From Deuterostichococcus epilithicus (taxonomy: Eukaryota > Chlorophyta > Trebouxiophyceae > Prasiolales > Stichococcaceae), in assembly GCA_033439295.1 (NCBI GenBank), contig JAVTLE010000005.1:124001-188000 (forward strand): a stretch of 64,000 nt of DNA, written 5' to 3'. Made by a program: the position numbers and the translations under genes. The notes beneath the pieces were generated by a model. The model had not been told where the DNA came from. It did no database searches and saw nothing but the letters and a program-made list of their open reading frames with translations. Below are positions 1-64,000 of the stretch, one piece after another (position 1 is the stretch's first letter; each line of letters starts with the position of its first letter).

Positions 1-1
1 G

Positions 2-1527
2 GCCACCCGTCGTCCGTTGGCAGCTGGGCCAGTGGCGGCGGGTGGCGACGCCAACACCCCCAGCAGCCTCGCGGCAGCGCAGGCGGCCTGGCGGCAGCGG
101 CTGGCAGTGGCGGCGCGGCTGCCGCACAGGGTGCCTGCGCCATTCCTCATGGCGCAGATGATGCCTGGTACCACAGCGGCCTGTGACAGCGCCTCGCAGG
201 CGGAGAGCCGTGCCGAGCAGTCGAAGCAGCAGCAGGGGCTAGCGGCGCAGCGGTCGGGCGGCGGCAGCAGCGGCTCGTTGGACGGCGGCGCGCCGAGCAA
301 GCGCGACGCCATGCATCCTCAAAAGCCCAATCAGCAGTGGGACCAGCGCGGCGGGCGCTTCACGCCCTGGCGCCTGCCGCTAGGCACCATCACGCCGCAG
401 CCGGGCGGCGGCGCCTGGCTGCCGCCCCTGGCAGATGCCGGGCTGCCGGTGCCGCTGGCGTCAGCGCCAGAAGGTGCAGCACCTCCCGGCACAGTCGCAT
501 CGTCAACGCTGGCGCAGACAGCAGCGTCGCCTGCGGCGCAGCCAGCTGCGGTGGCGGTGCAGAGCGGTGGCGGGACTGGCGTCCCAGTAGCGACGCCAGC
601 GCCGCAGGAGCTGTTTTGGCCCATCGCGGCTGCTCCAGGCTCGGGCGACCCGGCGCCGTCAGCCAGTCAGTTGCTGTCAGCCCAGGGTGGGGCGACAGCG
701 GCGAGCGCCACATCAGCGTGGCCACCCTCCGATGCTGTCGCGGCCAATTCGAGAGCCGCGGCGCCAGCGGCCACGCCCGTCAGCGGCGCTGCAGCCCAGG
801 CGCTGGTCCGGCAGGCGTCACAGCCGCTGCCGGATGCGGAGCCGGCGCCTCCGCCTGCGGAGCCGGCGCCTCCGCCTGCGGCGAAGGTCCCTGTGCTTTT
901 CGCCGCGGCGCCGGCGCCGCCGCAGCCAGACATCGTGCCGGCCGCCGCTTCGCTGGCTCCAAACCTGCCGTCGCCTGAGGTCAAGCCGCAGCCGCAAGAG
1001 TCAAGCAGGGCGCCAAAGGCGACGCAGCCACCGCCGGCTGCTGGCGGGAAGGCGGCGCCGCCTGCTGCCCCGGCGGCGCAGCCGCAGATGCAACAACTGC
1101 TTCCCGTGCAGCAACCCGCCCCGCCGCCTGGGAAGGCCACTGCAGCCGCCCCCGCGGGTGTCGCGCCGCAGCCGCCTGCTTCTCAGCTGGGCGGCAAGGC
1201 GCCAGCATTGGCTCCCCCCGCCGAGTCGGAGCAGCGTGCCCGACTTGCTGACAGCGCAGCGGCCCCACCGGCACCGCCAGCCAGCCAGCCCAGGCCTGCT
1301 GCATCGAAGCCGGCAGAACAGGCAGGTGTGCCAAAACCAGGGCAGCAGTCCGACAGGGCCGCTGAGGCCCGGCAGGCCGAGGAGGCGCTCGCGCCGGCGG
1401 CTGCAAAGCCGGCGGCTGGGAGGCCACCGGAAGGCAGCCCAGCAGCGCAGCCGCAGAAGTCGGGTCAGCCGCCGGCACAGCAGGCAAAGCCGCCAGTCGC
1501 AGCGCCAAAGACACAGCCGGCGCCATT

Positions 1528-1580
<53 letters not shown>

Positions 1581-2987
1581 CGAAGGCGGCGCCAGTAGCG
1601 CCAAAGCCGCCGCAGCCGCTGCTGCAGCAGCAGCAGGCCAAGCCGGCGCCACCGCCACGCCAGGCGCCGCCAGTCAGCAAGCCGCCGACCGGCGGCCGGC
1701 CGCCGGCGCCTGGGGCAGCGTCCAAGCTGTCGCCCCCGGAGCCGATGCCACCAGCTGCCGCCGCCGCCGCGGACGTCGCCAAGCAGCTGCGGCAGGGCCT
1801 CAAGGCCGCGCAGGGCGAGGCGTACGATAAAATCAGTGCCCGCGTCCGTGGCCTAGGCAGCAGCCTGGAAGCAGCAGTCGCCCCGCCCGCGGCACCATCA
1901 GCAGCACCAGGTGGCGGCGCCGCCGGCACCGCCGCCGGCCAGGCGGCTGCGCCGCCGGCGGCAAAGGCGCCGCCACCGCTCTCGCTGCGCATGGAGCTGA
2001 AGAGCGACCCGCCGGTGCCCAAGTCCCTCATGGGCAGCCACCCGCTGGTCGGTGGGCCCGACGGCGGCGACGCCAAGGGCGGCAAGCGCGGCGGTAAGCC
2101 GGCGCCGGCGCCCGGCAAGGCTGCCGCCGCCGGCAAGCGGCCCGGGGCCGGCACCTCCAGCGCCGCGGCAGATGACGACGAGGACGAGGCCCGACCGTCG
2201 CCGCCGAGCCGCACCGAGGCCGCCGGCCGGGTGCTGCACATGATCGCCGACACGTTGCTGACGGGGTACCAGCGCCTCGGCGTCACCATCGTCAGCTACG
2301 ACTACGCTGGCGTCGCCGCCGGCGCCGCGACGTCGGCGTTCCAGGCGGTCCGGGACGCCGATACGCCGAGGCGGGCCGCGCGGCCGGCGCGNCGCTGTCG
2401 GCGGCCCTGCAGCGGGCGTCCGCCGCCGCAGCAAACGCCAGCACAGCTTTCGAGAGCCTCGAGCTCGCGGGGGTGCGCTCCGGCATGCGAGACGCCTTCG
2501 CGACCGCTGGGCGGCAGCTAGCAGACAGCTGGGACTTCGTTAAGACGGAGGTGCTGGCCCTGGAGCGTGGCGTGGAGGAATTCGATGGCCAAAAGGCGCT
2601 CGAATCGGCGGAGGCATGGGCGGAGGCGGGCCTCGACCCGGCGCAAAACCCTGCGCTGGCCAAGGCGGAGGCGGACCTCGGTGACGTCATCAAGTCCGCG
2701 CTGGTGACCAAGCCCTATGAGGAGATCGTGCGGCCGCTGGCGGAGGGTGGACGGGCGTTTGCGGAGGGGTTAGCCGAACGGCTGGGTGGGGGGTATTCAG
2801 CCGGGCTGCAGGGCCTGCGCCGCGGCCTGGGCACGGCGCTTCGGGTGCTGCGGCTGACAGGCATTGCACCGCCAGTGGAGCTGGATGTCGACGGGGGCCG
2901 GCTGCCACAGACGCTGGTGGCGCCTGGAGCGTCTGCGGCACCGGGCAGCGGCGGCGGTACGCGGCAGGCCGCGCCCGCAAGCTGATG
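2..2987 (+). CDS. Ala/Pro/Gln-rich protein of unknown function, 5' end outside window
   Basis: I do not recognise this protein. The frame is open from the left edge, so the true start may lie upstream; the first in-frame ATG is near position 149. The first two thirds are low-complexity Ala/Pro/Gln/Gly with Lys, including a run of about 18 glutamines near 1528-1580. The last 230 residues are less biased and helical-looking, with repeated Ala/Glu/Leu segments (for example ALAKAEADLGDVIKSAL) that could form amphipathic helices. An undetermined base (N) sits at 2392. The reading frame that continues to the stop near 2985 differs from the frame before about 2335, so an assembly error or short missing sequence there is likely. 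The absence of introns over 2.9 kb is unusual for this window. A structural or scaffold role is possible but only a guess. Confidence 0.5.
2330..2395 (+). other. Undetermined base and frame switch
   Basis: The only N in the window is at 2392. The Ala/Pro-rich frame and the C-terminal frame that follows it are offset here, so the reading needs an indel in this short GC-rich stretch. Both halves look coding. This is most simply a sequencing or assembly fault. Confidence 0.7.
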
Positions 2988-3970
2988 CGGTCGAGGAGGA
3001 CTATTTTCGACGGGACGTTATTGTTGAGCCGGGTTCTTGGCTTTGATTATGCGGGCGTGGTGAGGCGTGTTTGACAGTTGGGTGTGCCGCTTTCAACGGC
3101 CGCCGTAGTGCCGCGAATTGTTTGATCCTGTGATTTTGGTACTGGCGCAGTTGTTGATCTTGCAACTTGACGGTGTTGCCTGTACCTGCGGTGAAGCAAG
3201 TCAGCCCTCATCTAGATACTGATATACTCAGCCATCTAGCCAGGCACGACAGGCCCTTCAGGCGACGAGTACTTACAGGCACGCAACGTCCTGCTGTCCC
3301 AGCTGCTTCCTCCATATGGCAGTCCTTGATGTCGACCGAAATTGCCGACCGAAATTGCAGATGGCAGTAAAAAACTAAATGCAAGTCGTCGTCATGAATC
3401 TCAGGGTGAGAGGACCGGCCTCCCAGGCCACGCTGTCAGGTGAGCAAAAGTAGAGTGCAATGCCACTCAAATAGGCCAAAGTGGGTAGTGCCTGCGGTGT
3501 CACGTTGAAGAATGCAGCAGCTTTGTAGTCTTATTCCCTCGACGAGGCTGCTCACAAATTATCGTGCTCAGCGGGCTTGACGACGACTTCGCCTGATGCC
3601 CTGCAACACTGCAATTCGACGAGACTGAATTCCCTTGAAAACAGCACCGTGACTGCCTCCAGTCATGCTGTCAGCGAGACGACATGCCTGCTTCCGTCTC
3701 ATGGCAACGACACTGTTGTCAGGTGGCATGGCAAACTCTGCCATAGGTGCACTCCGGCGCTCTCCTGGGCACCGTGTGCCGAGCGCAGTTCAAAGCTACT
3801 TGGTCACAGCAGCGTCGGCACAATTGCCGATGCAGCGGGAAAAATTCCGTGCAGCAGCTCAGCTGTCCAAGGCTGTCGCCTGGGCCGCAGGGGTGCGATC
3901 GGCGATGGCATGGCGGGCGCTGACAGGGCATGCGGTATCCCAGCACCCAGATCTTGTCATGGCGTTGCAG
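2988..3970. other. Intergenic or 5' region of the OTU1 gene
   Basis: No convincing coding stretch is visible. The first recognisable OTU1 exon starts at 3971, after a GCAG acceptor, so an upstream exon with the start codon must lie here. The ATG at 3665 opens a 107-codon frame, but it has no family resemblance. Confidence 0.4.
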
Positions 3971-6900
3971 GCGTGGAGGCGGACCTGAGCATCGCGGACT
4001 TCCAGGCGCTGCTGGAGCAGAATACGGGAGTCGCACCTGCCGACCAGGAGATCCTGACCGGCTTCCCGCCGGCGCCCTTGCAGGTCGGCTGCTGGTCCCA
4101 GCCTGTGCATGCTGGTGCTTCTCCATGCAGTGCTGCGTCCGTCATCAGCGATCTTCTGCTGCCTGCTGCATTCTTGCTGGTGTCGTGGTGCATCGGCACC
4201 CAGCCGGCTTCATGTCAGCAGTTTCTGACCTGCAGGTAACAGGTGTCGCCGCTGGCGCGACGGTTGCCTCTCTGCCGCTGCGCAATGGCGACAGCCTGAC
4301 TGTGCGCAAACGCAACGGCACTGCGGCATCATTAGGCGCGGTCCCTTCCGCCGCGGCGTCAGGTTACGCAGCTGCGGCAGCCTCGGGTGGCGCCACAGCC
4401 AGCCGGTCGGCGGGCGGCGCTGAGCCTGCCGTCAGCGGCGGCGGCGGCGGCGGCAACAGCAGCGCATTTCCGGCAGCAACCCTGGCAGCCAGCGCTGACG
4501 CATCGCCGACGCAGTCGGCGTCGCAGCCTGCGCCTCAGTCTAGCGCACCTGCGCCCTCGCAGCGGTCTGGCGCGGGCACGGCCGCTGGCGCCGGGGAGCA
4601 GCCGGCGGTGAGCAGCGGCTGGGGCGGCGGCGGCGGCGGCGGCGGCGAGGCCTGGCAGCAGATGGTCCGGCTCCTTCCCTATCCTCCCTCCTGTTCCTCC
4701 TATCCTGCTCCTCGAGAACCTAGAGTTCCTTGCACATGCTCAATCGTGGCGATTGCTCTTTCCTGTGCCGGAACCAGAGTCGAGTGCCTGCACGCAGGCT
4801 CGGCAGCGCTCCTGGGTTGTGCTGGCTCCTCTTCGACTGATGCGCATGCAGGGAGCGCCACTTGACGCCAGAGGGTGGCCAGCACACAGCACAGTATGTG
4901 CAGCTGACCGTGCTGCGATGCTGCGGCCGTGGTGAGCGTTGAACCTTTCCTTGTTCGTTGCTAGGACGATGATGAGGCGCTGGCACGCGCCATCGCGGCG
5001 TCGCTGGAAGATGGCGGCGGCGGAGCCGGCGCAGTGGGTGTCGGCCCTTCCAGCAGCCAGCCGGCAGCAGCCACAGGCGCGCATCGGCTGCTGCACAGAC
5101 CGTTTCGGGACGAGCACACAGAGTCATATGAGGATGCAGCTGTCGCCAGACGCTGCCCTGCTGGAGTGCTCGCTTGCGGGAGTTGTCGCTTCCAGGAGTT
5201 GTCGCTTCCAGGCGGCGTGCATGCCGGGCAGCACATCACCTGCGCCTTGCTGGCTCAATGCGGCTGCCAGTCTAAACCTGCAATCCTGTCGTCTTCAATC
5301 AGGAAGAGTAAGGCGGCTTCAACACATGCAGGCCGCTTCGATGCGGACTCGCGGCAGCGCGCGGACGGCTCCCTGATCGTGCGGCGCGTGATTGATGCCG
5401 ACAACAGCTGCCTGTTCAATGCGGTCGGCTACGTCATGGAGGGCAGCCGCACCAGCGCCAGCCGGCTCAGGTGCGTTTGAACCCGATGCTGCCGGAAGAG
5501 CCGGCTGTCAGCAGCCCATGCTGCGCAATGCCACAGGATGCATGAAGGGGCAGCCGCTCTGGCGAAGACTGGCGCAGGTGCCTCTCCTGGTACCGCGTGT
5601 TCACCCGGCGGTCGGTGCATTGCATCGACCTGGCGACCGAGAGATGTGCCTGGTCCCTGCACCAGTCTGCCTTCTGGAAGTGAGCACGGCCACACCTGCC
5701 TCCTTGTCGACCCCTTGCTCCTAATATTCCGCCCGGGAGAGACCTACCTCGTCCACAACGACCGCCATGTGCTGACCGCCCACAGCCCACAGGCAGGCAG
5801 GTGACCACGACACCCTCGGCAAGACCTCCTTTGGCAACTCAGAAGCTCCGGTGACTCGAGCCCCCAGGATGTGACGTATACCTCCCTGCCCGCAGGGCGC
5901 TGGTCGCATGCACAGCCGGCGGACGGCCCGGAGACCCTCACCGCAGCTGTCCCATGTACAGCCATGCATCAGCGACGAAACGGCTCGATCGGAGCATGTT
6001 CCCACTGTGCGCAGAGCGCTGATCGCGCGCACGGTGGCGGACGACCCGGAGGCGTTTTCAGAGGCTTTCCTGGAGCGCCCCAACGACGAGTACTGCGCCT
6101 GGATCCTGGACGAGGAGAAGTGGGGCGGCGCCATCGAGCTGTCCATCCTGTCAAAGTGCGCCCTGCAACTCGGCTCCTTGCGACCATCCTGTGCTGCTTC
6201 CTGGCCAGAGACTCCTGGCCAGGGGCTTCTGGCCAGAGCTTCCTGGCCAGGGGAACAAGTGCGGCTGCAGGGCCTGAGGCGATGCACATGCAGGCCCTGC
6301 GGCGCCGTCGAGCTGTCCATCCTGTCCAACGGCGCGCTGCGTGCAGATGCCTTCCTCTTCATGCTCAAACACCTTGCAAGAGCCCAGCGCCTCGCTGGCT
6401 CAGGACCCGAATGGATGACCGAGACTAGCGCTGCCGCCACCGCGCACACTGCTCGCGCCTTGCTCATCCTGCGATTGCCGGTCCCAAGGCGACAGCCAAT
6501 CCGGCCGCCGCCTGGGACCACGCCTCCGCCGTGCCTGCGGGGGGAGGGGGGGGGACTCTGGCGGTCGCAATGTTTGACAACCAGGCGCAGCGCTGCGACT
6601 GCAGCCGTTGACGCCCTCTGAGAGCGCCCCCACACCGCCGCCGTCACACCGGTGCTCCGACTCCCCATGTGCGCAGGCACTACGGGCGGGAGATTGCCGC
6701 GTACGACATCCAGACGCAGCGCTGCGATGTGTACGGCTCGGAGGAGGGCTACACGGAACGCGCCATGGTGCTGTACGACGGCCTGCACTACGATGCGCTG
6801 GCGCTGGCGGGTGAGGATGAGATTCGCCTTTTCATGGGTCAGTCCTGCCGGCCCGCTGCCAAGGCTCGTGAGCCAGAGCTCGTAGCTCGGCAGTTGCAGG

Positions 6901-7919
6901 TTTGAGCGAACAGATGGCAATGCTCGGCAGGCTGGACTGGACTGAACTGCCACCAGGGACAACCTTGCAATGAAGGAGTTGCACTGGTTTGTGGCGCGCC
7001 TGGGCCTGGGGCCGGTGCTTGTCGACTGTTTCGTGTATGAGCTGCACCGTCAAGGAATCGCATCTGCGCAGACCTGTAGTGCAGCCCACGCGCCCCCGAG
7101 CGGCTGAAAATCCCGCTGTTCCAAGCTGTTCCAAGCTCCAAGCTCCCGCCTCGTGTGCAAGGAGGAGGCGGCACAACGACCTTACATGAGTAACACTCGA
7201 GGCCCGCAGCGGGCCGGAATCGCCATGTCGCATACTGCGACTCTGGGATGTCAAGCAGAGGTGTTTCCACAGAATAGTTCCCCTCTGTGACCTGGCATGG
7301 TGGCGCAGCATCACCAAGCCTGATCGTTGGCCGCCCCACCGCCCATGCAGCGTGGCCGGACGCCCCCGAGCGGCTGGACGTCACGCTGTTCCCGTGCTCC
7401 GGCCCCGTGTGCCAGGAGGCGGCGCGCGGCGCGGCGGAGCTGGTGGCCCTGGCTCACACGGCGCATGCCTTCACCAACACCGCGGACTTCACGCTGCGCT
7501 GCGGCGTCTGCCAGGTGGGTGGGGGAAGCGAAGCACTCGTGTGACAGTTGAAGCTTGAAAGGCGTGAAAGTTAGCACATGGGACAGTCTGGCACGAACGT
7601 GGTTCAAGGGTCAGAGGACACGGCGCTGACCGACGCACCCACCGGGAGCAATCTATAGACTTCACGCTGTGCTTCGGGATCACTGCGCAGTGATTTAATC
7701 AAGGTTGTAACTATGAATTGCCAAGCGCAGGTAATGCAGGAGGGGCTCGAGGCAGGCGGCAGCCCTGCGCTGCACTGGTGCACTGCCCATGCAGGTCCCG
7801 CGGCTGTGCCTGACCTGTGTCGTGTTGCTGCCATACTGCAGCAAGGCATTCGGGGGGAGGAAGAGGCCCGGGAGCACGCACGGCAGACTGGGCACCAAAA
7901 CTTCCAGGAGTACCGCTGA
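3971..7919 (+). CDS. OTU1: Ubiquitin thioesterase OTU1 (YOD1-like deubiquitinase)
   Basis: This is an OTU-family cysteine protease that cleaves ubiquitin chains; family members work with p97/Cdc48 in ER-associated degradation. Exons read by eye: 3971-4083 and 4236-4661 (UBX-like N-terminal domain, ending with strand LPLRNGDSLTV, then an Ala/Gly/Ser linker), 4965-5076 (ubiquitin-interacting motif DDEALARAIAASLEDG), 5332-5470 (catalytic loop DNSCLF, Cys codon 5409-5411), 6015-6155 (WGGAIELSILSK), 6677-6810 (catalytic His in YDGLHYDAL), 7351-7514 and 7842-7919 (C-terminal C2H2 finger, CGVC then HARQTGH). Phases agree; the 4965 exon needs a GC donor at 5077. Typical OTU1 proteins have UBX-like, OTU and C2H2 parts in this order; the extra UIM is less usual. 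The start codon is not resolved. Several introns hold decayed copies of neighbouring exons. Confidence 0.93.
5895..5945 (+). repeat. Decayed copy of OTU1 exon start (ghost exon)
   Basis: The sequence around GGCGCTGGTCGCATGCAC followed by GGCGGACGGCCCGGAG closely matches the start of the real exon at 6012-6057 (AGCGCTGATCGCGCGCAC, GGCGGACGACCCGGAG), and both are preceded by a CAG acceptor. It lies in the upstream intron, 117 bases away. Confidence 0.6.
6198..6256. repeat. Short tandem repeat in OTU1 intron
   Basis: About four imperfect copies of a 14-base unit containing CTGGCCAG lie in the intron after exon 6015-6155. Confidence 0.7.
6301..6340 (+). repeat. Decayed copy of OTU1 exon 3' end
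   Basis: GTCGAGCTGTCCATCCTGTC here repeats ATCGAGCTGTCCATCCTGTC of the real exon end at 6133-6155. It lies downstream in the intron and carries a similar flank beyond the donor. Confidence 0.65.
7085..7185 (+). repeat. Decayed copy of OTU1 zinc-finger exon
   Basis: CGCCCCCGAGCGGCTG and then CGTGTGCAAGGAGGAGGCGGC match the true exon at 7360-7425 (CGCCCCCGAGCGGCTG, CGTGTGCCAGGAGGCGGC). The copy has internal insertions and stops and lies in the upstream intron. Confidence 0.6.
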
Positions 7920-8592
7920 TGGTGCCGCTAATGGGTGGCTGCGCCTGTGGGAAGACTCCTGTGGGTGGAGTGCGCCCGCGGCCGTGGCACAGGAGGATGT
8001 GCGTGGCAGCAGCCGGCGCCAGGCGTGCGGCAAGACGGGCTTCGCTCGCGTGGCGTGGCGACACCGATAGAAGAAGTGTGCTCTAGGCAGGGAAATGCAG
8101 CGTCATGTGTGGCCTGCAAAAGCCTGAGATTGCAGCGGCGCCATGGACGTTCGAGGCTGCTAGTCTAGGGCCTGGCTTGACGAGTCAGTTGCCAATTCGT
8201 ACAGAGCAGGATACTGCTGCCGCCGAGGACATGATCTGGTCGTCTTGCAACATGTGTCTCACCGTCAGCAGCTGCGTGTTCAAGAGGTAGCTGTGCAAGA
8301 CTGTACTGACTGGTACCACCTGCAAAGGCATGACACGAAACCTGTCTCGCTGTTTCAGGCATGCGCCTCCAGCAGTCAATGCATGCTGGCCTGGAAAGTG
8401 CGGGCAGTACTCAACTTTCGAAACCTTCTGAAAGTTCAGATCCCGAGCCGACAGCGCCTTCAGACACTGAGCTGTGTGCAAACCAGGCTGCATCAGGAAT
8501 GTGCCAATCAATGACGCGATCATGCATGACAACACCTTGAAATGGCAGTCCTGCTGTCCAATGAAGTACCTAGGTGGTGGCTGACGAGAGTC
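7920..8592. other. Convergent intergenic spacer
   Basis: This spacer lies between the 3' ends of OTU1 (+) and the F-box/LRR gene (-). I see no gene or clear repeat in it. Confidence 0.5.
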
Positions 8593-10972
8593 TCACACAT
8601 ACAGCTGCATCAGGTGCCCCAGCAGAGCACAGGGCTCAATGTCCAGCGCGACTGGAGCTGACCATAGCGCCTTGAGTGCTTGGGCCTCGAATCGCTCCGT
8701 CACCGTCACAGCAGGAAGGCCGCGGATCCGACGCAGCCAGTTCATCATCTGAACATCGGACTTTGCCCAGATCGCTGGCGCAATACAGCAGACGCGGCCA
8801 CGCTCCTCCATGGCGATCGCCCGCAGCGCGGGCATGCTTGTCAACGCCGGTCGAGTCGGCGGTGTTAGATCTGCCGCCCCGCACCAACCCAGGTCAAGCC
8901 AGCGGCACGCCGCCAAGTCCGCCACCGCAGGCGGAATGCCACACCTGAAGAGGTTGTAGTTGCGCCGCAGGTCCAGTCCGGTGAGGCGGGAGGCGCCACT
9001 GAGATCAGCCGGCAGCTGCGTCAAGCAGCAGTCCAGCAGGTGCAGCGTCCGCACACTGCATGCGCCCCTCAGGCTATCGCACAGCCGCAGCAGCTGCGGC
9101 TGCAGGGTGAAGCACTCCCGGATCGTCAGGTGCCGCAGCGATGACAGGCCGCTGAGCTGGCGGCACAGCCCGGGCATCAAGTGGTGACTGTCGCACCTCT
9201 GCCAGTAGCCGTCCAGGATAACCTTCGTGAGGTTGCCCGCTGGCAGCGGCATATGCAGAGCCAGGCGGGTGGTCCGCAGCGTGCAGAGGTTGGTCAGCGC
9301 CGCCAGGTAATGGCCCACTGGACAATCGTGCTGCACGCGGTCCGTCACTGCCAGCAGCTGCAGCGGCAGGCAGTCTAGGCTAGTAGGCAATTCGCTGATG
9401 TGGCACCCCGACAGCGACAGCGCCTGCAGAATGGAGGCACACATGATAGCGTGAAGTCCAACCTTTGTGAAAGAGAGCTGACCCATTCTTTGCAGGGATA
9501 ACGAGATGTCCCATACACGAGGCAAAGGCAACTGCCATCGTCACTCTCTCAGACTCGATATGACTCTGCATGTAGCAGGTCCGCACGCTGAGCCGCGTCA
9601 GCGCAGAGATGCTGGCCGGGACAGAGCGGCGGCGGTCGAGCTGCTCATCGAACGAAGGGGCCGCTGCAGTCGCACGCCAGCGACAGCGCCCGCAAGCCTG
9701 AGCACCGGCACGCGGCTGCCAGCAGGCGGGAGGCGGAGGCCTCCTTCTCGTCGGGGTCGGCGCGGGCGCCTTCCGCCCATTTCAATGTCAGGGCCAGCGA
9801 CTGCATGCGATGGCCGATGTCAGGACAGCACTGCTGGGCACCAGCACAAACCTGGATGTCACCTATTTGCGCCATGACACCCACAGCGCAGCTGCTTTTG
9901 AGCAGCTCGGTCGTGGTGCGCATCACTGAGTAGCATGTGTTCACAGCAGCATGGCACGAACGGCGAGAAGGGTGAAACAGCATGTAGCTTGCAAGGCAAT
10001 CCAGCACATACTGACCGTCCTCTCACGATAATCAATACCTGCTTTGCTCTGTTGCATTACGAGTGATATGTGCACACCCGCAAGTTTGTGAGCTGCGGCA
10101 GGATCGTCTGCAGCATGACACACTGGGCCGGCTGCGCGATGTCCGCGAGCACCAGGTGGCGCAACGTGTCGGCGAAGGATGGCAGCATGCCAATGCCCTT
10201 GGATCCCAGCCCCACGCGCTGGCATGTCCCTCCTGTCATGGCAGGAGGTGATGCATCCAGGTCATGTGAATGACATGCATGCATGGTGGTGGTGCGCTAC
10301 CATAACGTATTTGGCGCGCTGGCCATTACCAGATGAAACAGCTGGTTGCATGCATGCCAGATGCCGCACCAGACGCACTGCAGAAAGGGGCGCCATGCCG
10401 ACAAGGCTCCCCAGCAGCAGCAGCATGGCGAACTGTGCCTCCTGCTGGCGCCTCCTGCTGGCGCCTCTTGTGCTGCGCAGGACAGCAGACTCGACAGGCA
10501 GGGGTCGCAGCCTTCATCCGACATCACGCGTTAGAGATGCAGGAGTGATGACAGCACATCTTTAGTTAGGCCAGCTGCAATGCGGCTTGCAGAGACATGC
10601 TTGGGATGCAGCCCATCCTGTGCAGCAGCCGGCTGCGATGCACAAGTGCTGTCGCATGAGGCATGAACAGCAGAGCATGGTCCTCACCTGGATGACCTGA
10701 TGTGCACAGCTGCCGACATGCAGCTGCTGCAGCCCAGCGCCATGGAGTTTTATCCACCTCTGGAATGACAGGAAACTGCCATTTGTCGCCAGCCACAGAT
10801 TGCTGGGCCGCAGCATGAGAACAGCCGCTTGCCACAGCGGGCCAGGCCGACCCGTGACTGCCCGCCACACTTTGCAAACTGATGCAGCACGTACCCTGCA
10901 CAGCAGTATCAGCACGACCTCCGCATCGGAAGTCATTATCACAGACGGAGCCTCAGACGGGTGTGCCGCCAT
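8593..10972 (-). CDS. F-box / leucine-rich repeat protein
   Basis: F-box/LRR proteins are substrate adaptors of SCF ubiquitin ligases: the F-box binds SKP1 and the repeats choose the target. Reading the minus strand, the first exon (from ATG at 10972 to about 10690) holds an F-box-like segment, VRAASVCKVWRAVTGRP, followed by a leucine-rich stretch. Further exons near 10223-10078, 9856-9640 and 9610-9532 carry LRR-type pieces such as LRHLVLADIAQP and LRALSLACDC. The long last exon (9531-8593) has about six to seven repeats, among them LRHLTIREC, VRTLHLLDCCLTQLPADLSG and LTGLDLRRN, and ends at a stop at 8593. The F-box is short at its N-terminal side, so part of it may lie in an unseen exon, and exon joins are approximate. 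Without the F-box it would still be an LRR protein. Confidence 0.7.
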
Positions 10973-12166
10973 GGACTGGCGGCGGTGCAATGCAGCATTG
11001 TTGCAGCCAGGAGCAATGCATCTGTACACATGTGATACTGCACGACCGTACTGCTACAGTGCTGTTGTGCAATGTGGAGGCCTGCAGCCAGGAACCTCCT
11101 CACAATATTGCGCAGTACACGCATGTGTACAGGACAGGCAAATGACTTCACAGCCTGCTCACCGCTCCTCGAACGGCAGATAGGCCAGCACCTGCTCCAC
11201 TAGCTCTGACCGTGACAAGACCGCCTGCATCTCGGCAGGTCTGGCAGGAACTGCACAACGCAGCCTTCCCACGCACTCGCTCTACTGCTCCGCGGGCACA
11301 ATCATCCTGAAGATGAGAGTGTTGAAAATGAGAGGTGCAACGCGCCAGAATCGCTGATCGAAGGGATCGCTTGTCGATGCAGACAGCATGCAAATGGGCC
11401 TCCCGACATGCTGCCATACGTGCTGCATTTGCAAGGACCGCCAATAAAAAATTTGTCAGGGTTTAGCTGCTTGGCTGGTCAGATGACACTGGAAACAGTA
11501 GAAAAGGGTACGGCATCCTGAAGATTGGCGGTGCGTCCAACTGACCAGCTCCTGACGGCAACGCATAGCCACTGCCCTCTAGACATCATTATACGCCCGT
11601 GACGGCACATGAGCCGCTACCACAGCAAGTCTTGTTGGTGAGGAAAAGCGAAAGTCCTGGGCGTTTGCTCGCTACAGACCAACCTCCCATGCGACAAGAG
11701 CTGCAAGGGCAATGATGCTGCTCGCAGGCTTCACACGCCGTGTATCTTCCACACTGCCCCATTGCGTGTGCACTGCATGCTGGCTGCAGCACTCCGCCAT
11801 TGCCGCCAGCGGCGCAGTGCACATGCAATGCGCAGCACCCTGATGGCATCTGCCACCGTGCTGTGCCTCCCCTTTCTGTCACGGCTCGACCTGAACACCC
11901 AACAAACGTAGACTGTGCCGGAGCGAAGGGCACCTACAACGCCATCAACACAAAGGCTGGCCGAGCATCGACAGGATCCGGCACCATTCGGCAACTGGAA
12001 GCATGCTGACAGACCCTAGAATCGCAGGTTTTCCTTCGCAAACCTGCAGTGAGAAGATTCGGAAACTGCCATCCACAGCCTCTGAGCCCGGCAGTGCGAG
12101 CCAAGTCCCGGTGTGTGCATTCTTTGCCAGTTCAAATCGGAGCCCACCTCAGCCGCCGCTTGCTGC
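10973..12166. other. Spacer between F-box/LRR gene and zinc-ribbon gene A
   Basis: It should hold the promoter of the F-box/LRR gene and the 3' end of gene A. No supported coding region was found. Confidence 0.4.
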
Positions 12167-14287
12167 TCATGGCTCCTTGACTGCAGTTGCTGCCGCCGCC
12201 GCCGCCGCTGCTTCCCGATATCTGATGCGATTCTTCCTCGATGTACAGGCCTTGCACACGCTGTACAAGCCGTCTGGATGCAGCATATTCTTGGAGTACT
12301 CGCTGCTGGGTTTCACCTAGAGTGAGAAGAACCACAGTCACTGGCTGCGGAGGAAGATGCCATGACAGTCCTTCAGACGACTGCCAGTGAGCCGTCTGAG
12401 ACCAAGCACCCTTTCAGACTCCAGCTGTGCATGTCATGAAAGCACGGCCAGTGACCATCTGGGGGCAGCCGCCATATTTGGAGGCGCCGGCCAGTGCCCA
12501 AAAGCCGGCCGGTACCCGGCAACCGGCCCCGCAGCCGTCTGCTCCCCTTGCATAGCGTGGGCCCATCAGGACCACGCAAGCAGCGGTCCTATCATTCTGC
12601 CCGTGTTCCTTCATTCTTCACTGCCTTGGAATGTGATGCCTCACTATGAACAGGGTTTAGACCACCGAAAGCGTCACCCAGGATGAACACAGGACGCGCA
12701 CCTTGCTACATGCGGAGCACTGCTTGCGGGGCTCTGGCGCCTGCACCGGCCGCGCACCCTGTAGCGACTTGCGGTACTGAGCAGCCTGCCTCGCGTCGCA
12801 AGCCTTGCAGGTGGGCTGCCGGCCGTCCGAGGCCGACCGCATCCGGGAGAAATCAGCGAGCGGCTTGACCTGCGCGGTGTACAGGGTCCGAGCGAGGGAC
12901 GGTCACCGGTGGGCCTGGGTGCGGGTGACAGCATGCACAGCTTGCTTTCGGAAAGGAATGCAGGCCACGTGGTAGGGACAGGCAGCAGACGCTTGCGAGT
13001 GCGCCGGCCGGCAGCCGTGGCGGGTGCAAGCATGGAGGGGTTCACGGTGCCTGCGTCGTCGGACTGCAGTGAAGCCTGAAAGCCTGCCTGATAGGTTGCC
13101 AATGCCGCCAGATTCAGAATGTTCTGCATTGGCCGCCGGCATGGCTTGCAAGAGCGGGACGCAGGGGAGGACTGGCTCAGCCTGCAGTCCGATCTGAAAT
13201 GTAAACCCTAAAGCCAATCCACCTGGGTGCACTCTCGGCAGGCCTTAGTGTCGGCCGGGGCCCCTGCCGACACAGCAGCCGTCGCCGCTGCCACCGCCGC
13301 CGCGGTTTGCCGCCTCTGCGCCCTCTCCGCCCCTGCTCGCGCGTCCTTTTCGCAGGTGCACGCCCTGCATGCAGAGACTTGGACACGCCTGTACTTGCAG
13401 AGGCATTCACGGGGCGAGGCCTTCCCTTTATGGAAGGGGCGCGCCGCGGCTTTGCCCACATTGTGACAGTGCGGTGCAACAGCAGTGCGACAGCGGGTGC
13501 TGCAGCGGCTGGGTGCTTCCCACCGCCTGGGTGGTTTCTGCAGCCGGCGCCATTGGCCTGCCGCTGCCCGGTGCCGCACCCCAGGTAGGCCACCGCCGCG
13601 GCTCACAGGTTGCCAGGGTGGCAGACCAGGCGGGTCAGCGTCACGCAGACTTAAGGGCCTCGGGACCAGGCCGTGCCACAGCAGTGCCTGCCCTGCTCAC
13701 CTGCACATGGTATGGCGGCCGCTGAGTCGGCGCACGCTCACGGCAAACCAGTCGGCCGGCAGCGTCAGGCTGCACCGCGAGCACGTCTGCGGGTCGGGCG
13801 ACGGCGGGTGCGACTCCAGCGCCAGGCTGGCACTGTGGACATTCAGAGAGCGCAGCTGATGTGTGATGTAAGTGCAGCCCAATCACATGGGTGGCTGACT
13901 GGCTGGGGTTGCTGGTGTGGAACGTCGGTATGACTGCAGCAATCACACCGGCCCGCATGCACAGCCGGGCATGAAGCGGACCGAGCGCTCCGGCGGCACT
14001 GCCATGCCCGTACGTCTCCAGTCCTGCAGTTAGTTGACGCACCGTCGCTTCCGCGGGCGGCGCTCTTGGTAGCGCTTCGCCCTGCAGGCGAAGCAGAGGC
14101 TGTGGCGAGCCGCGGGCAGCTGCGGTGCCGCAGGGAACAGCCGCATGGGATACTCGTGGCCGCAGTCCACGCAGCGCTTGGCGCCGCTGCCGCCGTCGTA
14201 GCTGGCCGACTTTGGTGTTGCTGCTCCTGCGCCATATCCCACCGCAGTCGCTGGGCCGCTGCAGCTCAAGCCCAGGCCGTCCTGCAT
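12167..14287 (-). CDS. Four-module Cys-rich zinc-ribbon-like protein, copy A
   Basis: This is the first member of a family repeated in this window; its function is unknown. Minus-strand exons: up to 14287-14043 (module 1, CVDCGHEYPMRLFP ... CFACRAKRY), 13832-13701 plus the start of 13364-13223 (module 2, CSRCSLTLPADWFAV ... CRAC), the end of 13364-13223 plus 12869-12702 (module 3, CREC ... CKACDARQ), and the end of that exon plus 12316-12167 (module 4, CSACSK then DGLYSVCKACTSRKNR), with a stop at 12167. Each module has the form C-x2-C ... F/Y ... G-x3-4-C-x2-C, which suggests one zinc per module. Intron phases 2, 2, 0, 0 match copies E and F exactly. The C-terminal tail is basic then Ala-rich. 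The start is uncertain: ATG at 14287 may instead be part of an acceptor. Nucleic-acid binding is plausible but unproven. Confidence 0.75.
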
Positions 14288-15395
14288 AAGAGCACTGGGC
14301 AAGGCTGAACAGTCTTCTGATTCAACCTACGGCTGCAAGGGTCAGACCATGGTGGCAGCAGTCGACTTGTCTGCACAATGCCTTGTGGCAGGCGCCATAA
14401 CAGGCGGTCCGTCAGTAGGCCTTGATGCAGAATGTTCTCGAACAAACCGGCCCACCTTTGAATCTTGTGCTTGAGGGCGATCATCTTCTGTGACGCTGTC
14501 GCCAGACAAGGCTGCCGCACAGCACAGCGGCAGCTGCCTCCGTCCGGTGCCGGTCCGTGTGATTGCGTCCTGCAGTCCCTGGGGGCGTCCGCCGTCCTGG
14601 TGAGCTGCGGTCCGTTTGCTGCAGCATTCGCGCTGCGGCACCGGTGGAGCAAGACGCAGCAGATGCTGTCTGACTCGCAGCACACCGCCCGCACTGCTGG
14701 CTTGCACGGTACAGCAGATTAGCGGCATGAACTTGCCTGCCAGGCAGCCTTCAGCACCTCGGTAGCACAGCACTGATGTCAAGTTGTCAGGTCTGTCAAT
14801 ATTCTTGTGGACTATCGCTGCGCAGTTGAGCAAAGTATGAATCCTGTTAGAACCTCAGGTGCAGGACAAGTTTTTGGTGGCTCTGCCCCGGAATGCAGTT
14901 GGCATTGACCTGTGAGAGCTGAATGTTGAATATATACCACCGTCTGCACCTCGAGGACAGCATCACAACGCGGGGGGATTCAGGAATTCCGGAAATTCCA
15001 CTTGCAGCCTTGTCAGACAGGGGCTGCGTTGCTTGTCTGACAAGACCTCAACACCGCTTCAGCGCCTAGCAGCTGCAACCCAGCTTAATTTGCTTTCCCG
15101 ACAACAAAGCAAGCACAATTGTGCGTCCGAAAGTTGCTGCGCCGTCTACAAGTGCGACGACTTTGACCTTCCACCTCAAAGCGCAAATATCTGATATCCT
15201 GCGAGGAGCACTGGCAGCCAGGGTGCCATCAGCAATTTTTGCCTCAAAATATCCTGCTAAGAGGCTGGCCTGCAACCCAGCCCAGCTTTGGACTTTCCGG
15301 GCTCCAGAGCAAATTTGACCAAGCGGGGCAACACTGAGTGGCTGCATTTGCTCTGCAACGCGGTGTCCTTCGACCACGAGGTTCGAGCTGGAACC
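14288..15395. other. Divergent intergenic region
   Basis: This region lies between the 5' ends of zinc-ribbon gene A (-) and the thioredoxin-like gene (+), so both promoters should be here. The inverted repeat at 15009-15044 is its only clear structure. Confidence 0.4.
15009..15044. repeat. Perfect 11-base inverted repeat (hairpin)
   Basis: CTTGTCAGACA at 15009-15019 is exactly inverted as TGTCTGACAAG at 15034-15044, with a 14-base loop. It could fold in DNA or RNA. Its role is unknown. Confidence 0.7.
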
Positions 15396-17645
15396 ATGCA
15401 GCAACCAGCCGCTCAGCATCGACAGGCAGTGATGGCACGCCAGCAGTGCACGGTTCCGCTGCCATCCGTCCGCCGCACGCGAGGGCTTCCCCTGCTGCAG
15501 ACCATCAGACAGCAGGTGTGGTGCCTTCAGCCTCTGACAAGTCGGTTCAGCGCTTGATCAATGCGTCCCAGGAATTCGAGCAAGGAATGGTGACACATGC
15601 TCACAGATACGTACGTGCCATGTTGCCGCAGGTGTGTTGCCGACACGGGCGTCGGGAGCGAGGCCTGGGCCCGATCGCCGCGCTGCGTATTGATCGGGCC
15701 GCTCATCTCGAGGCCGCATGGCAGCGGCAGGTGCCACACAGAAACTTTTGTCATTTCGCGGGCTGACAAGCGCTTGCGCGCCTTGAAGCAGCGCTAAAAC
15801 ATCGCAGTGCGGGTTTGCGCGACGATGCACCAAGCGCCTGGCGTCTGGTCGGCCTGCGGCACACGAGGCCTCCGCCTGATGTGGCACCAGGCGCTGTCAC
15901 CACACTCGCGGGACCGCACGCAGCAAGACCACAGCTGCACACTCTGCACAGCAAGCTGCCAACCTCGACGGGCTTGCAATCAACCTCAAACCTGTGCTGC
16001 CTGCCACCCTTCCTGCACACTTCCGTCAAGAACCGGCTGTGCCGCAGGCTGCGTCAGAGGCGGCGGCTGCGGTGGAGGAGGGCGCCGGCGGCGTGCTGGA
16101 GGTGCGCAGCATCCAGCACCTGGAGACGCTGGTGGAGACTGCGGGGCCCGCTGTCGTGGCCATCGCGTTCTACAGCCGGGTAGGGGTTTTCCATCAACAC
16201 GGAAATCAAATACCCCTGAGTCGTTGTTGTTGTCTGGCGGCAGCTGGCGCCGCAGTTCGGCAGTTGCTGTTGCTGCCTGCTGGGCGGTGCCAACGAAGGC
16301 CTGCGGCGCTTGCTGTGTGTTGGCAGCCCGGGATTGACTGCGGTGGACGTCATCATTGCCCATTTTGAAATCATTGGCCGCACGACTGGCACCAGCAACT
16401 GCGTGGGACGCTGGCGAGATGCCCGGACGCAAATCGGGAGTAACGCGGTGTAAAGTGCAGTTCGCTGTAGGCATCTCTGAGAGCTTGCGACCTCCTGACC
16501 GTGTCCTAGACTCCCTGATCCCTGATGTGCAGTCTTGCGGCGCCTGCCGGCGGATGATGGGGCGCTTTCAAGCCATGTGCAGAGAGGTGCGCGCCACGGC
16601 CTGACCACTTCGCACACCTGTCTAAGCAGATGCCCGAAATGCTACCTGGGTCGGGATGAGCTTCCGAAATCGTGGCTTGCTAGGTTGCCACCTTTGGATC
16701 TCGCCTACCTGCCTGCAATCCGTGCATGCCACCTCTGCTGAGCAGCACAGCGCTACGCAGCTCTGTTATCAGTGGCCGCCGGTCTGGCCGCTAAAAGGCC
16801 TGGGGCGTGGCAACCTGGGACTTGGCTAACTCGGCACCGCGGGGCAGGCATGAGCAGCACGCCTGCAGCACGGCAGCTTCACCGAGCCCTGTCATCCGTT
16901 CGAGCCGTGCGCTGCTGCTATTAGCCCCGAGAGTTCTTTTCTTGTGCAGCTGGCCTGAAGCACGTGTCTCACCTCGAACCACGGCAGGCAGCGCTGCAGC
17001 GCGCGGGCGTGCGCTTCCTGAAGCACGACATCCGCACGGAGCATGACGACCTGTCGGACCTGGCCCGCCTGTACCGCGTGCGTGCCACACCGACCTTCGC
17101 TTTCCTAGTCGGCGGCGCCAAGGTAGAGTTCAGATCTACATCCCACGATTGGCCTACACTGCCTTGATTGCACACCGTGCTCCAAGGATGCAGATGCTGC
17201 AGCACGAAGTGCGGACGTGCAGTGCGCTTGCACCCTTCTGTGTCCGCCACCCTCTCGTCTGCAGCAGCCGCAGAGCGATGCCCGAGCTGCGGAGCCGGGC
17301 ACCGCAGCGAGACATGCCTCCGATGCTGGGCCGCCCTCATGCAGCTGCTGAGAGACAGCTTTGCGGCAGGAGCTGCGACACTGGATGATCTCGTGCACCG
17401 TCTGATACATATGCAGCTTAGATACCCGAAGCCCTACAAGGCAGGAGCTGCGACACTGGATGATCTCGTACGCCCTACCCTCGCACTTTTCCGCCACCCA
17501 GGTGCTGGAGGTGCGGATGCGGGACACGCGGTCCATGACCGGCAGCTCCGCCGCCATTCAGTCGCACCTGGCGGCGTCGGAGGACCGCCTGGCGGCCGCG
17601 CTGCGGGCAGTGCTCTTCCGCTCGGCGCCCTCCGCGCGGCGGTAA
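15396..17645 (+). CDS. Thioredoxin-like protein, probably chloroplast-targeted
   Basis: Five exons read in phase: 15396-15515 (Arg/Gln-rich, acid-free leader beginning MQQPAAQHR, transit-peptide-like), 16048-16179 (strand VVAIAFYSR), 16533-16586 (redox motif SCGACRRMM), 16988-17122 (YRVRATPTFAFLVGG, with the cis-proline ATP) and 17502-17645 (helical tail to the stop). The C-G-A-C active site and the ATPTF cis-proline loop are diagnostic of the thioredoxin fold. The motif differs from the classical CGPC and resembles the atypical ACHT-type plastid thioredoxins, which is inference. Joining the leader exon straight to 16048 is phase-compatible, but another small exon may lie between. The third intron holds a 28-base direct repeat (17366 and 17440). 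Confidence 0.8.
17366..17468 (+). repeat. Direct repeat in thioredoxin-like gene intron
   Basis: GGCAGGAGCTGCGACACTGG and the next nine bases occur twice, starting near 17366 and 17440, about 74 bases apart. Confidence 0.8.
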
Positions 17646-18682
17646 TCAGCGGTGATTTAGAACTGGTGCACAAAGCGAGTGCGGCATGGCGTTGCTGGCC
17701 GCCGCAGGCGCGGCGGAAACAGGACGGCGCCAGGGAAACAGGACACTGGCGGGGCTCTCCAGGGAATTCCGCTTGCGCGATGGTCGCACACCAGGCGTGA
17801 CAGCGGGCTGCCGGCGGAGCTCTGCCGGCCATCGCCGCTGGCGCGGCGGTGGCAACGTCAGTGTGCGAGCGGCAGAAGACTATGCTGGCAGTGTGCGCTT
17901 CCTATTGGCGCCTTTGGCACGGCGGCAACGCTGGTGGCTGACGATGCCGCCAGCTCTCCTGAGTGCAATCGTGGGTGTTGGCAGCAGCGGTGGTGGCGGT
18001 GTGGCAAGCAGGCTCCGGCTGCAGGCTATGTTGGCAGGCTGGCCAAGGTCGCTGATCGTTAAAGGCTTGTGAGATTAGAAGGAAAGGGGGTCAGGCGGCA
18101 GAAGTTGTCAATTGTAGGGTTTGTGTACTTGGCGACTGGCTTCAATGAACCACATTGGCATTGTCTAGAGTCTTGCGGTGCGTGCATGTGTGCAGAGGTA
18201 GTGGCAGCTCTAAGCTCTAGGAGAGTACTTGGTATGTAGAGTGTTGTGCGATGTACGGTACCTCTTGGTGGCTTGTGATGCAGCAGCAGATACCTCACCG
18301 GTGTCAGTCGGCAGCGCACCATTGCCTGCTGAATCAGCGTGCCAACCGGTACAGTTTGTACATTAGGTTTTGCAAGTGATGACTTTACGACTAGGGAACA
18401 GGTGTCAGAGCAGGTAGCTGTATGAGTGCGTGACCACTCGTCTGTTATGAGAGGACAGATGCCTGCCAACGATGCAATGTGAAAGCTCGCTGACGACTGC
18501 ACGAATTTTGTTTCGCAAAGATGCATTGTGCACATGTGCTGGTTAAGGGTTTAGGTTTTGGTGTGCAGCTGCGCCCGAGACGCCTCGCTGTCAGACTTCC
18601 AGGTCTGCTTTGCAGGAAACTCGAAAATGGTGGCCCTGACTGCTACGACGGGTGGATACAGAGAATTCGTGCTGTTGTTCCC
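17646..18682. other. Spacer between thioredoxin-like and polyglutamine genes
   Basis: The open frame around 17686-18072 is not similar to anything I know and may be chance or an upstream exon of the next gene. The rest shows nothing. Confidence 0.3.
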
Positions 18683-19181
18683 AGGTCGCAGAGTTGCGGC
18701 AGCGGGCTGCTGCAGCCGAGGCGGAGCGTGACGCACCCACCGCGAGCATGGCGGCAGCTGCGCTGGCGTCCCCCACTTCGTCTGCGGGTGCAGCAGCCTC
18801 CCGCGCTGGGGCGCGGACGCTGTCGGGACGGCAGCGCCTGAACGGCGGTGGGGCTGGTACAACCGGCGGTGGCGGCGGCAGCAGGGAGCAGCTGCACCCA
18901 GCGGCGGCGGCCACAGCCGTGCTTGGCGGCAGGCCCTGGACGCTGGTGGCGCAGCTTCCTGCTTCTTCAAGGTTTGTTCGCCTGGGCGCGACCCTCAGCC
19001 GGCCCGGCACAGCCTGCGGTGGTGGCGGCGGAGGCAGCAGAGGCGGCTCGATTGTGAAGCGGGCTCGAAACGCCGCCAGCCTGTTCATATCTCTAGACGG
19101 CGGCGCCGGCAGGGTACATAGGGCCGCTTCGGGCGACGCACCCCACCACATTCAGCCGCTGCCATCGCCGCCGCCGCCAGT

Positions 19182-19234
<53 letters not shown>

Positions 19235-19928
19235 GTCGGCCACTGCGGCAGCACAGGCCGCCGCAGGGTGGCCGTCCGTCGCAGGCGGTCGCGGCAACAG
19301 CGGTTGACGCCCTGACTCCGGCGGATTGGGGTAGCAGCATGAACGTGGCGGACGCACGGGCGGCGGCATTCCTCGAGCGGTTCCCAAACAGCCCGGTGGC
19401 ACATGTGCTACGGCAGCGACTGTCCGACTCTGGCAGCACAGTGGCCGGCGTTCGCACGGGCAGCTCGTCAGCCGGCAACGGTAACACAAGCAGTAGCAGC
19501 ACATTGAGCAACAACAGAACGTGGGGCGGTAGCGGCGGCGAAGCAGCTGGTGGCAATCACATCACTGCGGATGGCAGCAGCATGGCAGGCACCAGCACCA
19601 CTCGCACACTGAGCAACAAACAGCACCTACGAGCAGCATCGCACTTGCGCAGCAAATCTACTCATCAAAGGCACCCGACGGCAGGGCTGGGCCTTCAAAG
19701 GCTGCATTTGCAGTGGCTGGCCCGCCGCTGGCGCCGCCTGAAGCCTCAACATGGCCGCAACTGCCGCCACTGCAGAATGCGCTGCCAGAGGCTTGGCACA
19801 CGGTGCTACATGACAGCGCTAACGAGCAGCTGGCGCACGGTAGTCCAGGCGGCGGGGGCAGCCCATCGCAGATGGCATCCAGCGATGGCGGCGACACCCC
19901 ATCCAGCGGCGTGCTGGCGCTCCTATAG
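18683..19928 (+). CDS. Polyglutamine, Ala/Gly/Ser-rich protein of unknown function
   Basis: I do not recognise it. An acceptor at about 18682 opens an exon starting [16 protein letters not shown], a short coiled-coil-like segment, so there should be an upstream exon. The exon continues through Gly- and Ser-rich sequence and a tract of about 17 glutamines (near 19180-19232). A more ordered patch follows (ADWGSSMNVADARAAAFLER, then FPNSPVAHVLRQRL), then a Ser/Asn/Thr-rich tail. The frame that reaches the stop at 19926-19928 (AFAVAGPPLAPPEASTWPQL ... SSGVLALL) is different from the first, so an intron between about 19600 and 19650 or a frameshift is needed; a CAG acceptor is available near 19651. 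PolyQ with low complexity is common in algal regulatory proteins, but no DNA-binding domain is visible. Confidence 0.45.
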
Positions 19929-19934
19929 CTTCCA

Positions 19935-20225
19935 TACGATGGATTTCTTTGGATGTGATGGAAGCATTAATGGAATTTCGGGCGGTCCATCATGCACCCA
20001 ATGGTGTAATACGATGTGCCCCTGATAGAAATCTATATTCCATCAATGAACTCCATCGTGCTCCAGCCACTTTCCAACGTCAGCAATTCCATCAACCTGA
20101 TGGAAACCCATCGTGACCATTGATGTGAAAATCGATGGAATTTCAGGCGTTCCATGAGGCACCTCCGTGATGGAATTCCATCGACTCCATCGCAGGATTC
20201 CATCAGATACCCTTTTCCGACGCTG
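19935..20225. repeat. Cluster of GATGGAA / TTCCATC motifs
   Basis: This AT-richer stretch contains about ten copies of GATGGAA or its complement TTCCATC in both orientations. A longer direct repeat is AATGGAATTTCGGGCGGTCC near 19969 and GATGGAATTTCAGGCGTTCC near 20132. Opposed motifs can form hairpins. It may be a small non-autonomous element, a decayed satellite or a site cluster. It lies just past the polyQ stop. Confidence 0.7.
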
Positions 20226-20495
20226 CCCGCTGCCACGGCGGCAAGCTTGTCTTTGACAGGCGGGCGAGCAGCGCTGCAGCGGCAGCCGCCAGGTGCGAGC
20301 TTGCGAGACTCGCAGCCCGGCCTGCGGCGCAGTCGCACCTGGCCAGCCGAAGAAATATTTGTGAAGGATGACAGACCGACAGCAGCGCAGCAGCAGCATG
20401 CGCCCAAGGAGGGTGATGTTGCCAGCAGCCACAATGGAGCAGGCGGCGATAAGGAAACCTCGCTGCGCAGCAGGACGCTGCGGCCCTGGAAGTGA
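20154..20495 (+). CDS. Possible further exon of the polyglutamine gene
   Basis: From about 20220 a plausible coding stretch reads LPAATAASLSLTGGRAALQR and on to a stop at 20495, with composition like the preceding gene. It could be a last exon spliced over the GATGGAA cluster, or nothing. There is no homology to support it. Confidence 0.2.
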   Translation: MRHLRDGIPSTPSQDSIRYPFPTLPAATAASLSLTGGRAALQRQPPGASLRDSQPGLRRSRTWPAEEIFVKDDRPTAAQQQHAPKEGDVASSHNGAGGDKETSLRSRTLRPWK

Positions 20496-21510
20496 GGCAG
20501 CCACCGACTCTACCGCCACATTGGCTGTTGGAGGGCAAACAGCAGTCTCACGGGGAGCACCGGAGGGGCTTGATATTGTGGTTGAGAAGTGGCAGGAGTG
20601 GCATGGTAACAGGCAACACGGCGGCTGCTGGCGGTGCGACTCACAAACAGCTGGCGGGGATGGCGCCGTACAAGAAGCGGCGCGGCTTGTTCAGGTGCGA
20701 CCGGCTGGCTCCTTCCATTACGACCTCTGTTGCAGGAAGAGCGCACAGCAATGCTGCGTGGCGGAGGAGCTGCAGAAGGGAAAGATGGGCTGGGATGGGA
20801 ACTTTGCCTTCTATTGAGCTTTAGCGCAGTGCCTGCAGGAGGTTGTTTGGGAGGCGAAGCAGTGTGGGACGGGGGGGGTTGCTGATGTCGGACGCAGCCA
20901 TCCTTTGAGGATGGCAAGGCGGAGGAGGGAATGGCTACGCTTTTGAGTTCGGCAGTGTATTTATGCATGGCATTTGTAAAGGAGGAGGGGCAAGTGTGGG
21001 CAGCCTGTTGCACGCAGGCTTGCGCATGCAGTCTTGAGAGTTGAGACACCATGCAAGTTGATTACAGATCGAGAATTTGCAAACCTGAAATAAGTCGAGC
21101 CCCATATGTTCCCCCAAAAAGGTGCCTGCCACGTGCTGAAGTGCTCTGAAACGTGATGGCTGCCACGGCGGTGAGGCTTGCCGGGCAGAATTTTCCATCA
21201 GCACCCCAGCAGCAGCAGGCAGTACACGTCTGTCACACACTGGCAAAGGTTCCAAAGTTTGGGGGTTCCGAGGCGTGATTCCGGGCGCGACTCGGCCCGG
21301 CCTCAGGAAATGGGTTCCGAGTACATGTCACACACTCTCCTGGGCGGCAAATACAGCGCAGCACAGGCCGCCTGTTTGCGAGCTCACCGTTGCCGGGCCG
21401 CATGAGCATTTCACCAGTAACTACAGCGCTCCCACAGCTGGCCACAGCCGCTGCTGCGGGCGGCTGCCTGCCGCAGGCCACAGCTGCCGCTCTAGTGGCC
21501 GCCTGCTCGC
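20496..21510. other. Convergent spacer before METE 3' end
   Basis: This spacer lies between the polyQ gene (+) and the stop of METE (-). No supported gene is present. Confidence 0.4.
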
Positions 21511-24500
21511 TCATTGGCTGGCGGCGATCTTGTGCAGCGTGCGCATTTCGGACGCCGCCTTGACCATGTTCTTCAGCGCCGCCGCCACCTGTGGAGGTAG
21601 AACACTAGGGTATAAGTATGTTTCGGGAACCAGCTTGTGAGACGGCAAGACGCGTGCGACACAGCAGGCAGGAGGGCTGCCTCAAAATCTTGCACGAGGC
21701 TACCCGCACACAGCCAATGCCAAGCGGCTGCGGCAGAGTCCACGGAGAGCGGCATGAAAGCCAGCCAAAAGAAGGTGGCGTTAGTGGCATTAATGCAATG
21801 GACTTCAGGGGAGCAAAGGGGATCAAGGGGGTTGAAAACAGTCAAGAATGCACTGCTCGCCTCAGGCCAGTCGCGCGTCTTGAGGCCGCAGTCGGGGTTC
21901 ACCCACAGGCGCTCCGGGTGGCCGCCCAAGATGCCAGTGTCCAGGAAGCTCTTGACCTTGGCGCGAAGCGCGTCGACGGGCGGCACCGCCGGGCTGCAGG
22001 CAGGCGAGCGAGCGACCATGGCTCAGCATGGTTCAGCATGACCTTCAGGTCAGCAGCAGCTTTGCGGTGCAGCAAGATAGACCTGGCGAGGAGCAGGAGG
22101 GAGGCGAGCGCACCAGCGGCTGCACAGGCGGCTCCTGCCCCACAGAGCGTGCAGTCACGCAGACACGCAGGGGCAGCCACTGTTCGGCGGAAACATTCGG
22201 CAGGAGTCTCGAGCCGGCAGCCCTTTGAGCCAGGGGTTCTCCTCAACGCAGCAGCGCACCTGTGCACATCGTAGACGCCGGGGCCCAGGTCCCGGGAGTA
22301 GCCGAACTGCGACAGCGCGCGGATCATCTCGTCGCCCGAGCGGCTGTTCTCGATCGTCAGCACGTCCGCTGCGCCGAGGCGAGGCGGGTGAAAGCCATCA
22401 GTTTTTGCTGCATGGCTGCGGCATGAACCCGCGACAACGACAGTCCGCCCACGACCCGCCCCATAGCACGCGGCAGGGCACCGTTATTTTTGTGGCCACA
22501 GGGCATCCGCTATCCGCTGCTGCGGCTCACACCTCGACTGCCGCAGCTGTCCAGGGGCCAGAGCAACGACCCAACGGCCCGGTGGGGTTTGTGCACGACA
22601 GCACACTCGTCGACGAGCCCAGGTGCAAGGTTTAGGGTTTAGGGCGCACCCTTGAGGCCGTCGATGGCGGGCAGGATGTCCTCAAAGTCAGAGTAGCACA
22701 GGTGGGTGACCACCTGCGTCTCCGGCCGCACCACGCTCGTCGCCAGCCTGTGCAGGCAGGGAGGAGTGTGCGGTCCACGACGAGGGGCTGTGGTTGGAGG
22801 TGATGCTGGAATGATTAAGCCGAAATCCACGGCGAGGGGCTGCGGCTGGAGGCTGATGGTGAAATGCATGCTGGAAGCGCAGACACGGTAGCGCCTGCCT
22901 ACTCAGCAGCCGCTCCTCAGGGCGACAGCCTCTGGAATGGGAGCACACACAAGCGCACGCGGTGCAACTGGTCTCATCCTAGACATGGCAGGGATGCATA
23001 CACCACATGTGACAAAGCGGGCAAATGTCTGTGCGGCGACGGGTTCGGGCCAGAACCCGAGATCCGGGCCTAAACCTCCTTTTGTGTCTGTAAGCAGCGG
23101 CGCATTTCAATGAGAGCACACCGGAAGGCGCGCACGGCCCAGTCGAGGTACGACTCCCAGCGCTCGCGCTTGAGCGGCAGCCCCTCCCGCAGCGCCGGCT
23201 CGTCCACCTGCATAACAGTTGTGATTGGACTGAGAGGTGAGCCAGACTGCCAGTGCGACGGATGGCTGGTTCTGACGTGACGCTCAATGGGACGCAGCAT
23301 GGGATGTCTGCCGAGCAGCAGCAGGAAACGAACAGTGTAGACAGCTAGCCAAGAACGAGAACGCACCTGAATGACCTTGCAGCCGGCGGCCTCCAGGTCA
23401 ACCATCTCGTCGCGCAGCGCGAGCGCCAGCTGGAAGGCCTGCACCTTGCGGCTGACGTCCTTGCGCGGGAAGGACCAGTTGAGGATGGTCACGGGGCCTG
23501 CGCGGAGGGAGTCAGGAGCGTCAGTTCGGGAGCATCAGTGCGCTGAGGGACGGGAGCATCAGATCACCACACAGACCATGGGGAAGCCACCCGCGCACAT
23601 GCACACCAGGTGTTGAAGCAGCGTCTGTGCCCTCCTCAACAGGAGGCACCCTCACGCTGGACGCGCGCGCCATGTTGATCAGGGCTTGCACTGAGTGCCA
23701 AAGCGCAGACCTCACACTGCACAGGATGTGCCAGCGCACGCTCCGAGGCAGCCAGTGTGCGAGGGGACTGAGGAGAGCACCCGACACCGCGGCGCCGCAC
23801 CGGTCAGCATGCCCTTGACGGGCTTGCGGGTGAGGCCCTGCGCGTACACAAACTCCTTGACGGTCATGGGCTCCGGGCGCTTGACGTCGGCGTGGATGAG
23901 CGGAGGCCGCACGTAGCGGCTGCCGTACGACTGCACCCAGCCGCCCGTCGTGAAGGCGAAACCGTCCAGCTTCTGGCCAAAGTACTCGACCCTGCGCATA
24001 TGGAGGTGCCGTCCGCGGGTCAGGGTCTTAAGGCTGTGTCTGCAGCCGCCTGTAGTGGGAAGTCTCATCGTCCCAGCATGGCCGATGCATGCAAACCCCA
24101 CGAATGGTGGCTCCACACACATGGGCTGGACGTGGCAGCGCACAGCCGGCAGAGGCACGCAGCGCCGCGGACCCGCGCCTGCCGCCTGGAGCGCAGCGGC
24201 GCTGCAACACGCCCGCAGCTGGACGGCGCCTGCCGCGCATTCAGCTGCCGGGCTCCACCAAGCTCGGCCCTCAGACATCCGCAGGGCGCAGCAACAGGAT
24301 AGTGCCTTTTGAACCATTCAGGTGCATGTAGAGCAGCAAAGTCGAAACCGAGGAGGGTGATAGGTATAGCAGGAGGAAAGGAGCGAGGATGCGCACATGT
24401 CGGAGCGCTCGGGCTCGCCGTGCACGAGCACGTCCAGGCCGACCTTCTCCTGCACGTCGATGGCGTAGCCCATGTAGGCTTCGATGCGCTTGCCATACTC

Positions 24501-27500
24501 TGCCTCGTCGATGGTCCCCTCCCGCAGCTCCTTGCGCGCATTGCGGATGTCTGCACAAGAAGGAAAAGTAAAATAGATTCCATGCTGATTTGCGGTGGCG
24601 TCTGCAGCAAGATGCATCGATTGGCAATCCTGATGGGCGATGAGGCAGGGGGGGTCCCCAAAAGACGCATGCACGTCAGCCGCCGAGACAGAGTGCCTGG
24701 GCGGTGACAGGCTGCCGCACGGGCGTCTGCTGTACGACTGGCAGCAGCTCAACAGCGGGCTCCAGCACGTGGCGGCGACACACGCTGGTGGCGGTGCAGT
24801 GGGCAGGCAACCGCCTCCATGGTGGGAACGCGAGGAGCTTTCAAGAAGCTGTCATATCTGAAGCTGGAAGCTGAAGAAGCTTTCCAAGTGTGGAGGGGTG
24901 CGCACCGTTGGTCTGGGGGAAGGAGCCGATGGTGGTGGTGGGGAAGGCGGGCATCTCGATCTGCTTGGGGCGGCGCACCTCAAAGCCCTCCGACCGCTCG
25001 AACAGCGCCTCCTCCAGCTCCATGTTGTCGTCGGCTGCGGAAGGATCAACACACATGGATTGGTGAGAAAGGTGATGAGGCACACGGATCAGGAGCCGAG
25101 TCCGCGCCGTCCCAAGGCCGCCGGCTGTCTCCGTGGCGGCAGCACAGGCGCTCTGGGAGACGGCAGAGCATGGAGAGGAACGGACATAGCGCGCAGATGG
25201 CAGGCAAGCCAGGGCCGCAGCAGCGCAGGTGAGCCGTGCATCAGGGACGCACTGGGCGGCGCGGGCCCGGGCAGCTGGGCGACCTGCTCGGGGCTCAGGC
25301 CCTCGATGCTTTTTGCCGCGGCCACAATCTGCAGGCGCGCACAGCACGGGCGTCAACGTCTGCCGGAGGCGCAAGGGGAGGCAGGCGAGCAGCGGAGGCA
25401 GGTCGACGCTCGTGCCTGCACGTTACAGCTGCCAGAGTGCCGCAGTTCTTTGGGGTCTGGGCCTCGTCGCCTTTGAGCAATGACAGGAGCGTGGACGCTG
25501 CCCGGGGCAGGGCTCAGGTGCAGCACCGCAGCCAGAAGGGAATTCGCCCAGGCGGCAGCACGAGCGGGACAAAAATTTCAAACTGATATTGAAATCGTAA
25601 GCTGACAGCTGAGAACGAGAAACGAGAAGTACTCGCACCTCGTCCAGCTTTTGGGTGGCGAACGACAGGCGGCCCAGCAGCTGCGACGGCAGCCCCTTCT
25701 CGATGCGCTTGTCCACGGGCAGGTGCTGCAGCGACACCGAGCTGTGCACCGCGACCTTCGTGATGCCCTGCGCATCAACATGGCCACATGGCGTCGGGAA
25801 GTCGGCGTGGATCGGACGGGACAGGGGCTGGGACCCGCGGCAGGGCAGCGCCGATGTGGAATGGGCACAACAAAAGCTGCGGCGCGAGTCGGCTGACCGA
25901 GAAAGCGACAGGGCAGTTCAGACTTCGACAGGAAGCACGGCCGGGAGCAGCTGCAGCGTAGGCCGTCCAGCTGCACAGCAGCCAATGGCATCAGCTGCTC
26001 ATGGCCGAGGAGAACACACGGACGGGCAGTTGCTGCGGAGCCACTATGCTGGGTTCAGGTTCAGCGCAACAGGAGCACCTGCTTGATGAGGGCGCCCAGC
26101 TGGGCGGCGGGCGCGTCGCCGTCGGCCCACACGGAGCGGCCGTCGACAACGCCGGCGCCCAGGCGCTTGTCGGACGGGAAGCCGTGCTTGGCGATCAGGT
26201 CGGCCGTGGCGCAGCCGAGCGCCGAGCCGGGCACACCCAGGAAGTCCAGCGAGATGCCCTGTAGTAAGAAAGACACAAGACGCCGAGACGCGGATTAGCT
26301 GTGCTGATCACAAAGCTGCCGCTGAGGCAGGCAGACGAGCGAGGAAGCCAACTGAGTTCGAATAACAGCAGTGCAGCATCTGGCAATGCCATGCCCCGAG
26401 GGACGTTTCGCTGGCAGTGCTTGGCTGCAGCGCAGCAGCAAGGCAAATAAATTTTGCACAATGGGCCAGCGGCAGCACACGCAGACGCACAACAGAGGCA
26501 GGGACTCCGCACCTGCACCGGCAGCTGCACCACCCAGGGGTAGGTGTCGCCGATGTCGTCGTACATAGTGACCAGTTGCAGCGACAGGCCCACGGCGGAC
26601 AGCGCCTCGAAGGTCTTCTTGAAGTCGGCCTCTAGGGTGGCCGCGTGCGACAGCGTCAGCACCGGCTCCTGGACCTGCACCTCCGGCACGCCCAGCTCCT
26701 GCGGGGTTGTCAGCAGGTTTAGGGCGAGGACAGAAACGGCGTTTGGGCGCAGGCGCAGCTGCAAGCTTCCCTGCACGGCAGTGACCGGCAGCGCCGGTGG
26801 GGTCTCGGGCGCCCCTGCCTGTGTGCTGACAAAGGCAGACACGCTTCCGGAAAGTATCACAGTGCACTTGAGGGGATAGACACGGGTGTGTGTCGGCTGA
26901 CAAGCTGCTGCTGCTGCGTGCATCTGCAGGAAACAGAAGAAACACCCGGCAGGAAGATGCACGGCACCGCGCCTTGAGCTGCTTGAGGACGTCCACGTAG
27001 GCGGGGATGAGGCGGGCCACCAGTTCGGAGCGGCTGACGCCCTCCGCCACCGTGGCCAGGCCCACCAGCGTGTTGGGGCCTGCAAGAGGTTAGTGTGGGA
27101 CTGGTCTCAGTTGCCGTTTGAGATGGAACCTGAAGAAATGTGTTGTGAGCCACACAGTCTCAGCTGCCATCTGAGGTGGAGCCTGAAGAAATGCGTTCCG
27201 TGACCACACAGCGGTGGCTGGCTCAGCTTCGCGCAGGTCTGAGAGCGCAAGCGCGACAGTCAGCCACTGGGCACCGATCCCGCTTTGGAGGCAGAGGCCA
27301 TTCGGCAACCCCATCCCAAGGCAGTGAGGCACCAGGCTGTGCATCTGCGTGACTGCTTTACAGAGGTGCTCGAGAGCGGACGCACCCAGCAGAATTGGTA
27401 CTGCGTGCTCCTTGCCGACGGCGGCCTGGCCGCGCTTGACCTTGTCGATGAAGTCGGCAAAGTCGGGCGCCGGCTGCGTGTCCTGCGTCAGCTCCGGCTT

Positions 27501-29378
27501 CAGGTAGTCTGCACAAGGAAAACCAACACTGCTAGACTCCAGCATCGTTTGAGGCAGCAGAGGTCGCGCTGCAGCAGGACGCACCGCCAGAGCACGCTCA
27601 CTGCTGCACTGGCTGATGAGGCGAGGACGCCGCTGGCAGCGTCAAAGTGCGCCGCAGCACCTTTGCTTTCACGGATCAGAACTCACGGCTGCATTGCTGC
27701 CTAAATGCCGACAGTGTAACCCTGATAATGAATGCAAAACATGCATAGGCAGGAAAGGCGCACGGTAGTTGGTGTCGAAGTACTTGGACATGTCAAGTGC
27801 GAGCTGAATATCGTCGGTGCCGCGCGCCATGGCGAAGTACTGCTCCAGGCCCTTGAGCGCGGCAAAGCGCGGCGGCGCCAGCCCCAGGTAGTACACCCAG
27901 TCCAGCGTCTGCGCGGGGTTGAGCCAAGTCAATGTTGCTCTCTTGCCTGGCAAAGCGTGCGTGTGGCGGCATTGACTCAGAAAAGCAGAGTTGCAAAAAA
28001 AAGGATATATTCCCAGCAACTGCCGCGCAGGTGCTCACAGCTTCAAATTATTCCAACGTGCACTTCCTGCGGTGTTCTCTTTGCCAGATCCTGACGGGAA
28101 CGAATTGCAACCGAAGGCTCTCTCTGGCGCTAGGAAAGGATTCTCAAATGAAATGATACAGTGGGGGCACACCTGGTCGTACAGGGTGCCGTCCAGGCCG
28201 ACGAGCTGGATGCCGGCATCCAGCTGCGCCTGCCAGGCATCGGCCTGCACCTTGGTCGCAGTGGCCAGCAGGTCCTCCTGACTGATGCGCTTCTTCCAGA
28301 AGCTGCAGCCAGGTAGGGTGGTGGACACACGGTCAGATACTGCTGTGCATGCCATGTCGTGCTCACGCTGCAATGCCGAGGAAAATGATGGGATCCAGTG
28401 AGCCTATCCCTGACGCTGCGCAGGAGGTGCGGCAGACATCAAAATGATGGTCCCCAAGAGTGTAGCAAGGGCAAACTCATTGGCCACTTCACACGCAGGT
28501 GATGTCAGCGTGAAGCTGTGATTGCCTGGAAGCAGCTTTGTGTTTGAGTGTGCATGACGTGGTGGATGTGCACCAGTAGCACATTCGGGTTCATCTTTGC
28601 CTTCACGTGGCGGTGGACAGTGTGAAATGTGATGTGCGATTGGATGCATGCTGCTGCCCAATGCCGAACATGCAGATGCCAGCTCCGTTGACACATTCGA
28701 TCGGGCACTAGTGGATTCGAACCACTGCCTGCTAGCAGAATTGACCAGCCGCTCTACCGCTGAGCTAAGGTCCCTTGGTGTCTGTGTCAACGGAGTGGAC
28801 ATTGCATGCTTGGCAGAGAGCAGCAGTTGCATGCCTGCATCTGATGCACGTGTGGCGGACAACGAAGGAAAGGTGTGTGGCGAGAGAGAGGAGAGCAGGG
28901 GTGTCCCTGCGTGGCGCATGCCTGCAGCACCACCTTCAACGCCAGCCAGGGCCCTACCACACAGCTCAGACAGTAGGGCACACAGCAGCAGAGATCAGAA
29001 AGGGTTGTGGAGCAAAAGGCAGCGAGAAACAGGACCAGCAGGGAACTTCCCCTGCGCAGCCTCTGAGTGAGAGGCCGCCTGAACAGCGAGTATGTTCGTG
29101 GGCGACTGCAGGAAGAGTAGAAGCTTGTACCTCTCAAGGGCGCGCTTCATCTCGCGGTTGGGCCCGATGCGAGGGAAGCCTGCAGACCAGCAATCCAGTC
29201 AACTTGTCAACTGACGGTTGATAAAAGAGCAGGAAAAAGCACGAGCTTGACATAAACCTCTTAACGAGTCGGAGAGCATCTCTGCAAGCCCAGATCTTCG
29301 ACGATCACGATCATACACACACAGGAGCTCTGGTTGAAAGGACGCACCGATGGTGGAGGTGGTGATCTCGAGCGCCAT
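21511..29378 (-). CDS. METE: Cobalamin-independent methionine synthase
   Basis: It transfers a methyl group from 5-methyltetrahydropteroyl-polyglutamate to homocysteine, the last step of methionine synthesis without vitamin B12. About nineteen exons can be followed on the minus strand. They begin at the ATG at 29378 ([11 protein letters not shown]) joined to [17 protein letters not shown] (29179-29131), continue through [113 protein letters not shown] and [10 protein letters not shown], and end with [20 protein letters not shown], stop at 21511. The zinc ligands are present: His and Cys of [11 protein letters not shown] (about 22700), Glu of LTIENSRS, and Cys of NPDCGLKTR. Both homologous halves are represented, so the enzyme looks complete. 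In several green algae METE transcription is repressed by B12; no such element could be identified here. Confidence 0.96.
22626..22641 (+). repeat. Two TTTAGGG telomere-type units
   Basis: GGTTTAGGGTTTAGGG lies in a METE intron. TTTAGGG is the plant-type telomere unit, also used by some green algae. Two units could arise by chance. Confidence 0.4.
22777..22866. repeat. Tandem duplication in METE intron
   Basis: A segment with CGAGGGGCTG and TGGAGG is repeated about 52 bases on with about 85 percent identity by eye. Confidence 0.65.
27105..27211. repeat. 53-base tandem duplication in METE intron
   Basis: Two copies start at 27105 and 27158 with TCTCAG, share CTGAAGAAATG, and end in CCACACAG. 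They differ at about nine positions. Confidence 0.75.
28703..28774 (-). tRNA. tRNA-like sequence, probably degenerate
   Basis: Read on the minus strand, 72 bases start GGGACCTTAGCTCAGCGGTA and end with AGTGGTTCGAATCCACT then AGTGCCC. The D arm (GCTC/GAGC) and T arm (AGTGG/CCACT around TTCGAAT) pair perfectly. The acceptor stem has two mismatches, and the anticodon arm fits only as six pairs (two or three wobble) around CAATTCT, without the usual U33. It lies in a METE intron on the same strand. It may be a tRNA pseudogene or a highly divergent tRNA; I cannot assign an amino acid. Confidence 0.45.
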
Positions 29379-30623
29379 GGCTGCAGGTATATTGGACCGG
29401 AAAGGAGCGGAGATGTCCTGCAGGCATTGAAGTTTGCAGTCAGCACCGTGTCAAACCCTGCTGCTGCCGATGAGCTATTGCCGCCGGTTGAGCTGGACGT
29501 TTGTCCTGCCACACAACCGTGATTCAACGCTCGGGGGCAGCTAGCCCTTGAAAGTTACTGAGGGAGTCCGTCCATCGCAGCATCCATTCCCGGAAACACT
29601 GCGGGATACTTGCTGCCGCATGGAGCACGAGGGGGGCAGCCAGCAACTGCAACGCGTGTGTTGCGTGGGATCAGGTTTTGAACCAGAGTACGGCCAAAGT
29701 GGTGCACAAATCGCCGGTGCACACAACATGGTGGACAGATAAGTCAGGAATGCCGAGCGGCCGCGACCGATCGGCGCGCAACAGCAGCCGTCAGGAATAT
29801 GCGCCGGGATCAAGATGGCGGCACGGATCACACACCTTGAGCTTGGAACCGGGGCGGGCGAGGGTCGCGGCGTCCGAAGCAGGCAGCTTGGTTGACCGAC
29901 AAGGGTTTCGTAGCGTGGCAGAAGTCTTGGAGCGAGGCAATTAGCAGGTAAGGCCGCCCAGGCACAGCTTCGCGAAGTCGTGTGGCCAGTCTGCACGGAC
30001 TGAGAGTCTCACAGCGGGAACCCGCCCAAATTAGCACAGGGCGCCCAACGGGATGCGCATTCCAGTTTGCCAAGCATCATTCTGCTATTTTCTGTCCCGT
30101 ATCTGTCTTCCTTGCCGTATTCCATTGCTCGATCCGAAACCAAGGCCCGTACATGTGGGGTTTGTCGGGCAACCTCCTCAGATTTCGACATGCGATGTCG
30201 GAACCGGCCATTCACGATCGGCTATCGGCCTCGAGCATCGCATGCCCAGCATGCTTACGCAGGAGGCCACGTCATAAAGCTTTTCTACTGCTCGTGACAC
30301 TCGCTTCGAAGGAGGGCGACCCGCAGCGCACAGCCAACAGGTCAGCGAATGCGGCATTTTGACGAAGCATGATGTATGAACGGCATGCGTTCTTTGATCA
30401 TACCTGGCACTGAGCTTCTGAAACTTTCGATCACCTTCGTAATCAAACCATCCATCAAGCCGCAGAAAGCAGCTCAACTACGAAATTGCGGCCATTGCAC
30501 TGCCGGTGCGGCGCTCGCCCTGTGCATGCGGCATGACATGCAGGGTTTCGGCAGCAGTCGTCTTTGCGTGGCATAGCACTGGAACAGACACGAGTCGCCA
30601 TTGCACATCGCACTCGCCTGCAG
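29379..30623. other. Divergent region between METE and MATE genes
   Basis: This region should hold the METE promoter (-) and the promoter and first exon(s) of the MATE gene (+). It is less GC-rich than its surroundings. No MATE-like leader could be recognised. Confidence 0.4.
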
Positions 30624-33600
30624 ACACTTGCGACGCTTGCCGCCGACCCGCTGGCCTCGCTGGTCGACACGGCATGGCTCGGTCACCTGGGCACCTATGA
30701 GCTGGCCGGGGTGCGCAACTCTTTTCCACAGACGCACACTCCTTGGCAGAGGCTCGTCCTTGCAGAAGTGATGGATTCGTAGCTCCCGCGCTGCTGCCTG
30801 AGATGCGCTGCAGGTTGGAGGTCGCATGGCTCATTTTGTCCCAGTATGGCCAGCTACGGCGGCAGCTGCCAACAGGGACCCATTGCGCACCTGCGCGCAC
30901 CGGCACAGCAGCTCTGCAGGTCTCTCCCAGAATCTTAAAGCCTGTCCCGATCGAGGCCTGCACCAATGCAGGTGGGGGTTGCGCTCAGTGTGTACAGCAC
31001 CATCACCCGGCTCCTGAATGCGCCACTGCTGTCCGTGACCACGACGGCGGTGGCGGGCGCCCTGGGCCGCACAGAAGGTGGGTTTTCAGTCAACACCAGG
31101 CCATGCGCGCATCTCCGTCCAGGCCCCTGTGTGCTGCCAGCCGGCTGCACCAAGGCACGCAGGGCATGCGGGCGTGCACGGCTGGCTCCCTGTCAAGTGC
31201 TCTGGCCGGTTGTGCAAGACGTTGCAGATGCATACAGATGCCTGCTGGAATGAGTTGAGAGGAGCAACTTTGAGTTCTTTCGACCCGCAGCCGGTGAGGC
31301 GGAGGAGGCGGAGATTGGCCGCGCAGCAACAACGGCGCTTCTGGTGGCGCTCCTGATTGGCGGCATCGAGGTGCGTCTCCGGGCGAACCCTCCAGAGCTT
31401 CTGGAAACCGTGGACGCAGCAGCTGCTTTTCTCTTGCAGCCAAGCACTGCGTCTGCTGCCCCATGCAACGACCTGCCCCCCCAGCCCCGGGTGCAGCGCA
31501 GCACGCTGCGCCGCAGCGGCGAGCGGCAGGAGGCCGCGCAGCAGATGGTCAGGGCTCGTGGACCCTCCGTTTCACAAGGGCGGCCTGCTGCTGGCACTGC
31601 AAAAGCTCAAGACCCGTGGACCCTCGTATGCTGCCAGGGCGGCCTGCTGCTGGCGACGCTGGCCTGGGGCCTCGGGGCGTGGGGCGCCCCCGACGGCTCG
31701 CCGCTGCACCCGGCGGCGGCGGACTACCTGCGCTGGCGCGCTCTGGGGGCGCCCGCCTACGCGCTGCTGCTCGCCTGCCAGGCACGTCGTCCGGATTGAA
31801 GTTCCAAACCTTTCAGAACAAGAAAGCCTGCGTCTGAAAAGCGTTGGGGCGAGTATCGGATCCGGCTGGGCATGGCGGCGACGTCATGGCTGTGGGGGTG
31901 GCAACAGCGTGCTGAGAGCCTGGATCAAGCCCTTGATTGCGCTGGCACGTGTCTCATTCCCCCTGCCAGCTCGCATTCGCTTGTCCCAATCAGGAGACGC
32001 AGTGCAAATGTTCGAGCAGGGGCATGCATGGGGGACTGGGCACTGCCAAAGCTCATCCACGACTATTGTCGGCAAATGGAGCCCGACACCAGCTGCGCAA
32101 GCCAGCTGTCACATCCACCGCTTTGTACAGGGCGTGTTCAGGGGGCTGGGCGACACGAAGGCGCCGCTGTATGCGACGATAGGAGTGTCCGTCGCCAACA
32201 TCGCGCTGTGCCCGGCACTCATCTTTGGCGCCGGCTGGGGCGTGCGGGGCGCCGCCCTCGCCACGGTGCTTGCAGAGGTGAGCACTGACGTTTAATTAAC
32301 AGCAGCTGGCGCGGCCGGCAAAACACGCGCGGGGTGGCGCAGCTGGTGGGTCCAGTGATTCCAGTGAGTCAGTCGGCCGCTCATGTGGGGTCCTGCGGGG
32401 TGCTGCCGCTCGGCAGCGACAGAGCACAGTGCGCAGCGTCCGCCAGCTGGCAATGGCGGCGAGGCGGCCGCAGAGGTCGCCAGGCAGAAGATGTAATGTG
32501 CTCAACAGCCACTCAGCATCCAAGAAGGCGACGAGAATCCCTTCATTGCAACAGGCCGCCGGCTGCGCGTGGCTGCTGCAGGAGCTCGATGAACGAGCAT
32601 CCTTCGTTGCACAGGCCGCCAGCTGCGCGTGGCTGCTGCGGGAGCTCAATCAAACGAACGTCCTTCGTTGCACAGGCCGCCAGCTGCGCGTGGCTGCTAC
32701 GGGAGCTCAATCGAACGAATGTGCTTCGTTGCACAGGCCGCCGGCTGCGCGTGGCTGCTGTGGGAGCTCAACCGGCGGCACCCGCTGCGGGCGGCGGGCG
32801 CGGCGGCGGTCGCCAGCACCGTCACGCTGCTGCGCCCGACCGGGCTGCTGGTGCTGCGCACTGCGGCGCTGTCGGCGCCGCTAGCGCTGGCCAGCTCGCT
32901 GGCGGCGCGCACCGATGGGTGTGTTCTATATAAAACAACAGAAATGAAAACTGCTGCCGTGACATGCGCTCAAAGACCGCGTGTTTTAGTTCATTGGGAA
33001 CCTTCTCCCCGCTTGTGCAGCTCGATCGCAGCCGAGATTCACAGCGCGACCTGCAAGCGGGCTTGCAGGGCGGCGATGCCAGCGGCGCTGGGCATTCGGG
33101 TGGTCAGCCCTTGATTTCTCATGCGCCATCCCATGCGCTGAAATCACAGCGTGATGATGCTCCAGGTTGCCCACGGTTGTCGACGATTAGGTAGCCTCGC
33201 CAGACTCGATTCCCGGTGGCGTCTATCGAGCATCTGCATGCCTTCTGTCAGCACAGGTCCAGCAGGCAGCCCGCAGGCACTAGACTCAGGGTCCAGACAC
33301 CGCCTCGCGGGGACACGACCTGCTGCGGACTTGGTGACATGCACACTCCTGGTCATAATCATCGAGGTGCTTGTGACTGTCCTGATCAAGTGATTGATCG
33401 AGTCGAGAGGGCTGGCAGGCCGCACCCGGCAACGCACCAGATATATTCTCAGCTGCGGCTCGCGCTCTGCTGTGCCTCTTACTGCTCTCGTAAATCACCG
33501 CTCAAACAGAGGCCTCCTATAAGATGATGATGATGGCATTGTGGCTGCAGCTGGAACTGCGCACAGGCCGCGCGCAGCGGCGCTCCAGATCCCCTTCCAG

Positions 33601-35208
33601 ATGTGCTGGCATTGGATCCCCAAACCCTGCGTACCGTTCCAATCCGGCTGCAGCTTCAGCTTGACATTTAATTGACGAACAGGCCGCACGCGGCGGCGCA
33701 CCAGATCTGCTTCCAGCTGTGGCTCGCGTCTAGCCTGCTGGCGGACGCGCTGGCCGTCGCGGCGCAGTCGTTGCTGGCGCGGCGGCTCGCGGCACGGCAG
33801 CCGGCTGCCGGGCAGGTGCGGATTGGCGCCGTGTCATCTCTGACAATTGCAAGCCACGCAACTGTGTGTGCCGGAGCCGCAGCCGGCGCTGGGCCACATC
33901 GCAGTGCAGCATGCAAGCATAAATTGCGAGTGCGACAGCAGGGCCGCCGCGATCCTTCGAATCGGCAGCTCATCATTCAACAAAAATGCCTTAGCATATG
34001 TCATGTTGGGGCTGCTTCACCCGCCCCCCGCGCACCCGCCAGTGCGGCCCACCTGCTGCTGCCAAACTCTTCCGCCTGCGATGTACACGCGGTACCGGCG
34101 GTGACAGCAAAAGTCGTCTCTGTCTCCTACCCTGTCCCCGCCCTTCACCTATGGGACAGCAGGCGCGCAGCGCAGCCCGCATGCGCATAAAGCCAATGCT
34201 GGCAGAGGACACCCCCACTGCCGCGCGCAGGCTGTCGTGACGGAGACGGTCAAGCTGGCAGTGCTTCTGGGCGGCATCCTCGGAGGCGGGTTGTTGCTGG
34301 GCGGCCCCACGGCGCTGCGGCTGTTCACGTCAGACCCCGCGACGCTGGCGGCCGCGGCGCCGCTGCTGCCGCTGGTAGCCGCGTCACAGCCCATCAATGC
34401 GCTGGCCTTCGTGTGGGACGGTGCGGGAAACCCTTAGACCTTCTCAGTATCACATGGCAGCTTGTTGTTGCCAGGCGGGCGCTCCTGCCTACCTGCATCC
34501 CGAGCACATCCGGGATACATCTGTAAATTGACAGGTTTCTCGGGCGCTGCCGTTGCAGGAGTGCTGTACGGCGCCGATGGCTTTGGGTATGGCGCGAGGG
34601 CGATGGCGGCCTGCGCGCTGCCGGCAATCGCGGTGATGCTGGCGGGGCGGGAAATGGACGGTGCCGGCGCTCAGGCACGTCTCTTCAGGGGTTGCAAGGG
34701 ACCTTTATGTACCCCTAGTCTGGCCTCTCAGGATGGACATTCATGTGGCAACCCTCGATGGAGACGGCTCTCAAGCTCTTTACCAATGTGCAATCACCCG
34801 CCCTTGCCACGCGCTGCAGCAACACTGCTGATTTGCGGGGCTAAGCGGACTGCAGGGCAGCGGCTTCATGGGCACTCTGTATCGCGATGCCCGACAGCGA
34901 GGGGGTCGACACTGGCGCCCATTGAGCAGAGTTATTCCGCCGAATAGGGCTGCGGGTGGAAGCCATCAGCACCGCTCAGCATCGGCTTTTTGCACTTTGG
35001 GGAATGGCTTCCTCACATGCTTGGCGGGGCTGGATTTTGAGGTCGCACCTGACGGCTTGTGGTGCTACTGCAGTTGGGGGCCGTGTGGGCGGGCCTGCTG
35101 ACGGTCAACGTGCTGCGGTCCATCAGCATATGGGCGCCCTACAGGCAGCGGTGGCCGCCCTTCCAGCGCCTCCGCCTGGATGCGGCGTCACGTTCAGAGC
35201 CATCATGA
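30624..35208 (+). CDS. MATE family multidrug/organic ion transporter
   Basis: MATE proteins export small organic molecules across membranes using a proton or sodium gradient and have 12 helices. In-phase exons: to 30710 (LAADPLASLVDTAWLGHLG, the conserved first helix), 30972-31077, 31291-31370, 31638-31781, 32131-32277 (FRGLGDTKAPLYATIGVSV), 32737-32918, 33683-33815 (AAHQICFQLWLASSLLADAL, the conserved start of the second half), 34231-34420 and 34559 onward (GVLYGADGFGYGARAMAA). The last exon is 35074-35208, ending after VNVLRSISIWAPYRQRW. One donor (31782) must be GC. The start codon and a piece between about 34660 and 35073 are unresolved. DTX/EDS5-like plastid or plasma-membrane location cannot be decided. 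Three introns carry repeated partial copies of the next exon. Confidence 0.88.
31579..31598 (+). repeat. Partial copy of MATE exon start
   Basis: GGGCGGCCTGCTGCTGGC here repeats the start of the real exon at 31637-31654. Both are preceded 20-25 bases earlier by CGTGGACCCTC. Confidence 0.7.
32552..32790 (+). repeat. Four tandem 60-base copies of a MATE exon start
   Basis: Copies start at 32552, 32612, 32673 and 32734 with CAGGCCGCC[GA]GCTGCGCGTG and GGAGCTC. Only the fourth continues as coding sequence. Each copy includes its own CAG acceptor, so alternative splice acceptors are present. Confidence 0.9.
33415..33730 (+). repeat. Two decayed copies upstream of a MATE exon
   Basis: The real exon start (33683, CCGCACGCGGCGGCGCACCAG) is echoed near 33419 (CCGCACCCGGCAACGCACCAG) and 33566 (CCGCGCGCAGCGGCGCTCCAG), each followed by related sequence. 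Confidence 0.8.
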
Positions 35209-36122
35209 GCAGAGGGGTTTCAGGAAAGGGTGAACTTCACTTCACTGGGGGGATTGAACTGCCTCTAGATGTTGAAATATACTACAAACACATGCTGAGA
35301 CTACCCTGTTCAATATCAGCCACTCGGGACCAGCCACCGCACTCACAGGCAAGACCTCCTACAGGTTCAGCACCTGTTCTGCCTCCACGAGCCGTCCGCG
35401 CGGCCAATATACGGATTAGGCGAGTACACAACCACTGCTGCATGGCGGCACCTCACAGGCTCAACGGCTACGATCCACAACCTTTCTCCCCTGTCTCCCC
35501 CAGCCAGCCTCGACATGTCGGTATCGTGATCACGTATGTCTGGGTGTCCAGACAGCAGGAAATTGACGCTCATGAGGCGCGCTGCGCATGGGCGGGCGCC
35601 CGTGGCAGCCGCCCGGTGGCGTCGCTGTGCACTGACACAGTGGCGGCGCCCGCCGGCTTGATGGCCTGCACGCAGGCACAATGCTCGCCGAGTCAAGACA
35701 CCACTGTCCTCGTGAAAGCGGGCCTGGAGCCGGCGGAAGACCTTCCTTCGCTGCGCTATCAGGGTGTCGGGCATCAGGCATCAAGACTAGGATGTGCTGC
35801 TGGTGACTGGGCGGCAGTTTCAGGCCGTCAACACTTCAACCTTGATGGGGGTCACGCGGTGCAGCAGCGGAGCGGCGGCCCGTGCGGCGCCGGAGGCAAC
35901 CTGCTGCCGCATCTGCTGCCGCATTGCCTCGATTGGCGACACCTGCGTGCACAGTGCACTTGACTATGTCACGAGACATGTGCCCATGCTGCGGCAGCCA
36001 CAGCAGCTGCATCGACAGCACATGTCTGTCACCTGCGGTCTACACTGACATGGCACCAACAGGCCGAGTGGGTGTCCTTGAAAGAAACGCGATTATCTAC
36101 CCATCAATATGATGAATTATTA
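35209..36122. other. Convergent spacer
   Basis: This spacer lies between the MATE stop (+) and the stop of the ENTH/ArfGAP gene (-). I see no supported gene. Confidence 0.4.
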
Positions 36123-37277
36123 TTATGTTACACGATGAAAACATACCCGCGGAGCGATGGGTGCCCGGAAGCCCAAGCCGCCGCTGCCAATCGCATCGAT
36201 GCCGTTCAGCTCGCTGCCTGGCGCGGCGGCGCCGAAACCAAAGGGCGGCACGGGCGCTGTGAAGCTGCCATAGGGCGCAGACTGTTGTGCCTGCGGCTGC
36301 GGCGCCGCCGCCGACGGCTGGTGCTGCGGCTGCTGCTGCTGCGCGCCGTCGGCGTGCGGCCTTGCTGGCGGAGGCGCCCGCTCGAAGGCTGCCTCATGCT
36401 GCTGCTGCTGCTGCAGCTGCTGGGGGGCCGGCCTTGCGGCACCCTGGCCACTGCCGACGGCGTCCAGAGGGTTGTACGGGCGCCGAGGGCGGCTGGAGAA
36501 GCGGGAGGTGTAGATCTGCGGCGCCGGCGCCGGCCCGTACACCGCCGGCTGGTCGTCAGGCTGCTGCTGCTGCTGCGGCGCCGGCGGCTGCTCGGGCGGC
36601 AGCACCGGCTCCACGGCCACCACCTTGGCACGCGCCAGCCTGCAGCCAGACCCATGCCGGGGTGAGCAGCACACTCTCTAAAAACTGCATCACCGCCCCA
36701 GCGTCCAGACTAATCGTCCCATGTGATGGGAGATACGATCAAAAGCATCGCTGCCAATCCCTGCTGGGCGGCGCAGCCTGTGAAGAAGCGAGAGCACTAG
36801 CACACAGCCCCGAGGCATCAGCCAGAAATGACGGCGTCTGTTGACTGCAGCAGCCAACAGAGCACCATCAACGCCTTCGATGCATGCTGGCCGAGCGCTG
36901 TTGAAGGCACACACAGCACACATGCGTCATTCCCCCACCTGTCCAGAGCTGCCTGTGCGACCGACATGGGCGAGCCAGCCGCCGCCGCCCAGCCGCCGCT
37001 GGCAGTGTAGCCGGCCCCCTGCTGGTAGCCCATTGCCGAACGTGCCCGCGCCACCGCCGCCGCATCAGGCTGCCGCCGCTGCTGCTGCGGCGCATCAGCG
37101 CTGCCGTCGGAGGCCGAGCCGGCAGCGGCCTCAGGACCAGCGGTCGACGGCTGCAGTGACGCCGCATGCGGGGCGGCGGGCGACGGTGCGAATGGGTCAA
37201 GCCGCGGCCCCAGCTGCGCTGGCCGCCGAGGCCCAGCGGCATCCATGACTGAAGGCGCCGCTGGCCGCTGCTGCCTT

Positions 37278-37313
<36 letters not shown>

Positions 37314-40300
37314 AGGTGCGGCGCAGGCTGCCTGGGCGGCGCCCGCTGCTGCGGCCGCGGCTGCGGCAGCGACGCGGGCGGCGGCGCAGGCGGCAGGAAG
37401 CCGCTGGCGCGCTGGGCGCCCTGCTGTTGTTGCTGGGGCTGCTGCTGCTGTTGTTGCTGTGGCGGCTGCTGTTGTGGCGCCTCCGCCGGCTGCTGCTGCT
37501 GCTGCTGCTGCTTCGAGCGGCGGCGCGCCTGCTGCGCCGCCCGCCGCTCTGCAGCGGCAGCGGCGGCCTCCGCGGCGGCCTCTGCGGCAAAGGGGTCGTC
37601 GCGCGCGTGCGCATCCTTGTGCGCCACCACAGTCGCGCCCACCCACGCCAGCGGTGCCTCGTCCCAGGCGGCGTCAATGTCCATCACATTTGGCGGCGGC
37701 CGGCTGCGGCGCATTCGAATGGACAGGGTTTTGCGATGAGGGGCGTTCACTGCCGCGGCTTGAGCAGGATGTCCACACCCTGTCTCTCACACTGCTGGAC
37801 TTGGGGCAGGAGTGATTGTCCACCTGGCTTTTGTTCGCCCGCTGCGACCTAACTGAGCCAAACGCGCGACCAGCCACGGCAGCCCTCCTAGAACATGTAT
37901 GGGCAGACGAAGGCGAAATGACGTCGAGGACGACATGCAGAGTTATTTATGATGAACAAAGACAGCATCTCACCTTCGCCGGGCCGCCTCCGCAGCCAGC
38001 TGCCGCTGCGCTTCCCGAAAACGCTGCCGGTCAGCCTCCGCCTGCGCTTCCGCCGCTTCTGCCTCCGCCGCCGCAGGCTCGGCGGCTGCACCCTCAGCAC
38101 CCTCCTCCGGCTGCTCTGCCTCCGCAGCCTCCTGTGGCGATCAGCCAGACCAACGAGCGTCAAATGGAGACCAGCACGCGGAGCAGACCAACGAGCGTCA
38201 GACGGACATCAAGTGCAATGAGCACACACCGTCTCGATGCACAACGTGTGTGCTGTTGCGGAACATGGGCCGATGCAGTTAGAGCGCAGAGCGACGGTGC
38301 AAAAGGGTACCATGAAATCCTGAACCCCAGAAGTCAAGCGCCCACAAGCAGGCGCTGCCCACAGTCCGAAAGTAGCTGGGAACATGGTCAAGGCTTTGGG
38401 TGGGACCTCACCGGCTCGGGAGTTTCGAGCGCCTCCGGCGGCGGCCACTCCCCGCGCGCCCACGCCCGCGCCTCGTACTTGGCGCGTATGAAGGCCTCCA
38501 GCGCAGCGGCATCGCCGGCCGCCGGCCGCTGGCTGCCTGCGAGGCGGGCCTCCCAGTAGCGGCGTGCGGCGGCATTGCCAGTCGCGGCCATGAAGGCGAC
38601 CTGCGCCGGCAGCCAGGTGTCCAGGCTGCAGGACCGCACCTGCATTGCATGAAAATAACTTCCGTTGGATGCTGTGTTCCTGTTGCGTTGTCCCTGCGGA
38701 TTGTTGGTGTCTGTTCGTGACCTGGCGGCCTGGGCCGGCAGCCAGGTGTTAGTGCTGCACGGCCGCACCTGTGACAGGTTGAACACACGAATTTTTGCCG
38801 CAGGCTTGCAGTGTACCTCCGGTGCTGGACCCGTGCGTGACCATGCGTTGGAGCTGACAGCGGGCACATGGAGCCGCGCAGGCGCGATGCAACCTGGCAG
38901 TCACGGCAAGCGGGATGGACTGCATGGAAGGAGGCCGGGTCCCCATCATGAGGCAGCCTCGGCGGCGAGGGGCATTGCCCGCACCATCCAAGCGGGGGGA
39001 TCACAATTCGTGTTGCCGTCTGTATGGTGCTGCCTGAAGTGCAGTCGTGTTGGAGTGCACAACTGCGTTTCACAGGAGCCTGACGAGGCAGCGCGAGCGA
39101 GGGGAGCAGCGTTCCGGGAGGTCTCCACACCTTGGAGACATGGACGCCGAGGCCGCGGTGCACGCCGGCGCACACCAGGCACACGAAGACGCCGCAGTTG
39201 ATGCTGGCCCAGCTGCTGCGACCTGCGCCGCAGTCCGCACACCTGCATGGCGGTTGGCAAGGAATCAGGGTGCTTCTCCTGGATGCATGATCCGCAACCA
39301 CGTATGTCGCTGCAGCCAGCACAGCTGTCTCACGGTGCTGCAAGCCTGTCGCGACAGCAGGATGGGGAAGAAGAGCAACTCAACGGACGACACGAGCTTC
39401 ACCAGGGAGTCAGAACTTGGCGATGATTGCAAGCTGTATGTCCCACGTGCATGCGGCCAGATCGCACATTTTGTTGGCCGGCTGCTGCAGCATGTCCTTC
39501 AGTGCCGCCAGGTGCCGCCGGTTCTCCTCCAGTGTCACGCCTTTGGTCTCGCCGGCGTTGCCCGGCGGCGGCCGCGGCACGTCCGGCGGCGTGGGCGGCT
39601 CAAAGGAGCCCTGCGCCCGGCAGTGGTGCGGTGTGATCGGTTCGAAAATTTGAAGGTGGTAAGAGCCATCAAACATCATGCCTGCAGCGCTCCGGGGGTG
39701 CTGCTCCACTCGAAGGCTGCGTGTGCAGTGCATCCAATGCCCTCCTGTTATTTTCTCTATATGTTTAGGTTGAAAAAGTGCAGGCACGGAGGGCGAGAGC
39801 GTGAAGTCGCACATCATGTGCATCAGGAGCATTTGTCCAATTCTTATTCAGTTCTTATTGGGGGACTCGAAGAGCTCACGCTGCGGGCGGTGTCCTCGTG
39901 GAAGAAGCCCCGCCCCGCCGGCGAGCCGGCGCCGAAGCCGCCGCCGCCGTAGGCCGCCGGCGCGTCGGCGCTGCTGATGCCGCCGTAGCTGCTGTGCGCC
40001 CGCCGCTTGGCCTCGAACTGCTTGCGTTCCGCCGCCAGCTGCTCCTCGTTCTTCATGAGCGCAAAGATGGCGCCCGCCCTGTTTTGCGGGGCGACACAGA
40101 GAGTCGATGTCTCAATTGCAGCACATCGAGCTGTGGGCCGCAGTCCGAGGCTGACATGGAGTGCAGCTTCGTGTGCCATTCCCAGCGCCGCCGCAGCAGA
40201 AACAGAAAAGTGCAATTGCCTGCGGCGGTGCATTGGGACCACGATACTTGGCCATGACCCGAGCAAGCTGACCGTGCCTCACCAATCCGCTTGCCCGCAC

Positions 40301-41896
40301 AGCATGCAGCAAACCCATGTAGCGCCACCGCTGACAGACACCTAGACGATTGGTCTGTGTCATATACCCCAAAGACGCCCATCTGGCCTCCCCGGTCGAT
40401 GGGGCAGCAACAGTGGGGAGGAAAAAGCACGCGCCTGTGGCGCACGTTGATGCCGTGGTCCCGACCGTCGGGGCCGAAGTAGTCGAAGTTGTGCGCCAGG
40501 TCGTCCAGGCGGAACATCAGGTCGTCGCGCGCGACAGCCACGCATGCCTCCGACCCGCGCTTCAGCAGGAACTCCAGCACCGTCAGTGCCTTGTACACGT
40601 TGCGCCACTTGGCCGCCGGGTAGCCGAGGCGGAACTCCAGCACCGCCTGCGCATCAGATGTAAGGTTCACGAGCTGTTGCAAGCAGACGGCTCGAGCCGG
40701 TACCTGTTTGTGTGAGCGAGTCCACGGCAGGCGCTTGCATGGCCACGGCCACAAGCAATGGCCACAAGCAACGGCCGCCCATGCCGCGTGGACAGCCGGT
40801 CGGAGGACCTGGCAGTGCCGTGCAGCTCTGGAGCATGCCGCCATCACGGTCTTTGCAGGCAACAAGTCGGGAAAGGGGCGCGCGGCGCCGGCATCATGAC
40901 ACCAGGAGCAAGGGACGGTCAGATTCCAGCGCAGGGACAAGGAGTCGAAGAGAGGCGCACGAAGATGATGCGGCAGTCGGCGTAGCTGAAGCTCGCGTCC
41001 GCCAGCTCGTTCAGCAGCATGCCCGTGGGTCCCCTGCAGGCAGCACTGCCGGCGCTCAGCCGCACACGAAACTAGACCACCGCCACACACTGCCAGCCGC
41101 GTGCGGTTGAGGTGGCAGTTGCGGGACCCTCGTGCGAGCCATCCTGCTGCAGCAGGCCGCTGCCAAGGTGCTTGCCGGCGAGCCCGCGATGCGAAGCAGG
41201 GACCTCAGCACGTGCAAACCCCCGGTTGCAGCTGAGCCGTCTACCTAAGCAATACATCAGATCAAAAAAGCTAATATCAGTATTGTTAACATCATCATCA
41301 ACATAACTTCATATTGTTATTGTTATTGATACTTTGGCGCACCACGGCTCATTGCGGGTGGCCTCCCGCACTCGGCGCTCCATGCTGGTGAAAGGGTGCC
41401 AGCGCCCGTGCTTGACGGCGGTCAGGTAGTCGCGCAGCCACGCCGCCCCCTGCTGCGCCCGCGTCACACCCTGCGGCCGCCCGAAAGCCTGCGCGGTGCG
41501 GCAATTCGGGTTCAGATCACAGTGAGCTGTTGGCGCGGCTGTACATGTATGACCTCGCCGGCAGGAGCGGCGCGGCCGTCTACCACACCAGGTTGCGTGA
41601 TTCGTGCGCCGTGATCCTCACCAATCACGCTATTTCGGACTTCTCGCGCTTGCCGTGCGCTTGTCGGTCAATTCCAAAACATAGTTGCTCACCTTCTGCG
41701 AGCCAGCGGCCGCGGCTGCATACACGGTGCTAACGCATGCGCTTGCACTGTCGCAGAGCATGTAGCATGATGCGCTGGACCCCACCTGCAGCGTGCCGTA
41801 CTGTGCATTGCGCCCGCGGGTGGCGAGCGCCATTGAGTGGGCTCCCGGCGCATATGGCGGCGGCGATGCAGGGGAGGTCGGCGATGCCACCGCCAT
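36123..41896 (-). CDS. ENTH domain plus ArfGAP domain protein
   Basis: Minus-strand exons in order. 41896-41786 is the leader from ATG. 41488 to about 41343 holds [13 protein letters not shown]. Next is 41034 to about 40965 ([20 protein letters not shown]). About 40647-40445 holds [20 protein letters not shown] and GRDHGINV; together with 40083-39879 these give an epsin N-terminal homology (ENTH) domain, a phosphoinositide-binding fold. About 39601-39480 ([20 protein letters not shown]) and about 39252-39140 follow (CADC-x16-CLVC zinc finger, arginine finger in [12 protein letters not shown]). About 38636-38406 ([28 protein letters not shown]) completes an ArfGAP domain, which stimulates GTP hydrolysis by Arf. 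38122-37973 is a charged Ala/Glu coiled-coil-like helix, and 37703 onward is a long Gln/Pro/Ala-rich tail to the stop at 36123. The join between ENTH and ArfGAP is phase 0 to phase 0. A role in coat assembly or vesicle budding is inferred. Confidence 0.85.
37266..37312 (-). repeat. CTG/CAG tract coding polyglutamine
   Basis: About ten to eleven CTG units encode glutamines in the tail of the ENTH/ArfGAP protein. More interrupted Gln codons follow to 37515. Confidence 0.8.
38729..38775 (-). repeat. Decayed copy of ArfGAP exon start
   Basis: On the minus strand CAGGTGCGGCCGTGCAGC and ACCTGGCTGCCGGCCCAG repeat the real exon start near 38645-38600 (CAGGTGCGGTCCTGCAGC, ACCTGGCTGCCGGCGCAG), including the acceptor. 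It lies in the upstream intron about 125 bases away. Confidence 0.75.
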
Positions 41897-42811
41897 CGCG
41901 GCCGCTGCTGCTGGCTCGCCGGTCGCCGCTCAGCGGGGCGTCGTTGCCCAGAACTCAGGACCAAGGATGGTTTGCGCTCGGCGCTGCAGACAGCGCACCG
42001 ACAAGCCACCTGGCTCTCCGGCAGTGACCCCTTCGCCCTGCCGGCGTAGATTACGGGTCGAAAGGTTGCAGGCCTGCATGCACCACCTTCAGGTCGCCCA
42101 AGGAGCACAACGAAGCGTTCACGAAGAGGTTGTCGGTGGGACATTCAATTTGTCCGGGCAGCGCAGTGCGCCAATAGACGCATATACTGAACCCTCGAAA
42201 TTCGTTTGGCATGCCGGAAGCGCTCATTCGGGTGCCGCTGCTGCTCACAAGTCCCCCTCTCTCGAGGATCTGTGTTGTGGAGCACTGGCAGGCCCACAGC
42301 AATCGATACGATACCTTGGACTGTTGCACAAAGACACAAGCTCCTCGACTCAGTGGCGTGCGATCCGAGATGGCGCGCTGGCGCTAGCAGTTGCAACTGT
42401 CAGTGCCGGACGGACAGGGACGGGGCTCGCGTGATGAGTGATGAACAGCTGGCCGTACGTTTCGATTCGTAGGTTCTGGGGCGTACCTACGGCTGAGGAA
42501 GCAGAAACCCTGTGAGTTGGCGCTCGACAAGGGGATGAATGCTGTCAGCCCCCTGACATCCTTACGCAATGCGCACTTGCTTTACCTGAGGCGTGCAACG
42601 CACACGCGAAAGCTGGTCCACGCAACAGTTCTTGTCGTTCAATGTGAGTGCTTGTGACCGCAACGGAAGATCCATTGCTTTTCACCACATACCACCTAGT
42701 TTGAGCGCTGCAGCACGCCACGCAGAGACTGCGCAATTTCGTCGCGTTTGCCGGAAGCACTCTTGGAACTCCTCCTGCATATCACTTGCTGTCAGGCTGT
42801 TCCTGATCACG
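41897..42811. other. Divergent intergenic region
   Basis: It lies between the starts of the ENTH/ArfGAP gene (-) and the riboflavin gene (+). No supported coding sequence. Confidence 0.4.
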
Positions 42812-45322
42812 ATGCAGCGCGCACTGGCCGGTCAGGCGCCGCCTGCCGGCCTGGCGGGTGACCAGACTCGCAGCAGGTTGCAGCATTCAGCACAGGCGCC
42901 CAGCAGGCGACGGTGTCATGCCACGACGACAGCTATGCAGCGACCGAAGCACAAACGGCAGCGTAGCAGCATGCTCAGGGCGGCGGTCGAGGCACCAGCA
43001 AGGACAGTGGCGTGCGAGGCGCACAGCCTGCCGGCGCCCGCGCCTGGCTTCAGCAGCATTCCAGGTGCGGTGGTTGGCACAGCAACGTCTTGGGTCTTTC
43101 CGAGCGAGCTTTCAGGAATCGATGGTGGCAAGCCTTTCAGGGGGCTGCCGTGGCTGCAATACTTCTTGGCTAGCTCCGGCTCTACTGCTGAACGGCCTGA
43201 AGCCGCTCAAAAGGAGGCAGACACCATCGAGGATATGAGAGTATCATCCTCGTCACTCCTCCATCGTGGCTTACACCTCGCATCCAACTAGCACTCTATT
43301 GTGCAGCAGCATTCAGCAATGCCGCATGTGCTACCTGTCCCTGGCTGCGCAAGATTCACTAGATGTGCCCGCGCCCTCAGGCGCTGACAGGGCGACCTGT
43401 CGGCAGTAGCTGTGGCTGCTGCTGCGGCTGCTGCCGTGGGCCGGCATGTCACCGCAGCGGTGACGACGACGAATGCTGCGGCCGCCAGCCGCTGGGCTGC
43501 CAGCGGCTACAGGGGGGCAGGGCCAGCCTGCATCAGTCCAGGGACACACAGAGGCGGCAGCTGCAAGCACCGCCAGCGCGGCTGACGCAGCCACTTACCC
43601 TGATCGCGCAGACGCGCTGGCGGACGTCGCCGCTGGCAAGTTTGTTGTCGTGACGGACGATGCGGACCGGGAGAATGAGGGCGACCTCATCATGGCGGCG
43701 GACCGCATGACCACCGAGGCCATGGCCTTCATGGTGCGCAGCATCCTGCTGCGGACCTCCTCCTGGCTGCCGTCTCGTCTTTCATTGTCGTCCGACGATC
43801 AGTCTTGCAGTTTCAGCCTTTGGAACAGACTGGGGAGGCTCGAAATTCCAGCTCTGGAATCCGGACCTGCGGCAGGCACCGCAGTGTATCAACGTTGACA
43901 CCAATGCCGCTATTTCAGGAAACCAGCAGCTGCCTGGCGATGTGCCATGGGTCCCTGGACCGGCTGGAGTTGGCACTGCCAGGAACTTGCTGCCTTGCAC
44001 ATTCAGGAAACCCACGTCGAGACGCTCGGTTGTTACCCGTTGCTTGACTGAATTGCGGAATCGCACCCCCAAACTTTGCTGCAGATCGAGGAGACCAGCG
44101 GCTGGGTGTGCGTCGGCATGCGCGGCGAGGACTTGGACAGGCTGGAGCTGCCGCTACTGGTGCCGCAGCTGGACAACGACGAGGCAATGCGCACCGCCTT
44201 TGCGATGCCGGTAGACCTGGCCTTTGGAACCACGACCGGCATCGACGCGCACGACAGGTGGGCGGGCGGGCTGTGGTTCAGTCAGGGAGGAGGGGAGGGT
44301 CGATCACCTGTGTGCGATACAGGCAGCCAGCCACAGGCACCGATGCGCACAACAGCTCGGCTTTGGTGGTGCCACGAGCAACGCGGGCGGGCTGCTGCCG
44401 CGCTGCGTGTGCCGGTGGATGCAACAGACGCCAGCGCTGTGCCTCGTTTGCCACCTCGATTGGTGTCTCCGTGCATGTTCGGAACTCCAGCTGTCTGGAC
44501 GAACGGTCGCCGCCGCCGCCGCAATGAAGGAGCTCACGGGGCTCTGCTGAAGCAAATCCGAATCTGAACCTGAACCTGAAACACTGAACAGGGCAGCGGC
44601 GGTGCGAGCGCTGGCGGACCCAGCATCGCAGCCGGCGGACTTCAACCGGCCGGGGCACGTGGCGACGCTGCGGGCGCGGCCGGGCGGCGTGACAGCGCGG
44701 CGCGGCCACACGGAGGCGGGCGTCGACCTGGCGCGGCTCGCGGGGCGCTTCCCAGCGGGCGTGCTGTGCGAGATTGTGGACCGCAGCGCCGGGTGAGGCC
44801 ATGGCTGCGGTGCATGCATCCCGTGCTGTATGAGGTTGTGGACCGCAGCGCTGGCTGCGGCTGCGGGTGCGGCGCATGCGTCTGGTGCTGGCAGCACCAG
44901 GGGCTGGCGTGCAGCGTCACGGAGCTCGACTGAGGCCAGTAAGGTGTCTGCAGAGCACTGCGCAGGGCTGTTCCTGCACCGATTCGCGAGAGGATATGGA
45001 ATATAGAGTGCCGGGCAAAACCAGCAGGCAACGTGCAGTTCGAGATGCTGTACACGGAAGGCTGGTGCTGCAACCCGTGTCAGGGTCGCAAACTCGGGGT
45101 GTCTGCCGCAGGGAGGACGGCAGGCAACAGGGCGGCATGGCGCGTACGCCCTACCTGCTAGACTTTGCGCGGCGGCACGGGCTTCGGTGCATCACCATCG
45201 ACGACCTCGCGCGCTACATCAGCGCGCAGGAGCAGGAACAGCAGCAGCAGCAGCCGCAGCAGCAGCAGCAGCAGCACAGCAATGGCAGCGGCGTCGACTC
45301 GGCTGCAGGCGTCGCGGCATGA
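42812..45322 (+). CDS. ribB: 3,4-dihydroxy-2-butanone-4-phosphate synthase (stand-alone RibB type)
   Basis: It converts ribulose 5-phosphate to the four-carbon unit of riboflavin. Five exons join in phase: 42812-43064 (basic, Ser/Ala-rich leader from MQRALAGQ, transit-peptide-like), 43513-43733 ([20 protein letters not shown], substrate- and metal-binding acidic loop), 44085-44257 ([21 protein letters not shown]), 44592-44792 ([34 protein letters not shown] with the metal-binding His) and 45112-45322 ([16 protein letters not shown], then a tail of interrupted glutamines). About 352 residues. Plant and many algal enzymes are fused to GTP cyclohydrolase II; here the frame stops after the polyQ tail and no such domain follows in the next kilobase. 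Active-site segments are intact, so function is likely. Confidence 0.92.
44823..44854 (+). repeat. Decayed copy of RibB exon 3' end
   Basis: GTGCTGTATGAGGTTGTGGA and on through CCGCAGCGCTGG repeats the real exon end at 44761-44792 (GTGCTGTGCGAGATTGTGGA, CCGCAGCGCCGG), 62 bases downstream in the intron. This copy is of an exon 3' end, not a start. Confidence 0.85.
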
Positions 45323-46321
45323 CCCCAACCTGCTGTCGGGCGGTCATGTGCCAATTTGTTCCCTGCCTGGCATTCCGCCACAGCCCAGCCTGCACAGCCG
45401 CAGTGGCTGTGGCGACGGCGGGCAGCAGCGTGCCGCCGCCGTTATGAAGGCAGCCGCAGGGGCGATGATGTCTTACGTTGCCTAGCGGCAGGCTCACTTT
45501 GAAGGCAGCGGGGCAGCGTGCAGAGTCGGCTGTGCCTTTCCTGTGGCAAGGCGGACATCACGTAGAATCTCTTGAACAAAGCGACGGTGTGGTAGAAAAA
45601 GAGTTGCAGCAGCAGTCGCAACACTGGTGCACCTGAGGTGTTGAGCAGACTGCAGCACAGGATACTTGGCGACTACTCGTACTAGGTACGGGAAATCTAA
45701 ATAAATGGTACAAGGTCGATACCCCAGAACGCAGAGCGAGGCCATCAACATGCTCCATTACCTCACTCTGTTATCTTGCCACTCCTCGAGTGTCCTGCCA
45801 TTCGAGGCTTGGACGCAGACCATCGCTGCGGAAGCCAGCTCCCGAAGCAAGACGAAATGCTCGCAGGCAACGTCACTGCTTGCGTTGCATGTAGCCTCTC
45901 TTGCCCCTCGCTGGTGCCAGCACCACCGATTTTGCAGCCGCAGTCCTTGACTGCTGTACGCCCAGCCCACTTGACCAGGTCGCAGCAGCAGTGTCTCGAT
46001 CGGACCCTGGCGCGCCGGCGCACTCTGCGTAGTTGTGGATCACGGGCAGCAGCCGGCAGCGGAAGAGATGACGAGAAGCAGCCGAGCGAGGCGCAGGCTG
46101 CTGCAGCCGCAGCCTCGCCGCAGTCTCAGGCGCAGGTGCACATGTGACAAAGTGTGCGCAGGTCCGCGGCGGTCCTGCCTGCCTTAGCCAGCCTCTGTGG
46201 TGTTAGGTCTGGTGCACGCATTAGCGTGTCCCGCAAGATTCTACGTGAACACTACGGCTGCAAGCCGTGCCACGAAGCTGTCCCGAATTGCTATGAGCTG
46301 CGTTCCTTCCTGCTGCGGCAG
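45323..46321. other. Spacer between RibB and zinc-ribbon gene B
   Basis: An Ala/Gln-rich open stretch ending near 46135 (about 46020-46135, KQPSEAQAAAAAASPQSQAQ) before a GTGCAC donor could be the first exon of gene B. Otherwise nothing is seen. Confidence 0.3.
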
Positions 46322-47268
46322 GAGGCCACCAAGCGGTGTCTGGGCTGCCGCCTGGAATTCAAGCTCCGCTTCTTCCCGGCGCTGAAGAGCCAGCCAGACG
46401 GTCTGCACCCGTTGTGCTGGGGCTGCCGCAGCGAGGACAACCAGCGCCGCCGGCCCAGCCTGCGAAGGTCACCAAAGCACCAATGCCTTGCATGGTCCTG
46501 GTCATCCAATGTTGCTCTGGTGCAAGGGGAAAGAGAAAGAAGTTCTGTCCTCGTCTGATGTACACTGGGCTGCATCAAACTGCTTGTTTCCCCTGTGGAC
46601 GAACGCTCGCATGCTGCGATGAGACGCACATCCCGTCAATGACGGTTGCGCTGTGGAAGGCTCTCCTGCATTGCGCGGGCCTGATAGTGTCTGCTGCCAC
46701 AAATTGCAGGAGCTCCCAGCATTTGGCAAACCCTCCGACGAGCGTGCCACAGACGTGCCGCAGCTGCAGCGCCACGCTGGCAGCAGCGCACTTCTCCATA
46801 GCCAGCCATTGCAAGACGGGCCGCCAGTCGCGATGCAAGGCGTGCTTTGCTGAGGAGGATGCCAAGCGGGACGCGGCGCGGGACCGGCCGCAGGCCCCCG
46901 TGACCAAGCCATGCCTGGCGTGCCAGCAGGTGCTGCCCGCCGCAGCCTTTTCTTCGAAGGGCCTGCAGCCATACTGCCGCAAGTGCGATGCGCAGCGGGT
47001 CGCAGCTCGGAAGAGAGAGCGCTCACCGTCACAGCTGCCGCCGCCGCCAATCATGGTGTGCAGCACCTGCCGCCAGCCAAAGCCGGTCATCGCCTTTGGC
47101 AGGGATCGGAAATCCCAGTTCGGCATCAACAGTCACTGCTTTGAGTGCATCAATACTCGGGCTTCAGAGCGGTACTGCGCCGCAAAGCTGCGGGCTGCTG
47201 CACCTGCCGGCGGCGGCAATGCGGCAGGCGTGGGCGGTAGTCAGGTGGCAGGCTCACGGGACGCCTGA
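46322..47268 (+). CDS. Four-module Cys-rich zinc-ribbon-like protein, copy B
   Basis: Exon 46322-46467 follows a CAG acceptor and holds module 1 (EATKRCLGCRLEFKLRFFP ... GLHPLCWGC). Exon 46710-47268 holds modules 2 to 4 uninterrupted: CRSCSATLAAAHF ... CKAC, then CLACQQVLPAAAF ... YCRKC, then CSTCRQPKPVIAF ... HCFEC, followed by a basic then Gly/Ala-rich tail to the stop. The intron phase (AG|G, phase 2) matches copy D. This subfamily differs from A/E/F/G in having no introns between modules 2 and 4 and a conserved linker KRERSPSQLPPPPIMVCS. Function unknown; paired CxxC motifs suggest structural zinc. The upstream start exon is not resolved. Confidence 0.78.
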
Positions 47269-48423
47269 CACTCTCTGTAGCAAATTTGGACGTCATGCAG
47301 GTGACTCTCTGCCCTGATCCAGTAGCAATCCAGCTCACTTCAGTGCTGAACTTTGATGCATGGCGCTGTCTGGTGCATGGCAGGCTCCCAGAGGTGTGTC
47401 GTGGGATGTGCCAGCGCTTGGCAGCCGGGGATGCTTAAGCCCTAGCTGCTGCTCAGGTTTGAGGGCTGATGCGATGCGTCCACGTGGTCCGCCGCATCCG
47501 AATCCTGCCGGCGGGTCAGGCATCTTCGACTGCTGCGCAGACCTCCCGTCGCCGTTCGCTTGCAGCGCGGAGGGCACCCAGGAGTGACGGTGTGCGCCTC
47601 CGGGTCCTCTCCAGGCACACAGGCACGCAGGCAACGCGGTCCCCAGCCGCTGCGCAGCCGCCCCGGCAGCAGTGCTGTGGAGGCGCATCAGCAGGGTCGC
47701 TGCATAACCGCTGCCGCCAAGCCAGGTATCCCGCATGGCAGCACTGGCTGGAGCACATTGCGACCTAGTTCACGCAACTTGCTTGGTCAGCACTGTGAAG
47801 AACCGGTACCACCATCGTGACTCAGCGGTCCTGCTTCTCGTGTACTGCTGGCGACTCTCTGGGCGGCTTTCGGTGTCTGCCAGACAATATCTGTGTCTGT
47901 GACTGCGTGCAGGCATGCATGGCGGCGAGCAGTCTGTATGTCCCAGCACAGGACCTTGCAGCGCGGCTGCCGCTGGCGGGGCTCACACCGAGCAGGCTGA
48001 GGCTTGAGTGGGGTGGCGGCGGACGTTGCGCAGAGCACTGATCATAGTCCTGCGCAGTTGCATGTTGCTGCACCGGGAGGGGAGCTACGCAAGCTGCTAG
48101 AGGGGGTTCATTGCGCCCTTGCAGCACAGGGCACCCAAGGGAGATTAAGGGTGTTGTTTCACGCTTCCCAGCCCTCTGCAACCCTTTGTACGTAATGGAG
48201 TCTCGGAAAACAATTCTACAGGAAGCATACCATCAGAGAGCAGTTGTTCAGACGTGGATTGAATATCGCTGCCCGTCACTTGGCGTGCTTTGTACTCGGC
48301 AGCGTCGAAGGACGACTGCGCATTCGGTCGTCCAACGCACACACCTATCTGAGCTCAGCCATCAAAGCACGTCGTCTTTGAAGTCAGGTTTGAGTGCATC
48401 AACCGAGTCGAGCGACATCTGCC
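47269..48423. other. Spacer before protease gene
   Basis: No supported gene. It should contain the protease promoter. Confidence 0.4.
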
Positions 48424-51400
48424 ATGAGGCGTGCGGCGCGGCTGTTAGCAGCCTGTCAGCTGAGTCTCGTTGTCTGGTCGTTAGTCGCACAGTCCTCAGC
48501 ATCCGCAAGGTAGGTGGCCGTAATGCAGACATGTGTACTGCATCCTGGCGTCGTCCTGCCTCCCCTGGACCCAAGAGCCTGATCTCTCGTTCCTGACCAG
48601 ATATCTGGGGTGTCTCTTGAAACTCAGCTCAAGTCGCTTGCCTTTGCACAGGCCTCTTAGCGGCACCAGGCATGGCTCGCAGGATGCGAACGTTGTGCCA
48701 AGGCTGCCGGCACCGGCGGTGCCCAATGCGCAAGACGTGCCAGCAGAAGGCGATGGCTTCACTGGATCTCATCACGATGTTGGCAGGCTGGACGGCACAA
48801 TTTCCTACGACCAGGTGTGCATGCATGCATGCGCTTCGATGCACTGCGTGATGGCATTCATTTGGCGCGTAGCAGCCAGAAATGCTGTGTATGCATGGCT
48901 CATCCCCTTAGAATCAAGTGTAGTTTGAGTCTGAGGCTGTTCGGCATAAGCAGCACGCACTAGATGTTGTGCGTCTGCAGGTCGGTGGTGGTAGCGGCAC
49001 CATTGTTATGACGGCAGACGGCAAGGTGTTTGCTCGTGAGAGTGCGCCAGCCGTAGGGGATGCCGGCGCCACAGCATCCCTGTGGCCAGTCGGTCTTGCA
49101 GCCTCCAGAGGTGTGCAGAATCGCATGCGGCTGCAACATGCGCATTGCCTCGCGCGGACTGATGCATTTGCACATCGACTTCACTGTCATGCAGGGGACG
49201 AAGGTAGGTGATACATTTGCTGTTGCTACTCCAAAATGCGCACAGCGGCTGCAGGGACGCTCATGTATGTCAGGTAGTAAGACAAAGCAATGCATCAAAA
49301 AGTAACATGCGGGTTCGTTACCAGTGCCTACGAAACCTGGAGAAGACAATGCCTGGACTGTGCTCCGCGTGGGCGAGGCGGTCTATGTGACGGCAGCCAT
49401 GCCAGCTGCAGGCGGGTCCTCAACGTTGCAGGGGGCGCCACAGCTGCTCGATGCCGGCGCGGGCAGCGTGGTGACCGAGGGCTGCCTGGGCTGCCGTGGC
49501 CGGGACACAAGGGTCGAGGTGCCGGAAGCCCAAGCCGGGACGTTCCCGTTCTCTGCAATAGGTGGGCGTGCATGCACGGGACTGTGCCACGAGGACGAAC
49601 TCTGTCTGACAGCAGCGCCTGCGCCGCTGCATCTGCTTGATTTTCAAGAGCCGCAGAGGCTGCGGCGAGGGCACGGGTGAGCCGCTGAATCACCGCAGCT
49701 CACTTGAACCCAGACTGGCGGGTGGACAGCGTGCGATACCATGCCTGGCAAGGGCGTTGTGCGGCTGTCGACTGAGAGCCTTCTGGAGGCGTCCACCCAG
49801 CAAGCCGCTGTCCGAACGCGCCGCAGGCGAGTTCGAGAACCAGTTCACGCAGAATGGCTGGTGCTCGGGCGCGCTGGTCAGTCCTCGACACGTGCTGACG
49901 GCGGCGCACTGCCTGTTCGACATCGACGTCACGCTGCAGCTCATCACTGGCCTCAACTTCAGTGCGGCCCAGACGACAGGCACCGCGCCTTTCGGCACGG
50001 TAGCTGTGACACAAGTGGGTGGCTGCCCACCCTGGCGATGCCCTCGTTCAGGCTGGCTGCTGTTTATTTGGCATGGAGACGATTTGCAGTAACTGCATCA
50101 CTGTTGCTGCACCTTCGTTACTTGCTAGGATTGTTGCGCCGCACATGAGCATGAGTTATGACAGCACGAGGGACCCAGTGCACTGGCATGAGTGTGGTGG
50201 CGACTGAGCGAACTATTCGTCTGGTGTGGCAGCAGGCAACAGGTACTGCCTAGCAACAGCTGTGTTCTGTGAAGCACGGTTTGGCACCACTGGCTGGACA
50301 TTTCGACAGGGAATGAGTCGGGTCATAGATTTCTGCTGAGTGTTTATCTCTGCATTTTCAACACTTGAGTGTGCTGCGGGTGCAGAGCAGACTGCTGAAG
50401 CTGTTCACACAGCAGGCACTGTATGACACCGTCGCTTCCCAGGTGCGTCATTTCGCACTTAAAGCGCAGCAGCCCGACCGCGCCAGCGCAAACACATGCA
50501 CATTTCATTCACACATCCAGCCTGACGCTTGGCGGGTACTGTCCTGGTGTTCCGTTCGTCATTGCTCCTAACATGAGTAGCAGAATTCACAAAGTGTGCA
50601 GGCGTGCATGCAGCATACGAAGCCGCCACACAGTAACATGGCGAGGCATGCCCTGCTAGCGGCACCCTGTGCAGCACCCTGCCCAGGTCGTTGTGAACGT
50701 GCCGCCGTCAACTGCTGCGCAGGTCGACTTCGGGCTTGTCACCCTCGCACAGCCGCTCGGGCGGCGCACCGGCTGGCTGGGGCTGCAGGCCGCCACCCTC
50801 GCCGACTCCGACGCCCACGTCACCACTACGGGCACGGCGCGGCGCCGTCGGCGCCAGCCTTCCCACTGGTGCTGTCGGTGTCGCCACTAAACGTACCGAA
50901 GCATCCAGTTCTGCAGCCACGCAGCTGGACGGGCTCCGCAGCCAGCGCCGGTGCCATGGCTGCGGTCCGCCAGCCGGCGGCTTCTGGCCGCCCCCACATC
51001 ATGTGCTTTGATAGAGGCAGGGTTGTCGGACCCGTTGTCACAGCACATGACGGGGTGCGTATACCGGCAGAGGCAGGGCGCTGATCGGCTGTGCCAGCTC
51101 AGCCGCCTGTGAATGCTGCCGCGCAGGGTACCCGGGCGACAAGCCGCAGCACAGTATGTGGACCACAGCCTGCGGCGACACCCACTTCAACGCCACCGCG
51201 GGCCTCAGCGGCCACCGGGTGCGCACCGCCACCTGCACGGCTGGGTGCAGGCGCACGGGAAAATGCTACCACCAGCCCTGGTCTCTGCTGCAATCACGCT
51301 TGAATGAGGTGGCAGCGCTCGCGCTCTGCGCTTTGCAGCGGACTGTTTGACAAGCCGCTGGCGCCGTCTCTGTGCTGCACCGTGCCAGCAACAGCCCTGC

Positions 51401-52319
51401 AGAATCACTACCAGCACGGTTTCGCTGTGCAATGCTCTGCTGCTTCAGAGCGCAGTCATACCAGTGCTGCCTTTTGAGGCTTCAGGATGCATGCCAGCTC
51501 AGTTCATGTCGTGATCGCCAGTAAGAAACCTGATGATGACTGTGACATCTTCCGAAGCCCACAGACTGACCCAGCGGTTTGTGTGTACACACGCAACAGG
51601 TCACGCACGACTGCGACTCCAGCCAGGGCCAAAGCGGCGCCCCAATGTACGACGCGGACTTCAGCATTCGTGCCATCATTACTGCCGGCACCAGCACGCA
51701 AAACTTTGCAGTCCAGGTGAAACTAGTTCAGTGCGTTCAGACTGCTATACGACACAGGAATATGGCGAGTGCAAGCCGGAGGGCAGGCGTTGGGGTCTGT
51801 CAGCGGGTTTCTCAGTCGATGTGACTCCTGCTACCGCAGCTGCTGGACCACCGACGCTTGCAGTGGACACGGCGCGGTGACAAAGCTGGGCATCGGCTGC
51901 TGGTGATGCGCCGCCGCTGCGGTTGACACGCCGTCGTGGCTGCCGTCCCACAGGTCGACGAGTTTGTGTTCTCGACGCTGCTGGGGTGGATGCGAGAGGA
52001 CGGAGAGTTTGCCGTCGACAAGCGCGCCTCGGCGGCGGCGCCCGCCTCCGCAGGCGCCGGCGCCGGCGGCAAGGCCACCGAGGTGGCCACGTTTGCGGGG
52101 GCGGCGCTACCGCAGGCGCTGGCGGCGACGTTCCTGCCCGACATCAGCGGCGAAGCTGCGGCGGGCGGAGGCACGTCGTATGCGGCGCTGCGGGCGGCCG
52201 ACGGCGGCAGTGGTGCTGTTGGCGGCGGCGGCGGCGGCAGCGGCGGCAGCGACGGTGCCGCTGCTGCGCCAGCACCCGCAGGACCTTCTGGCGACATAGC
52301 ACATCGCATAGAAACATGA
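48424..52319 (+). CDS. Secreted trypsin-like (S1/PA clan) serine endopeptidase
   Basis: Ten exons join in phase: 48424-48509, 48652-48814, 48981-49203, 49325-49561, 49827-50014, 50386-50442, 50687-50831, 51127-51218, 51600-51716 and 51954-52319, about 557 residues. The first exon encodes a signal peptide (MRRAARLLAACQLSLVVWSL, then VAQSSASA), so the protein should enter the secretory pathway. A pro-region of about 230 residues follows. The catalytic triad is visible: His in LVSPRHVLTAAHC (exon 49827), Asp in QVDFGLVTLAQPLG (exon 50687) and Ser in CDSSQGQSGAPMYD (exon 51600). The AGYPGDKP-type loop (TGYPGDKPQHSMW) resembles V8/glutamyl endopeptidases of the same clan. The last exon adds a helix (FVFSTLLGWMRED) and a Gly/Ala-rich tail. 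The donor at 50832 must be GC. Substrate preference cannot be told. Confidence 0.88.
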
Positions 52320-52744
52320 TGAACACCATTGTCGGGACTGCCAGATGCCATGTCAGAGTGACCTTGCAAGGTAGTATGCACAAGGACTGCAGATGCAGCC
52401 ATCTGTGCCAGAGGTCCGTCCCGGTGTTGCCCTAGTACATACAGGGGCGAGAACTTATGCCTCAGCAATGCGTGCACTGCATGCCTGCCGAAACGGACTC
52501 CTTCATTTGTCCAACCACAACAGCGCAGCGTCAGAGAAAATGCCTGGGTGTGGCAGTTTGAACTGTCTCTGATAATAGATACAGCGCAGCGCGGACGCGT
52601 GCGACCTTGTTATGTGGGAGTGCAGCCTCCCGCACCGTCACTGGCAGAGCCTTCTGCCTCCCCGCCACTATATCACGGCTGCACGCTGCCGCAGCCTTGC
52701 GGCGCAGCATCATCGGTTGACATACGAGGCTGCTCTGCATGCCA
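52320..52744. other. Spacer after protease gene
   Basis: No gene seen apart from the protease 3' flank. Confidence 0.4.
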
Positions 52745-53005
52745 TGCAAGCATGGTGGACGCCGAACAGGGTGCCCGGGAGGTGTGGAAGGCAGACGTTG
52801 GCCTTGGCTGAGAACAGCCGCTGCACACAAATGGCCGCCGGCGGTGGCAGCTGCGCTTATAAGCGCTCTCTCTGCGCAGCAGAGTCCCGCTGTGCATTGC
52901 ACTTGTGGTAGTAGCTGTGCAGGACGCCCACGCCTCTTGGATGTCGATGAAAAGCTGCGACAGGCAGCACCACCTCGCATGCCGCCAGGCACTTCTGGTC
53001 TCCTA
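52745..53005 (-). pseudogene. Fragment of zinc-ribbon family, copy C
   Basis: On the minus strand a piece reads QKCLAACEVVLPVAAFHRHP and then YYHKCNAQRDSAAQRER, clearly related to module 3 of copies B and D (CLACQQVLPAAAF, YCRKCDAQR). After a stop, another frame gives VCSGCSQPRPTSAFH, related to module 4 (VCSTCRQPKPVIAF). An extra base pair or residue breaks the first CxxC (CLAAC), and the frames do not join. Modules 1 and 2 were not found upstream. It is most likely a dead copy belonging to the B/D subfamily. Confidence 0.7.
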
Positions 53006-54071
53006 AAAACTTGTACTTGTATGTGTGACGTCCAATCGGCTGGGCTGCCATATGCAGTTTGGAGTTGGGAAAATGTTCTGATGCGATTAGTTGCATCGAC
53101 GCTCATTGTGATGAAATATGAACCTCTCTCCATGTACAGGCAGGTCAGACCTTGATCGCTTCAGCCGCTTGGCTCATTCCACTGCTGAGGGACACAATGC
53201 GGCCCTGCTCTCTCGCTTTCTCCATTACAATCAATGCATGCCAGCTGCCTTGACGAGTATGTGGGATTCGACAGCACTCAAGCTGTCATTCAGATCCGTG
53301 TTGCTCATCACGATGCATGAACTGCAATGATCAGCGCCGCCGCCGGACATACGCCTTCCTGCTGCCGACTCGCTCGGTGTGAACGCCGCCCACAGCGGCC
53401 GCATCGTCCTGGAATAGGTCATCCAGACTATCGCCGTCAAGCCTGCACCCAGTCACACATCGTGCTGCTGTGATCCCGAACAATGTCCTGAAGCCGCCAA
53501 CAGAGGTGCTGGATGGCGGAAGACTCCGCTCAGACTGCGAAAGTGGGTCTTCCATCTGGTTGAATCTGAAGGACTCAGGCTGCATGCATGAAACATGTGG
53601 GGTCTGCGCTGCAGGGCAGTGTACCTGGCCCAATGCAGCAGTCAGTCTGGTGCTGCCTGCTGATGCATGTCCTCTGGCGCGCTGCAGGAGCGCGATGGCC
53701 GCACTGCCGCCGGCCAGGGTGGCGCCGCCGCCGCGCGCATGGAGGCGGCAAGCGACCGGTGCTACGCCTGGGTGCGTCGCATCCTGCGCGTGCAAGGTGG
53801 CCGTGAGGAGTGGCATCGTTTTGCGTGCACCGGCCTGCCGGCGGGGAGCTTTTAGTGAGTGCCCTTGAAGCAGGCTTGAGGGCCTGGATGAGATCCTCAC
53901 GAGGTTCTGACGGTGCTGAGCAAGAGCGCTCTCACCGCACACCCTGGCGTGCAGTAGTGCCATGCACAAAAATCTGCAGTGCCAGGCTGGTCAGCATAGC
54001 ACAGCCGGCTTGGGCAAGTCCTTGGTACCTGCAGCGACTCATGTGCTGAGACGTCAGCCCGGACCGGTGCG
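53006..54071. other. Spacer between copies C and D
   Basis: The region has a possible plus-strand exon at 53690-53855 (listed separately) and otherwise no supported gene. Confidence 0.3.
53690..53855 (+). CDS. Possible orphan exon
   Basis: After a CTGCAG acceptor the sequence reads ERDGRTAAGQGGAAAARMEA and SDRCYAWVRRILRV to a stop at 53855. Composition is coding-like. There is no family match and no identified partner exons. Confidence 0.2.
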
Positions 54072-55027
54072 TCACGCCCTCCGGTTGCCTGCCGGCTGGC
54101 CGCCGCCAGATCCCGCTGCGGCGCCACCGCCGGTCGAGCCGGCCGCCCGCTGCAGCTTTGCGGCATGGTGCTGACGAGAGACACGAGCTGCACTGCACTC
54201 GCGGCAGATGTAGCGGACTTCAAAGTGTGCGCCCTGGTGCCTGCTGAATGTGGACAGCGGCTTCGCCTGGCGGCAGCCGCTGCACACCATGGCTGCCGGG
54301 GGCGGCAGCTGCGATGGCGAGCGCTCTCGTCTGAACGCCACGGCCCGCTGCACGTTGCACTGACGGCAGTATGGCAGCAAGCCGTCTGCGTCGTGTTGTC
54401 GGCTAAAGTCTGCAGCGGGCAGCACCTGCTGGCACTCCAGGCACTCCTTGGCCTCCGGGACCCGTGGCATTTCCCGCGCCGCGAGCCGCCGGGCGTCCGC
54501 TTCGGCAGCGCAGGCCTTGCATCGCGAGAAACGGCCCGTGACTTTCCTGCTTTCTGCAGAGAAGTGCGCCGCAGGCAGCATGGCGTCGCAGGTGCGGCAC
54601 GTCTGTGGCTCGGTCGTCGGCGGGTGCCCAGGTGCTGGCCTCGACCCGGCTCGCGATCTCCTGCAATAGCAGCAGCAACCACATTGGAGTCTGCCCACAG
54701 CGGCTGTGGTGTCACCAGCAGATCGCTGGTGCAGATGCCCAAAACATGTATAACATGTACAAGTGCTCCTGCAGGCCAACGGGTACAGAGCTAGTCACTC
54801 ATCCTGCAGGCCCTTGGTGCGGACCCTTGGTGCAGGAAGGATGCACAGCGTCATCCTACACGATGCTGGCGATTCGGCAACCTGGGCTGGCGGGGCCGGC
54901 GGCGGTGGTTGTCCTCGCTGCGGCAGCCCCAGCACAGTGTGTGCAGGCCGTCCGGCTGGCTTTTCAGCGGCGGAAAGTAGCGCAACCTGAAATCCAGGCG
55001 ACAGCCCAGGCATCGCTTGGTGGCCTC
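54072..55027 (-). CDS. Four-module Cys-rich zinc-ribbon-like protein, copy D
   Basis: Minus-strand exon 55027-54882 follows a GGCAG acceptor and gives module 1 (EATKRCLGCRLDFRLRYFP ... GLHTLCWGC). Exon 54660-54072 gives module 2 (CRTCDAMLPAAHF ... CKAC), module 3 (CLECQQVLPAADF ... YCRQC) and module 4 (CSGCRQAKPLSTF ... ICREC), then a Gly/Ala-rich tail to the stop at 54072. Exon edges, phase 2 intron and the linker RRERSPSQLPPPAAMVCS match copy B closely, so B and D are recent duplicates in opposite orientation. The start exon is unresolved; the open frame reaching back to 55564 is not similar between B and D and may be intron. Function unknown. Confidence 0.78.
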
Positions 55028-56430
55028 CTGCCGCACGCGGCCAGGAGAGCAGCACCTCGTATCAGTAGTCGTGCAGCTCTCGTCGATTGCCAAAGTTGGC
55101 GGCGTACAACCGTGCACACCACTCACGTCCTCCCGATGGCCCTTGCACGCAGCCAAGCAAGCAGGCACAACACCGCACGAGCACCAGACCTGTGCCTGTG
55201 GACGCGGCATGACCGTCATGGCGGCTGTACTGAAGCTAGACAGACCGCACAGATCCATCCTGACCTCCTGTGGCTGATGGCCTGGGGAGTGCTGCCATCC
55301 CGCAAGGCCTGCGAGTTGCAGGAAAGGGAGGGACGCGAAGCTGCGTGCCGCCTCCTCAGCTGGGCGCAGGAGGTGCAGCCTCGGCAGCGCTGCAGCCAGC
55401 ACAGAGCAGGGAGCTTTCGACGGCACACGGCGGATGATGGCTGCGAGCAGCATTGTGCCTTTTTCTTCTGCTGCACGCAAAGCCAGCCCTGTGCAAATAG
55501 GCTGCTGACGTTCGGTTTCCGCTGGATCGCTCGTTAAAAATTGCCTGCTCGCACGTGCAGTCACGGGCCTTCAGTCACGGGTCACGGGCCTTCAAGATCT
55601 CAGACAAGTGGTGCAGTCCTGGCAATCCAGCTTGTAACCATCAACAAAACAACCTAATGACGTCAGCTGTCTCTTGAAGCTGCGCCACTTGAGGACTCCA
55701 CCTGCCTCTGGTGGGCTGCGCCCTGCAAACGCAGTTGCTGCAGCAAGTCGCTCCAACACACGGCCTGCGCTGCACAGTCTTGAGGTACCAGCCTGGAGTC
55801 TAGGGAGCGATCGGTCTTAGCGGGTATACATCGCTGAGCAGCACCACCGTGGATAGGAGGCCGGTTGGCGGTCACCCAAATCAGCATCCCCTCTAGCGGC
55901 GGCCCAGCGCCGGCTTGCGACTCTTCAGCAGTCAGCCTCTGGAGCTGGCATTTCAGTGAACACTGTCCACATCATGCTGACAGTGGCACTGGCTGGTCAC
56001 ACTGCCGGCGCAGGCAGCCATCAATGCAAAGCGGTGCACCATGGGGCAGCCATGCCGCATCATAGGCAATACCTGCAGCGGCTCATGCGATCCTGCACCA
56101 GCCGCTGGCGGCCATCACAACTTGGAGCAGGCCAGACTCCCGATTACAACGGCTGGCAGCGATCGCAGCGGTGCCGTGTGTCGGCAGCGGCCAGCAATGC
56201 AAGGGTGGCAGACACACTCCAGCATGTGCACCCTGCGGTGAGCAGAACTCGCTCACGCAGAACACCATTTCTGCGAAGCCAAGGCACCAACTGCAAGCAC
56301 ACTTCTCTGCACATGCGCAACTTGGCTCGGTCAGGAGGCTGCTGATGGACCACTCAGCATGCCAAGCACCACATAGATGCTGCTGCCTCTGCGTCGCTGC
56401 ACACCCCACCTCGCTTTGGCCGCGTTTCAG
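55028..56430. other. Divergent region between copies D and E
   Basis: It should hold the start exons and promoters of D (-) and E (+). I could not identify them. Confidence 0.35.
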
Positions 56431-59090
56431 GCGTCAACCTCGGCGATGAGTGGCTGCCGAACATCAGTTTTCTGGTCGCAGGCCCGAGTGGTGGCACAGG
56501 TCGGCAAGAGCGCAGGAGGCGCCGCCCCTGCGGCCACCACTGACGCGGAGGGCACAAGAACACTCGGGCGAGCCCCTGGCAGCGCCGGCGGTGGCGGCGA
56601 AGGCGGCGGCTGCAGCGGCGGCGCCGGCAGCAAGTGCTGCGCGGAGTGCGGCGCCGCGTACCCCCCGCGGCTGTTCCCAGTAACGGCGTCCGCACCCGAC
56701 GGCCGCCACAGTCACTGCTTCGCCTGCCGGGCGAGGCGCTACCGGGAGCGCCTCCCGAAGCAGTCGCGGTGCGTATGAACAGAGCAACCCCCGCACACGA
56801 TCGTGTGGGGTCTCAGGGCGTATGTTCTGTAGCTTGCTGCTGTCGTTGCAGCCAGCTGTGTCGTGACGGCCGCTGCTGCCCCAGAGGCCGGGCTTTCTGC
56901 CTGTGTGCATCTTGCAACCGGCATGCTTATGCTGCCGAGTGTGAGGGCGCTCGGCATTGGGCCCGCGAGCATGGCTGGACGGGCACAGTGTTCCAAGGGG
57001 CAGCCAAAGCCCCATGCCGCGGCCGTGACACGGCTGGCTGCAGCAAAAATCAGCCCCGAATATCGACCTGGACAAGTGCAGCTTTGGGGGTTTTTCCAGG
57101 GCTTCCGCTCTCCGCCCAGGAAACCCTGCATGCGCTGACAACATGCCCATGAGCACCTGTCACAGAACTCTCTGGCACACCTGCGCAGCGGCTGGAAGGG
57201 CGTGCGCACGCCCAGCCCGCCGAGCGACCAGCCGCTGACGTGCCTGCGGTGCGGCCTGACGCTGCCAGGCGACATGTTTGCCGTCGGCGCCCTCAGCCGC
57301 GCCGGCCGCCACTCTTGGTGCAGGTGCGAAAAACCAAGAAAATACACAGGAAAAAGGTGCATTGCGAGGTCATTGGCCGGACACTCTCTCAACTGCAACC
57401 GGACAGTGGCAGCGTCTGCAGAGTCACTCACTGTGCGCCGCCGGCTGGGCGCTCTCATGCCCCAGGGTGGGCGAGCTGCTCCATGGGGCATTCGCAGTGA
57501 CAAGATGGCCGGTGCAACAGCGCACCGCGCCTCCTGGGCGACCGTCGCACCGGGCACCTTTTGCCGCTCGCAAGTCGGCCGGCCACCTCGTGGCCCGGCG
57601 CAGCCCCTGCAGGCTTGGCGTGGCAGCTCCCAGGAGAATGGGCGGTGCTGTCAGAGGGGCTTGGTTTTAAATTATTTCAGGGTCTCATCTAGAGCAGTGC
57701 CTTGGATGGCAGTTCCTGATCCAGACCAGTAGACGTCAGCCCTGCCCGCAGGGCCTGCACCAGCGAGAATGACCTGCGGCGGCGTGCGAAGCAGCAGCTG
57801 AAGGCCAAGGCAGCCGCCGCCGCCGCGGGCGGCGCCGCGCCCGAAACTAAGACCTGCCGCACCTGCCACCAGGTGAGGGGGAATGCAAGGCCATTATCCT
57901 GGGCAGATTCAAGAATAAGCCAACAAAGCCAACAACAACAGCAGCAACGACAACGACAATGGCACATGACCGCCGGAACAGCTCTGTGCACGATAGGCGC
58001 CTGGCGGGAAACAGGCCATGAGCGCATCGCACAGGGTGACTTCAAAAGCCGACATGAAAGCACTTGTCCTGTGCGGGGCTTGGTCAGAGTGGGGCATGGG
58101 GCCTGGAAGCCGGGTCACGCCACCGCCGGCACAGCACCCGGGTCGCCGCGCCGCGTGCGGGTCTCGACCGGCTTTAGAATTTAAACTCGAGGTGCCACCC
58201 CTCCTACGCCGGTGCACCGCGTGCCAGGCCAGGCGTGGCTGTGGGGATTGGGGCATTCAATGTGAAATTAAATACCCCTGGTGGGTCCAAGAGCTGACAT
58301 GCGTGAGCATCCTCTGTAAAGTTTCGTTCTGTCCCCATCTGGCAAGAACTGCAAACGACCTAATGCTGGGGCGTTGCAGGTCAAGCCGGCCGCCGACTTC
58401 TACCGCTGCGCCATATCTAGCGGCGGCCTGCGCACCACCTGCAAGGCGTGCGAGCTGGCGAGCGCGAACTCCTGGAAGCGCGCTGTCGCGAGCCAAAGGG
58501 CGCCGCCCACACTGCTGTCCGCAAGCAAGCGGTGCTACCGTTGCCAGGAGGTGCGGTCTCGCGTTTTGTAAGGCTTTCGCAGCTTGAGACGGCCGTCCAA
58601 ACTTTGCATGCTTGATTTTCATGTCTCAGGATATCCATCCAAATTTGTTGCATGTTTCTGTGCATGGCTCAGCTTCCATCCTTCGAAGTGACTTCAGCAG
58701 CTCAGGATGGAGTCGACCATACATGTCCCCGCGCCTGTGTTCGTGGCCCTCACATGTCAGTTGTGGGCTCGCCGGCAGCGGCAGGCGCCTGCAACAGCAC
58801 GTCCAGTTGCCGCTGTGCAGGAGCTCTCAAGCACCCCCTTCCACTGCCCCGGTACATTCCACGGACGGTTGGCCGAAACCTAGTCTGTGCCAATAGACTT
58901 CGCGTCACCGCTTCTACGGAGCCCCCAACACTGAGCCCTAATCCCTGCGCAGCTGAAGCCACGGACTGAGTACAACAAGTCCCAGCAGCGGCCAGACGGA
59001 CTGGACAGCGCATGCCGGGGGTGCCGCAGCGAGCTGAACCGGCAGTACCGCAACGCGGCTGCGGCAGCGACGGCGGACGTGGCGGACTGA
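56431..59090 (+). CDS. Four-module Cys-rich zinc-ribbon-like protein, copy E
   Basis: Five exons join in phase. 56431-56768 has a Gly/Ala-rich stretch, then module 1 (CCAECGAAYPPRLFP ... HCFACRARRYRER). 57189-57323 starts module 2 (CLRCGLTLPGDMFAVGALSR, GRHSWCR). 57752-57872 supplies the last Cys of module 2 (RACTSEN), a basic helix, and the first Cys pair of module 3 (ETKTCRTCHQ). 58380-58550 completes module 3 (KPAADFY ... CKACELA) and begins module 4 (KRCYRCQE). 58953-59090 completes module 4 (LKPRTEYNKSQQRPDGL, CRGCRSELNRQYR) and ends. Introns therefore cut modules at fixed points with phases 2, 2, 0, 0, exactly as in A and F. A further 5' exon is expected. Function unknown; the basic linker hints at nucleic-acid binding. 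Confidence 0.82.
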
Positions 59091-60775
59091 ACCAGCTGTG
59101 ACGGCTTGCGGCTGCGGCGGCTGCGGCGGCGGACGCTGCAGGCTGGTTGCCGTCTCTGCATCCGGCGACAGCGGCGGCTGGGGCGGACGAAACAGGCTGT
59201 ACCACCTCGCGGCCGCGGCAGAACACGGAACCGGCCTTGCCGCACCGCAGCGGCAACAGCACCACCAGCAGCGGAGCCAGCGGCAACCACAGCACGCCGG
59301 AAGCAGCCTTGCCGCCTCTTGACGGCGGTGCCGGCAGCAGCAGACAGAAGGGGCGTACCCGGCGTTGCTGCCTCACGGCGGCGTTGGCAGCGGCCACGGC
59401 GGCGAATGTAGTGGGCTGCAACAGCAGCACCGCCTCACGGCGGCAGCTTGCAGCAAATACTGGGCCAGTTGCAGCAGCAGCGTCGGTGTTGCAGCGAATC
59501 CAGCTGCAAAACTGCAATGAGGCACATCCCTGTAGGTGGTGGCAGCAGCGATGGTGTCAGCGGATGCAGCAGGTCACGGGCTGGCAGCAGGTGGTGGCAG
59601 CTGCGTCGAATGCAGCGATGGTTAAGGCGCCGCAGCTGGCGGCCATGTAGGTGTGCGGGATGGCACGAGGCCGCCGCCTGCTGTACCATCGGTAGTTGTG
59701 TTTGGTCCTGACAATTGTGCACCGCCCGCCGCGCCGTAATGTGCCGCACCAATGTCTCTGGTGCCATTTTGGGGCCGAGAGCAGATGCTACGCTTTGCTG
59801 CCCTGTTGATGCCTGAATTTTCAGGCAGCTGCGTGGTTGCCATGCATGAGAGTGGCCGATCCCAGGGCAACTCGGTATATGGGCTCTGCTGCATCTGTCC
59901 ATTTACTTGATAGGGGAATAGTGGCTGTCTCGGACAGGTCACAGGTGCAAGCCGACTTTTCACGAAATTTGGGAGTTTCTCGCTTTCTGGATACAGTTCT
60001 GCGCCTGTCATCCGTGCAAATAGATGAGACTCGTCGAGCACTGCCTGTCGTCAATTTGCCGTTCCGGTCAAAGCTGTCGATCCTGTCCACTTTGCAACAA
60101 TCGCGGCATTCCAGCATCGCAATTCCTGCACCGCAAGTTGCGCTCCATTACGCTTTTGAAACACACAAATCTCCGCACTGACGATTATAGCAGCATGCAC
60201 CTGCAATGAAGACGGCTCAGACCGGGCCTGAGCAGCACCGCGGCCGCCTGACGGCCTGACAAGCTCCCGGCAAACGCTCAGTGGCAGCTTTCGGCTCCCA
60301 GCAGTGTTCTGGCCTGACCGAGATGCTGGTAGCAGCCAGGCTCGCCGTCCATGCCACCGGCACAGGCAACATCCGGGGCTGCCGTCAGCATCTGGCGCTG
60401 CCGCAGCACTGGCGCCGATGGCTGCTGGCTCCAGGCGGACATCACGCCGGCAACCTTGCGCGATGCTGCAGCGTAGCTTGTCAGTCTGACATCGACAGCA
60501 GTTGCAGCAGCAGGCGACGGCAGCTGCCGGCATGCCGGGCGCAGTCGGAGCCTGCCGCCACCGCATCATCATCGCAGCTCCCTGAGCAGATGTTACTCGA
60601 GGTGAGTGAGTCCGGGCGGGGGATTCGCAAGCTGACCAAACATGACGACTGTTGCCAATGCATCCTGTTGCGCACATGTGCGACGCTAGCGTTTTTGTTC
60701 TTTCCCCTTTACAAAGCTGCCTAGACGTGCATCTGTGGCGATGTCTGAGGAGGGCAGCACTGTGCGCGGTGGTGC
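59091..60775. other. Spacer between copies E and F
   Basis: It holds the 3' flank of E and the promoter and first exon(s) of F. A Gly/Ala/Gln-rich stretch follows the E stop. No other gene is supported. Confidence 0.35.
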
Positions 60776-62696
60776 AGGGCCAGCTGGCGGAGCTCAGCCA
60801 GCGCAGCGCTGACTCGGGCACGGCAGCGGGTGGCGCAGCCGGCACAGCAGAGGGCGCCCTTGTCGGCGTCGAGGGCAGCGCAGGAAGGAAGTGTTGTGCA
60901 GACTGCGGCCAGGAGTACCCCATGCGGCTGTTCCCCTCGGTGCCGCGGGCGGCCGACGGCCGCCACAGCCACTGCTTCGCCTGCAGAGCGAAGCTGTACA
61001 CTGCACGCCGCCCCAAGCAGAAGCGGTGAGTGTGGACAAGAAGCTGCGGCCAGATACCGTCATCGAGGGCAGTACCGTCATTTATGACTCTCAGAACCGG
61101 TTCCACGAACCCCTTGCGGCCACACGTTCTGAGGACTGCATGAGGAACTCTGCGGCTGGCCGGCCCTATGCTGGCCGATGGGTCGCCGCTGCGCGTGCTG
61201 TGCTTCCAGCTGGCTGATCGCGTCGCTGTCTGGGCCAGCGCCACAGGGAGTGGCTCTGGCTCAGGGCCCTCAACCCTGAACCCTTCACCTGCCTGGCCAC
61301 CACCAGAGTGCTCCCCTTGGCGCCTCACAGGGTCCACGCCTTGCACCCCCTTGCCTGACATAGCGCGCCAATCAGTGCCGGTTCTCCCCTCCATGCAGCC
61401 CCAAGACCAGCGCCGAAGGGGGCCGCACACAGTTCCCGCCCACGCATGCGCCGTGCACGTGCAAGCGCTGTGGCCTGAGGCTGCCGGCGGACCACTTTGC
61501 AGTCTCACCCAACAGCCGCAGCGGGCGCCACTCCTGGTGCAGGTAAGGTCTGCAATGGATCAGGCCTTAGGGTACAATGTGCTGCCCTCAGAATCCCTTC
61601 CAATGCATCACGGTGTCCAAGCAGATGGCAGCAGGTGGGCCGCATAAGCGCCCTCTCCAGTGGCGGCCGCCGCGCGAGGCGCGTCGCCAAGTTGGCACAA
61701 CTAAGCCGGAATGAGACGGGCCCAAATTTAGCCAGATGGGCGGTTTTCGCTGGGGATCCTCGGCTGCAGGCGACGCACGCTCCCACTGCCGCAGGGCGTG
61801 CCTGAGCGAGAACACAGCCAGGCTGGTGGCGAAGCGCGCTGGCGCGTTGGATGCCGCCGCTGCCGCGCCGGGGGCGGCGCCCGAGACCAAAACCTGCCGC
61901 CACTGCCACCAGGTGCCACTTATCCATCGGTTTCAGGGTTCAGGGCGTGTGCACTTCCCTGATCCCTACCGCCCCCGGTGCCGCTCGTCCTCGGAACTTC
62001 TCCTGTTCTACTTTGCAATCCTGTATTATCCTCTGTTCTCATGCTCTCCACTGTTTCTGGTGCTGATGCGCCTCAGTGGGAACCCGTGGACGTGTCCTCG
62101 CCCGCAGGCCAAGCCCACCAGCGCATTCTACCGCTCGCCGACGTCGGCCGGCGGCCGGGCGAGCGCCTGCAAGGCCTGCTGCCGCGCCAACATGTCGCAG
62201 TACTTCGCGGTGCTTCGCGATAGTGCGCAGCCGGTGCTGGTGGCGGGCCACAAGGCGTGCTCGCGCTGCGGCGAGGTGAGCAGACCTGAAGTGCATGCAG
62301 GGCTCATCCATGGGTTCTTTCAGTCCCCTTGCATCCAGCCGCCGTAGCCGCGCTTGTTCAGCCCCAAGCCTGCCTTTAAGCCTTAACCCTGGGCGTCAGG
62401 CCGCCAGGACCCGGCCGTGAGCTGCTGGCGGCGTGTGGGGCCAGACTTCGGCACACGCCTGTGAGGCAGCGCCCGCAGTCAATAGCAGTCATGTCGCCTG
62501 TGCGGCGCTGGCCCGTGCCAGCCTACCGACTGTGCCGTGTGACACGCAGACAAAGCCCCAGAGGTCCTACTACAGAAACACGTCGTCTCCGGACGGCACC
62601 ATCAACGTCTGCAAGGCGTGTGTCCTCCGCCGCATGCGTGAGGCCCGGGCGGCAGCTGCGACGACAGCGCCGGCGGCAGCAGACACGGACAGCTGA
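60776..62696 (+). CDS. Four-module Cys-rich zinc-ribbon-like protein, copy F
   Basis: Five exons join in phase: 60776-61025 (GQLAELSQRS, then module 1 CCADCGQEYPMRLFP ... CFACRAKLY), 61399-61542 (CKRCGLRLPADHFAV, GRHSWCR), 61795-61912 (RACLSENTARLVAKR, ETKTCRHCHQ), 62108-62275 (KPTSAFYRSPTSAGG, CKACCRANM, then ACSRCGE) and 62550-62696 (KPQRSYYRNTSSPDGT, CKACVLRRMREAR, stop). Intron positions and phases equal those of E, its head-to-tail neighbour 1.7 kb upstream, so the pair is a tandem duplication; residue differences between them are many, so it is not very recent. The 5' exon is not resolved. Function unknown. Confidence 0.84.
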
Positions 62697-62889
62697 GAGC
62701 GTAAGCTTGTGGTGCGGTGTGGCGGGGGTGGAGTGACGCCAGGGCGGTAGCGGCCACTGCGGCGGGCGACTGCTGATAGATTGCTGCCGACAGAGTGCTG
62801 CTGCCGAAGCATCAGGTGGTTGCTGCAGCGGCCTGGACGAGACCCTGTTGTGAGGCGTGGTTCTTGCGCGGTCTGGCGGCCCCGAGACG

Positions 62890-62929
<40 letters not shown>

Positions 62930-63567
62930 AGGTTTGACCTCTGTTTGATGGCCCGCGCTGGTGGCATAGCTGGCACCAGGCATCGTGCAGACAGAGACGT
63001 TTGCCCTGTGAGATTTGAAACTTGCAGCCTCAGGTTCGCACGGCATGTGAAGGCTTGCGCCGTTTGGCGTTGAATTGTCGGCGGAAGGACTGGTGACAGT
63101 GAGGATTCGTTAGTTGCAGATATGGCACTTCCTGGTTCGTCCTGATCGGCAATTGGCAAGTCCAGTCCAGACTTGTATCCACTCAAGCCTGGACCTCACT
63201 GTCATCTCGTCGACTTGACAAGATTGTGTCAGGCGCAAGGCCGTGCAGCTTTTGATCGTCAAACACTTTCGAGATCCTGATATATACTGACCCAACTATC
63301 TCTGCACTGAGGTTTTTTCAAGCACACTGCATTGTGCCTCTGCACAGCGCACTTTGAGGTCTCGAGGACGCGGAAGAGTATACGAACATCGAAACCCAGA
63401 TGGAATGTCCAATCGTCAAGGCAATTACTGCCTTGGCCAGCATTTGGGGCCTGCTGCCACAGGGTACCACAATGCCGCACAAAATGGATGTGAACTCACG
63501 CTGGCAGCCTGGAGGGAAATCCGCAGCTGGAGTTCATGAGCCGAGCCCATGTAGCAGAGCAAACCCG
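62697..63567. other. Convergent spacer between copies F and G
   Basis: It lies between the stops of F (+) and G (-). It contains the CTG tract at 62890-62930 and nothing else recognisable. Confidence 0.4.
62890..62930. repeat. CTG microsatellite
   Basis: About 13 uninterrupted CTG units lie 190 bases past the stop of copy F, outside any supported coding exon. Confidence 0.85.
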
Positions 63568-64000
63568 TCAGCTGCCCTTCACTTCTTCCGGCGCATGCGC
63601 CGCGGCTGCCTCCGCCGCCTTCACTGCCGGGCGCAGTGTGCGCTTCCGCCTTGTGGTGCAGCCCTTGCATTCAGCCCGTAGGCCGTCTCTTTGGTCTCGT
63701 TGCTGGTAGAAGGCATGGCATGGTTGCACCTGTATTGACAGTGGTTGACTGGCATGTAGAGGTTGGTTCGGAATATAGGGCGACCCCAGCAGTCAACAGA
63801 CGAAGCAGCCGGGATCCGCTCATGCGTCAGCATGTCAGCAGGTGCGAGGCACATGCCCCGCAGCTCGCCATCCGCCGCACTCAGCAAGCTGCCTAGAAGT
63901 GCGAGCGCCGGCAATCTACCTGCTGCAGGAGCTCCCTCACAGGCCGGGTGCCGGGCCACGCACCTCGCCACACTTGCTGCACCGTTTGGCCTCGAGCTGC
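63568..64000 (-). CDS. Zinc-ribbon-like protein, copy G, cut by right edge
   Basis: Two minus-strand exons are visible. The one at the edge (64000-63964) reads QLEAKRCSKCGE before a GTGCGT donor, equal to the end of the fourth exon in copies E and F. The last exon (63729-63568) follows a CAG acceptor and reads VQPCHAFYQQRDQRDGL, then ECKGCTTRRKRTLRPAVKAA to the stop at 63568, completing module 4. The phase 0 join matches the family. Modules 1 to 3 should lie beyond the window. Confidence 0.75.

Follow-up and report, generated by a model that had tools for sequence, protein, structure and literature searches.

A family of paralogous nuclear genes predicted to encode basic four-module C4 zinc proteins in a probable green alga

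In this study, we describe a family of paralogous nuclear genes for what appear to be small, strongly basic proteins of four tandem C4 zinc modules, and we give about even weight to the reading that these arrays bind nucleic acid. Judged by sequence comparison, the module is of a known kind: it occurs in the fungal protein Stc1, in the axonemal protein IQUB and, as a non-catalytic head, in viral HNH and endonuclease VII proteins. The window, the whole stretch of 64,000 nucleotides that was analysed (contig C5:124001-188000), belongs to a genome of 46.8 Mb in 21 contigs. Introns and an AAACCCT telomere show that the source is a eukaryotic nuclear genome; the eukaryote is probably a green alga. 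A module profile run against all six frames located modules at seven sites in the window, named copies A to G. Six copies look intact (A, B, D, E, F and G), with four modules each. The features are listed below in window coordinates; split modules are given as two parts.

12221-14179, minus strand: copy A, type 2, four modules once spliced (HMM scan and splice anchors)
14057-14179, minus strand: copy A, module 1
13700-13789 and about 13337-13366, minus strand: copy A, module 2
13223-13246 and about 12771-12872, minus strand: copy A, module 3
12702-12725 and about 12221-12313, minus strand: copy A, module 4
46331-47268, plus strand: copy B, type 1, stop codon at 47266-47268
46331-46453, plus strand: copy B, module 1, in a frame that differs from that of modules 2-4 (46750-47175)
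52713-52997, minus strand: copy C, degenerate, remnants of modules 3 and 4
54072-55018, minus strand: copy D, type 1, stop codon at 54072-54074
54896-55018, minus strand: copy D, module 1, in a frame that differs from that of modules 2-4 (54168-54605)
56632-59051, plus strand: copy E, type 2, four modules once spliced
56632-56751, plus strand: copy E, module 1
57238-57330 and about 57750-57785, plus strand: copy E, module 2
57849-57872 and about 58374-58478, plus strand: copy E, module 3
58527-58550 and about 58953-59051, plus strand: copy E, module 4
60889-62696, plus strand: copy F, type 2, four modules once spliced, stop codon at 62694-62696
60889-61011, plus strand: copy F, module 1
61454-61541 and 61795-61822, plus strand: copy F, module 2
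61889-61912 and 62108-62200, plus strand: copy F, module 3
62252-62275 and 62550-62648, plus strand: copy F, module 4
63640-63987, minus strand: copy G, type 2, inside the window module 4 only (63964-63987 and about 63640-63735)

The profile scan bears out an earlier note on this DNA, which had seen seven copies in the window, five of them close together at the right end in mixed orientation; this cluster spans 11.3 kb. The four modules claimed there for every copy are present in A, B, D, E, F and G, and C is a decayed remnant of two modules. Modules 1-3 of copy G lie past the window edge and reach contig position C5:189430. Scores were 29.6 to 63.3 bits for unsplit modules and 18.9 to 48.5 bits for the longer pieces of split ones, values that are partly given by construction, since the profile was made from 16 modules of these copies; none of five shuffled windows went above 10.4 bits. 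The shorter pieces, with one CxxC pair each, fall below the shuffled windows when scored alone. Copies outside the window reach 64.3 bits with the same profile, and in a protein search of the genome the exon of copy D matches B at E 9.7e-45 and a further paralogue, L003, at E 1.9e-42. A chance origin of the modules is ruled out by the shuffles, scored with the profile from the window copies, together with these independent paralogue matches. Three remnants in copy C score 10.1 to 20.4 bits; the profile scan and a DNA self-comparison of the window reveal lost Cys, in-frame stops and one frameshift in this copy.

The module reads C-x2-C, P and F/Y, G, C-x2-C, followed by a helix. Among the 24 modules of the six intact-looking copies, 22 have exactly 22 residues from one CxxC pair to the next, the exceptions being module 3 of B with 17 and module 3 of D with 21. 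This spacing is tighter than the one proposed before. In a structure model of one module a long helix begins at the second CxxC, which leaves the previous label "zinc-ribbon-like" a loose one; we take the fold to be a treble clef.

Concerning gene structure, copies B and D carry modules 2-4 in a single open frame and module 1 upstream in another frame, which points to a separate exon for module 1. Their open frames run to stops at matching places; in B, D and F the stop follows module 4 by about 15-31 codons. In copies A, E, F and G an intron breaks module 2 just before its fourth Cys, and the introns of modules 3 and 4 fall between the two CxxC pairs. Modules 2-4 of these copies are complete only once spliced, and the split places are common to all four. 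The predicted junctions have AG acceptors in 12/12 cases and GT donors in 11/12, the sole other donor being GC (copy G, module 3), and the exons between junctions were in frame and free of stops in all eight checked. The joined modules of A, B, D, E and F have a pI of 9.6-9.8, a value from a GC-rich genome that is not controlled for GC.

From these sequences we infer that each module would bind one zinc and that, in the nucleus, the four-module array would bind nucleic acid, with DNA as the likeliest target. Module 1 may be a common, more conserved anchor (a shared contact to DNA or to a partner), the faster-changing modules 2-4 may set the target of each copy, and copies may arise and vanish near one telomere and diverge there. 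Pooled over copies, the seven motif positions have dN/dS of 0 to 0.19 in six of seven sets (the seventh is saturated) and the remaining positions of the same modules 0.23 to 0.89, the sets differing in which copies they include. Left out of pooling were L003 for type 1 module 2 (Cys pair lost), type 1 module 3, L012 for type 3 module 3 (frame ends within the module), L004 for type 3 module 1 (across two frames) and L038 for type 3 modules 2-3. Among the whole-module values computed, that of module 1 is the lowest in type 3 (0.22 versus 0.59 and 0.33) and, by little, in type 1 (0.44 versus 0.48 and 0.71). Pairwise values in type 2 range over 0.18-0.87 in module 1, 0.51-1.39 in module 2 and 0.37-0.98 in module 3. 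Diversifying selection was not detected in pooled dN/dS, which never exceeds 1; single short pairs reach 1.39.

Protein searches of the genome (cut-off E 0.001 in one search, 0.01 in the others) give about 33 loci after merging at 1.5 kb. This is a lower bound that counts C and D as one locus, and likewise F and G, and some loci are weak or single-exon, e.g. a match on C9 at E 0.0083 and a fragment on C6. Eleven of the 33 loci fall in C5:1-400 kb (9 of 29 when merged at 3 kb; a binomial value, which ignores the non-independence of tandem copies, is not relied on) and five in C13:1-200 kb. Contig C5 starts with telomere repeats, its first 292 bases containing 38 AAACCCT units, and at C5:1.8 kb lies a copy that consists of module 1 alone. 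Typed by best-fitting query, the loci comprise type 1 (B, D and their relatives), type 2 (A, E, F, G and theirs), type 3 (chiefly on C13, with others on C5, C11, C1 and C4) and type 4 (on C3, C4, C7, C12, C18 and C19), which is nearer to viral modules, as judged from the part of its loci that was read. The proposal of local amplification with divergence in a fast-changing family is supported. Recent amplification is countered by a comparison of the window with itself at the DNA level (E <= 1e-5), where similarity between copies is confined to exons and adjoining sequence, and by dS between copies of 0.33 to 2.10, mostly 0.35-0.9. A bolder form of our reading sees a new kind of algal recognition array: a lineage-specific, telomere-proximal family of nucleic-acid-binding proteins for which the Stc1/HNH-head module would have been made into a four-unit array, with module 1 more fixed and with modules 2-4 diversifying the recognition by each copy, e.g. 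of DNA targets or of small-RNA effector partners. We regard this as distinctly improbable.

The likeness to heads of HNH endonucleases, suspected before, is supported by matches of copy D to PHROG endonuclease VII families 1035 (E 2.7e-18) and 2633 (E 4.6e-13); further PHROG families with the module are 2340 and phrog_5558 ("Lar-like"), and families named endonuclease VII and "Lar-like" match D at E about 1e-18. Giant-virus proteins resemble the module by fold. Scans of viral sequence gave one locus with a type 2 query and 15 loci with a type 4 alignment, and the viral ORFs read hold one, two or, by eye, three modules (L066). Three of seven scanned viral proteins carry an HNH or Endonuclease_7 match (one of the viral proteins, L071, was scanned in its first part only). 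Tandem modules without a nuclease match occur in phages too: protein L068 and a pair of proteins from Gordonia phage Orchid, with two modules each, gave none. In the exons tested here no nuclease domain was found, in line with the original description, and a nuclease identity was rejected as no catalytic HNH / bba-Me core was found in them. No HNH family is among the 14 Pfam families matched by eight exons, in a search that covered the sequence from module 1 onward. An Endonuclease_7 search of the same genome gave no match, but its controls were equally silent. One contig scan for prokaryotic homologues gave no confirmed relative, which does not establish absence, as the patterns used were short and came from three modules.

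Given such close matches to phage endonuclease heads by sequence and to giant-virus proteins by fold, the genes might be relics, i.e. domesticated or captured viral or mobile HNH/endonuclease VII genes that lost the nuclease and have little or no function. Degenerate copy C, the copy reduced to module 1, L003 with its two lost Cys and the near-neutral drift of some modules would all suit such an origin. However, the Cys/P/F/G scaffold has been retained in modules whose pS is about 0.3-0.5. Apart from the one GC donor, A, E, F and G have intact splice sites and reading frames, and the open frames of B and D persist to their matching stops. Moreover, the motif also occurs in eukaryotic Stc1 and IQUB, so that a viral source is not needed. 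We consider relics unlikely.

The main rival to nucleic-acid-binding arrays is a Stc1-like adaptor, in which the arrays would hold Argonaute or another protein, bring in a chromatin-modifying complex, in the manner of Stc1 in fission yeast, and work by protein contact. Pfam Stc1 (PF12898) is the best-matching named domain. Copy D reaches 33.6 bits against a cut-off of 24.8, its best stretch covering positions 50-83 of 84 only, and L003 with its in-frame neighbours reaches 25.9 bits over positions 2-83. Stc1 is matched by 8/8 multi-module exons at E <= 0.1, a threshold looser than the Pfam cut-off, and by 10/22 single modules at E <= 1. For the three-module structure model, the first PDB match in Foldseek is Stc1 (2luy, E 5.4e-3). 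Viral L068 likewise exceeds the Stc1 cut-off, hence the label is not specific. One Argonaute-like locus is present in the genome (C7:934 kb; three PIWI-domain matches, the best of them, at E 1.5e-12, above the cut-off). The Stc1 family is reported from fungi and from algae, with relatives in Ostreococcus, Micromonas, Emiliania, Aureococcus and Phaeodactylum (Bayne et al. 2010, PMC2875855). The earlier note had been unable to name the protein; the score of copy D and these algal members supply a name for the module. In the same study, K100A and R116A were found to weaken the association of Stc1 with Ago1 and not the recruitment of the methyltransferase complex (PMC2875855). At these contact positions, by our own residue mapping from the alignment and the mutant names, K is found in 8/24 modules, R in 2/24 and both in 0/24. 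On balance, an adaptor role has a low probability in our judgement.

Even less probable is a structural or zinc-holding role apart from nucleic acid and chromatin, e.g. as a scaffold like the axonemal IQUB module. Strongly basic, much diverged paralogues in large number, with drifting modules, fit a fixed role less well. Searching PDB with module profiles gave IQUB at E 0.0053 and Stc1 at E 0.056 (corrected rows 0.0084 and 0.059); by sequence, nothing significant was found in PDB for copy D alone or for alignments A4 and A2. Pfam LIM was matched by 2/22 single modules, at best at E 0.0073. On a second look, the first zinc repeat of the restriction enzyme Hpy99I (PDB 3fc3, about residues 61-119) was the first alignment row for both structure models. 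In PMC3765158, DNA binding and dimerization are ascribed to residues 1-105 of Hpy99I, and the catalytic residues are given as Asp148-His149, beyond the zinc repeat. A review calls the zinc motifs of HNH restriction enzymes structural and unrelated to sequence recognition (PMC4081073), which argues against a DNA-binding analogy drawn from Hpy99I.

The module itself and its presence in algae are already known. In the open-licence literature searched, a four-module, telomere-proximal, nuclease-free family was not found described, nor did any named family turn out to have this four-module layout. One zinc module links proteins that are usually encountered separately: Stc1, which is an RNAi adaptor in fungi, an axonemal protein, and viral HNH nucleases through their heads. 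Here, near a chromosome end, a eukaryote has assembled the module into four-module proteins and multiplied them, with no nuclease found. Should the arrays prove to bind DNA or Argonaute, they would offer a tractable system for target recognition by the module and for algal silencing or defence.

Compared with known systems, the family shares with Stc1 (PDB 2luy) tandem C4 modules and a related CxxC...K...F...CxxC pattern. Stc1 has two N-terminal fingers, whereas the family here has four modules and many paralogues, and the Ago1-contact pair K100 and R116 never occurs together in a module. In IQUB (PDB 8j07, 9fqr) the same motif stands near residues 597-640, as a single module within a large protein, and in Hpy99I the repeat belongs to a restriction enzyme. 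Viral HNH / endonuclease VII heads carry the same C4 module, one to three in a row, in part joined to a nuclease match that was not found in the exons tested here; nuclease-free viral arrays exist as well, with two modules in the three scanned versus four in the family described here.

A third type 1 copy (L003) lies at C5:350962-351432 on the contig that carries the window (contig C5), where it keeps an open frame but lacks the second Cys pair of module 2. The module 3 intron of copy G (C5:187958-189442) has a GC donor, and in copies A, E and F this donor is GT. Towards the left end of the window, an isolated stretch resembling half a module (positions 2789-2839, + strand) scored 15.3 bits with the module profile as compared to a shuffle maximum of 10.4 bits, and it is possibly a relic copy.

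The window further holds a direct repeat and three open frames with matches to ordinary families.

Other features of the window (window positions, strand, feature)
32540-32771, direct repeat (length about 110 bp, 88% identity)
26198-27106, - strand, cobalamin-independent methionine synthase N-terminal domain
40056-41204, - strand, ENTH domain
44052-44564, + strand, 3,4-dihydroxy-2-butanone 4-phosphate synthase

Concerning the contig ends, the start of contig C5 (region C5:1-2000; loci L056 and L035) carries AAACCCT repeats and, at 1.8 kb, a copy reduced to module 1 alone. The starts of contigs C13 and C12 (L057, L058) are completely identical across the first 400 bases; the telomere repeat is absent from the 200 bases read at these two starts.

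Outside the alga, gp2 and gp3 of Gordonia phage Orchid (L025) are annotated as endonuclease VII. Since each contains two zinc modules only, and the family scan gave no nuclease family match for either protein, this label is likely a misannotation. One copy of the module is also present in the axonemal protein IQUB (PDB 8j07 / 9fqr).
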